A stretch of DNA of 64,000 nucleotides from Brachypodium distachyon. Lineage: Eukaryota > Streptophyta > Magnoliopsida > Poales > Poaceae. A model generated the notes under the pieces. That model searched no databases. It was given only the letters and a program-made list of their open reading frames with translations, and was not told the origin of the DNA. Both the position numbers and the translations under genes were made by a program. Below, piece by piece: positions 1-64,000 of this stretch (the first letter of the stretch is position 1; every line of letters starts with the position of its first letter). Location: the NCBI RefSeq assembly GCF_000005505.3, contig NC_016131.3, forward strand, positions 28,263,001-28,327,000. The letters run 5' to 3'.

Positions 1-88
1 TAGGTAGCCCTAACGAACAATTGATACTGGTGTCCTCCAGTACGTCAAAATAGCTGATACACTTTTTTGATGTTCCAATACACAACAG

Positions 89-766
89 GAGGATGTTTTG
101 TTGGATTTTCTTAGAATAGTTGGCCATCACAGGGCAAGGCTTGCTACCCAAACTCGAACAGTTCAGAAATCATATGGCAATGCAGACATCGATAACATTC
201 CTTTCGGAGAGGAAATGTATAATCGTGTACGTGGTCGTCCACTTCTGATTGATACCTCTGCCAAGATCAGTGAAGGCAAGTCTAAATCTCGATCAGCATC
301 ACGTGAAGAGCACAAATTCAAGACAAGTGCATCAGTAGAGACCAAGTCAGCTTCACATGATAGTCCTAGTTTAAGCAACTCGGATAAGAAGGAACATAAA
401 AAGGTGGTGACAGAAGATGATTTGATGGCGGATATTAAGAATGATCATGTGACGTCAAGAACACCATCTCCATCCACAGAAAATGTTGATCCTGTCTCGT
501 CAACTTCTATGTCTGGTAAAGGGGAGCCTCGAGGATCTGAGATCACAGAACGGCAAGGAGATGGGTCCGTTTCTCTAGCTAATCCTAAGAAAGAAAGTAG
601 ACCTGCCTTGGAAGATAACATTGTTCTTGGTGTAGCTCTCGAGGGCTCCAAGAGGACACTCCCCATTGAAGAAGGAATTGATCCTCATCTACCCGAAACT
701 GAGCCAGACACAGTAGAAGTTGGCTCATCACCCAAGGATAAGAAAGGTCAAAGCCACACACTTTGA
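89..766 (+). CDS. C-terminal exon of MscS-like channel, MSL2/MSL3 type (partial, 5' part outside window)
   Basis: This is the last coding exon of a plastid-envelope mechanosensitive ion channel that relieves hypo-osmotic stress in chloroplasts. The exon opens after an AG acceptor at 87-88 and reads EDVLLDFLRIVGHHRARLAT, which matches the end of the MscS-like region of plant MSL2/MSL3. A long, polar, Ser/Lys/Glu-rich soluble tail follows, and near the end is NIVLGVALEGSKRTLPIEE, a block I recognise as conserved in the C-terminal tail of MSL2/3. The TGA stop is at 764-766. The channel pore helices must lie upstream of base 1; bases 1-88 look like intron. An in-frame TTG or Met inside this exon should not be taken as the start. 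MSL2 and MSL3 cannot be told apart from the tail. Confidence 0.85.
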   Translation, partial: EDVLLDFLRIVGHHRARLATQTRTVQKSYGNADIDNIPFGEEMYNRVRGRPLLIDTSAKISEGKSKSRSASREEHKFKTSASVETKSASHDSPSLSNSDKKEHKKVVTEDDLMADIKNDHVTSRTPSPSTENVDPVSSTSMSGKGEPRGSEITERQGDGSVSLANPKKESRPALEDNIVLGVALEGSKRTLPIEEGIDPHLPETEPDTVEVGSSPKDKKGQSHTL

Positions 767-1780
767 GGTCGATCAAGAGAAGGCTGACAGGAGGAATCTT
801 GATTCTTGACAGGTGATCCAAGTTCAAACAGGGTCCTTGCCAAAGATTTGTCACCATGCCCATCTTTTTTGTGTGCTGGTGCAAATGCCATCTATTCCAC
901 AATTCACATTTTTTTTGTAATAAACCTGTTGATAAAATGTAGCTCAGTTTACTGGTATAAAAAAGAGAGATAAAATGTAGCTTAGTCGTAGCAGTTAAGC
1001 CCATAAAAACCGCGTACAGATGTTGTTTTGTATGTGTGGTGCAGCAGCTGCTGCATCGTTGTAATTGAGCCGATTTGTGTTGGTTCTTGCATATGTGTCT
1101 GGGTCTGGAAACAGTTTCTTTGGATGATGTTATCACAAGCATTGTACCAACCTGAAAACAGAGCCTGTCCTGCACGTTCGTCCATCTCATTTTCAAAGAA
1201 CAAAGCAAATTCCACGAATTTCATCAAATCTAACTGCTCATCTACGGCAGATGCGAGCGATCACCAGTTCACTGCTTACGGTATCTTGATCCAGCTCTGT
1301 CATAATATTAGTTTCCAAAAACACTGTCCATCTGACGTAATCAGTGGAGGGTGCCACGTGGTTTTTCGATGCGGCGAGGATCTTCTTCGGTTGCTTCCGT
1401 TGGAGTGTATGTGGCGTGTTTGCTTCATCGTTTCTGTCTTTTTGTCTTCATCGTTTCTGTCTTTTTGTCGACTACGGAATCTTTGTCCCCTTTTGTAGGT
1501 TTTTCGTCTGATTTTCCCTAATTAACCGGATAATTTTATTTTTTCTATAATGAAATGTAGAACTCCCTGCACTTTGAGGTGTCAAATAGTAGAAGCAATT
1601 TTAAGCTAAAAAAAATAGTAGAAGCAACTCGACTGGACGTTGCCAGCCATGCCCCAGTAGGCCTGACCTGTCAGCGACAAGGCAACAAAGCCGCCGTGAC
1701 TTTTTCTTTTTTGAGAGGACAAAGCCACCGTGACTAGACCTGACCGAACCCCGCACTGCGGCACAACTAGTTCTCGCCCA
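767..1780 (+). other. MSL 3' UTR, poly(A) signal, then intergenic DNA
   Basis: The 3' UTR of the channel gene starts at 767; a canonical AATAAA lies at 919-924. The rest to about 1780 is intergenic and AT-rich up to the GC-rich 5' UTR of the chaperone gene. No further gene is visible. Confidence 0.6.
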
Positions 1781-1895
1781 GCCCGGCGCGCGCGGCCCGT
1801 ACCCTCCGGCGCCCGTTCCTCCTCCACCCACCCCCAAAATCCCATTCCCATTCCGCATCGATCGAATCCCGGAACCACGAATCGGCGGCGGCGCG

Positions 1896-4800
1896 ATGAG
1901 CGTGGTGGGCTTCGACGTCGGCAACGACACCCTGGTGGCGGCGGCGGCGCGGCAGCGGGGCATCGACGTGCTCCTCAACGCCGAGTCCAAGCGCGAGTCC
2001 CCCGCCGCCGTCGCCTTCGCCCACAACGCGCGCCTCCTGGGCCCCCACGCCGCGGGGGCCGCCTCCTCCCACGCCCCCTTCTCCAGCCCCAAGCGCCTCC
2101 TCCTCCTCGCCGCCCGCCCCGCGCTCGTCCCCCGCGACCTCCCTCGCCTCCCCTTCCCCGTCCACGTCCCGGCCGATGGCGACGCGCTCGTCCACGTCGA
2201 CCACATCGGCCGCCGCATCGCGCTCTCCCCGACCCACCTCCTCGCCATGCTGCTCGCCTACCTCAAGCAGCTCGCCGAGGCCGACCTCGAGGCCCCCGTC
2301 GCGGACTGCGTGATCTCCGTCCCCTGCTACTTCACGCAGGCGCACCGCCGCGCGTACCTCGACGCCGCCGCCGTCGCGGGGCTCACGCCGCTCCGGCTCA
2401 TGCACGACCTCGCCGCCACCGCCCTCGGGTACGGTCTCTACCGCTCCGACCTTGGCGTCGCTGGGAGCCCCACCTTTGTCGCGTTCGTCGACGTCGGCCA
2501 CAGCGACACGCAGGCCACGGTCGTCGCGTTTGATCCGTCGGGGATGAAGGTGCTGTCCCACGGATTCGATGCAGACCTAGGTGGGAGGGATTTTGACGAG
2601 GTGTTGTTTGAGCATTTCGCCGAGGAGTTCAGGGACAGGTATAAGATTGATGTCGTGGGCAATGTGAAGGCAAGCATGAGGTTGAGGGCCGCGTGTGAGA
2701 AAGCGAAGAAGGTGTTAAGCGCGAATGCTGAGGCTGTGGTGAACATTGAATGCTTGATGGAGGAGAAGGATGTGAGGGGGATGATCCGGAGGGAAGAGTT
2801 CGAGAAGCTCTGTTCTCAGTTGCTGGAGAGAGTTGTCGAGCCGTGCAAGAGGGCGATGGCAGATTCAGGTGTTGGATTGGAGAAGCTGCAGTCTGTGGAG
2901 CTCGTTGGGTCAGGGTCTCGGGTGCCTGCGATTGCTAGAGTTCTGGCGGAGTTCTTTAGAAGGGAGCCTAGTCGCACCATCAATGTCAGTGAGTGCGTGG
3001 CCCGGGGTTGTGCGTTGCAGTGTGCGATGCTTAGTCCCACATTACGTGTCCGGGAGTATGAGGTATGAATGATTGCTCTTTATCTTGTAGTCTCTGATGT
3101 GTATGCTTAATGGTAGTTGAAGCACTCTGAGTTGCTGGTTGTAATGAGGATTGTCACATCTTGTGTATTTCAGGTGCAAGATGCAATTCCTGCCTCAATA
3201 GGATTTTGCACAAATGAAGGCCCTATATCAACATTGTCAAGCAATGCATTATTCCGGAGAGGCCAGCCCCTTCCCAGTGTTAAGATCATTACTCTGCATA
3301 GGAACAGTGGCTTTAATTTGGATGTGTATTATTTGGATGAGAATGAATTGCCTCCTGGCACCTCAACAAAAATTGGTAGTTTTCAGGTATGCAATTAACT
3401 CTGTTGATTGATAAATGATGGCCTTTAGCCTTTGAGAACTCATAGAATGACAAGCAATCTTGTGAACCATAATACATACTCCCTCCGTCCCATAATTCTT
3501 GTCTCAAATTTGCCCAAAAATGGATGTATCTTTTCCTAAAAAGTGTCTACATACATGTAATATTTCGACAAGAATTATGGAACGGAGGGAGTACATGAGT
3601 ATAAGGGTGATAGTCGGTTTGTAGCATTTTTTGAAGGTAGTATGCATGCCAACCATTGTAAAATGTTAATGCTCGCTCTTTTCCGAAACAACAAGACAAT
3701 CGGAAGCTGGTATTATTCTGGAAGCTGACCTTGCAACTTCATTCTGCAAGAGATTGCAACATATATTTACAACAATGACTATTGTGATGTTTAGTTCTGA
3801 ATCCTTCTCAACACCCACTATTGTTGTATTCTAGGTAACCATATTCACGACGCTGCCAATGTCTCTCCAATTGTCTGTCATAAACTAACGTGCTCTATGA
3901 ACAAACCTTTAAGTTCCATTCTGTAAGATCTCATGTGGCGCCTTTATTGTTACTCCAAAGTAGTATCAAGTGGCTCGTCATTTTTTTTCAGAACACTGGG
4001 TCACCATTTTCAAAAGCATTCCAGGCAACTGCTGTATTCCCAGCTTTAATTGTCCTTAGTGCACTCAAAGATCATTGCTTGCTCCCTCGTGTTTTATTTA
4101 TTTATTTGGTGGAACTTTGCGGCCCACAGTTTAATTACGATAGTTCCATATGATTCTTCCATGCATATTCGGTCATGGCTTGCTACAGAGATTATTATTA
4201 TTTGGGTGGGTGATATATTGCATCTCTCGTCTTGTGAAAGCTATTTCAAATGTATGCCAGTTGAACTGTGACATAAAATACTCTTGCATAATTTTAATGA
4301 AATTACACACTTACACTTACTGTGGAATGTTGTTGTCTTCCAGAATTATACTTCTATGTATGTTGAGTGTCATTATTGGTTTATTGCAGATTGGCCCTTT
4401 TCATGCACACACGGAAAAATCTAAAGTCAAAGTAAAAATTCGGTTAAATCTCCATGGACTCATTTCAGTGGAATCAGCTGTTGTAAGTGTCAACTTTCAT
4501 TGTCACTAACAGATTTTAGTTGTAAGTCATTTAATGTAGCTTCTAATTTTCAACCTGCCTCAGTTGATCGAGGATGATCAAAGGGATACAAATTCTTCTG
4601 ACTCTATGGAGGTCGACCACAACAATGATGTGGTAAGGAATCATTTCAGCCCTCACTGAGCCTAGATCTGTTCTACATGTGTTCCTCTAGCTTATGTCAC
4701 AGTATGATGACCAAAGGGATGCAAATTCCGCTGAGTCTACCTAATATTGCGTAGCATGAGTTGCTGAGTTGCTGTACGAGTATCATTTGCAGCTGGCATT

Positions 4801-6707
4801 CTTTCTTGATGTAGGCAGTAAACAACTAAATTTGTTGATAGTAGCTAGCAAGCATAAGGCCTCCTCGTAGTTGCACTTTATCCATAGAATACTATGGTAT
4901 TTTAACTATTTAAGGTGCTAAGTTCTGGGACAACCCTGTTAATTTTTAACCAGTTGGGAGAAGGTACCATAGAATTAGTTGTACGCAGAGAATTTGAAAC
5001 GGAGTAGAAAACGTTCCTCTCGGGATGCATACTATACATATGATCTTTAGCAAACCATCTCAGTTAAATGCTCAACTGTGTTACTATATGCAGGGTGATA
5101 AGTCAAGAAATGAAAGGCCAATTCAACGGCAGGATCTGCAAATTATTGGGTCCATTTATGGTGCGATGAGTAAGCAGGAATTGCTGGAAGCTCAAGAGCA
5201 AGAGTATCAACTGGCGTATCAGGATAAACTGATGGAGCGAACAAAAGAGAGGAAAAATGCATTGGAGTCCTACGTGTACGACATCCGTAATAAGGTGTCT
5301 GATCGGTCCTGAGAATGTTGTTCCAACCTTTCCCCACCTAATTTTTTTTTGTCTGATAAATTGTTTTCTAGCTTTCTGAGAGGTATCGGAGCTTTGCTAC
5401 TGATTCTGAAAGGGAACAAATCTCAGTTAATCTACAACAGACTGAAGAATGGCTTTATGAAGAAGGTGATGATGAGACTGAAGAAGTTTACAGTAGTAAA
5501 CTTGAAGAGCTCAAAAAGGTAAAAATGGAACTTTTTTACTGTTTTTTCTGTCTGCATGCATGACCCTTGTTAAACTATTTTCTTTTCCTTGTTTTATCAC
5601 TTCAATTTTAGTTTTGACTGACCCTCCAGTGGTATTCCCTTATTTGGTTTTTGGAAAAGGAAGAGTTTTATTGCTCCTCCAGACTCTGTCATTTAAAATG
5701 CACGGAGCCCCAAAGTTTACAATCTAATGTACCCCACCGGCAGTAAAATCTTCGGTTTGCACCAAATTCTGGTGGACATCTGCTTCTGATCTCTAATTAT
5801 TTGTTTGTCCGAGTTCGAAACGACTTAAAATTTGTTTGTTTGTCATACCCCGTTTTGGTGGACCATGTTCTTATGTCTTTTTTTTTGTATTTAAAGCTTG
5901 TAGACCCCATCGAAAATCGTTGTAAAGATGATGAAGTCAGAACTCAAACCACAAGGGAGCTTTTGAAGTGCATTGTTGACCACAGGATGGCTGCCAAGTC
6001 ATTATCCGCGCCTGAACGGGAAGCTGTAAGTTATTTAACCTTTAGTGTTTCTATTGTGTGCCCCCCTTATGAACACATTAATCATTGAATATGTGGTCTG
6101 CTTGTACTAATCTGCCAAGAATGATACCTTATGAACACATAAATCGTTGAATATGTGGTCTGCTTGTACTAATCTGCCAAGAATGATATGTTAGTAAATG
6201 ATAGAGCAAAATTATTCATGTTCCATGCAGTACGATAATTATAGTACTTTCTTCACCGATGAATTACAAAATTTTGAAAAGCCAAAAGAGAAACATGAAT
6301 ACACTGTGTTGACAATAATTAAGTTGGAACTTGTGGTATTTCTAGTGCGCATAGTGTGAAACTATAGTGCTGTAGCTAACTGTGCTGGTGATCATCTTTT
6401 GCATATCAGGTTGATAATGAGTGTGCTAAAGTTGAGCAGTGGCTAAGGGAGGGGTTGAAACTTCAGGAGTCCTTGCCCAAGGATGTTGACCCTGTACTTT
6501 GGTCCCCTGAAATCAAGAGAAAGGAAGAAGAGCTGGACATGTATTTGTTTTTTCTTCCCTTAAGGCTACTTTTCACCATGTTGAGCTCTTTTACAAAAAT
6601 GTTTGGTGTCTCATTCCTAAGAAGATTTGCCTGATTCCTCTTGCAGGTTATATAGAAACATAGTAACTAGTAAGGCACGAGGGCACTCCAGCGAGGATGG
6701 ATGCTAG
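1896..6707 (+). CDS. HSP70-16: Hsp70-16 / Hsp110-type heat shock 70 family protein, nine exons, complete
   Basis: This is a cytosolic or nuclear Hsp110/Grp170-class member of the HSP70 superfamily, a class that acts as nucleotide exchange factor and holdase for Hsp70. Coding exons are 1896-3062, 3174-3386, 4390-4482, 4564-4632, 5094-5294, 5372-5518, 5897-6025, 6410-6540 and 6647-6707. All introns obey GT/AG and phases join to 736 codons, close to the plant family length of about 760. The protein starts MSVVGFDVGN, a variant of the Hsp70 phosphate-1 loop. Residues about 1-385 are the ATPase domain, with GGRDFDEVLFEHFAEEF and VGSGSRVPAI. The substrate domain starts FCTNEGPISTLS, followed by an acidic insert in exon 4 and a charged alpha-helical C terminus without EEVD. 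The linker and IGFCTNEGPISTLS resemble Arabidopsis HSP70-16 more than HSP70-14/15. Exon 1 is very GC-rich in its 5' two thirds. Intron 2 carries a Stowaway MITE. Confidence 0.92.
3477..3593. mobile_element. Stowaway MITE in HSP70-16 intron 2
   Basis: Inverted ends CTCCCTCCGTCCCATAATTC and its complement flank about 117 bp bounded by TA. This is the standard grass Stowaway (Tc1/mariner MITE) structure. Confidence 0.93.
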
Positions 6708-7362
6708 CAGGGGTTCAGATCACATGCATAAATCAGATAGACATTAGACCTTGCTGAGATTTCCTTACTGGATGGCTGCGGTCAATTCTGACATTTTGTA
6801 GCAATACACGGACGAACGAGTTTCTGCTAACACTGCCATACGGTCAACTCTGTTCCACTCTAGGCCCGCCATTGGGTTTCTGCATCTCACTACTCTGACT
6901 TGCAGTTTTCACTGGAGAACCTACTAGTCATGATTGTTGATACTTGTGAATTCTTTTCCCTGTAATCAGATAAAGGTTGTTCTTTGCTTCAGTGTGCTCA
7001 CAGTGAACAATACAAATGCTCGAAAATGCACACACTTACAAGGACTGTGGGTTGTAGCTCATTAGATTCATTTTGTGTCAGGTGTATATTGATCAATGAG
7101 CAGAGATCCTCATGCTATGGATGCTATGTTGCAGCGAGAATTTACTTATCAAAAGTTTCCACTTGTGGTTTCACTGTCCCAATTTCAAATGTGCATGTGT
7201 CCTATGTAAGATGAGAAAACTTACACAATATTAAGATCATATTTTCTTAACTTGTGTAGTGTTGTTGTATCCATGTCTTTTGGTCCATTTTTTGCTGATC
7301 ACTGGCCTTGCAAAAACTTGCATTTTTAGGGCGTCCAGTTTCCCCCACACGGCCACACCGCT
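6708..7362 (+). repeat. HSP70-16 3' flank; 6975-7362 also found at 37085-37378 plus 38664-38763
   Basis: The 3' UTR and downstream DNA of the chaperone gene. From about 6975 (AGGTTGTTC) onward the sequence matches 37085-37378 at roughly 85-90 percent by eye, and continues at 38664-38790 after an inserted LINE. The stretch continues past the Copia element at 14007. No coding function is visible; short ORFs in it do not match between copies. Confidence 0.75.
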
Positions 7363-7367
7363 GCCTT
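7363..7367. repeat. Target-site duplication GCCTT, left of Copia element
   Basis: GCCTT directly precedes the TG of the left LTR and is repeated after the right LTR at 14002-14006. Five bp is the normal Copia duplication. Confidence 0.92.
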
Positions 7368-7553
7368 TGTAGAACAGTACGGAGTTTTGGGAATGCACCT
7401 TAGGTGCTCCACTTGTATTGATCTCATATTTATACAGAGTACAACGAGAGCCGGTTACAACAGAAACAAGATCAGGCGCCGGACGTGCTATACAGGCATG
7501 CGCATGACTCCATCGTGGTTGGTTAGAGAACAGGCATGCTACGTTGCTCTACA
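7368..7553 (-). repeat. Copia 3' LTR (left side)
   Basis: It starts TGTAGAACAGTACGG and ends GTTGCTCTACA. It pairs with the LTR at 13816-14001 with about nine mismatches. A purine-rich tract read on the minus strand (GCAGCGGGG) borders it, as expected of the polypurine tract. Confidence 0.92.
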
Positions 7554-7559
7554 CCCCGC

Positions 7560-9070
7560 TGCAGGTTGATTGTCCGGAGCCCGGACGCACAAGCTGGAAC
7601 GAAAACCTCCAAATGTGGAGGATGGAAGCCCCTTGGTCATGATGTCGGCGAACTGCTGCGATGTAGGGACATGGAGGACGCTCAACTGGCCGAGAGCAAC
7701 CTTCTCGCGCACGAAGTGGATGTCGAGCTTGATGTGCTTGGTGCGCCGATGATGGACGGGGTTAGGAGACATGTAGACGGCGGAGATGTTGTCGCAGTAG
7801 ACGATGATGGCCTTCGGCAACGGCACATGCAGCTCGGAGAGAAGCTGCTGGAGCCAGCAGCACTCCGCAACGACGTTGGCGACGCCGCAGTACTCCGCCT
7901 CAGCACTGGAGCGAGAGACAGTCGGCTGCCGCTTGGACGACCACGAGACGAACGCGTTGCCGAGGAAGACGGTGTAGCCAGATATCGATCGCCATGTGTC
8001 TGGACAGCCAGCCCAATTAGCGTTCGAGTAGGCGACGAGATCAAGCGTGGATGCAGGCCGGAGCTGAATCCCGTAGCCGGAGGTCCCACGGATGTACCGA
8101 AGGATGCGCTTGACGAAGGCAAGATGATCGGTCTTGGGCGCGTGCATGTGCAAGCAGGCCTGCTGCACAGCGTACGTGATGTCCGGCACTGGAGCGCACC
8201 AACGATGCTCTGGTACTCGAAGGCGTCGCCGACAGGATCGCCGGCGTCGATGGAGAGCTTGGCGCTGGTGTCGATGGGCGTGGACACGGGATTGCATGAG
8301 CTCATGTTCACACGGTCCAGCAGATCCTCCGCGTAGTTGCCCTGGGACAAGAAGAAGCCAGCAGGCGTGCGCGTGACGTTGATGCCGGGGAAGAACCGAA
8401 GCGGCCCGAGATCTTTCATCGAGAACTCGGACTGCAGTTGATCGGTGATCTGTCGGAGCAGCGCAGTGGTGGATGCAGTGAGCATGATGTCGTCGACGTA
8501 GAGCAGCAGGTAGGCCATGCCGGTGCCGTGCCGCAGGACGGACAGAGAGGTGTCCGACCGAGTGGAGAGGAAGCCGATCGACCGGATGTACAAGGCAAAA
8601 TGGTCGTACCAGGCGCGCAACGCCTGCTTCAGCCCATACAAGGACTTGGACAGCAAACAGACGTCGGAGGCGCGCGCCGGATCGACGAAGCCAGTGGGTT
8701 GCTGGCAGTACACCTTCTCTTGGAGGAAGCCGTGGAGGAAAGCGTTGCTGACGTCCATCTGATGAACCGGCCACTGGTTCGTCGCGGCTAGAGTGAGGAC
8801 GGTGCGAATGGTGGCACTCTTGACGACGGGGCTGAACGTCTCGTCGAAGTCGATGCCGGGGCGCTGGGAGAAGCCCCGCACAACCCATCTTGCCTTGTAG
8901 CGCTCAAGCTGTCTGTCAGGCTTCAGTTTATGCCGAAACACCCACTTCCCAGTGACTACATTAGCACCGGGTGGGCGCGGCACGAGCGTCCACGTTTGGT
9001 TTGCCATCAACACCCTGTACTCCTCTTGCATAGGTGTTAGCCAATGGGAATCGCGTAGAGCCGAGCGCAC
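7560..9070 (-). pseudogene. Copia reverse transcriptase and RNase H, frameshifted
   Basis: The minus-strand frame from 9070 shows the start of the Copia RT domain (ANQTWTLVPRPPG, KWVFRHKLKPD, YKARWVVRGFSQRPGIDF), then SLYGLKQALRAWYDHF and the catalytic YVDD in LLLYVDDIMLTA. At about 8190-8200 the coding frame jumps to another frame, where RNase H follows: ITYAVQQ, LAFVKRILRYIRGTSGYG, then SWSSKRQPTVSRSSAEAEYC and the final ADIMTKGLPS. One frameshift separates the two enzymes, so no complete polyprotein can be made. Confidence 0.9.
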
Positions 9071-9099
9071 GGACTTGGGAATAGGAGATATAGTGGTGG

Positions 9100-9964
9100 C
9101 TAAGTTAGAGTATTCGGAGGAGAAGTAGCGAGGATTGGGCTTGGAGATCCTAGACTACGCACGAGTACGCATGCCAAGGAGTGGATCAGGGGCTGCCGCG
9201 GCAGGAGGTGGGCAGGCCGCAGTGTGGCTGGGAGAGGGGTTGTGGTCTGGCGTGGCTGAGGGGGAAGTAGATGTTTGGGAAGAAATATCTGGCGCAGGAG
9301 GAGTGGCGGCTGCAGCGGTAGGTGCGGCAAGAGTGGCGGCAGGAATTTCTGGCGCGGTAGACACAGGAGTATGTGCGGCTTCCGCGGCAGGTGCGGCAGG
9401 ATTGGCGGCAGGAATGTCTGCCGCGGCAGGTGCGGCAGGATTGGCGGCAGGAATGTCTGCCGTGGCAGGTGCGGCAGGATTTGCAGCAGGAATAGTGAGC
9501 GCGGTAGGCGCGGCAGGAAGCACGGTTGGGCTAGGGACAGGAGAAGGTGGCGCCTGTGGGGGCCCCGTCGTAGGAGGAGAGTGGTGAGGGTGGTGGTAGA
9601 GAAGAGGAGTATCTTCAAGGAAAGAGAATTCGGGGGGAGGAGAGGTGGAGGTTTTCACAAAAGGAAAATTGAGTTCGTCAAAGAAGACGTGCAGGGAGAT
9701 GAGGACGCGGTTGGTTGAGGGGTTGTAGCAGTGATATCCTTTATGCTCGGGCGAGTAGCCAACAAACACGCAGGCTGCAGATCTGGGAGCGAGTTTATGG
9801 GGGGAGGTGGCCGTGGTATTAGGGTAGCAGAGACAACCAAAAACGCGAAGAGTGGAGTAGTCAGGGTGCGATCCGTAGAGTAGAGAGAATGGCGTGACAA
9901 ACTCGCATGGGCGACAGGGTCTACGGTTGACAAGGAAAGTGGCGGTGTGAAGGGGCTCTTCTGA
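9100..9964 (-). pseudogene. Copia integrase C-terminal region and proline/alanine-rich linker
   Basis: Minus-strand reading begins after the 221-bp insert with EEPLHTATFLVNRRPCRP and continues with SLLYGSHPDYSTLRVFGC and CVFVGYSPEHKGYHCYNP, the conserved end of Copia integrases. A Pro/Ala-rich linker follows, with a nearly exact 13-residue unit based on IPAANPAAPA repeated three times (DNA around 9400-9490). The frame stops at 9155, before the RT domain. Confidence 0.85.
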
Positions 9965-10185
9965 CTTGAATATAGATAGGATCTTTAATCGAATCCGTAG
10001 TAAGATTGTCAGCTTAAATGAAAGTAGAGTATCTGACCAAAGGGAAGAATTCAAAGATAAGTGAAAGCAGTTGTTATATTGATTGAAAGCTGGTAAGATG
10101 AATCTATTCTTGAGTAAGATTGTCAGCTGAAATGCAAGTTTAGTATCTGATTTGCTGGTGCTATTCCCTGCCAAAGATATTCAAG
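9965..10185. mobile_element. Small insert with 9-bp inverted ends inside the Copia integrase
   Basis: The insert is bounded by CTTGAATAT (9965-9973) and its complement ATATTCAAG (10177-10185). The integrase reading is broken exactly here (…MPGSFC before it, SEEPLHTATF after it). Inside, a 38-bp unit occurs twice (9999-10036 and 10113-10150). I see no clear target duplication, so the superfamily is unknown. Confidence 0.6.
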
Positions 10186-11300
10186 CAGAAACTGCCGGGC
10201 ATGTTGGCATGAAACAGGAGAGTGCGGACAGGGTCATTTAGAGTGCGGAGAATTCGTTCGGCACGTCCATTTTGTGGTGAAGTATGTGGGCAGGAGAGAC
10301 GTAGAGAGATGTCGTGGCTGGAGAAGAAGGTGCGTGAGAGAGAGTTGTCAAACTCCCGACCATTGTCGGTTTGGATAGCAAGGATAGGAAGATTGAATTG
10401 GGTCATGGCAAAAGCACAAAAATTGGACAGAATGGTGAAAGCATCGCTCTTGCGTCGGAGGGGAAAGGTCCAGCAGAAATGACTGTAGTCATCGAGCAAG
10501 ACAATATAATAGCGAAAACCAGATAAGCTAGAAATTGGAGATGTCCACAAATCACAGTGCACTAACTGAAACGGTAAAAGAGATACAGTATCTGAACTGA
10601 CAAAGGGTAAACGAACGTTTTTTCCCACACGGCAAGCATGACAAGTATGTGCCGGACTAGGAACAGTAGAAGGCCTAAAAGACCGAAGTAAACGAGATAA
10701 ATTGGCGCGTCCAGGATGCCTCAAGCGTTGGTGCCAGAGGTCGACGGTGCTGGTATGCAGGCTGGTAGCTGAGGTGGTGGGCGTCGTCTTGGTGAACGGG
10801 TACAGTTCATCATCAGAATCACATCAGAGGATAGCCCGGCGGGTACGACGATCCTTAACAGAAAAACCAAGATCATCAAACTCTGTGGAAATAGGATTGT
10901 CACGGGTGAGTTTGCGAACAGAGGCCAGGTTCTTGATGAGAGATGGAGAAACTAAAATGTCATGAAGATGAAGAGGAATGGAGCTAGTTGGAAGAGAGAG
11001 AGAGAGAGAGCCCGTGTGCGAAACGGCTAACGTGTTACCATTACCAACAACTATGCGCGAATTTGCACAGGACGGAGAAGGGGCAGTGACCATACCGGGG
11101 TGCGATGCCATGTGCGAGGTAGCGCCGGTGTCGAGGTACCACTCTGGCTGAGGCTGATGCGGTTGCTGGACGCTGAGGTTCTGCAGCGCCGCGATCAGGC
11201 CGGCCTGATCCCACTGCGGGGCGGTAGACGTGGTCGAGCCGGCAAACATGGATGCGCCACTAGTGGACACGTGGCCGGTGAAAAATCGGTATGGTCGACT
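10186..11300 (-). pseudogene. Copia protease, pre-integrase and integrase core, frameshifted
   Basis: On the minus strand EWYLDTGATSHMASH (about 11110-11150) is the aspartic-protease active site. A frameshift near 10820 leads into LWHQRLRHPGRANLSRLLRS, the GAG-pre-integrase zinc-binding motif with CHACRVGK. The integrase core follows with its acidic residues in HCDLWTSPI, VLLDDYSHFCW, QTDNGREF and PHTSPQNGRAERILRTL. The reading ends at the 221-bp insert. Confidence 0.88.
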
Positions 11301-12565
11301 AGAGGGGGGGGGGGTGAATAGGCGACTAACAATTTTACCTTTTCTTTTCACTTTTAAGGATACAAGCATCAATACATGGGTTCACTAAAACGTCTAAATG
11401 ATGAACACCCCTAGTATGATGCAATAGCCGAAGCACGAGCATAAGCAATAGATAATCAATTGAAACTTGCTTGATAGCCGAAGCACAAGATAAACAATTA
11501 AGCTTTGCAACTAAGTAAAGGGGCAAGAATGATACCACACGGGGAGACGAAGATTTCACCGGAGTTCCACCTATTGGGGTCGGTGTACGTCTCCGTTTGA
11601 AGGAGTGCTCTACCACAAAGGTAGAGGCGCCACAAAGGCTCATTCTATTCTCCAACTCAGCACACCACAAAGGTGGGATGAGCTCTCACAACACCACAAA
11701 GGTGAGGTGAGTTCCACTAAGTGGCTTCCTTGAGGGCGAATGCCAACCCTTACAAACTTGACTGGGGCTTTCTCCACAACTTAATTGGAAGCTCCCAATC
11801 CGAGGAGAAGGGCACGTCTCCACAACTTAATTGGAGGCTCTTTCCCGAATCCACAAGCACCACCTCACAAGATTAGTGGCCTTGAGGAGACACCTTCCGG
11901 CTGGGGATCCCAAAATCCCAAGAGTAACAAAATCCACAAAGGAAACAATGGGAATCAACTTTTTGCTTTGGTGAAACCCTAGATCTAGATCTCCTCCAAT
12001 CCTTAAAGAATCAACAAGGGGGGAGCTCTATGGAGGGAGATATAGCACTTTGAAACTTTAGAAATGGTGTGGAGAGAGTTGGGCTTCGGATAAGTTCATC
12101 CCAGGGTAGGGGATAACTTCCGCCCTTGTTCCGGTCCAACCTCCGCCAAACACAAATGAATTCCAGTAGCATCACGGAGGTAGGCCGGACGTTGGGTGGA
12201 AGTTCCGCCCTACCGGAGGTAGTCCGGAAGTTCCGAGCCTGGAACAGACCTGGCAACACAGTTAGAATTTGGGTGGCTCTCTCTCGCACGGGTAGGCTTT
12301 ATGTGGGTGCAAATATGGTAGTTTGTGTACATGAAGTTGATTCACTCATTACCTTCCCATGTGGACTCCCTCTTAATAGTACGGAGTTCCTACGACTCAA
12401 TATAAATAAAAAACCGCTAAACACCGCTACGCTTCTTTCCTTTTTGAGGGCAACGAACCGTCTTGTGCCATATGATCTCAAATCTAAAACACTCGAGCAC
12501 ATGGTTAGTCCACGAGTCATGTTGTCATTAACACCAAAACACTTAGGGATCGAAATGCCCTTTCA
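11295..12565. mobile_element. Unclassified nested insertion between Copia gag and protease
   Basis: About 1.27 kb unrelated to Copia separates the end of gag from the protease frame. The left edge is a run of G followed by GTGAATAGGCGACTAAC; the right edge is GGGATCGAAATGCCCTTTCA. Inside are repeated phrases: CCACAAAGGT occurs several times at 11600-11705, CTCCACAACTTAATTGGA occurs twice (about 11772 and 11818), and GGAAGTTCCG near 12200-12235. No long terminal repeats, inverted ends or protein were found. I recall similar sequence as a common Triticeae repeat but cannot name its class. Confidence 0.55.
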
Positions 12566-13675
12566 ACCGGCAAACGCCGACGGTGCAGGAGCCGGACTTG
12601 GAGCTGGTGGAGCGCCGTGGGGACGAGGGCCGAGGATGCCGGCGCCGGGATAGTGGGGGCGCCAAGGCACGGGCCACACATGGACCATGCCGGTCCAGGG
12701 CGCGTCAGGTCGAGCAGCCGAAGGATGGACGCCGAAGGCCGGAGCAGGGGCGTAGCCCGACGAAGCAGGGGCGTAGACCGGTTGAGCAGGGGCCGGCTGC
12801 TGCTTCTGCTTGCTCTTCCCTTTGTCCTTGCTCTTGGGCTTTGGCGGTGCAGGAATGCTGGGAGCAGCCACAAGTGGTGCCGGTGCCGACGTGGTGGTCG
12901 CGTGAAACACCGTGCTCGTAGGGGCGGCGTCTGCCTTCGCCAGGCGTGTCTCCTCTGAAAGCAAGAACAAGCGAACATTCCAGAAAGAAGGAAGAGGGAC
13001 CTCACGCGTCAGGATGGGAATGAGATGCTGCAGATCACGGTGGAGACCATGAAGAGTGCTGTGGACGAGCTCCGCGTCGCTGACCGGCTTGCCGAGGTTG
13101 CGAAGGCTGTCCGGCAGGGTCTTGAGACGAGTGCAGTACTCGGTGACGTTCATGTTGCCCTGCTGCAGGTTGTGGAACTCGGCGTCGAGGTAGACCGTGC
13201 GTGTCGTCTGGTTGTCCAGGAAGAGCTCCTCGATCTTGAGCCACACCGCGCGTGCCGAGTCCTGGGGCACGATGATGAGGCAGAGGACGTCAGAGGACAC
13301 GGTCGTGTAGAGCCAGGAGACGATGGTGAAGTCGTCCTGGATCCATTTCGGATCGGGGTGATGTAGAGGATCGGCAGTGACGACGATGTGGTCCGCGACG
13401 GAGAACTTGCCGAACACCTTGCAGAAGAGGATGCGCCACAGGTCGTAGTTGCCCTCCTGAAGACTGAGAACCACCGGGACATGTTGCTTGATGATGGTGT
13501 GGTTGATGTTCTCGCGGAGAGGCGACGCGGGGGCCGCCGGCGGCGCAAGGTGCGCCGGCTAGGCGGGCACAGGGTGCGCCGGCTGCTCCGGCTGAGTGCC
13601 ATGGGGAAGGCGTAGGGATGGGGAGGCATCGGTGTGTGTCGCGAGCATGTCAGAGAGAGCCGAGAGGGACGCCAT
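12563..13675 (-). pseudogene. Copia gag with premature stop
   Basis: Minus-strand reading starts at an ATG at 13675 (MASLSALSDMLATHTDASPS). It meets an in-frame TAG at 13559-13561, then continues with REN-INHTIIKQHV and the UBN2/Copia gag core: EGNYDLWRILFCKVFGKF, DPKWIQDDF, LWLKIEEL-like AVWLKIEELFLDN, and LQQGNMNVTEYCTRLKTLPD. The tail is Pro/Ala/Lys-rich. No CCHC knuckle is seen before the frame runs into the nested insertion at about 12563. Confidence 0.87.
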
Positions 13676-13805
13676 CTGAGCGGCGTGAGTGGGGTTGGTG
13701 GCGGCACGAGTAGGCGTGCCGGGGAAGAGGAGGCCGGCCTAGCGGTGGAGCACCTGGCCGGACAGCAGGGGAAGTTGGGCTCACGATATGTTGGATCGTG
13801 AGGAA

Positions 13806-13815
13806 TCTGATACCA
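13806..13815 (-). other. Copia primer binding site (initiator tRNA-Met)
   Basis: Directly inside the 5' LTR the minus strand reads TGGTATCAGA, complementary to the 3' end of initiator tRNA-Met, the usual primer of plant Copia elements. Confidence 0.9.
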
Positions 13816-14001
13816 TGTAGAACAGTAGGGAGTTTTGGGAATGCATCTTAGGTGCTCCACTTGTATTGATCTCATATTTATATAGAGTACAACGAGAGCC
13901 GGTAACAACAGAAACGAGATCAGGCGCTGGACGTGCTATACAGGAATGCGCATGACTCCATCGTGGTTGGTTAGAGAACGGGCATGCTATGTTGCTCTAC
14001 A
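13816..14001 (-). repeat. Copia 5' LTR (right side)
   Basis: 186 bp, TG to CA, partner of 7368-7553. GCCTT follows at 14002-14006 as the second target-site copy. Confidence 0.93.
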
Positions 14002-14006
14002 GCCTT

Positions 14007-14496
14007 GATGAAGGTAGAAAGTTTCCCGTTTCATCCTCTTCTGGTCGTCCAAACTATAAAAACCTCCCAAGAAGATGATGCACCAGTTCCTCATCTAGTA
14101 CCTCCAGCTCCAGGGAGCATTGAGGAGGTTCAATGGCTAGAATTATGATCCCCGTTTACAACATTTGTCGACCAGTTGATCGATTGGAGTTTGGGGTCGC
14201 ACATCATGGTTTCATCGGTAGCAGCAAAAAAGAACGAGAAGATCACATGGCGTGAACCCTAAGGCCGGCAGCAATGCCAAAGCTAGTGTTTGTCACAACT
14301 AAAGAAAGACAGACTGAGATCCAGTACCTTGGTCCCCAGAAGTTTAATCATGCTCCCTGTCAGCCCCCACAGAAGTGTAATCATGCTCCCCGTTAGCCCC
14401 CAAGAAGACCGTGGCAACTCTATGCTGCTAGTCATGCCAGCAGCTAGCTTGCCATGACCTCGCTTTTGTAGACGTTGAGATATTGTGCCATTTTAG
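14007..14496. other. Continuation of HSP70-16 downstream flank, no gene
   Basis: The sequence resumes the interrupted flank (GATGAAGGTAGAAAG, compare 38770). It holds a short tandem duplication around 14335-14405 (AATCATGCTCCC…CAGCCCCCA twice). No supportable ORF. Confidence 0.5.
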
Positions 14497-14568
14497 TACT
14501 CCCTACGTCCCATATTAAGTGACTCAAATTTGCCCAAATATGAATGTATCTATGGCTAAAAAGCATTT
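14497..14568. mobile_element. Left part of a Stowaway MITE split by a MULE
   Basis: It begins TACTCCCTACGTCCCATATT and runs to AAAGCATTT. Its missing right part (ending GACGGAGAGAGTA) is at 23198-23255. Together they make one ordinary Stowaway. Confidence 0.88.
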
Positions 14569-14781
14569 GAGTAAATTTCAAGGAACCACAGTTTTTGAGG
14601 CAGGCCTTTCAAGGAACCACAGTTTGTGTTTTTTTCTCTCGCTGAACCACAGTTTTTCTCGCTAATTTTCTTAGTTCACCCAAAACACGATTGGGGAGGC
14701 GTTTGATAGTATTTCTTACAAGTGGGGCCCGCTGTCAGGTGCCATGTCGGATCCGAACCCGACCCGACCCGTTAGCCCGTT
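14569..14781 (+). repeat. MULE left TIR
   Basis: Matches the complement of 22984-23197 over about 213 bp, including a repeated AAGGAACCACAGTTT word and GTGGGGCCCGCTGTCAGGTG. Confidence 0.92.
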
Positions 14782-15022
14782 CGGACAGGATAAAGAATCC
14801 CCATCTCTCAGTCCGCACGAACCCTAACCCTTTTTCCTCTCCTCATTCGATTTCCACTTGATTCCACCGAGTCCCATGGATCTGAGCTTTGTAAGAGTCG
14901 ATTAGTTCCATCTCGAGGCAGCCGCCGCGTAGTTGTTCAGGTTTTCGTCCCCTTAATCGTTCCCTGGCCCCGCCGCCGCCGCCTGCCGTGCCCTAGAAAT
15001 CCTCTTGCGCCGTCGATTGAAG

Positions 15023-15535
15023 ATGGGGAGGAGTGGATTCATGGATGAAGGAGGAGCATCCATGATGTCATGGCTTCATGATTCAGCTTCGTGCACGTCT
15101 AGCCAGCAGGAGAGGGTAAGCAACTTAGCAGTTTTGAATATTTTTGGGGTTTTCTTAAGAACTGGAAGCTACATTTTGGAGTTTAACTGTTTTGAGCAAT
15201 GTTGAATGCTGCAGTATGACAAAGGATTTGAAGACCCTACTTATTTGCGCTACCTAGAAGGTGATTTGCCCGGGCAGAAGACAGGGGAGGAAGAAGCTAA
15301 GCTAGAAGCATTGGAAGCACAGTTAGTTCAAGAGCAGAGGAAGAACAAGAAGCTCAGGGATGAAAATTTGGCATTTTAGTTTGAGTTGGCAGCTCAAGAT
15401 CAAGTAATTGAGGAGCTGGAAAAGAAGTTGGAAGCTGAGAAGAAGAAGAATGAAGATCTGAAGTCATTTGCAATTTCTAGCATTAGTGTAGGTGTGACTA
15501 TATTAGATGTCTTGGCCTGTGTTTATGATCTGTGA
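15023..15535 (+). pseudogene. MULE accessory gene: small coiled-coil protein with in-frame stop
   Basis: Two exons, 15023-15115 and 15215-15535, join in phase 0 across a GT/AG intron. Exon 1 reads MGRSGFMDEGGASMMSWLHD. Exon 2 starts YDKGFEDPTYLRYLEGDLPG and then becomes a Glu/Lys/Leu heptad-rich coiled coil ending in a hydrophobic stretch (SISVGVTILDVLACVYDL) that could be a membrane anchor. A TAG at 15377-15379 interrupts the coiled coil, while the reading stays coding-like to the TGA at 15533-15535. The overall form recalls coiled-coil proteins I associate with grass MULEs, but I do not know its function. It is divergently placed relative to the transposase. Confidence 0.6.
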
Positions 15536-18500
15536 GATGAGCTCCAGTTGGCATATGTGAACTGTTATGTACTGTCAGATTTGTATCAGTGGTATACGTG
15601 AACTGAAGTTAATATTCAATTATGTAGCATCAATGTTTAATTTGGCATTGTCATGATCTGGATTCTGGAAATGGTTACAAAAGTTCACAGCAAATGAAAT
15701 GATTCAAATTTGAAAATGGCATGAAATTTAAACTGGCTATAGATCAAAACATTTTCAGTACTATTTGGACTGAAAACTGAAACTAGGAATCCTCACAGAA
15801 AAACCATACTGGCTAAAGATCACAGAAAACTCAAACATCATAATATAGAGAGTGGAGTAGGAATAGAACAAGAACTTGCACCAATCCAGAACTATGTTTG
15901 CATTACATCATAGTACATCCCCATAGCAAAATGACAGTAAATATGCTAGTTAGTTTGCATACATCACAGTGTTTCCTCTCAGCAAATGACAGTCAGCCAA
16001 AATATCATAGTTTTAGGCAACCTAAACTATTTGTTACAAGACAATGACATCACTCCTTGGCATTTTCTGGCCTTGAGCAAGTGAAGTACTCCATGATTCT
16101 GCTCCTCTTGGGTAAACCTCCTCTCCCACTTCCTCTGACTGGTGTATACTTCCTCCTTGAACTCTGCCCAACTTCAGCATTCTCCATGAATCTTGCTGGC
16201 ATCCTCCCTGCATTTCTCCTTGCTGGTCTGGCAGTAGGTGCAGCTTCAGGAGGGGCTGATGATGTTGGTGCAGCTGCAGGAGGAGGAGCTGATGATGCTA
16301 GTGCATTTGAGGAGGGCCTTGGAGGCTTGAATCTTCTTGCTGGTCTGGCAGCAGGTGCAGCACCAGGTGGCATAGAAGCAGCTGCAGCACCAGGTGGCAT
16401 AGAAGCAGCAGGCGTAGAGGCAGGTGCTGTAGCAGCCCTTCTTGCTGCCATTCTTGGAGAAGTTCTTGTAGCAGGTGCAGCTGCAGTTGTAGGTGCAGTA
16501 CCGCTAGATGCAGGAACATCTGCAGGTGAAGTCCTTGTAGTCTGAAATAGAAGGAAATATTCAATTAAGTTGTTAGATGACAAGTGCATATAGAAATAGA
16601 TGGAAATGTGTCAGTTAAGGTTGTTGTACCCTGTGTCTAGCTTTCCTAATAGCAAGATGTGGCTTCAGTGGAACTGCACATGAAGTTTATCTGTGTCCCT
16701 GCTTCTTACAGTTTGAACATCTAACATATGTCAACCTTCCTTTCCCTCTTGGCTTATCCTTCTCATTTTGTCCCTTCCTTCTGTTTTTCTTTCTTCTACC
16801 AGGGTGAATAAGGAATAGTGGTCGATCAATGTCCTCTCCTGGAGTTTTGACCCAATCATGTTGCCCAGGAACAGGATAGATCACTGGACTGTGAGTTAGT
16901 GTGTAGAATGACCTTTTGAAAAAATCGGGAACATAGTCTTCAGGGTGGCCTTTTGACTTATAGATGTCACACACTGCATGCTTGCAAGGAAACCCAGTGA
17001 CATCCCACTTCCTGCACCCACATGTCCTAGCATCCAAGTTAACTACATGTGTCCTAACCCCAGAAGTTATCTGCCACAATCCTTTTGCTGCACATACAGG
17101 CCTACAATTGTTTGCATTCTTTTTCTCCCACTCAAGTTTCTCTGCATATGTTGGGATTATCTCCCACTTTGCTTTCTGGATGCCCATTCTTTTTGCTTCA
17201 AACCTAGCCATCAGATTTGTTCTTATCCCATCTATCATTGTAACAATTGGTTTGTCCTTGACTCCTATGATGAAGTTGTTGAAAACCTCACTAAGGTTGT
17301 TGACAACTAAATCAGTTTTACAGTTTGTGTCCATGGCATGCCTAGCCCAATGCTTTGGATCTATTTTACATAACCACTTCCAAGCATCCTCATTTTCCTC
17401 CTTCCTCCTTAGCATAGCATCATCAAAAATTCCTTATTATATGCATAAGCTGCAGCATCCATATGTGACTTTAAATCCCCTCCCCTGAACCCAACAACTT
17501 TGAAATTTGCATAAATATGCCTCAAACAGTATCTTTGTGGGTAGTTTGGAAACACTCTGTCTATAGCAGTTAAAAGTCCCTATCACATATTAAACATTGT
17601 TGTCAGCTACCTACTACAATACTGGCACATTGCTAGTAATGTATCACATACTTAAGATATATGCCATTAATGTATCACTATAGATAGCAGTTAAATATAA
17701 GCCATTAATGTTAGTGTACATACCTTCTGTCTATCTGACATGAATGTCCATTTTCCAAATTTGCCTTCATCTCCACCAAGCCCATACTTGAGCTGCTCCA
17801 GGAACCAGCATCAGGAAGGTGTGTCTTCTTTGTCAACCACACCAAATGCCAGTGGGAAGAGGTTGTTGTTCCCATCTCTCCCACTGGCAGCTAGTACTTG
17901 TGCTCCAGTTGTGAGTTTTATAAAGCAGCCATCAACCCCTAAAATGTACAATTAACATTAGCACAAGTGTAGGTAAACATCAAACATGACACATTCAAAC
18001 ATAAATATAATGTACAACTAGAAGATGTATTAGTCATACCAATGAATGGCCTGCAACCATTGAGAAAGCCTTCTTTCTGGGCATTTAGCATGTAGAATAG
18101 ACCATGGAATCTAGGGTTTGCCTGTAGATTCTGGATGGTAGTCACAATGGCTCTACTGCCAGGATTGTTGTTGATGACAGTCTGCAAGTAATCCCTTATC
18201 CTTTTTACTGCATTTTGTGGTTGCCAAGAACAACCTCTTGAGCTCTTGCTCTAGCTCTATAAGCCATCTGCTTGCTAATCTCAACTCCAAACTTTCTCAT
18301 GGTAGTGTCAATCATAGATTGCACCTTGTAGTCAGGGTCACTTCTTACATTTTCTTCAAATACCCTAGCCAGCCAAGCACTATTTATCCTAAAACTCTCT
18401 TGTGTAATTCCACACGTATGTGGTTCAACACAAACCCTCAGACAATGGGTGTCCTCTCCATCAATCTGTGATGATACCAGATAGAAAGGGCAAGGCCCTT

Positions 18501-19140
18501 CATACTTGCAGCAAACCATCACTCTGTCCTTATCATTTCTGAGATATGCATAATCCCTTTTGTTCTTTATGTGGTAATTCTTCAGAGCTCTCCTGAACTG
18601 GTGCACATCTTTGAAACAAAGATTCTCAACAAACTGAGTGTGTGCCAATGGTTTTTCCTCATCATACCAGATCCTTAGATGCTCCTTCTTTACTCTAGTT
18701 TTCCTTTTGGGGGGTACATGAACTTGAACAAGTTCTACTCCACCATCATCACTAGGAAATTGAAGTTCCTTGCAATCCTCACTGTCTTCATCACTAAGGA
18801 ATTGGTCTTCTGAGATTGTCTTTGCTTTCTTCTCTTGAAATCTTCTAACTCTATCCCTTGCAGCCTTTGTCCTCATTGCATACTCCTTCTTTGATTTCTT
18901 GGGTTTGCCTTTTCTTATAGCTGCAACCTCTCTCTCAACATCTTGATTCAATGGAAAAGGGTCATCCACATCACTATCTCCCCGGAAAACATCATTAGGG
19001 TCAGAAGATGATTTTTCCGTTTTGACGGTGATCAGAATATGAAAAAGTGGGAGTTTGATCCAGATGCGTGAAGATAAGAGCTAATCAGGATGATTGCTTT
19101 ACAGGTGATTCGATTCAGCTCTGTCCACTACTATATGGTT

Positions 19141-19290
19141 TCAAGAGATATGTAGAGCCATGGTTCGACGTGATCTCCAAGACAACAGGACACAAGAAAT
19201 GGGAGTTGAACACCACTTAGTATTGGTCAGTATGGAACGGCCCCTCTGTGCATCACTGATACCTCCCATGCCAAATTACCGAGAAACAAA
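19141..19290 (+). ncRNA. MIR2118-like hairpin candidate A1 (22-nt word at 19253-19274)
   Basis: The word at 19253-19274 contains CTGATACCTCCCATGCC and matches the grass miR2118 consensus, as I remember it, at 17 of 22 positions. About 90 nt upstream GCCATGG…CGTGATC (19157-19175) can pair with it in the lopsided way miR2118 star strands do. Established role of the family: 22-nt triggers of phased siRNAs from non-coding PHAS transcripts in grass anthers, and of NB-LRR P-loop sequences elsewhere. The fold is judged by eye only. Confidence 0.45.
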
Positions 19291-20502
19291 CGAACAGCCG
19301 AATTGATGAAACGATAGAAAGCTGCATCCTCAAGAGAGAGTATCGGACTAGTTTAGAAATTTTAAGGCTCTCCCACTGGACTACCTTTTATAGTAGGAGT
19401 GAGGTAGAAAGGAGAACTTCCTCTTCAATCCATCAAATTAAACTAGGTTTACCTCATTGAAGGTAAGATAAGATAAGATAGACTTAATATCCGAGCCGTG
19501 TTACTTTTGACATATTTAGTAAGGTAGTACATGGTCATTGATTGCCAAACCTTCCAGTACCCCCATCGATATCTACCCACACCTTCTGGACCACACACAC
19601 ATGTACACCTCCTTTTTCTTAATCTCTAGGGCCATGTGATTAGCAGTCGGTCCTCTCTCATTTCTCTCTCTCATCTTTTCTCTCATGGGTGTGCTCCCAA
19701 TCCCACCTCTCTCCTCCCTCTCCTTTTCTCTCTCTCATCCTTTCCCTCTCCACAGTACATTCTCTCTCCACGGGCTTTATTCCCCTTCTCTCTCCATGGG
19801 CTCAGACGAAGCCAACCACGCGAAGCCAAATCGCCAAACCTCCTAGCACCCCCATCTTCTAGACCACACACGTGTGTCATTGATTAATCAGTAAGGCAGT
19901 AGTATGTCGGTGGACCTCCTTTATGCTCCTCTCTAGTGGTTATGTGTCGTATATACGGATTTGGTAGAATCCTAATAGTAACAGCGCATTGGCATGCATT
20001 AAAGTTCTTTTGGAAAAATTTTTGTTCGTAAATGTATTATGGAAAACCTTTGCTTGACCACGGTCGAACTGGCCACACATGCGGGACCAAAGAAAACCGT
20101 TCAAACCTTATCATTTTTGCTTTCCATGTTTTTCCTTATTCCTTTGCCCGCACTCTTCTCTCCCATCGTTTTGTCTTCCATATTCCAAGAAAGCACCAAA
20201 GAAAAAGAGTTAGAGACCGAGGCGAAACAACAACCCATCGAGTCAGATCCGACGGGCCCGGGATCGAGCCGGACTGGCAACGAGACGGTTGGCCGTGCTG
20301 GTGACAGACGTAGTGTGCCGGAGACAAGACAATAAGCTTATCATCCGAGACCTTGCGGGCCGCCCTAGGAATGGAAAATGATCTCGTACCACATGCTGCG
20401 GGTGAAAGGGCAACAAATCAACAGTTGGCACATCGTCTCATCCAATTGACCACAATTCAATTGTGACCCCATGATCTGTCTATGTGTTATTGTGCATTTC
20501 CA

Positions 20503-20520
20503 TGTCCCGGTACCTCCGAT
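20503..20520 (+). ncRNA. MIR2118-like word A2, 3' end deleted
   Basis: TGTCCCGGTACCTCCGAT matches the 5' part of the complete word in copy B (41074-41095). Copy A lacks 10 bp (GCCGACCGAT in copy B) between two CGAT repeats, removing the 3' third. Probably a dead copy. Confidence 0.4.
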
Positions 20521-22983
20521 CTAACGGGTAGGGCCAACGAAATAACAAAAAAACATAGGGATGTCCTCGACTTTATATATTAACCGTCTGAGTCAGCAAT
20601 CTTCACGTGAAATTGCACGCAATTTCCATATAACGAAGAAGTTCGAACCCCAAACTTGGATTGATTCCACCAGAGATATCTGTGAGCGACCGTAGATTGA
20701 GTTGGGTTTACACTTGCAGTTGAAACGGATTGATGAAGGGAGAGGACAAAACTGAAACTCATAAATAAGAGGAGGATAGGCACGGCAAAAAGATGGTGAT
20801 GTACTATTCAATTAATGAAGGGTAGGTAGGGGTGGTTCAGGCTTAAAACGATTTTTGTTAGCAGCTTAAGTACACATACCTTTGAACAAACAATCATAAC
20901 ACAGTAGTAAGGGAGGTATATGATGGAATATCACGGTTTTGACTCAAAAGGAAAACTAAAACACAAGATTCCGCATAACAAGCGTGTTAGCCTGTTGGAT
21001 ATATATACTGTAGTTCTTATAAGAATTTCACAGAAAATCGACGGAAGAGGAGGTTCATGCCTGAAGAACACCTAGAATTCCTCCAAAGTTCACTTGGATT
21101 GATCTGTTACATAAGAGTTCATATGAATTAAAACAGAGAGTGTCTATTTCTCAGTCGACTTAGAAATAGTTATTTTTCAGTCGACGATCGTAGCCATCCG
21201 TTGAAGATTTTCTCATCATTTTAACTTGGACAAGTCGTACACAAATCTTAGTGATTGAATTAGACGGTTGTTAGCATCGACTTAGAAATAGTTATTTCCC
21301 AGTCGCCTTAGAAATATAAAAAACCGATTAAAATACTACTAAAATTTCCTATAAAAACCTTCGCTCCAAAAGGAGCCCTAATTAAATTGATGGGGTACAA
21401 ATAAAGGTCCGAGATATCATGACGGAAAAAGCTAAAGATAAAACTGTAAGCAGCATGCTAACACAAGAGGTCAATTAGTCAAGTCGACTGTAAGTCGTAA
21501 CAATTGTTTCCACTTTGATCCTTGACTCTGCTTAACTAATCCTGTAACTGATGTATAGTGATGCCTACAATATGGTTGTGGAAAGCAGAGCACCGCTGGT
21601 GTTGGGTCTCAAGAAAGAGCAGGTACAATAGTTCACCACGACCATCCTAAATTCTTTATACCTTCCATGCTCAAATGCTGATGAACTGGTGAATTGAGGA
21701 GCCAAGGAAAAGAAACGATATCTTGGCAATCAACTGCATCCTCACTAGCCGATAAGTAAAAAATTGCTACGAGGAAGTTAGAACAAGTGACGTAGTATTA
21801 AACAAAGATCCTACCAAACGCCAAACCATTGGAGATAAGCATCCAAAAAAAAATGCTGAGTCGCTCCAAAATACGAAGAAGTGGGACTTCCACTCCGATG
21901 CGCGCGGCAAGACGAGGATGCTTTACATGGGATTCCATTCAGCTTTATCCACTACGATGGTTGCACGAGCCCCGTGGCAAGTCTAAACCCGTGGTTCCAT
22001 GTGATCTCCAAGACAACAAGCAAACGAGAGTTGGGTAAGTAGTACTACCACTAGATGCTTTTTAGCATTTGACTTAGATAAAAAAAAAATTAGATGATGG
22101 TATAAGAAAAAGACAAAATTGAACCACCTTTGTTTTTTAAACAACGATCTGGCTTTATTTATTCAACGAATAAAATACATAAGATCGAAAAAACTAAAAC
22201 GACAACAAAGAGTTCAGATAAACCGAAAGTTACATCAAAAATCTTTGAAGCCGCTATGCACCATAAGTGAAATTATGTCCATCCAGTCCTCCCAAGTTCC
22301 TCATCCCTCACATAGTAAAGATAATCCTTTTCTGTGAAACCGCTATGCTCCATAAGTGAAATTAGGTTCTTTAGTTTCAGCACAGCCCTTCCTACCGTCC
22401 TCTCGACATAACCGCTAAGACCAAAACGCAGTTTCACAATCCACAGCTCATCATCGAAACTGAAATCGACAAAATTGAAACCAGTAACCAAAAACTAAAC
22501 TTTATAAACACTACATTGAACCAAAATTGAAGCTTTTCATCCGTCTAACAATGGCGGAACGGAAAGCCCCAATTGCGGATTAGGTGGTGCGCATGGTAAA
22601 GAATCCGCCAAAACGACTGGACAATACCAAAATTTCCCGTCCCCCAAGCCATCTAATGACAACAAATCCCAACAAATCGACGTCGATCACGGCCTATTTC
22701 AAAAGTTCGGGAAACCCTAGTTTTACCCCGCACCTAGCTCTAACCCTAGAAAATAGGGGAAATGAAGATACAGCGGCGGCGGATGGGAAATACTTACTCC
22801 AAGCCGGCCGTGGAGTCCGTCCAGTCGATCTTCTCCGACACCATCCTTCACCGCTGGCGACCGCCGGTCTCGTCTCCGCCCCTTCACCCTCTCCAGTTTG
22901 AAGGAGAGCCACAAGGAGCTAACAGTGAAGTGCGGGAGTTGGAATGGAGAGGGGCCGGGCGGAATCCATATTAATTTCCCTAT

Positions 22984-23197
22984 AACGGGCTAACGGGTCG
23001 GGTCGGGTTCGGATCCGACGTGGCACCTGACAGCGGGCCCCACCTGTAAGAAATACTATCAAACGCCTCCCCAATCGTGTTTTGGGTGAACTGAGAAAAT
23101 TAGCGAGAAAAACTGTGGTTCAGCGAGAAAAAAAAACCACGAACTGTGGTTGCTTGAAAAGCCTGCCTCAAGAACTGTGGTTCTTTGAAATTTACTC
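22984..23197 (-). repeat. MULE right TIR
   Basis: Inverse partner of 14569-14781, ending in the complement of GAGTAAATTTCAA. The split Stowaway resumes at 23198. Confidence 0.92.
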
Positions 23198-23255
23198 AAA
23201 GCGTTTAAATACATCTAATAAAAAGTCACTTAACATGAGATGGACGGAGAGAGTA

Positions 23256-24590
23256 CATCTGCAATGCAGCCAAACGAGCAGTAACCACACATCTGCCAAG
23301 AGGCCACACAACATTTCTGTCATAATAATTCAAGGAAGTCGCCGGAGCATATATGCAACCTCCACTACGCGCGCACAGACCCTGGAACTCCATCTTTCCA
23401 TGTTGAGCTTTGCAGTATTTAACGTTGACGCATTCTGGTAGTATTGCTTTTTGGGTCAACAAGTTAAAGGAACTTTTACATGCATGATCCAACGCCCAAG
23501 TGGCTTCTGGGGCTTTAAGACCAGTAGTTCCTTTTGTTTTTAAAATCACGCGTGCTTGTAGATGGGCTCATACTATACGGCCGGCCAAGTAAAAGGGATC
23601 AAAGGCATTGCCATCTCCTTTGCCTAAAGATTGATGCCGCGCAATGAACAATGTTTTCACAGAAAAGAGGATGCATTAGGGAGTGGCGAGTGCCATTACT
23701 TGTGATGATTAGATTCAGTGAGGCACACAATGAAAAAACAACTTTCTAGCGACAGGCAGTGTGGTACACATGAATGTCCAAGCCTCATGGGAACTTTCCA
23801 AAAAGGAAAAAGCTAGCCTCATAGGAACCATCCAGGAAATTAACAGAGGTGCTCTGATAAGTGATAACCGCATAGGAGTATGTATTAGAGTTTTTATCTT
23901 ATAGGATATTCTCTTTTATCCATAAAGAAATTTATGATGCCAAAGTATTATCATTTGCCATCAGAGCATACCTACTTGTACATTTGGTGTCGTAAACTTT
24001 CTCAACTTTGACAGCATTTATGCCACCAAATTAGTATCATTAGATTTATCATGAAATATATTTTTCATATATACCATTTCGGTGCCATATATAACTATTG
24101 CCCAATTTTTGTATAGTCTCGGTGAAACCTCAAAAGTAGTTTGACTTTCGAAGAATATTGAAAATGCATCTTTTGTTGCACGTAGAGTAGAAATATTGGA
24201 AGCGGCCTAATGGCATAGTACATGCATGATGGTACCTCAAAAAAATTGCACAAATTCCACTTATTTTTTTGCATATTTCTCAAGATGTTGTAAAAGAATG
24301 AATATTAAGTTATTAGCACCAAAGAACAAAACATATATTTTCTCGTATTTACTTCTGGCCGTGCGAGCTCCCACGTTAAGTGCACTCGACCGTCCCAACT
24401 CCAAAGCTAGATATACTCCCACTAGCTGCTAGCTAGGAACCAACGAAGAAACAGTGAAACACACACCGCCTTTCCAAAGAGCTAAAGGAATGATTAGACC
24501 AAGCGTCGTTGCGATTTCAATTCTGTTAGTGGAGTGGCCACTTAGCCACTGGCTTGTTCTCGTACTAGCATTGTTGGTTTGGTATCTTGT
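23256..24590. other. Intergenic DNA, no gene seen
   Basis: AT-rich, with short overlapping ORFs only. No motif, repeat end or splice-consistent coding stretch was found. Confidence 0.5.
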
Positions 24591-24597
24591 ACTCCTG

Positions 24598-24605
24598 TAT
24601 ATATA
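24598..24605 (+). promoter_or_regulatory. Probable TATA box of the four-exon gene
   Basis: TATATATA lies 51 bp before the ATG at 24656, so a start of transcription about 30 bp downstream would leave a short 5' UTR. Confidence 0.55.
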
Positions 24606-24655
24606 GTACACCACCATGTCTCGCTCTCCTCGGCGAATCCAATCAATCATACCGC

Positions 24656-26344
24656 ATGGATCGCAAAATTCGCAATCAGGAAACAAAGCCTGAGAGTATG
24701 CAAAGGCGTGTTAGTTCCGATGCTGCGAGGACATCCGTTACTGTGGATGAAGATCGTCCAACTCAGAAGATTAGCGGTAAGTACGTAACAGTGAGTGCTT
24801 GTAATTTCTAGATAGCTAGTTATGTAGTGCTTTCCTTTAAGAAGAAGAAGAAGCTATGTTTGGATTTCACTCTGGCGAACTTCATCATATAGGGTATGTA
24901 GCTATCTTGTATACAACCTCTGTTTCCATAAAACTTGTCCCTGTTATGGTGCAAATTTGAACTAACGACGACAAGTTTTATAGAACGGAGGGAGAGTAGC
25001 TAGCTTTAGAAGTAAGAAGTAATAATGAACCATTGCACAAAATGCAGTTTAAGACTGGGATCTACCATCTTTTCTTTGTACTTTTGAAATACTGATTCTT
25101 GTCTTTGGGTTCCCTACTACGTACAGTACTGATCAAGCTCTAGTTCCTCACCTTCCGCCTTGTGAGGACGCATATAGTAGTACTGCACCAAAACATATAT
25201 ATTTTTCTTGATATTTTGTGTTGTTTACAAAAAATGTACCAAAAAGATATATAAACTTCTATAAAACCTTGGCGTTTTCCAGAGGAAACTTCCTTAGGTT
25301 GATCAAATTCTGTTTCCCTGAAAACAATTGTACTGAAATATTTGAAATACCAGACATATATAGGTCTAAAAATAAGAATCTATTAAATGTAAAATGGCTC
25401 AAATAATTCAGGTAGACCTGGAAAATAAGAAAACCAGTGTATTATCAGTACATACATCTCAAAAAATAAGGGGGAAACTGCACTGAATTAGATTTTACCA
25501 GCATGGCTATATAAGTTTCAATTAATGGAAGAGATCACTTCACACAGGTTTCAGCTTACACAGCCAAACCTGCTTACCAATATGATTACAGCGAGGTGCA
25601 GTAAGGTGTTGCATCTTCTTTTGTATATAGTATACTTAATTTCATATCATTGTCCATCCTCTACAGCTTACATCAACCAAATGCAAGAGAATCTCCATGC
25701 CCTTAAGTTAGAACTCGAAAAGGGTACAATTGGTACCAATGTCTCTGAGGATGGAAAAGCTCGCTTGGAAACATGTGTGATGTCATGCGTGGCTACCTTT
25801 GTTTTTGGGGAAGCGAACCAGGTGAGCTTGGTCGCCATCCTTAATTTTTCACATGTGACACTGACACGCCTTTCACTTCAAGATACCAGGGACACAGCAT
25901 TGAACTTACAGAGCTCTATTTCATTTTGCAGCAAGACCCAAAAAAGTTTGAGTTGAAGCTTACTTGCGGCGACCAACAATCCTCCACGAACGGACCATCA
26001 GTGGAAATGAGCTACATTCAAACTGTACCCACGAACGCATTACCTAAATAATACTCAGTCCGTCTGGAAATAAGTGACGTGAATTTGTATAAGAATTTTT
26101 ATTCACGGCACTTATTTTGGGACGGGGAAAGTAGCACACTTTCTACTCTGAATCCTGATAGTATGCTGTTTCTTTGCTGGACCAGGACGTGCCCAACAGA
26201 CGCAAGGATATTCCGCAGCTGGGAACATACTTGGACGTCCAAGAAAAAACACTGGCCTGTGTCATAAATGGCGCCAGGGAAGCGATTGATAAGGATTCAG
26301 AGAAAACGGTGGGCAATCGCGGCAAAGACAAAGTTAAGGACTAA
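24656..26344 (+). CDS. Small plant protein of unknown function, four exons, 175 aa
   Basis: Exons 24656-24776, 25667-25821, 25932-26024 and 26186-26344 join with GT/AG introns in phases 1, 0 and 0 to a 176-codon frame ending TAA. The protein starts MDRKIRNQETKPESMQRRVS, is hydrophilic, has a helical stretch (YINQMQENLHALKLELEKG), a short Cys/Val segment (LETCVMSCVATFVFGEANQ), then KKFELKLTCGDQQ and DVPNRRKDIPQLGTYLD. It ends Lys/Asp-rich (GNRGKDKVKD). I do not recognise the family. A TATA box sits at a proper distance and the third intron holds a Stowaway MITE. An alternative read-through of intron 3 would stop at 26047-26049 after exon 3. Consistent phases across four exons argue for a real gene; expression is untested. 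Confidence 0.65.
24918..24995. mobile_element. Stowaway MITE, short
   Basis: CTCTGTTTCCATAAAACTTG at the left pairs with CAAGTTTTATAGAACGGAGG at the right. It lies in intron 1 of the small gene. Confidence 0.75.
26052..26133. mobile_element. Stowaway MITE in intron 3 of the small gene
   Basis: TACTCAGTCCGTCTGGAAAT at the left pairs imperfectly with TTTTGGGACGGGGAAAGTA at the right, bounded by TA. Confidence 0.8.
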
Positions 26345-26911
26345 AGTTATGGTATTTCGGCTGTGTTTCTTGACATAACAGTACTGGCAGGTCACAATAA
26401 TAGTGGCATCTTGACCCACTTGTACCTTTTCTTTTCCTGTTTTGTTTGGAACTTGCCTTGTGCGCGTGTGCGTTAAACCCCCTTCACATTCGTCCTAGTG
26501 CCATTATATTTGTAATAGTAATTTACAATTTTATGGTGTCCATTTTCCTTTTCTTATAATGTACTTTGTGGTGTGAATTTGTAATAATGACGAGCAATGA
26601 TGCTCGGAAATTTGATATAATGTACTTTATGTGGTTTGTTCACTATTGTCTTGAGACGATCTATATATATGTTTATCTTGTTAATTATTAGCACTACTAA
26701 GACTAGGAAATTATAAATAACATTGGAATATATTCTTCCAATAAGGGTCTATGTACTTCATTGTGCTCCTCCCTAGCTCCCTGTGATGTCGATGCCCTCC
26801 TTGTGTCTTGCATAGTAATTAAAGGGGTCCTCTACCTCCCCGTCCGCGGGTCGATCTAATGAGTGACGCCCGACTCATTTTCATGTGATCAGTTCATAGA
26901 ACTTACACAAT
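26345..26911 (+). other. 3' UTR of the small gene and intergenic DNA
   Basis: T-rich downstream sequence with several TTGTAATA/ATAATGT motifs near 26505-26620 that may serve as poly(A) signals. No other gene. Confidence 0.4.
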
Positions 26912-27606
26912 TAGGGCAAATCCAGCGGGGCGACTCATTTAGGACGCCTTTTGCGTTCGTTCCGATCCGTTTGGGTCATGGTCTGGATGAGAATTGTTTC
27001 CGTGTCCGGTCTCGATCGGTCCGTCTACGTCGCCCATCTCTCAAGAGATGCGACGACCCATTTCGGGGCGACCCATATTTGGCGCCCGAATTCAAACAGC
27101 TCCCCTGTTTTTTGTCCACCAGGGCACTATAAGCAACAATGAGGCCACTATATGGTCAAATTAGCAAACAAATAAGCATATCAATGTCTTAGTGGTGCAG
27201 CGGGGGCGGGAGCTAGTGCGGCGTCTGAGGTTGGAGCTTGTGCGACGGCGACAGGGGCCGGACCGATGATGGCGGGGGGAGGGGGGATGGGGCCCGTGGC
27301 TGGAAATTTTTCGTCCACCATGGCGAGGGCGCACGAGAGGGGTAGTGGAAAAGAAGAGTGGGAAATTGAAATGGGAGTGGCGGTCGCAGACAGGAGGGCC
27401 AGGGGTATATCAAGGATGGGCTAGCGGGGCTCCGTTTCTCGTTCGCGGGAGACGCAAACCCGCCCATATTTGGGTTAGAAATGCGTCATGTCGGACCGAA
27501 TTCCAGACGCGGTAGGAAATGGGTCGCCCCGCAGGACTGTTGTTTGGTACGATTCAGATCGAAACGGACCAGTCCTGCCGAAATGGGTCGTCCCGCTAGA
27601 GTTCAA
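26912..27606. mobile_element. DNA transposon-like unit with inverted ends
   Basis: The left end GGGCAAATCCAGCGGGGCGA and the right end, read in complement as CTCTAGCGGGACGACCCATT, are imperfect inverted repeats. The interior repeats GGGGCGACCCAT words in both orientations. The left end follows ATTA, which suits a PIF/Harbinger MITE, but the target duplication is unclear. ORFs inside are low-complexity and rejected. Confidence 0.55.
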
Positions 27607-29413
27607 GTGCTTCGGCCGGTGGACAGGACGAAGCAGCCTATCTAATTAAACCGGTTCGTATTACGGTAGATTTGTTGTATGGGACTAAAGTCCCCGAGAT
27701 GCTAACCATCGCTCGAGTGGATATTTCGTTGGTATCGTCGCTGAACCATTTTCCAACTGTGACAAAAGTTTGTCAGCCCACCACGTGTGTTCTCTTCTAC
27801 TCTGTCTCGACCACTTGATTTCGCTAGTTTTTTTTTCTCTTTCTTCATTTGTTCCGTGTGCTTTTTATCCAGGGAAAATATTTGGTGTAAACGGGCATCA
27901 GACGAAAACCTGAAAACTCCGACCGAGAGCCGTGGATCGATATTTCACGGCCTAGATTGGAATTGGGATTGGACGAACAACTTAAACGCCCTTTCACATA
28001 AAACTCCTGTATATTTTCGTAGAAACTCGGTAACGATCCGTCAACTCGGAAACGATCCGTCTTCCTGATCAATCATGAGATGCGGGCTCGTCAACTTCCA
28101 ATCACCAGCACTGGGCTGCTGCCGCACATCTTCCCTGCCTCTCTGACGGCCCACACGATGTTGCGCCCTCTTCCACGCCCTCCACCAGTCATGTTCGGCA
28201 ACACGTGTCCTCCGCCGACCATGTTGGGGCGCACTGGTGGCCCTTCGCCGGACGTCGACGGGAGGTTCATGGAATTAATCATTTTTTATGACTCAAATAT
28301 TTATTGTTCATATGGCACTTCCACAAAAGTGTAGCTTAGAAATTTGAAACCAAACTTTGGCAAAAAAAACATTGACCTTATAACCAATGGGCCATATAGG
28401 TACTAAAGTGGGACAAAAACTAAACACATGCTAACTAAACTGGGACTTCACTAATTGGTCGGCGACAGCCCAAAAGAAACCTGGCAGACGAATTCCGACG
28501 ACCTCAAGATGGGTTGTCAGAATATTTTTCTTGCCTTTGTAGGCACATTTTATTTTCTGCGTTTTAAACTTTTATTTTTAAAATTTTAATTTTCTATCTT
28601 CCGATTTTTTTTTTTGCTTTCGGGCTGTTAATCTTTTAACTTTAGCCTTTTATTTTTCGGTCGCAGGAGACGGCGCCAGATCAGGCAGTAGAGCCCCGGA
28701 TTCGGCCATAGGCGGCAGCAACTCGGTTCCGCGCCAGTCGGGAGGGTGGAGGAGCCACTAGAGCGTGAGGAGGTGCCGCCGGCCTAACGACGGAGCCCTT
28801 CCCCCGGCACAAGGGCAGCAGCACATGACGCACGCGTGGGAAAGCAGGCGCAGCGGCGCACGGGATCGGGCCGTCGCGCCCGAACTGGATCGGAAGGAGG
28901 AAGAAACTCCTCTTCCTTCCTCTTAGAATCTGATTTCATCTGCCGAGTTTGTTCCAGCGACTAGGGGCCGAAGAGACTTCTCAACAAAACTATGGCTGCC
29001 AAACTATATAACTTGGCAAAACAAGGACATCCACAATGGTTGACTTTTAATCGACTATTATTTAAAATTTGCTTGCGTGGACTGTGGAGGAAAGAGAAAT
29101 ATGAGAGAGAAGAAAACCGAATCTTAAGGAAAGAATCGACGAAGAGTCAGCTACGAGTTAGATTAGAGTCAACCTTTTAACCATTGCACAACATCGCATT
29201 TAATGCTAACAAATTATATAGAGTCAGTTTAAAAACACAAGCAATTGTATGTGTTATTTTATTGTTGACTCTAAATGATGTGAATAGTCAATATTGTCTC
29301 TAACATTGCGGATGGCCTAAGGAAGCCCGTAAGTCCAATTAAGGAAATCTCATCGGCACACCTGGAGTAGACCCTCACTACCTGATCGTCATTGTTTTCC
29401 TTGATTCGTTCTG
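27607..29413. other. Intergenic DNA, partly GC-rich
   Basis: Contains a GC-rich patch (28640-28900) between AT-rich stretches. No splice-consistent ORF or known repeat end was identified. Confidence 0.4.
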
Positions 29414-29426
29414 ACGCAATTGCTCT

Positions 29427-29916
29427 TTTTTTTTTGAGAACAACGATCTGGCTTTATTTATTCAACGAACGTATTACAACTGATCGAAAAAACTAAAACG
29501 AGAACAAAGATTTCGGATAAACTGAAAGTTACATCAAAAATCTTTGAAACCAACTTCTCTAGCTGCGCCAATCGCATCTTGATATTTCTCCAAATCTCTG
29601 GTAACGAAATAGTAAAAGACCAAACCTGTATAAGCTAACCTTGTAGGTTTTACTGAGCCGCGCACCCCAGCGGGTGAGAACTTAATATCGTTGAACGCGT
29701 GATTGGCCGGAGACACACCCCTCACAAGACAGGTTGTCGAACCATTAAATCATCGCCGAGCCGATGAGAAAGATGACCAAAATCACAAAATTACAAGCTG
29801 TGAGATTTCAAAACTCTATGAATAAACCGCGATAGCCACGCCAGAGAACGAAGCTGGGAGACCAAAAATTTGAAGTCGTCGGCTCCGCCGTCAGAACGCC
29901 GCCCGGAGAATTGTTA
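29427..29916 (-). mobile_element. 5'-truncated retroposon (LINE-type 3' end) with 13-bp target duplication
   Basis: ACGCAATTGCTCT occurs at 29414-29426 and again at 29917-29929. A T run at the left edge is the poly(A) tail of a minus-strand copy, and AATAAA lies just before it on that strand. The same family ends copy B (42716-43217) and, truncated, copy A (22115-22250). Confidence 0.8.
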
Positions 29917-29929
29917 ACGCAATTGCTCT

Positions 29930-31568
29930 CGATCACGTCCGCTTCTCGAAGTCTCGGTCCCGTGCTGGGCTGTTTCCTGTGCTATGGGCCGTTACCCTAC
30001 TAGATGGGCCTTCAGCAGCGCTGCATTTTCTCCCTGACGGTTCTTTTCTCTTCCCCACACCGCCGACCCGCCCGGCGCCGCCCCGACGCACCCGCCGCAC
30101 CCTCAGCAGGCTCCTACCGGCACGCCGACGCTGCAGCACTGCAGGCCGTCTCCCTGCCGCAGGCGGCGACCGTCGCGCTGGCGTCGTGGGGCCCTCCCAT
30201 GCAGGCCGCCGCATACGGGTACGGGCAGCGCCTCCGCCGCCCCATACGGGTACGGCCATCGCCTCCGGTGTTAATGTGACCACTTTCCAGAGTAGGCATG
30301 CATATTAGAGAGTTTAATAGGCGAGCAGATGGATTTCTTCCTCTTCACCTAAAGGCTAAAGCTGCTTTGGCCATGTACATATCCCTGCTCCTTTCAGCCG
30401 TTTGGTGTGGCTCATACTTATATGCCAGATCGGGTTATTTGTGAGCAACTGAGCTAGTTCTGGAACCTGGCCAAGAGTTGGCATCTTTGGAAATCGAAAT
30501 CTAAAAATTTCTGATGTTAGAATGCCATCGCCATATAAGCCTCTTTATATGTGTTGCATGATTTGAGCCAATATCAAGTATTTATCTGTACGTCTTCCAG
30601 TCCAGATTGCACAATTTCGGTAAGAATTGTATGGAGGTGCGTAAACTAATTAAATTGAAAGCACGTATCTCCTCATGTTTTATGTTCAACATTCGACTCC
30701 GAGTGAGCAAATTCTGTTGTAGCTCCTCAACAAATATACCCTTTTCCTCCCCGTGTACTTCTAGAACTTTCAGATTGCTAAAAGATAGATGTGTTCCTCT
30801 TGCAGTGCCCAACAAGGATTTCTACATGTTTTTCTTATTGATGGTTCTTATGTTTGTAATTGACTTTAGCTGTCTTTACAACTTATCAATTTATCCATGC
30901 TTTTCTTCATGTCAGTGCATTGCTCCTTAATTTACAGCTGTACTAATATTACATGAATCTTCTTTGTATGCAGGAAGGACAGGAAATACCGAGAAGGTTT
31001 TCATGTATTTTATTGGAGATCCAACAGGAATTATGCTCATCTACACACCATCCAACCCAATGTGGGTCCTTCGGTATCTGACTATACAGAGTCTCGAATA
31101 TTTCTCTTTGATTACTATCTGACTATACAGAGTCTTCTATTGTTGCCCTGTACTTCTAAATTTCTATTTTTAAGATTAATATCTGAAGAAGTGAGTCTCA
31201 CTTTTGTTATCCTTAAGTTATGATTTACTTTTTTTCCTGTGTTGAATTATGTTGGATTTCTACGTTTTCATTATTCATTCAAGATTGAAATTATGTCATT
31301 TGTATTTTTCAGCTTTCTAGCATCGTCTAGTTAAGTCTAAAAATGCCCCCTTCTTGAAAAATAAAAACGTTCTTTCTTCGAAAAAAATATTCCTCTTTCA
31401 TTATTAAAAAACGTCAAAGCATGTTGGTTGTACACAAAAAAATGTTGGCATCCTTACGACTGAAAAATAATTGATTGTTGAATGGGTGATCCCAAAACCA
31501 AACAATGGGGAACACAACGCACTAAATACTGTCGTACTTACAACTGGAAAAAATATAGGTGCCGGGCA
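29930..31568. other. Unassigned region with a GC-rich patch
   Basis: 30060-30260 is GC-rich with ORFs on both strands and no recognisable protein; it could be a degenerate first exon. TATCTGACTATACAGAGTCT occurs twice (31075 and 31118 region). No gene can be supported. Confidence 0.35.
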
Positions 31569-34056
31569 CTATTTTGGCTGCTTATTATGCAAGGAAAAGC
31601 CTGCAAGCATGACCTGTGCGAGCTGAAAGAGGAACAGCAAGACGGCGCCAACGAAGGCAAAGAAGTGCACGTCGTTGTCGCAGTGGATCTCACGGAAGAA
31701 TCCGCGGAAATTGTTCCACTTGCTCTGGCACAGCTCCTGCAGCTTGTTCCAGTTGGGGTTGAGGTAGTTCTCGTCGGGGCTGTCGACGTCCAAGACCACC
31801 TCCCTGCAGAGGTCGGCGAAGCCATTGACGACCTCTCCGTCGTTGCCGAGGAAATGCTGGACGACCCCGGCCCGCTGCAGGAGCTCGACGTCCTCCGCCT
31901 TGCCGGCCAGCTGCGACATGAAGACGCAGTAGGCCGTGACTGGCCTCCGGTCCATGCGCTCCTCCAGCGCCATCAGGTTGCGCAGGAGAGTCCACGTGGC
32001 GCTGTCGATCAGGAGGCATGGCATCAGCAGTGTGCGTCCCTGCAGGCTGACGTCGAGCACGGAGTCCGCCTCGCCGTCGTCGTCGGCCAAGTGCAGACGC
32101 TTCAGCTTCACGTTGCCGTACCGGCAGTACTCCGTCGCCCGGCGCCACCGGCCCATGCGACGGCGTGGCGAAGGCACTCGGGGTTGGACGACCGTATTGC
32201 CTTGAGCTGCTGTTGGCGGCACCTCCTCCGTGATATCCGGTGGAGACTCCTCGACGACGACCGTCTCGCCCTGAGCTGCGGTGGACGTCGACGACGACCG
32301 TCTCGCCCTGAGCTGCGGTGGACAGCACCTCCGTATTATCCGGTGGAGACTCCTCGAGGGCGACCGTGTCGCCCCTTGTGCTGGGTTTGACTGCGGCTCG
32401 GAGGCGACGTCCAGCACCAGGTGTTCCTTCTTCGTCCGACATTTTTCGGTTGGCATGAAGTAGGCGTGCACCAGGTGAAGCAGGGTAGATGGGACGTCGT
32501 CGGATGCCGATGCCGGCAACCGCCGTGGCCTTCCGCTGGTGTGGAGTCGGTCCTTCAGCAGCGACCGGACACAGAGAGACAGGTCTTCGAGGACCGAGCG
32601 GTCCTCATTGCCGACGATGCAGTGATGCAACTTCTCGAGGACGAACCAAGGAACCTGGTTCTCAAGCAAGAAAAGGGTGTCGCGCATGACCCAGTTCTCC
32701 TCCCGCATAACGACCGGGCCCGGGCCCGGGCCCGGGCCGCTGCCAGCTTCGTCAGATGCTGATTTGTAATCTACGAGGAAACTCAGCACGTAGCACCCGT
32801 CGTGCAGCAGCATCTGCACGAACTCCTGACGGTTCTGGTTCTCAAGCAAACGGCTGTTCCTGGCTGAAAGATCGGGATAGCACGCCTTCGCCTTCGCCAG
32901 CAGCTTGTTCAGCTCGTCCATTGTTTTGGCCCTTTTCATGTGTCCGGGACGCAGGACCTTGTCGGCCGCATGCTGCTTCTTCTCTTCTGGAAGTTGAGAT
33001 GAACACCCAGGAGCACGAGGGTGGTAAGGGCCGATTGGCACGACCAACGGCGTGAACTGGCTTTCGTCCACGCTCCGGAGCTTTGGTCGGGCCATTCGGA
33101 TCAACACTTCTTCTTTCGGTGCATCATCCGCTCCTGCAGCTTGCATGTTGGATGCACCATTCGAAGTTACTTCACCTGCATGCCACAGTTAATTACTACT
33201 CCCTCCGTCGTATATGGATGTATCTATGCCTAAAAAGCGCGTAGATACATGTAATAGAAAGGACGGAGGAAGTACTATTTACTAGTAGTTCACGGCGATA
33301 CGTACGCCTACTGATGACAACAAGACCAAATTAGTGTTTTCGTAGCACATGACTGTCTGTATGCATGCAAGAAATACAGAGACAATCACTGAGAATGAAT
33401 CATGAAAAGCATTCCATACACACCACGAATGAAGATATATATGCCACCATCGGTTTTATGCAGATCATTCTGATCGGTCCTCCTACATATTGTTACAAAC
33501 ACACTATAGGAGTTTGAACGTTCAATGCCATGCATACTGTAACAGGTGAGGCTGAACAAAGAATATATAATGTGCATTTTGGCAATAAAGTTTGTACCGT
33601 TAGATTTAGCTTGATGAAAACATTCATTTGCCTGTGTTCTTGCAGCTATATATAAATTACTCTAAAATGAATATGCAGTCAAATATTGTATTTGGCAATC
33701 AAAGAGTATATATATACAGTCAAATATGTTATTCTATGAAAATACATTTCAATAAGAATCTATAAATATTACTTCCACACATCTAACCAAATGTTTGAAA
33801 ACAATGTCGGTGTTGATGTATTAAAAGTTTTATCAAGGAAAACTTTATCCCAGGGGACAATCTTCTAAACCAGGATCCAGCAAAACTAAGACAACTAAGT
33901 ACAACATATGCTACTTCAAAATTAATTGCACAAGTCTCAACATGTAAACTACCCATATATATATATGCCGAGATAATTATAATCTAAATGCGTTATATCC
34001 CATGCATGTAACTACCTAAAATGTAAAACTGGTATGTACTTCTTACCTCCAGACAT
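31569..34056 (-). CDS. DUF247 (UPF0481) plant membrane protein, two exons
   Basis: Exon 1 is only 10 coding bases (34056-34047, MSG plus one base). An intron of 871 bp follows, and exon 2 is 33175-31569. GT/AG ends and phase fit, adding GEVTSNGASN before the Met at 33146, total 538 aa. Family signatures on the minus strand are ESQFTPLVVPIGPYHPR, VLRPGHMKR-type motif, NRQEFVQMLLHDGCYVLSFL, VMRDTLFLLENQVPWFVLEK and the late SATWTLLRNLMALEE. The protein ends with a hydrophobic segment (FFAFVGAVLLFLFQLAQVML), a single C-terminal membrane anchor typical of DUF247. A Gly-Pro repeat and a duplicated TAAQG-T-V segment lie in variable regions. Biochemical function is unknown; some grass members determine self-incompatibility. 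A Stowaway lies in the intron. Confidence 0.88.
33197..33274. mobile_element. Stowaway MITE in the DUF247 intron
   Basis: TACTCCCTCCGTCGTATAT at the left pairs with GGACGGAGGAAGTA at the right, 78 bp. Confidence 0.85.
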
Positions 34057-36088
34057 TGCACTTGGCTGTGGAATCACAAAGCTAATTAAGGTGGGTAACA
34101 AGCTACCATGCTCCTTCGGATCTGTAGACTGTAGTCTAGTTCTTTGCTACGCTAGCTCTTATACAGTCGGTCTCGATCGGTAATCACACATCCGTCGATC
34201 TCCTGTACATTCCGTGAGCTAATTAAAAGAATGATTTAGAGCATGTGCAAGCGCGCGCGACAGAGCACCGTGGTAGACAATAGACACGCCGGATCAAGAG
34301 ACAAAAAGCACGCACAATAGGACAATTTGGCAAACTGGCATCACTGACTTTACTTCGTATCTTTAAGATTTATTAGTACAAAAAGGCGCGATTTGCGTAA
34401 GGCCTCGTTGGATCTTATCCCGTCCAATCTCGTACCCGTAAACAGATCTGCACGTTAGCTCGTCCTAAATTAAAGCCGAGCTCCCCTGCCTGCCTGTCGC
34501 CAGTGGCTACCCGAGAACTGACAAACGCTGAAAAGCTTGTGATCAGCAAAAGTACAGCCGTGGTGACAAGAAATACAGCGACAGATGTGCGTATCTCTCG
34601 TCCGTAGCTATGGCCTATTGGGCGCATACTGCATATGCTGATATATGGACTTGGCAAAATGGCAATTCGCCAGCCAACTGTGCCATCTAATCCACTCTAA
34701 TACTCTAATGTGCCTCTAACCATAAGTTATTCTTTTCATTATTGTGGACTAGTCCATTCACGATACGCTTGCATAGATAGGGACCAAATTTAGAATCAGC
34801 GTGAGGCAAGCTTCGCTGCAAGTTCGAACTATTGATCAACTATTTTGGGCATCTTGTGTTTTAAGATATTTATAATATCTTCCTTTCGATCATTTTGGAG
34901 AACTGCAATACCAGTATTTTGTGATGTAATAATAAAGTAATATTTCCAATGTTACTTCTGCGGTATATTGCTATTTTTTAAATTATATAATTGCGTTCTT
35001 TAATGTTTATTTTCTGCATACGAATCAAGGGATAAGGATCTTCATTATCCTCAATTAGGAATATTTATTGCCTGTATATATCGAGTATTGAAATTTGGCT
35101 CATCCTTTTACTTGAGTTGAAAACATGTGGAGTAGTTGATATTTAGCTAATTAAGCCTGGCAATTCATATTTAGTTCCTTCCATAGGTTATTCTTTATGC
35201 ATTGCTTTTATTCAGCTGGAAATGATCTACATAACTGATTTGACGTGGAAACAGGTGTAGACCTGGTCAACTAGACAACTACCATGCTTCCCTGCCGAAA
35301 CTAATTTTTGTGCTGATATAAAAAAATTAGATATTTTCAAAAAAATCTTAATTACTTTTAAAAATTCATTTTCTAAAGAACAATAACTCAAAGTAAGTCC
35401 ACTCTATAAGGGAGGACACTCCACAGGTGCTTTTAGACATAGCACGTGGTGGAGGCTGGAAACTCTTCACTTTCACTTTGGTGGGGGCATCATAAGGGCA
35501 ACTCCAGCGAGACGACGTAAATGGGCCTGCGCGGTCTGGTTGGCTCGAGGGGATTGAGGGCGGCCCGCTCGGGTTTGATGGACGGTATGGGGATCTACTG
35601 ATTTCACGGGACGTGACAGGGTCACAGGGGACGGGATGGGAGTCCGGTGCTGGTTTTGGGGGAAATGAAAGGCTCGCATGTGGCCCTCAACGCAGCAGGT
35701 GTTTCTCTCGTCAAATCGTCTCAGACCTGCTCAACAGCTCCCCTATCTGTCATCCACAACGCACCAGGCGGGATCGGACGGCTGGAACCGGTACCCGTTA
35801 CCTGTGCAAGCTGAAATGCTGAAATAAAAATAATTACTTTTTCCCTGCAACCACTGATATAGTTGCTCCACAATGTTAAGAATTACAGATGAAGAATTAA
35901 AACAAAGAATCGCACTTTTCTAATTTTTTATAAATTATTTATGAATTTTACAATTTTCAAGGGCCGAGGTCACTGGTGACGGTTTTCGTAAAACAACAAC
36001 TGAAAGGGTCAATAGCGGATAGTGGCCAGTTTCTGTGAACGGCCATTGAATGGAGTACGTGAGAACATGAGAGGGGTATTTTGTAGAA
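34057..36088. other. Intergenic DNA upstream of DUF247; possible Harbinger-like end at 35493
   Basis: AT-rich, no gene. TAAGGGCAACTCCAGCGAGA near 35493 resembles the left end of the 26912 element, but I could not place a right end. Mixed-GC sequence runs to about 35800. Confidence 0.35.
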
Positions 36089-36900
36089 GTGGCGGTGTGC
36101 CTTGTTTTTCTTTTATTGCTTCTCTCTTTCAATGGATGCAACGCAGCTAGCTATCCATGTGTGTGTATAACTGTATATACATGTACAGCCAGCAACTCTA
36201 GGACACTAATTGAACCAACTCGCGCCAGTATTACCACCAGACTCAATATAGATACTATTCAGAAACCTAATTAGACTATATACAAGATTATGTTAACAAA
36301 TTGTACATGGTGAGTCGGTGGGTATGCTATTTATGGTGTGCTGGCATGGTTAGTTTCCTCCCGGAGAATAGACCTGAAATGTAAAAGTAGTTATCCGCTC
36401 ACGTACGAACTGTGTCGCACAGATGTGGTGGTCTGAAAACCTTCTTCGATAGAATGTCGTCGCCCACGGATGGCTTGCCCGGGAAATATATAACCGATCT
36501 ATGTGTGACTGTGTTGGGAGCACCGTAGTACATATGAACTTTTTTGTACTATTACAGCACGGCACTTTAGATCCAACTATCTATCCATAAAGCAAACTGC
36601 AACACATCCACTGGATCGACCATCGTATAAAAATCGTAAGTAGTACATCAGTTCTGCCGTGTGGGTCTGTTCGAGGAAAATCAAATTGTCAAGGATCGAT
36701 GTTCACTGTGGTTGCGATATATCGTTGCCCTGTGCGTTTGGTCGATCTGTCCAAAACAAGATAGTATGACCTTTGACATCAGAGGTCACTCACTCACTCA
36801 TCGATCCTTTGGTAGATGGAAAAGTCAAGTTGCTCATGAAGCAGCAGAATTTTCCTGGTGATCATTAGATTTATACCAAAAACGAATAATCAAAGAGTGG
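36089..36900 (+). repeat. Duplicated non-coding unit, copy 1 (partner 52790-53540)
   Basis: Three blocks match in order: AATGGATGCAACGCAGCTAG (36131 region) to 52825, TCAAATTGTCAAGGA (36682) to 53158, and CAGAATTTTCCTGGTGATCA (36844) to 53485. The partner carries a miR2118-like word at 52881; here I find none. Confidence 0.7.
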
Positions 36901-37084
36901 CCAGATCTTTTTTTGTAACCTTTCTTTCTTTCAACTGGTGTTTCACAAGCAACTCTCATGCATATATCTTTTTTCTTAGAGAGAATCCGATTTTTATTTT
37001 ACCAGAACGAATTTTTGGCTCCTGGGCTTCACATGGAGCTTTTTTTTAGGGGATGAAAAAAAAATCTCCATGTGGATTAAAAAA

Positions 37085-37378
37085 AGGTTGTTCGTTGCTT
37101 CAGTGTGCTCAGAGTGAGCAATACAAAAAAAAATGCTTGAATATGCGCACACTTACAAGGACCGTGTGTTGTAGCTCGTTGGATTCATTTTTTGTCAGGT
37201 GTATGTTGATAAATCCGAAGAGATCCTCATGCATGCTATGGATGCTATGTTGCAACGAGAATTTATTTATCACAAGTTTCCCCTTGTGGTTTCACTGTCC
37301 CAATTTCAAATGTGGCTGTGTTCTATGTAAGATGAGAAACATTTCTTCAACAATATTAAGATCATTTGTTTTACTTGT
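37085..37378 (+). repeat. Second copy of the HSP70-16 3' flank, first part
   Basis: Matches 6975-7260. The copy is interrupted by a LINE and resumes at 38664-38790, matching 7262-7367 plus 14002-14030. No chaperone coding sequence accompanies it. Confidence 0.78.
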
Positions 37379-38663
37379 ATACCTTTTCTTTTGGAAAGGA
37401 AAAAATTCCTCTAAGGACAGTGACTGCTTAGTTTCTTGGGAGCAAGTTTGCCAGCCGATTGACGAAGGAGGACTAGGGATTAAAAATCTGGAACTTCAAA
37501 ATAAATGTCTCTTGGCAAAATTTGTGCAGACTCCATGTTAACCATGAATCTTCATGGGCAAAATGGATTAAGATGGCTCATTACCCAAGGAAGGATCTCG
37601 GTGATTTTGCAAACTACAAAGGTATGGTGTGGGGCAAAATTAATGAATTTGTAGGATGCCATCGACAACTCACTGCTGTTATTGTCGGTAATGGGAAAAC
37701 CTCCTCTTTCTGGCATGATATTTGGTATATGCATGGACACTCCTATGGCAGAAAAATTCCCAGCACCTTTTTCTCATACGACTAGGCCAAACATTTCTAT
37801 AGCCGACTGCTACAATGATGGATTGTGGGAAATTCCTCTGAGGCATCTTACTTCAGATAGAGCTTGCTCTGAGTATAATGCCATCATCACGCAGATAGCA
37901 AACTGGGAACCAATCAATGGGAGAGAAGATGTCAGATTTTGGAGAATGGAACGCTCAAAATCTTTCTCTGTTAAATCTCTCCATCAATTGAAGCATTTTG
38001 GTGGTCCTAGTGATATCGTTTCTGCTGATCTATGGACCTGCTCGGCTCCGAATAATCAAAAAGTTTTTTTGCTTGGCTATGGCTCAAAGGAAGAATTAAG
38101 GTGAGAACAGTGCTTAAGAAGCAGCAGATTCTTGCTACCGATGAATGCCCCTTTGGCTGTACTGCTAGTGAATCACCCACGCATCTGGCCTTGGAGTGTT
38201 CGTGCTCTCGCCTTGTCTTTCAAATGTTGGGAATTGATGTTGTGGGGGTAAGACAGATTGATGACCTTTTTATTCACGAGAAAACTCTTATTGCTCAGAA
38301 CAAAGTAGCCGCTTGTGAAGTGGTTACTGTTGCTGTTCTTTGGAATATTTGGCTCGCAAGAAACCGGAAAGTTTTTGATGATCAAATAATCTCAGTGCCG
38401 ATGGTTGTGAGACAATGTTCAGAAACCTTGAAACTTTGGTGCCACCGTTTGAAATCTAAAGAGAAGCTGGCTGCTCAAAAGTGGTTAGAAGATTGGCCTA
38501 GCTAGCTTGTTTTCCGTTTCTCTCCCTTTCTTCTTCTTCACTTTGCATATTCTCTCCCCCTTGTAATTTCTCGTTGGCCTGTAAATTGTATTGTCTGGGA
38601 CATTTTGTTCCCCTTCTATAAAATTTAGGTAGGGGCCTCCCCTCCCGACCTTGCTCAAAAAAA
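37379..38663 (+). pseudogene. 5'-truncated LINE 3' end with zf-RVT domain
   Basis: Broken plus-strand frames read SWEQVCQPIDEGGLGIKNLE, SSWAKWIKMAHYP, NGKTSSFWHDIW and, after a frame change, CPFGCTASESPTHLALECS followed by VLWNIWLARNRKVFDDQ. This is the reverse-transcriptase zinc-binding (zf-RVT) region at the end of plant LINE ORF2. A 3' UTR and a short A run (38656-38662) close it. TGTATACC at the left and TGTATCC at the right may be the target duplication. The empty-site sequence is preserved at 7240-7275. Confidence 0.85.
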
Positions 38664-38790
38664 CAATGTATCCATGCCTTTTGATCAATTTTTTTGCTGA
38701 TCACAAGCCATGCAAAAGATTTGCATTTTTAGGGCGTCCAGTTTCTCCCACACCGCTGCCTTCATGAAAGTAGAAATTACCCTGACGAAT

Positions 38791-39566
38791 TTCTCTCCAT
38801 AAGCTGTGAGGCTGGGGTAGACCCCAGGGCCAGTAAGGTTGTAAGAAATATCTTTTGTGGTTCTGTTGTAGAACATGATCCAAAGCTTGAAAAAAATCCT
38901 TGCAAGGGCTGTATGGGAAGGCCTGGCTGAAAATTGAAATTTTGAGACTTTCATGGTCCTTCATGGCACATGCTTCTGTTCTTTGAGACAGCAGAAAATG
39001 ATCGGTGCGATATCTTTTGGCTTTCGACCTTCGAGCCAAGGTAGTGTCTCCCTTGGTTGACTCTTCTACTGCAACACTTTGGGCGACTTTACTGAAGCTC
39101 TAGGAGGGTCCCATGTTAGGACTTGACACCATTCATGGTAAGATATAATTACATTTTCTTTATGTTGCACAGTACACATAATCTTTAGAAGCTCTAGAAA
39201 CGCCCCATGCAGGTCTTGTACGCAACTGAATTTAGATCCCTCATACATTTTTCAGTGTCATAATGATGCCGAGATGGTAGACTATTATGCTAAAGATGGT
39301 GCAAATCAATATAGCGAAGATCAAGATCGTATGAAGGATCCTGAGGATGTTTATGTCGAGGGTGTCACCGAGGAAGGTGCTAATCCATCAATTCAAGATT
39401 TGACAAAGAAAGAAACAAAAAAACAGATCCGAAGTTTGGAAGGAGTTTGGACCCATACTTGTGGATGGAAAAAAGTTGCAATAGGAAATGGCAAGCATTT
39501 TTCCATAGATATCAGTGCAAAATGGTGTGCAGGCACAAGCTCTTTGCTGAGGCTATCAACATTGTG
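38791..39566. other. Unassigned sequence before copy B
   Basis: An ORF at 39274-39566 (MVDYYAKDGANQYSEDQDRM) is coding-like in composition but runs into the duplicated segment and has no recognised domain. Possibly a gene fragment. Confidence 0.3.
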
Positions 39567-39710
39567 CAGAAGATGATTTTTCCGTGTTGACGGTGATCAG
39601 AATATGAAAAAGTGGAAGTTTGATCCAGATGCGTGAAGATAAGAGCTAATCAGGATGATTGCTTTACAGGTGATTCCATTTAGCTCTGTCCACTACTATA
39701 TGGTTTCAAG

Positions 39711-39860
39711 AGATATGTAGAGCCATGGTTCGGCGTGATCTCCAAGACAACGGGACACAAGAAATGGGAGTTGAACACCACTTAGTATTGGCCAGTATGG
39801 AACAAACCGGCCCCTCTGTGCATCACTGATACCTCCCATGTCAAATTACCGAGAAACAAA
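39711..39860 (+). ncRNA. MIR2118-like hairpin candidate B1 (22-nt word at 39823-39844)
   Basis: Same structure as A1; the word differs by one base (CATGTC for CATGCC) and the upstream arm by one base (CGGCGTGAT for CGACGTGAT). 16 of 22 matches to the remembered miR2118 consensus. Confidence 0.42.
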
Positions 39861-41073
39861 CAAACAGCCGAATTGATGAAACGATAGAAAGCTGCATCCT
39901 CAAGAGAGAGTATCGGACTAGTTTAGAAATTTTAAGGCTCTCCCACTGGACTACCTTTTATAGTAGGAGTGAGGTAGAAAGGAGAACTTCCTCTTCAATC
40001 CATCAAATTAAACTAGGTTTACCTCATTGAAGGTAAGATAAGATAAGATAGACTTAATATCCGAGCCGTGTTACTTTTGACATATTTAGTAAGGTAGTAC
40101 ATGGTCATTGATTGCCAAACCTTTCAGTACCCCCATCGATATCTACCCACACCTTCTGGACCACACACACATGTACACCTCCTTTTTCTTAATCTCTAGG
40201 GCCATGTGATTAGCAGTCGGTCCTCTCTCATTTCTCTCTCTCATCTTTTCTCTCATGGGTGTGCTCCCAATCCCACCTCTCTCCTCCCTGTCCTTTTCTC
40301 TCTCTCATCCTTTCCCTCTCCACAGTACCTTCTCTCTCCACGGGCTTTATTCCCCTTCTCTCTCCATGGGCTCAGACGAAGCCAACCACGCGAAGCCAAA
40401 TCACCAAACCTCCTAGCACCCCCATCTTCTAGACCACACACGTGTGTCATTGATTAATCAGTAAGGCAGTAGTATGTCGGTGGACCTCCTTTATGCTCCT
40501 CTCTAGTGGTTATGTGTCGTATATACGGATTTGGTAGAATCCTAATAGTAACAGCGCATTGGCATGCATTAAAGTTCTTTTGGAAAAAAAATTGTTCGTA
40601 AATGTATTATGGAAAACCTTTGCTTGACCACGGTCGAACTGGCCACACATGCGGGACCAAAGAAAACCGTTCAAACCTTATCATTTTTGCTTTCCATGTT
40701 TTTCCTTATTCCTTTGCCCACACTCTTCTTTCCCATTGTTTTGTCTTCCATATTCCAAGAAAGCACCAAAGAAAAAGAGTCAGAGACCGAGGCGAAACAA
40801 CAACCCATCGAGTCAGATCCGACGGGCCCGGGATCGAGCCGGACTGGCAACGAGACGGTTGGCCGTGCTGGTGACAGACGTAGTGTGCCGGAGACAAGAC
40901 AATAAGCTTATCATCCGAGACCTTGCGGGCCGCCCTAGGAATGGAAAATGATCTCGTACCACATGCTGCGGGTGAAAGGGCAACAAATCAACAGTTGGCA
41001 CATCGTCTCATCCAATTGACCACAATTCAATTGTGACCCCATGATCTGTCTATGTGTTATTGTGCATTTCCAT

Positions 41074-41095
41074 GTCCCGGTACCTCCGATGCCGA
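41074..41095 (+). ncRNA. MIR2118-like word B2
   Basis: It contains CCCGGTACCTCCGATGCC; complete, unlike its twin A2. The arm candidate TTGGCACATCG (about 41000) is weak. Confidence 0.35.
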
Positions 41096-42715
41096 CCGAT
41101 CTAACGGGTAGGGCCAACGAAATAACAAAAGAACATAGGGTTGTCCTCGACTTTATATATTAACCGTCTGAGTCAGCAATCTTCACGTGAAATTGCACGC
41201 TATTTCCATATAATGAAGAAGTTCGAACCCCAAACTTGGATTGATTCCACCAGAGATATCTGTGAGCGACCGTAGATTGAGTTGGGCTTACACTTGCAGT
41301 TGAAACGGATTGATGAAGGGAGAGGACAAAACTGAAACTCATAAATAAGAGGAGGATAGGCACGGCAAAAAGATGGTGATGTACTGTTCAATTAATGAAG
41401 GGTAGGTAGGGGTGGTTCAGGCTTAAAACGATTTTTGTTAGCAGCTTAAGTACACATACCTTTGAACAAACAATCATAACACAGTAGTAAGGGAGGTATA
41501 TGATGGAATATCACGGTTTTGACTCAAAAGGAAAACTAAAACACAACATTCCGCATAACAAGCGTGTTAGCCTGTTGGATATATATACTGTAGTTCTTAT
41601 AAGAATTTCACAGAAAATCGACGGAAGAGGAGGTTCATGCCTGAAGAACACCTAGAATTCCTCCAAAATTCACTTGGATTGATCTGTTACATAAGAGTTC
41701 ATATGAATTAAAACAGAGAGTGTCTATTTCTCAGTCGACTTAGAAATAGTTATTTTTCAGTCGACGATCGTAGCCATCCGTTGAAGATTTTCTCATCATT
41801 TTAACTTGGACAAGTCGTACACAAATCTTAGTGATTGAATTAGACGGTTGTTAGCATCGACTTAGAAATAGTTATTTCCCAGTCGCCTTAGAAATATAAA
41901 AAACCGATTAAAGTACTACTAAAATTTCCTATAAAAACCTTCGCTCCAAAAGGAGCCCTAATTAAATTGATGGGGTACAAATAAAGGTTCGAGATATCAT
42001 GACGGAAAAAGCTAAAGATAAAACTGTAAGCAGCATGCTAACACAAGAGGTCAATTAGTCAAGTCGACCGTAAGTCGTAACAATTGTTTCCACTTTGATC
42101 CTTGACTCTGCTTAACTAATCCTGTAACTGATGTATAGTGATGCCTACAATATGGTTGTGGAAAGCAGAGCACCGCTGGTGTTGGGTCTCAAGAAAGAGC
42201 AGGTACAATAGTTCACCACGACCATCCTAAATTCTTTATACCTTCCATGCTCAAATGCTGATGAACTGGTGAATTGAGGAGCCAAGGAAAAGAAACGATA
42301 TCTTGGCGATCAACTGCATCCTCACTAGCCGATAAGTAAAAAATTGCTACGAGGAAGTTAGAACAAGTGACGTAGTATTAAACAAAGATCCTACCAAACG
42401 CCAAACCATTGGAGATACGCATCCAAAAAAAAAAAATGCTGAGTCGCTCCAAAATACGAAGAAGTGGGACTTCCACTCCGATGCGCGCGGCAAGACGAGG
42501 ATGCTTTACATGGGATTCCATTCAGCTTTATCCACTGCGATGGTTGCACGAGCCCCGTGGCAAGTCTAAACCCGTGGTTCCATGTGATCTCCAAGACAAC
42601 AAGCAAACGAGAGTTGGGTAAGTAGTACTACCACTAGATGCTTTTTAGCATTTGACTTAGATAAAAAAAATAGATGATGGTATAAGAAAAAGACAAAATT
42701 GAAGCACCTTTGTTT

Positions 42716-43217
42716 TTTAAACAACGATCTGGTTTTATTTATTCAATGAATAAAATACATAAGATCGAAAAAACTAAAACGACAACAAAGAGTTCAGATA
42801 AACCGAAAGTTACATCAAAAATCGTTGAAGTCAACTTCTCTAGCTGCGTCTTTTGCATCTTAATGTTTCTCCAAATCTCAGGTGACGAAACAGTAGAAGA
42901 CCAAACCTGCATAAGCTGAACTAACCTTGTAGGTTTTACTGAGCTGCATGAGCCGCCCACCCCAGCGGGTGAGAATTTAAGATCGTTGAACGCGCGGTGG
43001 CCGGGGACACATCCCTCGCAAGACAGGTTGTCAAATCATTGAATCATCGCCGAAGCGACGAGGAAGAAGAACAAAAACACGAAATTACGAGCCGTGAGAT
43101 CCACAAACTCCATGAAGCAGACCATGATAGCCACGCCAGAACGGGGATGGAGCCGGGAGACTAAAAATCCGAGCGTCGTGGACTCCACCGTCAGGGCGCC
43201 GTCGCCAAGAATACACA
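42716..43217 (-). mobile_element. Retroposon 3' end, copy B version
   Basis: Homologous to 29427-29916 (CGATCTGGTTTTATTTATTC; …TTGTAGGTTTTACTGAGC). Its first 115 bp belong to the copy A/B duplication. Confidence 0.7.
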
Positions 43218-44120
43218 AAACCTTATTTTAAAAAAAGGTACTAAAACGATGGCCATATGTTGATCCGTGGTTCCCCTGACCTCCTGATGGCCAAAAGGCT
43301 ACCGGAGACAAGGAGAACTGACGAAGACAACACCGGCGGCTTTTCTCCTGGTGGCGGCTAGGGTTCAACGAACTCTTGATCGATACGAACCTATGCTTTT
43401 GTGGCTTATAATCCAAAAAAAAACAGTTTTAAGTCCAACCAAACAAGTCCTTAGGCCCTAAGCGGCTAGTTAAGCGATGATAGGGCTCATTAGCACAATT
43501 CTCTGCCGCAGGGGCGACTTCTCTCTCCCGCCTGATTTCCTAAAAGGATCCCTCATATTTTTTAATTCGCCTTTTTCCTCCAAAGATCTGCTAATTTCTC
43601 ATGGTCGAGCAACAATGTCTCTCAAATTTTCGAACTTCTTTTGATTTTCCACAGAACACACATGGCTTAGCCAGGATTTCAAGTCAGGGTGTCCAATGAA
43701 TAATTTTATCCACAATATCGCTACTCGCTTAGGGCTTTCTGATTCAGACGGGAAAAAGGAAAATTTGGGAGTCGCGGCGGACGGGTGGACGTCGAACGGA
43801 CATGGCGAAGCGCTGCTTCATTCGATCGATCTATCGATGGATCAACGATAGTTGGGCCAGCCTTGCCTTCAGCCCATTTAGCTATCTCGTTGTCTTTAGA
43901 ATTTTACTTTTTGTGGCTAAGATCGTAGTAGTAGCATTAATTATTAAGGGCTGTACCGAAATCCCAGGGTAAAAAACTATGGCACCCCTATGGTCACGCC
44001 AGCACATGCAAAATCGATCCTTGGGTCAAAGGCGTACCTGAGGTGCCTTCTTTTTTTTTTTCAATCGACACAAAGGAAAACAGGGGAAAAAAAGAAGAAG
44101 TGATATGAGACCTTCCTCAT
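43218..44120. other. Intergenic DNA, no gene seen
   Basis: Short ORFs only; no recognised repeat ends. Confidence 0.4.
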
Positions 44121-44124
44121 AGCC

Positions 44125-44310
44125 TGCACCGACGGGGCATCTGTCTCTGGGAGATCGCTCTGCGTCTGCGCGTCCTTGTCCTGTCACACCTAGCATGGTT
44201 TGATGCACTCCTCTGCAAACCATGCTAACATATATTGTATGCTGTTCTCGGCCTGTGTTTTGCTAAAATTCTGGCCCCGCAAGTCTCCTGATACCTCCGA
44301 TCCCGAACTA
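44125..44310 (+). ncRNA. MIR2118-like hairpin candidate (22-nt word at 44285-44306)
   Basis: The word contains TCCTGATACCTCCGATCCC, 17 of 22 matches to the remembered miR2118 consensus. A possible partner arm, GGGGCATC…TCTGGGAGA, lies at 44133-44155. Between them TAGCATGGTTT (44191-44201) and AAACCATGCTA (44217-44227) form a perfect 11-bp stem that could be the apex of the same long hairpin. Confidence 0.48.
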
Positions 44311-45121
44311 TTGAACAAATGAGTAGGCGAATCGACGAAGCAACAAAACAAAAAAGAATTATCCTTCTGATCTTGGCGATGCATTTGAGCTCTGAGAGAG
44401 TATTGAAATGGGGTAAACTAATGCAGTTTGGTGGCCGCGAAGGAGAAACGAGATTCAGCGGCACTCAAACTTTGGTTGCTGTTTTCTTCAGTATACCTTT
44501 CGTGGCATTTTTATACATGTATACTGTCCAAACTCACCCAGCAGTAGCCATAGCACTTGAGCAATAAAGAAGAGAAATAAGTAAGATAAAAAGGGGAGTG
44601 AGTGAGCGCTAAAGATGACTAGTCGAAAAGGGAGTAAAATGAGGAGAGTAAATTAAGGGTGAAATCTACGGTACCTCATACTCCACCGGACTAAATGAAA
44701 TATTAGGGCATCTCCAAGTGTCACAAACCGTGCGTCCGTTTGGTAAAGTGTCCGGACAGTATACATCCTCTGGTGCCAAGATTTTGACACTACATCCTGC
44801 TCTCTCCTGTTGGACTCTGACTGAGGACAGTTGTGATTCGTCTACTGACAAGGAGCGGCTCAATACATTTGCAATGATATATCTTGGTGGCCGCTCTTGA
44901 ATGTGCAAAACGCCGGGACTTTCCAGGATCAATACATGTGGCCTTCAATGAGCTGATGCCAGATGGCTTGTAAATTCAGCGGATGCTTGGCCTTGCATTA
45001 CTGCTGTTTTCCAGGGTGTATGTTTTAGTGGGGCGCTAATTGGCGGACGATGCTGCCGGACGAATTCTGACAGCCCATTTTGTTTTTTGTTTTCTGTTTT
45101 CTGATTTTGTTAACGGATTTG
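44311..45121. other. Intergenic DNA, no gene seen
   Basis: GGGCATCTCCAAGTGTCAC near 44706 looks like an isolated DNA-transposon end. No gene. Confidence 0.4.
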
Positions 45122-45216
45122 CTAGGGAACAGTCGCCTGAGAAATCAAATTTCTCAGTCGACGGCGGAAACTAATATATGATAGGTACGTTAATAACTTA
45201 ATAAAACATTGATATG

Positions 45217-45290
45217 TACATGGCCCGGTGGTTCATGGATGGTTGCTCTCTTCTGGAGGTCGCAGGTTCGAATGCCTTCCCGTCCAATAT
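45217..45290 (+). other. tRNA-like pol III boxes (possible SINE head)
   Basis: TGGCCCGGTGG resembles an A box, and GGTTCGAATGCC about 46 bp downstream fits a B box. A full cloverleaf is not evident. Confidence 0.3.
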
Positions 45291-45342
45291 TTTGTTTCCT
45301 TTTATTATTTTTGGTTTATAATTTATGACTCGTCTCTTTTTT

Positions 45343-45717
45343 GTCTTCAATTTTTTATTTCTCTTAATATTTTGTTTTAAATTTTATATATGTACACTAA
45401 CGTAAAATAGCAGTATAAGATAATTTGTATATTTGTTTTATTTTTTTGTGCTCCGATTTTTTTGGATGAGTTGCATATTCCGAAAACCATAACGGCAGAA
45501 ATATTATATGTGCGAGTGTAATTATATAGGGTCTTCAATTTTTTATTTCTCTTAATATTTTGTTTAAAATTTTATATATGCACACTAACGTAAAATAGCA
45601 GTATAAGATAATTTGTATATTTGTCTTTTTTTTGTGCTCCGATTTTTTTGGATGAGTTGCATATTCCGAAAACCATAATGGCAGAAATATTATATGTGCG
45701 GGTGTAATTACATAGGG
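45343..45717. repeat. Tandem duplication, period 188 bp, two copies
   Basis: GTCTTCAATTTTTTATTTCT starts both units (45343 and 45531). The copies differ at only a few bases. Confidence 0.9.
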
Positions 45718-46176
45718 CTGCACATTTTGAAAGCCTAAATTCGCACATTCGATGCTTCTCCGTCTCATGGGATTGCAACTAAAGTTTTTACAATTGCACC
45801 GCAATTTCTTTAAAAGGGGGAAGGAAAAAGGCAAGAAAAACAATAACTATCAAAATTTAAGAATTGCACCTGAAATTTTAGGTGCAATTTTAAAAATTGG
45901 AAGTGGAATTTATGTGTAATTTAAAAATTGCAAGTGAAATTTTATGCGCAAATTTAAAATTGCACGTGAAAATGTATATGCAAATTTTTAGCACGGATTG
46001 TTTTTTGTACGTATTCAATCGTGCATGCACGTGATGGCTGTGGTCTGTACTCAATCTTGTGTATGCATGTTCCGTCCCGAGCCGGTATTCAATCTCGTGC
46101 ATGCATGTTCGGTCCAGAGCAAGCTGATGGACAGGGTATCTATCGACTGAGATTATCTCAGTCGCCTGCTCCCTAG

Positions 46177-46920
46177 TCAATCCCTTTTGTTAAATGTTTT
46201 TGCTCTTTTTGGAAAACCTTTTCTTTTATGTTTTCTGATTTTGTTTTCATTTAAAAGTTTGTGCTTTTCATTTTTCGAACTTTTTTTTTCGATTACAAAC
46301 ATTTAACCTTGAAACCTTTTGTTTTCAAGCCTTTTATTTCCGTGGGGGGCTTAATTGGGGAACTCACTGCCGGCGACGATGGAGGCAGCCGGGGCAAGCC
46401 GTGGCGGCGTGACCGCCCGGATCTGCCCATCAACGGTGCCGCCGGATCCCGTTACCCCTGCTCGGATCTCCCCATGGCGGCGGTCCCTGGCGTCGACGAT
46501 GGCTGCGGCCTCCCAGGCGGCAGCGTCGCAGGGGAGAGGAGGAGGCAGCCGCGGCGGCGCAGGGAAGCAGGCGCGCCGGCGCGGGGGTGGGAGGATGGCG
46601 AACGAACGCCAGAGGGAGAGCCTTATGTTTTTCCTCGTGTTTCTTCATCAGTAGTTTTCAGTGCAGCTCTTTTCTGGCCGCTTGGCCCTTGTATTACCTC
46701 GTCCTTAATACTAATGGAAAGAAGCCTTGCTGCGTTTCATATAAAAAAACATACCAATGGCAGAGGAGTAGAAGACCTGCAGGTATCTAGTAGTAAGCCA
46801 GAATCACCGGAAAAGGTCACCAAAGAAGGACCTCTGGCTCTTGGCCGCAGTTGAGGTTCTGAACTAGAACAAGTAATTCCTATCCTACTCTAGGGAAACA
46901 CCATACTTACATCACTACAT
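46177..46920. other. GC-rich patch and flank, no supported gene
   Basis: 46370-46640 is GC-rich with overlapping ORFs on both strands, lacking a known domain. Confidence 0.35.
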
Positions 46921-46942
46921 GTCCCAGCGTCTCCCATCCCGA
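46921..46942 (+). ncRNA. MIR2118-like word, weak
   Basis: It contains GTCTCCCATCCCGA; 14 of 22 matches to the remembered consensus. It shares CCCGAACTA with the site at 44285, suggesting common descent. No convincing arm. Confidence 0.28.
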
Positions 46943-48060
46943 ACTAGCGATCAAAGCAGTGAGCTACAAAGATATATATATCTTGGTCAAGCTCTTTTGT
47001 CTTGGTGGTCGATCAACCGTCCTGATATGGAAGCCCAACACCTAAGATTTCAGTGTTAGAACTACCAACTCATTAGACCACATTCTCAAGTTTGACTCAC
47101 AGTAAGATAGTTAGAAGTAGCGGGCAACCGATCGAAAGGAGAGGAAGGGACACTCGCTTAAATAAGCCGGGACAATAGAGAGATGGTGTGTAAATAAAGA
47201 GGAGGCGGTTGAAAGCTCAAAACACGATACAGTACTTGAAGAGTAAAAAGGAAAAAGAAGCCTGTGTAATTTAAGAGCCCAATACAGAGAGGACATGTAG
47301 AGTGAAGATGAGAGCACGCGGTGGATGCTGGTTATGCAAACTGAGCCAGGCATTCGGTCGATCCAGAATATTGGACGATGATCATTCATTCATGATGGAC
47401 AGAACCAAATTAACTAATGAATTGTATTGTTGGAGATTTCAGAAGAACGTTATGCAATTTTTTCCTCAGATTTAAAGCAAAATACAATTGTTTTCCTTTG
47501 TTTACAAAATATATGAAAGAGGTGGATTTCGGAGATACACGTACGCCGCAATAAACGAAAGAAACGACTAGGAGTTGCTAATTAATGGCATGGTATGTGT
47601 GGATCACAGATATCTGGCTGATCATATCTACAGAAAGCAGACTGAGGTAAACAAGGTGTGACCGGTGACTACTGTGGAGTATTAAAGCTATTGAATTTAC
47701 TTTCATAATTTTGAACTTCCACATTTTGACTAATGAATACTCTATATTCATATGAAATTAAATTGTCAAAGTCTCATCTAGGATCACATGTGTAATATGC
47801 AAACAATCCATTTCTGACAACTTGCGGAAAAATAATCTATGTTTGTAACCATATATCTTTTCTGATGATGATTTGAAGCAAGTATGCATGCCATACACTC
47901 TATACATGCCCCCAAGATCTCGCGCCTGATGAGTTCTAAACCATCTTAGATGTTTAACACTGAGTTGAGCAGTCGGACCTCCTCACCTGCAATTAAGATT
48001 TGCTAACTACACCGATTAAGCCAGTGCGGGAGCGAATGTTAATACATATGCTCCTATGGT
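46943..48060. other. Intergenic DNA, no gene seen
   Basis: AT-rich; a possible pairing arm GTATGCATGCC lies near 47892. Confidence 0.4.
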
Positions 48061-48061
48061 T

Positions 48062-48083
48062 GTCCCGGTACCTCCCATACCAA
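48062..48083 (+). ncRNA. MIR2118-like word
   Basis: It contains CCCGGTACCTCCCATACC, 16 of 22 matches. Read on the minus strand it encodes GMGGTG, the P-loop signature, as miR2118 complements do; the surrounding ORF is not an NB-LRR. Possible arm GTATGCATGCC about 170 nt upstream. Confidence 0.38.
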
Positions 48084-48404
48084 GAAGAAAATCAGCAACC
48101 TTCTTATTTTCATCATTGCAAACTACTGGTTCTTTTGCGACATGGAATCTTAGGACGTTGTGTCCTAGCAAAATAAGATAGGGCTTTTGAGTGATGGATG
48201 GAGGCCAGGGGACCCTTCTTATATTGCATTGCATGGCAGTGCTCCTTCCCTTCGGCAAAAAAAAAGGAATAACAGCAAGCGAGAAAATCCACTTAGTGTA
48301 TATATATAAATAAAAGATAGAGACGGAGAACTAGAGGGTGTGTATATGTGGTATTTCGTAGAGCAAGGTCCTAAAATGGCTAGGCCTCCAAAGTCTCGAA
48401 AAGC

Positions 48405-48560
48405 AATCCATTCAACGCTCGTATGCATGTCGACCGGGATGACACGTACAAGCGAAAGAGCTGAACCATATCTCAGTCAAGTTGTTGTGACAGTTATGAT
48501 CCTTGCACATTTGCGCATCCAGATACCTCCCATGCCGACAAAACTACCATAGGTCAGATT
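48405..48560 (+). ncRNA. MIR2118-like hairpin candidate (22-nt word at 48517-48538)
   Basis: The word contains CCAGATACCTCCCATGCC, 17 of 22 matches. An upstream arm GTATGCATGTCGACCGGGAT (48421-48440) pairs with it unevenly. Pairing continues inward with GTACAAG near 48447 against CTTGCAC near 48504. This is one of the better hairpins by eye. Confidence 0.48.
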
Positions 48561-48616
48561 TGTTTGTCTTGTGGCTTAGAATCCTCCAAAGACGAGGTAC
48601 TACTCAGATTGTTTGC

Positions 48617-48732
48617 TACTCCTTCCGTGCATATGAAGTGACTTGAGTTTGCTCGAACATGGATGTATTTATACCCAAAATACATTTAGATACATGTAAT
48701 CTTTTGTCACTTAATATGGGACGAAGAGAGTA
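48617..48732. mobile_element. Stowaway MITE
   Basis: TACTCCTTCCGTGCATATGA to ATATGGGACGAAGAGAGTA, with the inner GTATTTATACCC…TACATTTAGATACATG typical of the family. Confidence 0.88.
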
Positions 48733-48849
48733 CTTATTTTCACCGTAGCACCAACGTCTAAACGAACAGTACATATACACGTTCAGCGAAAAATGTGCCG
48801 GTACTATTTTGTGCAAGATATTAATGCTCGGTGATACATCTCACCGGAC

Positions 48850-50300
48850 AGCTTGCCACTTGACCAGACGCGATTTAACTGCAGCATAGGGTTTGGTTCA
48901 GTTCATTGGGAGTACCTGTTGGAGGTTCTTGGTCATTTGGGCTTCGGGCCGAAGTGGAGAAACATGGTTGCGTTAATGATGAATTTAGTGGCCGAGCGAG
49001 GATTCGACCAAGACCAAGTGCTCATGGCTTACAGAAAAATATTCCATGCCAAAGTATCACCACAATCAGCGGGGAGGTCGCTGCCTTGTCAGTCCGCCCT
49101 GGTCCTCTTCGGTTGTAATCGAGAAATTCACATCGCAGCAATACAAGATTTTTCGTGTTCCTGAGTTCATCGCTCAATCATAATTGTAGCATCTCATTTT
49201 ACATTTCACACCAGGGTTTCGAATTCCTAGATACAACCTTATTTATCGAGAGTGTTACTTAATGGCATGCTTAGGCATCTTTTTGTGCATTGCAGGGTAT
49301 TGAGGCAGGGGGATCCCCTCTTTCCGATGCTTTTCATCCTTGCCATGGAACCTTTTAATGCGTTGTTTCTCAAGGCTACACAGTGCAGAGTAATTTCCAC
49401 GCTTAAGTTCCAGACAGTAAGGACACATTTTCGTTGGCTTGCACGAATATTTCCATTGGAAATAGAAAGAAAATTTTGTTTGAAAGTTTTGTTTTGGATG
49501 AATGGCGAGGCTCCTATGGTTTTTTTTTATTGTCACCCAGTCGAGACTCCACCCAGTCTGATGCCTCTTCTTTGATCTTGTCCATAATGATAGTTTTTTT
49601 TTTGCGAAGATTGTCCATAATGATAGATGACATGACTATCACATTGCGGAAAATTCTCGTGTTTCTTTCTTTCCGAAACTCCCAAGCGCCGAGCATGACC
49701 AGTGAGACGATACCTTTCTTCCGATGGCTCCGATGGATTAGGCTCGGGGTCCTTTTAATCTTGCCAGAGTTAAGATAATTTCTTTAAGCGAGGCAATCAG
49801 TTCCATCGGTTGGATGAGGGGACTGCAGAGTATCAACTCCCAGGAATTGATTTCCAGGTTTATCCTGCTTTGGGAAACTGTTCGTTTGGTCGAATTGTCA
49901 CATGATGAAGACTATCTCCTGGAATTTGCACTAATGGGTGCTATTCGGCTAGATCAGCCTATGAATATCAGTTCTACATTAGAATCAGTCAGCCGCTACT
50001 TGATAATGTGTGGGCTCTTAATTTGGAGTGAAAGATTCGTTTCTTCCAGTGGCTTTTGCAGTAGAACAGGCTTTGGATGGCAGCAAGCGGCTGGCCACAT
50101 GACAGGCATAAGGAGTTTTGTTGTTTCTGCGAACAAATGTTAGAGCAGCTGAACCATCTTTTCCTCTCTTGTCCGTTCGCAAAGGAGGTGTGGGCTTGCT
50201 TGAGAGCGGAGGCGGTAACGCTAACGCGATCTACCCCTAGCTTCGTAGCCACTCGTTTACCCAGGGCCATCGAATTAATTTATTTTGTGTTATATTAGAG
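48850..50300 (+). pseudogene. Decayed LINE reverse transcriptase and zf-RVT region
   Basis: Broken plus-strand frames show WEYLLEVLGHLGFGPKWRN (before the RT catalytic region) and, after a gap, LRQGDPLFPMLFILAMEP (49300-49355), a hallmark of non-LTR RT. Near 50080-50200 come WPHDRHKEFCCFCEQMLEQ and HLFLSCPFAKEVW, the zinc-binding end. The order and spacing fit one heavily eroded LINE ORF2. Confidence 0.82.
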
Positions 50301-51343
50301 AGAGTTAATTAACAGGAAAGACACCGCTTGTGTCAGGTAACACCTTTTTGCATGTTACCTTTTTCTTTTTTCTCTCTCCTTTGTGTCAGTCAATTTTTTA
50401 TCTTTCTTCTCTCTCTTTTGTGTCAGTCACTCACGGTCTCACGTAAAGACCAATCATTATTTTCTCTAATATATATGTTTCTTTTATACAATAATTTAGA
50501 GGGCCACTTATATTTTTTGTATAATTTGACTAGTTGGTACGTATTACAGTATGATAGGTACATGTACACTAGACGATGGTACATAAACATTTTTTAGTAA
50601 AAATTCTACGAAATGTATTGTCGTGTATGATAATAAAAATTAGCCATTGTTTAATTCAAAAATACGGTACATGTTAAATGTACGCAAAGACACATCAAAA
50701 TAAGTACATCACTATCATGGTAATTAAAGTTAGCACTTTGTACCTCGTCGTTTTAATTACATAAATCAGCCATTGTCAATATAAAGTGTACATCATACCT
50801 CGTCTGCAACGAAAGTTAGTACATGTTAGTACCTTGTACCTCGTCATTTAATTTACATAAATCAGTCATTGTAGTCAGTACCTAGTACCTCATCCGCAAC
50901 GAAAGTTAGTACATCATGTTAGTACCTTGTACCTCGTCGTTTAATTTACATAAATCAGCCATTGTATATCTAAAATGTAGACAGCACCTAGTACCTCATC
51001 CGCAACGAAAGTTAGTACTAAGTGGAGTACTTTCTCAACCTTAGTACCTCATCAATTTTTAGTACGTAGCAAATACAACAAGGTGCATGTCAAGTACATT
51101 AGAACAATTAACAATATTTCGTCAATTTTATATCCTCAACAATTTTAAGTACCTTCTCAATTTGATGTACATCAAGGTACATGTCAAGTAACTTAACAAT
51201 TTGTGATATCAAGTCCTTGTACATCAATCCGTGCAAAAATAAGTACACGACAAGTACCTTCTCAATTTGATGTACATCACTAAAATTCACATTAAAATAC
51301 ATCAAACAAATCAATTTCAATTGATTGTTACACAATTAAATAC
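50301..51343. repeat. AT-rich tract with degenerate tandem repeats
   Basis: Units built on CCTCGTCGTTTAATTTACAT … CATTGTA … CCTCATCCGCAACGAAAGTT recur about three times (50740-51020), spacing roughly 100-120 bp. Shorter CAATTTGATGTACATCA repeats follow (51150-51290). No gene. Confidence 0.6.
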
Positions 51344-51860
51344 CTAAGTACCTCCTCGATCCTCATAGTACCTGGCACGGTCTGGTATCCAGTGGCAATC
51401 CTCAATTCCATGGGAACGAAGAATCGCCCCAAGCAAAGCATCAAGCGTCGGGAGGATCTTGTTACCCGACTGAGTTGAAGGAGGAGAGGTAGGGGCCCAA
51501 GCAAATTCCATGGCTGTCGTCCTCTCCATCGAGGGTGAGCTTGGCGAAGTGGCGGACCGAACCGGAGAGCGCCATGGCTGTGGCCGCCGCGAGCGCGACG
51601 GAGCCGCCCATGGTCACGGGCACAGTGAGTGAGGCCGAGGATTCGGGCTTCTGTGGAGATGGGGGCGGCGGGCCGAGTACACGGCCGGCGGAAGCCAAAA
51701 TCGGGCGGACGGCGTCCCGCACGGCGGCGGCGGCGGCGGGGGCCGAGACGAGGCCCCGCACGGCGGCGGCGGCCCGTGGCGTCGGCGGAGATCGTGGTCT
51801 TGCCGGAGGTGGCTGCGCGAAGATCGGGAGTTAAGAGAGGGAGAAAGAGAGAGAGAGGAG
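51344..51860 (-). pseudogene. GC-rich gene fragment, minus strand, unknown
   Basis: One frame gives SASLTVPVTMGGSVALAAAT and LDGEDDSHGICLGPYLSS and stops. The next frame continues coding-like with NKILPTLDALLGAILRSHG and HWIPDRARYYEDRGGT. A one-base shift may separate them. No family is recognised; it could be a captured fragment in a transposon. Confidence 0.35.
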
Positions 51861-52336
51861 TGGGGAAGATGGGGATGTGAGTAGAGAGAGATGGCCAGAC
51901 ACATCCGACTGCTAATTATTAGGTGCCAGAGGATTAACAGAACGTGAGTGGACACGTGAGTGGACAAGTGTGTGGACAATACCGTAGGTGTAGATCGCGT
52001 TAGCGGCACGGGGAGGTTTGGCGGGCTTGCTTCCGGAGATCCCATCCCAAATTGACTTCCTTTGCTTTGCATGCTACCATTATCAAAGGGTGCTGGCGCA
52101 GGCTGATGAAGGGCTCAAAGTGCGAAGAACAAAGAGGATTTCGTGATGGCCGGTATCTGGTGATGCGGAGCATTTGTGTAATCAACGGATTTTCAAGGGG
52201 ATTTCTTCTTCTGCTACTTCTGACCCTTCTTTTTGCTCAGCTGGAAGGGACCTCCTTCGAGAATCATTTAGGGAGTTGTTGTTTTACTTTCTTGTCGGGC
52301 GCCTGTAGTCAGGACTCATTTTTCTCCGACCATGTA

Positions 52337-52453
52337 TTACTTCCGTCTCATATTAAGTATCAAATATTACATATATTTAAACATTTTTTAGATATAAATA
52401 TATCTATATTTGACAAATTTGAATCACTTAATTAATATGGAATGGAGCAAGTA
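52337..52453. mobile_element. Stowaway-like MITE, degenerate
   Basis: ATTACTTCCGTCTCATATTA and TTAATATGGAATGGAGCAAG are imperfect inverted ends. Confidence 0.7.
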
Positions 52454-52880
52454 ATCATTTATATTCCCTGTTTAATAAAAAAAACAGAGCTCCTGCTAGT
52501 CGGTATAAAAAAACACAATTGCATCTCGACACCACAACATCTATCAATGATATTCAACGACTTTGTCGATGACCACTTGCCCGCTAACTTCTCATCTTCG
52601 CTTCACCAAATGGACGTCATAGTCTTCAGTTACTCGCACCGATGCAGTATTACAAATCGTCTCCCCTGGATAAGCATGGTTTCAAATTTTAGGCCTCAAG
52701 CGTATACCGATTATTATTCATGCACAACAAATTGACCCGAACACACAAGCACATGGAAGATCTCGATTCTTGGGCCGAAGGCACCTAACATGCGTTGCTT
52801 TTCTACGACTTCTCTCTTCCAATGGATTCAAAGCAGCTAGCTATGCATGTCAGCCAAAAAGCACGAGACTTGCTCGATCT

Positions 52881-52902
52881 CTCCCAATACCTCCCATGCC
52901 GA
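52881..52902 (+). ncRNA. MIR2118-like word
   Basis: CTCCCAATACCTCCCATGCC plus GA; 16 of 22 matches. Possible arm CACATGGAAGATCTCGATTC about 125 nt upstream. Confidence 0.42.
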
Positions 52903-53237
52903 CCCAATGGCTCGATCGGCCGAATGAGCTATAACGAGCTTAACAAGAGAAAGAGGTGAACGATGAATGAGCCGTATGTCACTAGTTCTAGAAAAGTTGG
53001 GGGCGTGGACATAAATAGGGTGAAATTTGAAAAATTAACTTAAAATCATTGCAGTAAAGACATCGGTCTGGTGTGTACTCTGCCAGGACATCCCTGGACT
53101 TGGTTGCTCCGCAGCGACCGAGGGTGGTCTCTCTGTAACTGTGTTGGTCGGAGGATAATCAAACTGTCAAGGACGTTCATTGTGGTGATCCTCTTGCCCT
53201 TAGCATATGGTCCCTCCGTCCGAAACAAGATACTGAG

Positions 53238-53361
53238 TACTTCCTCCGTCTCATATTGACAATTAAGTGTCTCAAAATTTTCCAAACATAAATGTATCTA
53301 TAACTAAAAAGCGTCTAGATACATGCAATATTTTGACACTTAATATGAGACGGAGGGAGTA
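53238..53361. mobile_element. Stowaway MITE
   Basis: TACTTCCTCCGTCTCATATT to ATATGAGACGGAGGGAGTA, 124 bp, nearly perfect ends. Confidence 0.92.
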
Positions 53362-53540
53362 TAATCTTGAGACTTTGACATCAGTGATCGCTTATCCTTT
53401 GGTGGATGGGGATAGTCAAGTTGAACTTAGCTAATTCAGAGGCTGTTATTGAGCTAACTAGCTAAGCCCGAGTACAATCACAGCAGAATTTTCCTGGTGA
53501 TCATTAGATTAAAACCAAAAACATGGTAGCCTAATTCTTT

Positions 53541-54088
53541 TGACGGAAACCTTTTCAAGAAGACAAGGTGCTCCTGCATTTCATTAAAAATAGAATGCCT
53601 CCGTTTATAAAGAAAATCGAACAATGCACAGCTTATTAAAAGAAAGTTGCACGAAGACCTTGACTACAAACATTACAAAGCAAAACCGATAAACAAGTGA
53701 CAACTGCAAAAGTGAGCCACCGCTCGCTCCAACGACACCGGACAAGGAACGGCTCCTAACGCCAGAAAAAGATAGGCAGAGCCGGGCTTCTCCAGGGATC
53801 GGAACGAAGAAGAGGTCACACGGTAGCCTATTTCTTAATGGAGTACATTATTATGGCCAACCATATTTGTTTTTTTAGCTACAAACAAAAGTATTTCTCA
53901 ACAAAACTCTGCAGTTCTACTCGACTGGATTGCCATTTGCATCACATGAAGGACACACATGTTGAGAACATGACCTTAAATAAATAAAGATTGTTCGAGT
54001 CATCTGGTTCCATCAAGTGCAATCGCATCCAGAAGAAAATAATGGTTGCGTTGTTTTCCAGTCTCACGCCTATGCTGCATGTCTACTC
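53541..54088. other. Intergenic DNA, no gene seen
   Basis: 53560-53820 has the look of the 3' end of a minus-strand retroposon (CTCCTGCATTTCATTAAAAA) but no partner was found. Confidence 0.3.
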
Positions 54089-54110
54089 TTCCCGATGCCT
54101 ATCATGTCGA
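54089..54110 (+). ncRNA. MIR2118-like word, degenerate centre
   Basis: It begins TTCCCGATGCCT, as typical miR2118 does, then has ATC in place of CCC; 16 of 22 matches. Confidence 0.3.
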
Positions 54111-54341
54111 AATATTTTTCGGCCTTTTAAGCTACCCAAAGATGACATTTTTCGTCTATTTTTGTCTATTTAGTGGACAGCGCTCGACTATATATCATGG
54201 TTATAAGTTACTAGCAGCTGAGATGTTTTTTTTTTTTCCTGACGTGTAGTGTGGGTGAGAATATAGAGGGGCAGGGCAAACAGAAAAGTACGGAACTCTA
54301 AGACCTTGTTTACATGCTGTTTTTTTCAAACTTCGAGAACT

Positions 54342-55202
54342 GGAGCATCTTCAGCAGGACTTCTAGACAGATTTCCTAGCGTTTTAGGAGCTGGAGAAAA
54401 AAGAACTTCAGCTGGGCCTCTACTTCGGTCCGTAAATTAGAAAGGCCCCTGTATCGAGCCATCAGCCCCCATTCCTAGGGCTCCTGTTCCACTTTTGCGT
54501 TCTCTCTTCTCCTCCCACGCGTCTTCCTTCTCTCGCCTGCGCCGTCGGTCGCCGCCACCCTGCTCCGCGCCTTCGCGCCTCGAGCTGTGCAGAGCCGCCG
54601 CTCGCCCGAGCCCTGGCCGCCGCCGCCGCCCTGCACCGCGCACCTCCGCTCGCCCGAGCCTCGAGCACGGCCGCGCGTCCCCTCTCTTTTCTCCTCCGTC
54701 GACGGCGGGCCGCCGTCGCCCTGCACCGCGCCTTCGCGCCCTGAGCTCCGAGCACCGCCGCGCGTCCCCTCCCTCTTCTCCTCCGTCGACGGCGGGCCGC
54801 CGCCGGCCTCCGCTCTGCCTCCGCGCCCGCCGGCACCCTTGGCCGCAGCCTTCGCCGCCCACGGCCACGCGTGCCGGTCTCTGCGTGCGGGGAAGAAGGA
54901 CACCGTGCGGTCCCCGCCGTCTTGTGACTGTGCACCGCGCCCCCCGCCGCCGCCGCCCGGTGGCATCGTCGATTCGGCCGCTGCTCTGTCGAGCTTGTGG
55001 GGAAGAGTGAGAAGAAAGGAAAAAAAAAGAAAACAGTAAATTACAAGTCATTGACAGGTAGGACCAATACGTCATAAAGCATGTAGGGGCTGTGAAATAG
55101 GGCCACTGCTGAAGATGTTTGGTTTTTTACCTTAAATTTGAGGGAAGCCCCTAAAAACTGTTTAGGCACCTTGTTTTGCAGGCTTCCGTTGAAGATGCTC
55201 TA
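54342..55202. mobile_element. TIR element with GC-rich cargo
   Basis: GGAGCATCTTCAGCAGG at the left pairs with TTCCGTTGAAGATGCTCT at the right, the style of grass Harbinger/hAT MITEs. The interior 54480-55000 is strongly GC-rich, with a roughly 105-bp unit (CGCGCGTCCCCTC…TCCGTCGACGGCGGGCCGCC) repeated twice. It may be a captured gene exon; ORFs on both strands are low-complexity. Confidence 0.6.
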
Positions 55203-56380
55203 ACATCGATAAAAAAAAAAGTCGGCTGAAATTAGGGAAGTTAAAGAAAACATTAGGTGCTACAGATCGAGCATATTGATCTGATCGCAGGAAACTGTTT
55301 GATGATTACGTGCAGAAAACGATATATAGCAGGCCGACTGAAAACCATGGAGGCCTAGTGAATAGATAACCGGCTAGTTCAGCAATTGGGCTTTCTTATG
55401 GGCTTTGCACATGCTACTTGTATGCAACATTATCTTTTTACCATGAGCACTGTCAAATTTGTGACTTTTGATTAACCCACTACACTGTTTGCAGAATCGG
55501 ATAGGTTCAACACATAAGCAAATTCAAAAATTAATTAAAAAATCTGTACAGTAAATGGCGGGATTTTCTGTCCCCTCAAATCCCAGTCCCTTTTAAAAAA
55601 ATGTACTCCCTCTTTGAACTAAATAGGAAAAAAAAATTAGAAACGGAGTGAGCAGTACCAAAGCCTTCATACCAAGTGACTACGAAGCCTTTCTCAAAAA
55701 AAAAAGTGACTACGAAGCCTGTTGCAATCGTTTGTCTCTGTTTCCATCTCTCGTGATGTTCCACGGAGAACAACCTCTTTTTCCATGTTTAGGAACTGGG
55801 AAGCGCCACAGGTTTTGCAAAGAACAATGCAGTCACGAACTGTAACAAAGTCGAAGATACGCCACAAGTTTTGCAGAGAACGATGCACAAATATAACGAA
55901 GTCGATGCAAACCATCGATGGCTTTTATTTTCTGTTGGTAGTACATTTTGAGAGTCCCGCAAGAAAAGTACATTTTGAGTACTCCTGATCTTGTGATGCG
56001 TGATTGTGTGTGTGATGCAAAAACAATTTGGTTGAACTGATCTGGCAAAAAAGTTATATATATACGATGGATTTAATAGAACCAAATTAGAGTCGTAGAA
56101 GTTTATAGATTGTTTAAAGGGTTTGACTTAGGACAACGTTATGACTTCTTACATTTAGGGAGTAGTTAGGATGTAAAGTACGTGACGATGGAGAAAAGAA
56201 ACTTCATGTTTTAGTAGTTGCAAATGAGTAACAAGTTCTTTTTTTAAATATAGAAATAAAAATAATTGATTTGCCATGATGGGAAACTCATAGTCTCTTT
56301 CCATGGGTTTTTGGTTCAGATGATTAGCGCATACAATTTAATAGGTACATCACAAAATGCACTAACCTTCCTCACAGAAC
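55203..56380. other. Intergenic DNA with a small tandem repeat at 55804-55912
   Basis: CGCCACAGGTTTTGCAAAGA (55804) and CGCCACAAGTTTTGCAGAGA (55860) begin two 56-bp units. No gene. Confidence 0.5.
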
Positions 56381-56417
56381 GGTGGTTTGCATCAACGAGT
56401 TAAGTGATCGCCTCCAT

Positions 56418-56740
56418 GAAGGTGGGAGGCAAGGCTGCTTGAATAGATCACCGAACTTCCCTAGAAGCGTCAGCATTTGGGAGGCTTCCATTTTCAATAA
56501 TGCCACCTTTCAGCGTGAGCACAGAGTGTTAGCCTTATGCAGGGAGATCAACTTAGTGGTTGATCTTGCAGCAAGGCTTGTGCTCCTGCGAGGAGCCGGA
56601 GAAGCCGCCGGCGGGGGCGGCGAAGAGGGGCCAGCGTGGTTATCAGGAGTGGGAGCAGACCGAGGCAGTCTGAAAGTTTCCAGAAAAGGGTCGAGGGCCC
56701 CTGCAATTCCCAATACCTCCCATTTCTAGCTAACCAATTA
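56418..56740 (+). ncRNA. MIR2118-like candidate (22-nt word at 56707-56728)
   Basis: The word has the best match of all, 18 of 22 (TTCCCAATACCTCCCATTTC). GAAGGTGGGAGGCAAGG at 56418-56434 could be its arm, which would give an unusually long loop of about 265 nt with a GC-rich insert. The word itself is convincing; the hairpin is uncertain. Confidence 0.42.
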
Positions 56741-57405
56741 GAGAGCAAAACCGAAAGATCATTCACTAAGAAATGTGCTTGTCTGCAGCCCCAGCAATCG
56801 TAATATTCAACGGCGCTACATGTATATCATCTCGTTGAATGCAATCTATCCTTCCATCCTCCAAGCACATACTACTACATGCATGCAGTTCAATCGATGG
56901 GGGAAGATGTAAGAGGAAGCAGCTATGTGGACAGTTTATAAATAAAGGCCAGAGATGTCTCATAAGTGTGAAAGAGGAAGAAGTTTGAATAGGGAAGTTG
57001 AGACTTGAAGAGAGTGAAAATGATGAATAGTCAGAAATGAGTACATGAGAATGAAATTGAAACTAGGTGTGTCTTGCACTCATGCATGCAGCATACACAT
57101 CTTAACTAATGCGACAGTTCGAACTTTAATGGGATCCCAACTTTAATTGGGGGAAAACATAAAATTTGTGAAAGCTAACTTTGTCCCTAAACTATTTTTT
57201 TATGTTGTTCACAAAAAAAAACTACTCTTTGGTGTGAATTTCATTCCTCATCTTTCAATACCGGGTAAATTTTGTCCTAATACCAGTTTATGGTGGTCAA
57301 ATCCAAAATTTGATTTGGCGTTGTAGATTAATGGTCATTTTCTTTTCCACATCTTGACATGATGCCACGATTTCTGTGGTCCCCACCATCCAATTGCATT
57401 TGTAA
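56741..57405. other. Intergenic DNA, no gene seen
   Basis: AT-rich with short ORFs only. Confidence 0.45.
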
Positions 57406-57557
57406 TACTCCCTCCGTTTCAGACTCGAGGCAGCGCATTTCTAGAAACTATATCAATAATTCTTGTCGAAATCTTACATGTATCTGGACACTTTTTACGA
57501 ACAGATACATTCAATTTTGGACAAATTTGAGACAAGAATTATGGAACGGAGGTAGTA
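57406..57557. mobile_element. Stowaway MITE
   Basis: TACTCCCTCCGTTTCAGACT to AATTATGGAACGGAGGTAGTA ends, about 152 bp. Confidence 0.85.
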
Positions 57558-58117
57558 TATTACATTGATTCAGAACAACAGCTCATGCAATTGGATTTGT
57601 CATCAACTATACTCATTGACAATGGTAACCCATGCACTTGGGTTGTGAGGTTCAAGAAAATCATGACATCATGTATACCAAAATGATGCGGGCACGATGG
57701 TTAAGAATTAATTATGCGTCTTTAAAAAGAAAAGAAAAGGAGATGCACTTTACCGGAGGCGGCACAGAGTGCTCCCAACACAGCAAGTACGGAATACCAA
57801 TCAGCGATAACAACTGTGTCTCCTGATATCACAGCCTGTCATAGCACCGGGGATGACTGCGTAGTCGGGACACAGAGGACGTGTTCAAGCCATGCAGCAC
57901 GCTTCAGTAACAATCACAGAGCAGTTCATCCTAACCCGGGCAAAGAGATATTCATCAGGGACGGAGGCTGTGGACGGACACAGGTAATCCTTCTAGGTCA
58001 CGCCACAAATGCATCGTAAATTTTTACTTGTCCCGACTATGACGACCACAAAGAGCTTGGAACAAATAGGCTCAAATATCCTCATCTCGTCGCGGTTCAT
58101 CGACCTCCGGTAATTAC
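57558..58117. other. Intergenic DNA, no gene seen
   Basis: Mixed sequence; short ORFs without recognisable domains. Confidence 0.4.
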
Positions 58118-58233
58118 TACTTCCTCCGTTTCATAATTTTTGTCTCAAATTTGATAAATATGGATGTATCTATTTTAAAAGAATATCTAAATACATGTAA
58201 TATTTCGATAAGATTTATGAAACGGAGGGAGTA
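58118..58233. mobile_element. Stowaway MITE
   Basis: TACTTCCTCCGTTTCATAAT to TTTATGAAACGGAGGGAGTA. Confidence 0.92.
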
Positions 58234-59018
58234 GCTGCGAAGTATTGTTTCTGAACTAGTACTATCGTGCAACGAACATGCTGTCACAAGTCACAATCTC
58301 CAACTTGAATTTTTGCAGCATGGTAGCAGCAGGGAGAGAATGGCTTGTGTAAAGAAAGAAAGCAGGTGGTGGTTAAAAATACTGAAGAGGGTACAAATAA
58401 TAATGGGGTTAAATTAAGAGTAACAGAAAAGAGAACACGATAGAGTAAATATGACATCACAAGCTGGTGATAAATGAACTAGTACGTGGTACATTTTTGA
58501 CTGGTTTCCTATTTCATTTTTTTGGTGACTTTCTAAATATTTTCAACTGGTTTTCTATCATTTTGCTTGCCTCAGTGTCTGAAGCAACCATGAGCAAAAT
58601 GGCTAACAGATACAAGAACAAAAAGTTTCTTCGGTGATTTTTTTGGGATAAAACAGTAGGTTAAAAACCTGCCGCAAATTTTCTTAATAAAGGGAGTAAA
58701 AAGTATGTACAAGTGTACATGGAGAAAATGTACAGGGAAGTCGAATCAATCCAGGCTTTGAAGCAAGCATATTTCTTCATTTTTGCTCGGTCGAAAACCA
58801 GGTTGAGTTCACCCTTGAAAAGCCTTCCGCATCTGTAAAGGCTCATGAGTGTTATTACGGATAAAGTCATTTGGGACTGTCCAAATGCTCCGAGAAATGA
58901 GTGTGGAGATCGAACATTTAGCTCTTGTTTGATAGCAGCAAAAAAAAATTCTCATTAACCGAATGTCTAATACCGAAGTTATGACGGATATAGTTCAGCA
59001 AGACTTGGCAAAAAGATA
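58234..59018. other. Intergenic DNA, no gene seen
   Basis: No repeat ends or coding exons recognised. Confidence 0.4.
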
Positions 59019-59146
59019 TACTCCATCCGTCGAACAAAAGATGTCTCAATTTTGATTAAATTTGAATGCATTTATACACTAAGTGATGTTTAGATACATC
59101 CAAATTTTAACTAAATTGAGACATTTTTTGTTGGACGGAGGGAGTA
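59019..59146. mobile_element. Stowaway MITE
   Basis: TACTCCATCCGTCGAACAAA to TTTGTTGGACGGAGGGAGTA. Confidence 0.92.
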
Positions 59147-59737
59147 CAAGTTCCAGCAAGCCTTGTCTCCACCTTTTTACCACTACTACAGAAACGGTTA
59201 TCAGTAACGGTTGAAAAACCATGTCAGTAACGGTCGGGACACCCGTTACTAACTTTGTGTTACTGATGAGTCGGGGACCCGCCCCGACCGTTACTGATGT
59301 ACAATCATCAGTAACGGTCGCCGCCACCGTTACTGATGTATGTATACATCAGTGGCGGTCGCTCAACACCGACCGTTACTGATGTATATATACATCAGTC
59401 ATCAGTAACGGTCGCGTTGCCCCATCAGTGTCGGTCTTTTTCGGTATTTAAAAAAATAATTAAAACCACAATAAATACACAGCAAATTATATACAACACA
59501 ACAAATTATATACAGAATGTATCTCATCACAGAAAAATACATATAAAGCCGCATCACATCACATCACATCACATCATTTAAAGCATACAATTGTATATAA
59601 GCCTGATCATATAAAGCATATAAAGAATACAAATGTATCTCACTTCACGACATTGATTACAAAGTGTCAAAATTCCATAGAAGCATAATTACAAAGTGTC
59701 AAAATTTCATGAAAGCATATAAAGAATACAAATGAAT

Positions 59738-62700
59738 CTATTGTCGTGGGTGAACCCTAGACACGACTTGTTCCACGCGCAAGTCCCCACTAGGCTTGAT
59801 GACCTCATTGTTTATGAGATGGGTGAACTCCCTTTGAATGTTATACACGACCCATTTAGGTCGGTGTCTCATTGTCATTCGGAGCCACCAGTACTCTTCC
59901 ATTGCCGCGACTGACCACTTCCACTCAGGCTTGAACATGCTGGCATTCTCCATAAGGATATGACAGCAGTAGTAGCCACAGAACACACTGCTGGGCGGCT
60001 GTTGCTGGCAAGAGAACCTGTGGTTGTGGTGAGGCTCGTCTTTATAGCCTTTACCAGCTAGTTTTTCCTTGGTCGCCACTTTCCAGGCAGTGTTAATGAG
60101 TGATTTGATGGGTTTCCAGAACCTACCTCGAACACCCTTCTTCGGAAGCAGTGGATCAAAGTAATACACCACGGACCAAGGCAAACAAATGAGTAGTGTC
60201 ACCCAATGGTCTCTGTTTTCAAAAGAAACAAACTTTAGTATCTAAGGGTGTATAAGAAAGACTGAATCAGAAAAAATAAACGGTTCCATATACAAAATTG
60301 AACTTACTCCAAATTAAGGAAGAAGAGGATGAAGTCGTCGTCCGCGTATTTCTCGAGACATGCCACCAAGTATTTAGATGCCATGGTTCTTGAGAAATCT
60401 TTTTCAGGCTCAAGACCGATGGCACCGTAGTTGAACATCGCGGGGTCTAGAATGGCTACTTTTTTGACCTCCAATCGCCGCAGTTCTCTTATTTGGTAGG
60501 ATAACCACAGCATTAAGAGGTTGATATCAAGCTTTTGGCGGTTGAAGAGGTGGAATAGTTCGTTGAACTCCACACCAAAGGTGATAGGACGTTCCTGAAT
60601 GCTCCCAGTTTCTTGGTCAAAGAAGCCATAGTCTCGTGGGATTCTAACATTGATCTGTTGGGCATGCTGTTCAGAACCAGCTGATGCTTGCATGTAGAAC
60701 TGATGAAGCTCTTGCATCTCTCTGGACATGGCACGCAGGGAATCTTTGGTGACCATCGGTCTTCCAGGATAGTAAAGAAGCACCCGGTCGAACTCCTTAG
60801 CCACGAAATAGGATCCGTCTTCGAATCTCTGGCCTTGATATGGGTTCTTGATGAGAATGTCAGGCTTATTGTCCTCTCAGACTCCAGTTATGTCAGGCAC
60901 ATGGTGCATCTCATCTTGAGTGACAGTGGAGGACTCCTTGATGGTCTTGCCGCCGCGCCCCCTCTTTTTATGCCTCCTCTTACTGTCCCATGCCTTCTGC
61001 TCCTCTGCCTTGTACTTGTCATCGATCTTGCGGCCACCCATGGACTCAGCGGCACCCAAGAGAGAGAAGGTGGGAGGGACGCTTCCAGCCTGTGCCGACC
61101 ATGTGGTCTGGCTATCTTTGAGCTGTGCAGGCATCGACATTGCCCGCTCTTCATCTCCGCCGGCATCTACAGGAGGAAGTATCCTAGGGGAAAGGCCGAG
61201 CGGCGAATGAGAAGTACCTTTCTGGGCGGAGGGAGATGGAGTCATAGAGGGCCGGCGCTGGTTGTAGAAAGATACCAAGCTCCTAGGCCACATAATTCGG
61301 CAGTTTGGACAACCGCCTAGGATATCCACGCCTTCCTCCGGAGATAGCGGGATAGCATAAACCCAATGGTCGTCAACGACGGAGTCCACCATCACACTCA
61401 CTTGTGCGTCGTTCATGAGAATGCCGTGCACCAGTGGCGGTGATTGTCTAGGCACCAGGCGGCCAATGGCGCCTACAGGCTTCCCAGGCTTGTCAACGTG
61501 GATACGACACTTCACTGGTGCCTGCGCGTAACAAGAAGAAGGCATATGTGTGTAAGATCTTTATTCATGAAGGTAAGGATTGAAAAAGAGTTTGAAAAGA
61601 TTGCTTACAAGGATGTTGTCGCTTGGACCCTGATCGTTATCCCGGCTGCCCTCGCTTAGAGAAGGTTGGCTAGCGGGGGGGTTGTCCATGCTAGGAGCTG
61701 GGCTGTAACCTGGGGTGTAGATTTCTTCGTCCTCCATACGTGTATCGGAGGCGGCGCTGCTCTTCAGCGGGGTGCTCTTTCGTGGGGGAAGAGGAGGAAG
61801 AGGAGGAAGGAGGTTCCTCAAACCTTCCACTCCTCCCCCGAGTATGGCGCCAAGGGCAGGGTGGTTTTTGGCCAATGCCGACACCAAATGATGGACGGCT
61901 TGCACTGCATATTACCCGACACCTCTTGAGACACGATAGATGCCTGCTCTCGCGCCTCCGCCTTAGCTTGTTCTATTATCTCAGAAGAGCGGGGAGCTTT
62001 TTCTGGACCCTGCTTCGCTTCGGAGCAGGCGGGAAATAATCATCCCAGCAGGCCCCTTCGCCTTCTCCTAGAACACGGCCCATGTGCTCCGCCTTTTGCA
62101 AGCCGGCGGTCACAGTCGACTCCCACCTCTTGCTCTGCACGGAGTTGTCGGAGGTTTCTGACCTCTTGCTCTCCTCCCATTTGTGGGCATTTTCCTGTTA
62201 TCATATAAGACATGACGTGAGTCTATATGGATCAGGAGTGTCATAATTAACGCCGAAAACAACTAAATGCACGTGAACTCTTACTGTAAATTTTTTAACA
62301 GGCGACTGCATTGGCTCAATGCCCGCCCACTCCTCGAATGTCATGTGCTGACGTGCATATTCTCTGGCACGTTGGTCCTCCAGCATGTCATGCACTGGAG
62401 GCACCCTACCTTCCGCCTCGAGAATTTGGTCCTGCTTGCGTCAGACCTTCTTCTTCCCCTCTTTCCCTGCACTCCCTAGCATGTGGTTCAAGGGCTTCCT
62501 TAAGCGCAGCGCCCTCATGCGTTCACTCTTCGCAATGAAGGCAGGGTCAGACGATTCCTTCTTGAACTTTTTCCATTCGGCCTCATCAGTTACCGACAGC
62601 CATTTCTTCTTGATGATCTCGTACGGTTTGTCCATCCACCTTCTAACGGTGGTTTTCCAATTAGCAAGTCCATTGCGGACTGCTATGTTGACGGTCGCTA

Positions 62701-63193
62701 GTAATCGCTCGCGCCACTCGTCAGTGACTTGGAACCTCCTTGCAACGTCCGCGATGTATGTTTCTCTAACGACTTGGGAGATGTCACTCCACTCGTCGGT
62801 GATCTTGCAATATTTGCGTGCAATGGCTCCACAGGTCGTTGCGAAGGCCTTCCGTGCCCTCTTTGGCGACTCCGGGCGGCCTTTCTCAGAGTGCCGGGTG
62901 ACCACGTAACAGAACTCTTTCAAGTTGTGGCTCCCCCTTGGCGTCTTCTTCCTTTGCTTCTTAGCGGGAGTTTCAAAAGGATGCGGGTTACTCTCTTCCA
63001 CCCGTCGCTCGTTGTCGCGCCCTTCTAGACGAGAGCTACCTGAGCCAGAGCTAGCAATTTGCTCTCTCGATGAAGACTCTTCATCGACACGATCTACCTC
63101 CTCCCGATCAAGAACTGGTTTCTGACTACTCTTGCCCAATTCGTACTTATGTGCCATCAAAACCATCAAATATATATTGGCAAATTTCTGCAT
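59738..63193 (-). pseudogene. CACTA-encoded protein: Transposase_24-like, DUF8039-like and Ulp1-protease-like parts
   Basis: Minus-strand exons in order. 63193-62441 contains RKAFATTCGAIARKYCKITD, NGLANWKTTVRRWMDKPYE and KKKWLSVTDEAEWKKFKK, the plant Ptta/En/Spm transposase (Transposase_24) region. 62404-61561 reads EEWAGIEPMQSPVKKF and later SALAKNHPALGAILGGGVEG, with frame changes around 61990. 61545-60877 has APVKCRIHVDKPGKPVGAIG and GILMNDAQVSVMVDSVVDDH, a domain common in CACTA proteins. 60804-60304 and 60225-59738 form a Ulp1/C48 cysteine-protease fold: HWVTLL (His), YYFDPLL (Asp), SCQQQPPSSVFCGYYC (Gln and Cys). The catalytic residues look kept, but frame changes near 61990 suggest this copy is decayed. 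Role of the protease part in transposition is unknown. Confidence 0.75.
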
Positions 63194-63873
63194 GACCTAT
63201 GCTAAAAAACTAGCAAATTTTCTCTACTAGGAGCTCAAAACCTGCATAAAAAACCCACCCGCATATGTACCCCCTCGGCACGATGGCCGACCCCTTCTCC
63301 AATGACCCAACACGATGGTCGGGCCCATAATTCATTACTCATGTGTATATAGCATATAAAAAATCATGTATATAATGCATATACTCATGTGTGCCCATCT
63401 AACTCAATTATCCACTACGACAAACTACAAATCATGCTCTTATAAATCAGCAAGCTAACACTTGTATACATCTGACAGCAACAATATAAGCAAGAAGGCT
63501 AATGTGCAGCAGTAAACAGCATGTTAAGTTCTAGGAGCACAAAAAACAATGTGTGCCCATGTACTAACCCTACAATGTACTAACCCTATATCAAATTCAC
63601 AATATGTGTGCCCATCTAACTCAATTATATAGCTACATAATTCAAACCTTAACAGTGAACAAATTCAAATCATGCTCTTTAATTATCAAATTAACAGTGA
63701 ACAAATTCAATTATCAAATTAATAGTGAACTTATATAGCTAGATAATTCAAATCATGCTCTTTAATTCAAACCCTAATAGTGAACATGTAGAATCAAACC
63801 CTTACAGTGAACTAAATAATTAGAATCCTAACCCTAATCCTAATCCTAACCCTAAATTAACAGCAGAGAAGGA
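63194..63873. other. CACTA interior, AT-rich, with telomere-like CCCTAA repeats at 63829-63856
   Basis: Degenerate repeats of ATTCAAATCATGCTC and TTAACAGTGAAC lie at 63410-63800. A short CCCTAA/TCCTAA run follows, too short to be a telomere. It may be the leader region of the minus-strand gene. Confidence 0.45.
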
Positions 63874-63999
63874 GGCAGAGGAGGTGCGCACCTGTGGGGA
63901 GGACGAAGACGACGCGGGGGCGGCCGGGGCGGAGGAGGCAGAGGAGGTGCGCACCTATGGGGAGGACGGAGACGACGCGGGGGCGGCCGGGGCGGAGGA
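63874..63999. repeat. GC-rich tandem repeat, period 63 bp, two units
   Basis: GGCAGAGGAGGTGCGCACCT starts at 63874 and 63937. The units differ at about two bases and probably continue beyond the window. A 63-bp period keeps the reading frame. Confidence 0.88.
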
Positions 64000-64000
64000 G

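What the first reader, a model, noticed from the sequence alone, without database searches (positions are those of the whole stretch)
19141..56740. Cluster of about eleven miR2118-like sequences, all on one strand
A 22-nt word with the core ACCTCC[CG]AT[GAC]CC recurs at 19253, 20503 (truncated), 39823, 41074, 44285, 46921, 48062, 48517, 52881, 54089 and 56707, always on the plus strand and outside protein genes. The grass miR2118 consensus as I remember it agrees at 14 to 18 of 22 positions. Chance recurrence at this density is very unlikely. miR2118 genes are known to be clustered in rice and other grasses and to trigger reproductive phasiRNAs. Read backwards, several words encode GMGGxG, the NB-LRR P-loop, as expected for this family. 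Most carry ATACC where the usual grass form has ATGCC, so this may be a divergent subfamily.
Basis: partly seen in the sequence, partly recalled or inferred. Interest (0 to 1): 0.9.

Follow-up and report, generated by a model that had tools for sequence, protein, structure and literature searches.

The report
miR2118 target-site cluster, not microRNA genes
The repeated words are not microRNA genes: read on the other strand they are complementary to the plant's own miR2118 microRNAs, and the DNA beside them is enriched for a C/G pattern every 21 bases, so they likely mark a cluster of non-coding genes that would be cut by miR2118 and diced into reproductive small RNAs.

Summary
The words are real and far above chance, but the miRNA reading fails. 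The window holds no MIR2118 precursor (Rfam RF01911: 0 hits). In the same genome the 34 reported RF01911 matches all lie elsewhere, at C6:13.92-14.00 Mb and C5:7.47 Mb. The 16 genuine loci fetched there carry a star strand 65-79 nt upstream of the word; the nine independent window loci do not. Read on the MINUS strand, 10 of 11 words pass the published Brachypodium cut-off for miR2118-triggered phased loci (13 such sites in the window on that reading, 0 on the other strand). Best reading: a supercluster of miR2118-triggered 21-nt PHAS loci, read leftwards, reaching about C1:28.457 Mb.

New and unexpected: the phase register shows in the genomic DNA. From the predicted cleavage point, C is enriched at register position 1 and G at position 19 (so both strands of each 21-nt duplex would tend to start with C), every 21 nt for about ten cycles, downstream only. 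The test was written down, then run on 68 held-out loci (z 6.84, rank 1 of 21 offsets). The window's nine loci together show it too (z 3.99), though few do singly. Small-RNA data for these loci could not be checked here.

The parts
19253..19274 (-). miR2118 target site (penalty 3.0); copy of 39823; lacks 5 nt just 3' of the site relative to 39823, which shifts its register
20504..20525 (-). broken target site: lacks 10 bases relative to 41074 (penalty 7.5, fails the cut-off)
39823..39844 (-). miR2118 target site (penalty 4.0)
39602..39832 (-). predicted phased region, 11 cycles of 21 nt, read leftwards; register imprint ranks 1 of 21 offsets for this locus alone
   Evidence: extent inferred from the all-locus decay
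41074..41095 (-). miR2118 target site (penalty 4.5); no individual imprint
44285..44306 (-). miR2118 target site (penalty 3.5)
46921..46942 (-). weak miR2118 target site (penalty 5.0)
48062..48083 (-). miR2118 target site (penalty 4.0)
48517..48538 (-). miR2118 target site (penalty 3.5)
48296..48526 (-). predicted phased region of the 48517 site; register imprint ranks 1 of 21 for this locus alone
   Evidence: extent inferred
52881..52902 (-). miR2118 target site (penalty 2.0)
54089..54110 (-). miR2118 target site (penalty 4.0)
53868..54098 (-). predicted phased region of the 54089 site; register imprint ranks 1 of 21 for this locus alone
   Evidence: extent inferred
56707..56728 (-). best-scoring miR2118 target site of the window (penalty 1.5)
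21652..21673 (-). marginal site at the cut-off (penalty 5.0), duplicated at 42232-42253; not among the words given

Best explanation
The words are not microRNA genes; on the minus strand they are complementary to this genome's miR2118 microRNAs, and they likely mark a supercluster of non-coding 21-nt PHAS genes whose transcripts would be cut there by miR2118. Inferred steps: each gene is transcribed leftwards from its own promoter; 22-nt miR2118, made from hairpin clusters on other contigs (C6 and C5), cuts between the bases opposite miRNA nt 10 and 11; RDR6 makes the 3' fragment double-stranded and DCL4 dices it in 21-nt steps from the cut. Shown here, over loci taken together: from exactly that predicted cut, C at register position 1 and G at position 19 are enriched in the genomic sequence every 21 nt for about ten cycles. 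Because a 21-nt duplex has 2-nt 3' overhangs, G19 is the 5' C of the opposite strand, so both strands of each duplex tend to start with C. The likeliest cause (inferred) is selection for loading into a MEL1/AGO5-type Argonaute, which in rice binds 5'-C 21-nt phasiRNAs.
For: No hairpin: RF01911 0 hits in window; the 34 reported RF01911 matches of the genome lie on C6 and C5, 19 over the cut-off (only the best candidates are scored there); model R1, trained on 8 genuine loci, gives 75.7-107.6 bits at the fetched words of 8 others and at best 12.7 bits (E 0.81) in the window; star-like strand at -65 to -79 with 0-4 of 20 mismatches in 16 of 16 genuine loci versus 7 or more mismatches in 43 of 43 target-type loci. 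Target sites: with the Jeong 2013 scoring (mismatch 1, G:U 0.5, at most 5; passage), best over 13 miR2118 variants of this genome, 13 sites on the minus-strand target reading, 0 on the other strand; 10 of the 11 given words pass. Similar words form further clusters; the 22-nt pattern has 132 matches against 0 in the reversed-pattern control. Register imprint (7 cycles): exploratory 43 loci z 5.49, held-out 68 loci z 6.84, window 9 loci z 3.99, offset 0 first of 21 each time; upstream control z 0.26 and -2.29. Periods 14-31: only 21 stands out (z 9.56; next 2.28). C is 56% at the first base of the second predicted phasiRNA. Without that cycle z 7.27; then C alone 4.75, G alone 6.03.
Against: No small-RNA, PARE or transcript data could be mapped, so transcription, cleavage and phasing at these loci are not shown. 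Single loci have little power: offset 0 ranks first in 3 of the 10 intact given sites (39823, 48517, 54089), second in 2, lower in 5. Without 48517 and 54089 the window keeps z 1.97. Eight other loci of the same C1 supercluster give z 1.85 with rank 2. Imprint strength does not rise with site quality (Spearman -0.04, p 0.65). The TATA-box test of transcription direction was inconclusive. The single usable duplicate pair shows no constraint (2 of 10 imprint positions differ against 16 of 122 other C/G). Local duplex energies alone do not separate the classes cleanly: 3 window words reach -20.5 to -23.1 kcal/mol, inside the range of the 16 genuine loci, -17.7 to -27.7.
Confidence: 0.93

Rival explanations
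1. A divergent MIR2118 subfamily: the words are mature miRNAs in plus-strand hairpins.
For: Similarity to miR2118, clustering and one strand. Three words pair moderately with nearby sequence (20503 as given -23.1, 48062 -21.4, 41074 -20.5 kcal/mol).
Against: No RF01911 match and no R1 match; no star strand; word position 1 not T in 7 of 11; duplex z-scores between -1.1 and 1.3 for 9 of 11 words; the register imprint on the opposite strand would be unexplained.
Confidence: 0.02
2. Same target sites, but the loci are decayed or act as decoys (target mimics) that hold miR2118 without making phasiRNAs.
For: Site penalties up to 5; 20504 is broken; 19253 is out of register with its copy 39823; several loci lack an individual imprint.
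Against: Target mimics carry a bulge opposite miRNA nt 10-11 (recalled); here nt 10 and 11 pair in 9 of the 10 passing given words. The nine window loci together carry the imprint.
Confidence: 0.06
3. The C1/G19 imprint reflects a cutting preference of the Dicer, favouring loci that keep the register, rather than selection for Argonaute loading.
For: The imprint is strongest in the first five cycles, and both positions are at the cut ends of the duplex.
Against: The base is C, as preferred by rice MEL1 (passages of PMC10247740 and PMC7305157).
Confidence: 0.2
4. Antisense relics of NB-LRR P-loops.
For: The minus strand of several words spells GMGGIG or close to it.
Against: Stops in the GMGG frame within 70 codons in 11 of 11; no NB-ARC hit in 20 of 58 listed ORFs, of which one (56328-56729 +) overlaps a site.
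Confidence: 0.01

Closest known systems
miR2118-triggered 21-nt reproductive PHAS loci of grasses (Brachypodium: PMC4053937; African rice: PMC4788661, passages of both; Johnson 2009 and Komiya 2014 recalled)
   Same: Clustered, outside long ORFs, one miR2118 site each, flanks mostly not alignable between loci, published penalty cut-off met.
   Different: Phased reads not shown here; a genomic C1/G19 register imprint was not mentioned in the passages that I read.
MIR2118 genes (Rfam RF01911; Bdi-MIR2118ab)
   Same: Nearly the same 22-nt word.
   Different: No hairpin, no star strand, kilobase spacing in most cases instead of tandem words at roughly 200-280 bp, position 1 free.
5'-C phasiRNA loading by rice MEL1 (AGO5c)
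   Same: C at siRNA position 1 and G at position 19, as reported for small-RNA reads (PMC7305157, passages).
   Different: Here seen in genomic DNA at loci picked without any read data.

Membership tests
MIR2118 gene family | Precursor hairpin matching RF01911 | tested here: not met
   0 RF01911 hits in window; 34 reported elsewhere in the genome
MIR2118 gene family | Star strand opposite the word | tested here: not met
   16 of 16 genuine loci have it (the pattern was taken from one of them); 0 of 9 independent window loci, 8 or more of 20 mismatches
MIR2118 gene family | 22-nt mature reads | not testable with these tools
   no small-RNA data
miR2118-triggered 21-nt PHAS loci | miR2118-complementary site, penalty at most 5 | tested here: met
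   10 of 11 given words; 20504 fails at 7.5. Best of 13 genomic miR2118 variants, more lenient than the paper's two
miR2118-triggered 21-nt PHAS loci | Non-coding | tested here: met
   10 of 11 words lie in no ORF of 130 codons or more; 56707 lies in a 133-codon plus-strand ORF without Pfam match. Spliced genes were not modelled
miR2118-triggered 21-nt PHAS loci | Little conserved between loci but the trigger site | tested here: met
   flank alignments exceed the null 95% point in 4 (upstream) and 6 (downstream) of 55 pairs
miR2118-triggered 21-nt PHAS loci | Clusters and superclusters | tested here: met
miR2118-triggered 21-nt PHAS loci | 21-nt phased small RNAs from the cleavage site | not testable with these tools
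   no reads; the genomic 21-nt register imprint is an indirect sign
miR2118-triggered 21-nt PHAS loci | PARE/degradome tag at the site | not testable with these tools
miR2118-triggered 21-nt PHAS loci | Promoter 5' of the site on the target strand | tested here: inconclusive
   TATA motifs 25-120 nt upstream in 16 of 43 by a loose pattern, 0-11 of 43 in eleven other stretches; 6 of 43 against 1-2 of 43 by a directional pattern

The most novel reading that the evidence does not exclude
The phase register of reproductive phasiRNA genes is written into their DNA. Natural selection keeps a C at the start of both strands of each 21-nt duplex, for about ten cycles after the miR2118 cut, so that the products load into a C-preferring Argonaute. 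PHAS bodies are therefore not free to drift, and active loci, their strand and exact register can be read from a genome assembly alone.
Probability: 0.72. Interest if true: 0.82.

Novelty: new member of a known kind. Interest (0 to 1): 0.66.

Why it matters
PHAS precursors are described as poorly conserved apart from the trigger site (strawberry, PMC8368212; wheat, PMC7057497; passages), and how far the sequences of the thousands of phasiRNAs matter is, to my knowledge, still debated; in rice, editing two PHAS loci changed targets and fertility (PMC7695705, section 9 read). A register signal in the DNA, at exactly the bases that decide Argonaute sorting, would say that selection acts on the products across many loci. 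It also offers a read-free, many-locus test of register and strand. The duplicated pairs in this window are natural experiments: one copy has a broken trigger site (20504), another is 5 nt out of register with its twin (19253).

Tried and rejected
Hairpin folding with the best length chosen per word did not discriminate: 60 random positions reached up to 20 paired bases, and one search folded the wrong strand for minus-strand loci; not relied on, replaced. TATA-box direction test: suggestive, then inconclusive. Imprint against site quality: no correlation. Constraint from duplicate pairs: a single usable pair, no power. In one search the row labelled 20493 used an arbitrary register and is not used. 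NLR relic reading set aside. Dispersed repeat set aside: flanks of most locus pairs do not align beyond chance. Literature for a genomic register imprint: listings and passages (section 9 of PMC7695705) did not show one; Patel 2018 and Tamim 2018 (New Phytologist), the likeliest places, were seen only as citations and not read, so priority is open.
Full report
Observation. The words exist at the stated places and on the plus strand (20503 starts at 20504). Scored against a recalled grass miR2118 consensus, matches of 16 of 22 or better number 8 on plus and 0 on minus, against 7 in 30 simulated one-strand windows. A duplication with ~20.57-kb spacing links 19002-22096 with 39567-42679, so 19253/39823 and 20504/41074 are copies; there are nine independent loci. 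The 12-base core by itself is not over-represented in the genome (182 against 240 for the reversed pattern; the ATACC form 32 against 91); the cluster is the signal.

Genome. The window is G000:C1:28263001-28327000 in a 271-Mb, 11-contig assembly. Contig lengths (75.07, 59.13, 59.64, 48.59, 28.63 Mb) fit Brachypodium distachyon as I recall it. A tandem MIR2118 pair on C5 with a star strand between its two words fits the stem-sharing Bdi-MIR2118ab described in PMC4053937 (passages). The species name is therefore inferred.

Where the real MIR2118 genes are. Of the 30 loci fetched, 16 lie at C6:13.92-14.00 Mb and C5:7.47 Mb; many have neighbouring words 203-277 bp apart, and a star strand lies 65-79 nt upstream in 16 of 16. 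Their alignment folds into one stem with 25 pairs, 7 with changes on both sides. Rfam RF01911 reports 34 matches in the genome, 19 over the cut-off, all on C6 and C5 and none on C1 (36 of 20,279 candidates were scored there, so counts are lower bounds). In the window, searched directly, it finds none. RF01911 hits 3 of 3 genuine loci given as a control. A covariance model from 8 of the C6 loci gives 75.7-107.6 bits at the fetched words of 8 loci not used in training (some are close neighbours or paralogues of training loci) and at best 12.7 bits (E 0.81, around 56707) in the window; of 33 further sources given, one more reaches the list, at 12.5 bits and not at its word.

What the words are. 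If the word strand is the miRNA sense, the minus strand holds the target. With the penalty used by Jeong et al. 2013 for Brachypodium phased loci (mismatch 1, G:U 0.5, at most 5), taking the best of 13 miR2118 variants from this genome (more lenient than their two), the window has 13 sites on this reading and 0 on the other strand; 10 of the 11 given words pass and 20504 fails at 7.5. Variation at word position 1 and the frequent G9-to-A change (a tolerated G:U) fit a target. In the GMGG frame all 11 stretches of 70 codons contain stops.

Supercluster. More words are listed beyond the window: five on plus (28340737 to 28365517) and four on minus (28425732 to 28456612), so the cluster spans about 174 kb and changes orientation once among the listed sites. 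Similar clusters occur on C1 (4.7 Mb), C3, C4 and C5, often but not always on one strand (C3:35.2 Mb is mixed). PMC4053937 reports 288 phased loci assigned to miR2118a/b in Brachypodium, and in African rice 529 of 892 phased loci had the miR2118 site near one end and loci were clustered (PMC4788661, passages). Whether these window loci are in the published Brachypodium lists I could not check.

Register imprint. PMC7305157 (passages) reports that rice MEL1-bound 21-nt phasiRNAs start with C and that anther phasiRNAs are enriched for G at position 19. I asked whether the genomic sequence shows this in the register set by the predicted cut (between the bases opposite miRNA nt 10 and 11). The exploratory set was 50 target-type items, 43 after dropping 7 near-identical ones (9 window, 34 others; the broken 20504, 16 MIR loci, L001-L008, L039 and two loci repeating window sites were left out). 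After seeing a first signal I wrote the statistic down and then fetched 77 unseen sites from the lists (six listed sites were left out beforehand as likely copies of a neighbour), 68 of them non-redundant. Statistic: C at register position 1 plus G at position 19, cycles 1-7, compared over 21 offsets with random rotation per locus. Exploratory z 5.49; held-out z 6.84; window alone z 3.99 (p 0.0004); offset 0 first of 21 each time. With 14 cycles: 4.06, 7.04 and 2.98. The same statistic upstream of the site: z 0.26 (exploratory) and -2.29 (held-out). With one locus per homology cluster (109 of 111) z is 8.63. Periods 14 to 31: only 21 stands out (9.56, next 2.28). The signal lasts about ten cycles; cycles 11-20 give z 1.57, rank 3. 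It does not rest on one cycle: without cycle 1, z 7.27 overall, 6.58 held-out, 3.43 exploratory. Genuine MIR2118 loci read the same way: z -1.17. Held-out subsets all put offset 0 first: C1/C3 n=6 z 2.49, C4 n=14 z 5.15, C5 n=48 z 5.96.

Base-level view. In 111 loci the base 11 nt after the site, i.e. the first base of the second predicted phasiRNA, is C in 56% and A in 7%; within five positions on either side no base exceeds 39%.

Natural experiments. 39823 has its best offset at 0 (score 9). Its copy 19253 lacks 5 nt at transcript position 36-41; its best offset is 16, i.e. -5, with the same score 9. The two copies share the pattern but one is out of register. Which state is older is not shown. 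The exploratory set happened to keep 19253; with 39823 in its place the window gives z 4.86 over ten cycles against 3.99. Copy 20504 has lost part of its site.

Limits and contrary results. Single loci are weak: among the 10 intact given sites offset 0 ranks first in 39823, 48517 and 54089, second in 44285 and 56707, and lower in the other five. Without 48517 and 54089 the window keeps z 1.97. The eight other loci of the C1 supercluster give z 1.85 and rank 2. No relation to site quality, no power from duplicates, promoter direction inconclusive. Homology below my thresholds could remain among loci. No reads were mapped.

Interpretation. The words mark likely miR2118 target sites of likely 21-nt PHAS genes. 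The imprint is best explained by selection for 5'-C on both duplex strands; a Dicer preference is the main rival for that last step.

Noticed in passing
window 31569-33188 (-): A 539-codon open frame covering nearly all of the DUF247 profile (Pfam E 8e-78). DUF247 genes are linked to grass self-incompatibility loci (recalled).
   Followed up: no
window 7682-13558 (-): Pieces of a Copia-type LTR retrotransposon (RVT_2, SH3, gag domains in separate ORFs).
   Followed up: no
window 16687-19080 (-): SWIM and MuDR-type transposase domains in ORFs on the same strand, downstream of the 19253 site; the predicted phased region would run towards them.
   Followed up: no
window 53237-53362, 33196-33275, 26051-26134: Weak matches to MIR1120 and MIR1862 models on both strands, below the gathering scores; probably inverted-repeat mobile elements.
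   Followed up: no
window 1734-3068 (+): ORF with most of an HSP70 domain (Pfam E 5e-104).
   Followed up: no
window 45343-45717 and 50720-50992: Short tandem arrays with spacings of about 187 and 95 bp.
   Followed up: no
G000:C6:13924587-13998659 and C5:7469426-7469840: The genuine MIR2118 clusters: 34 reported RF01911 matches including reverse-strand ones, 19 over the cut-off.
   Followed up: yes
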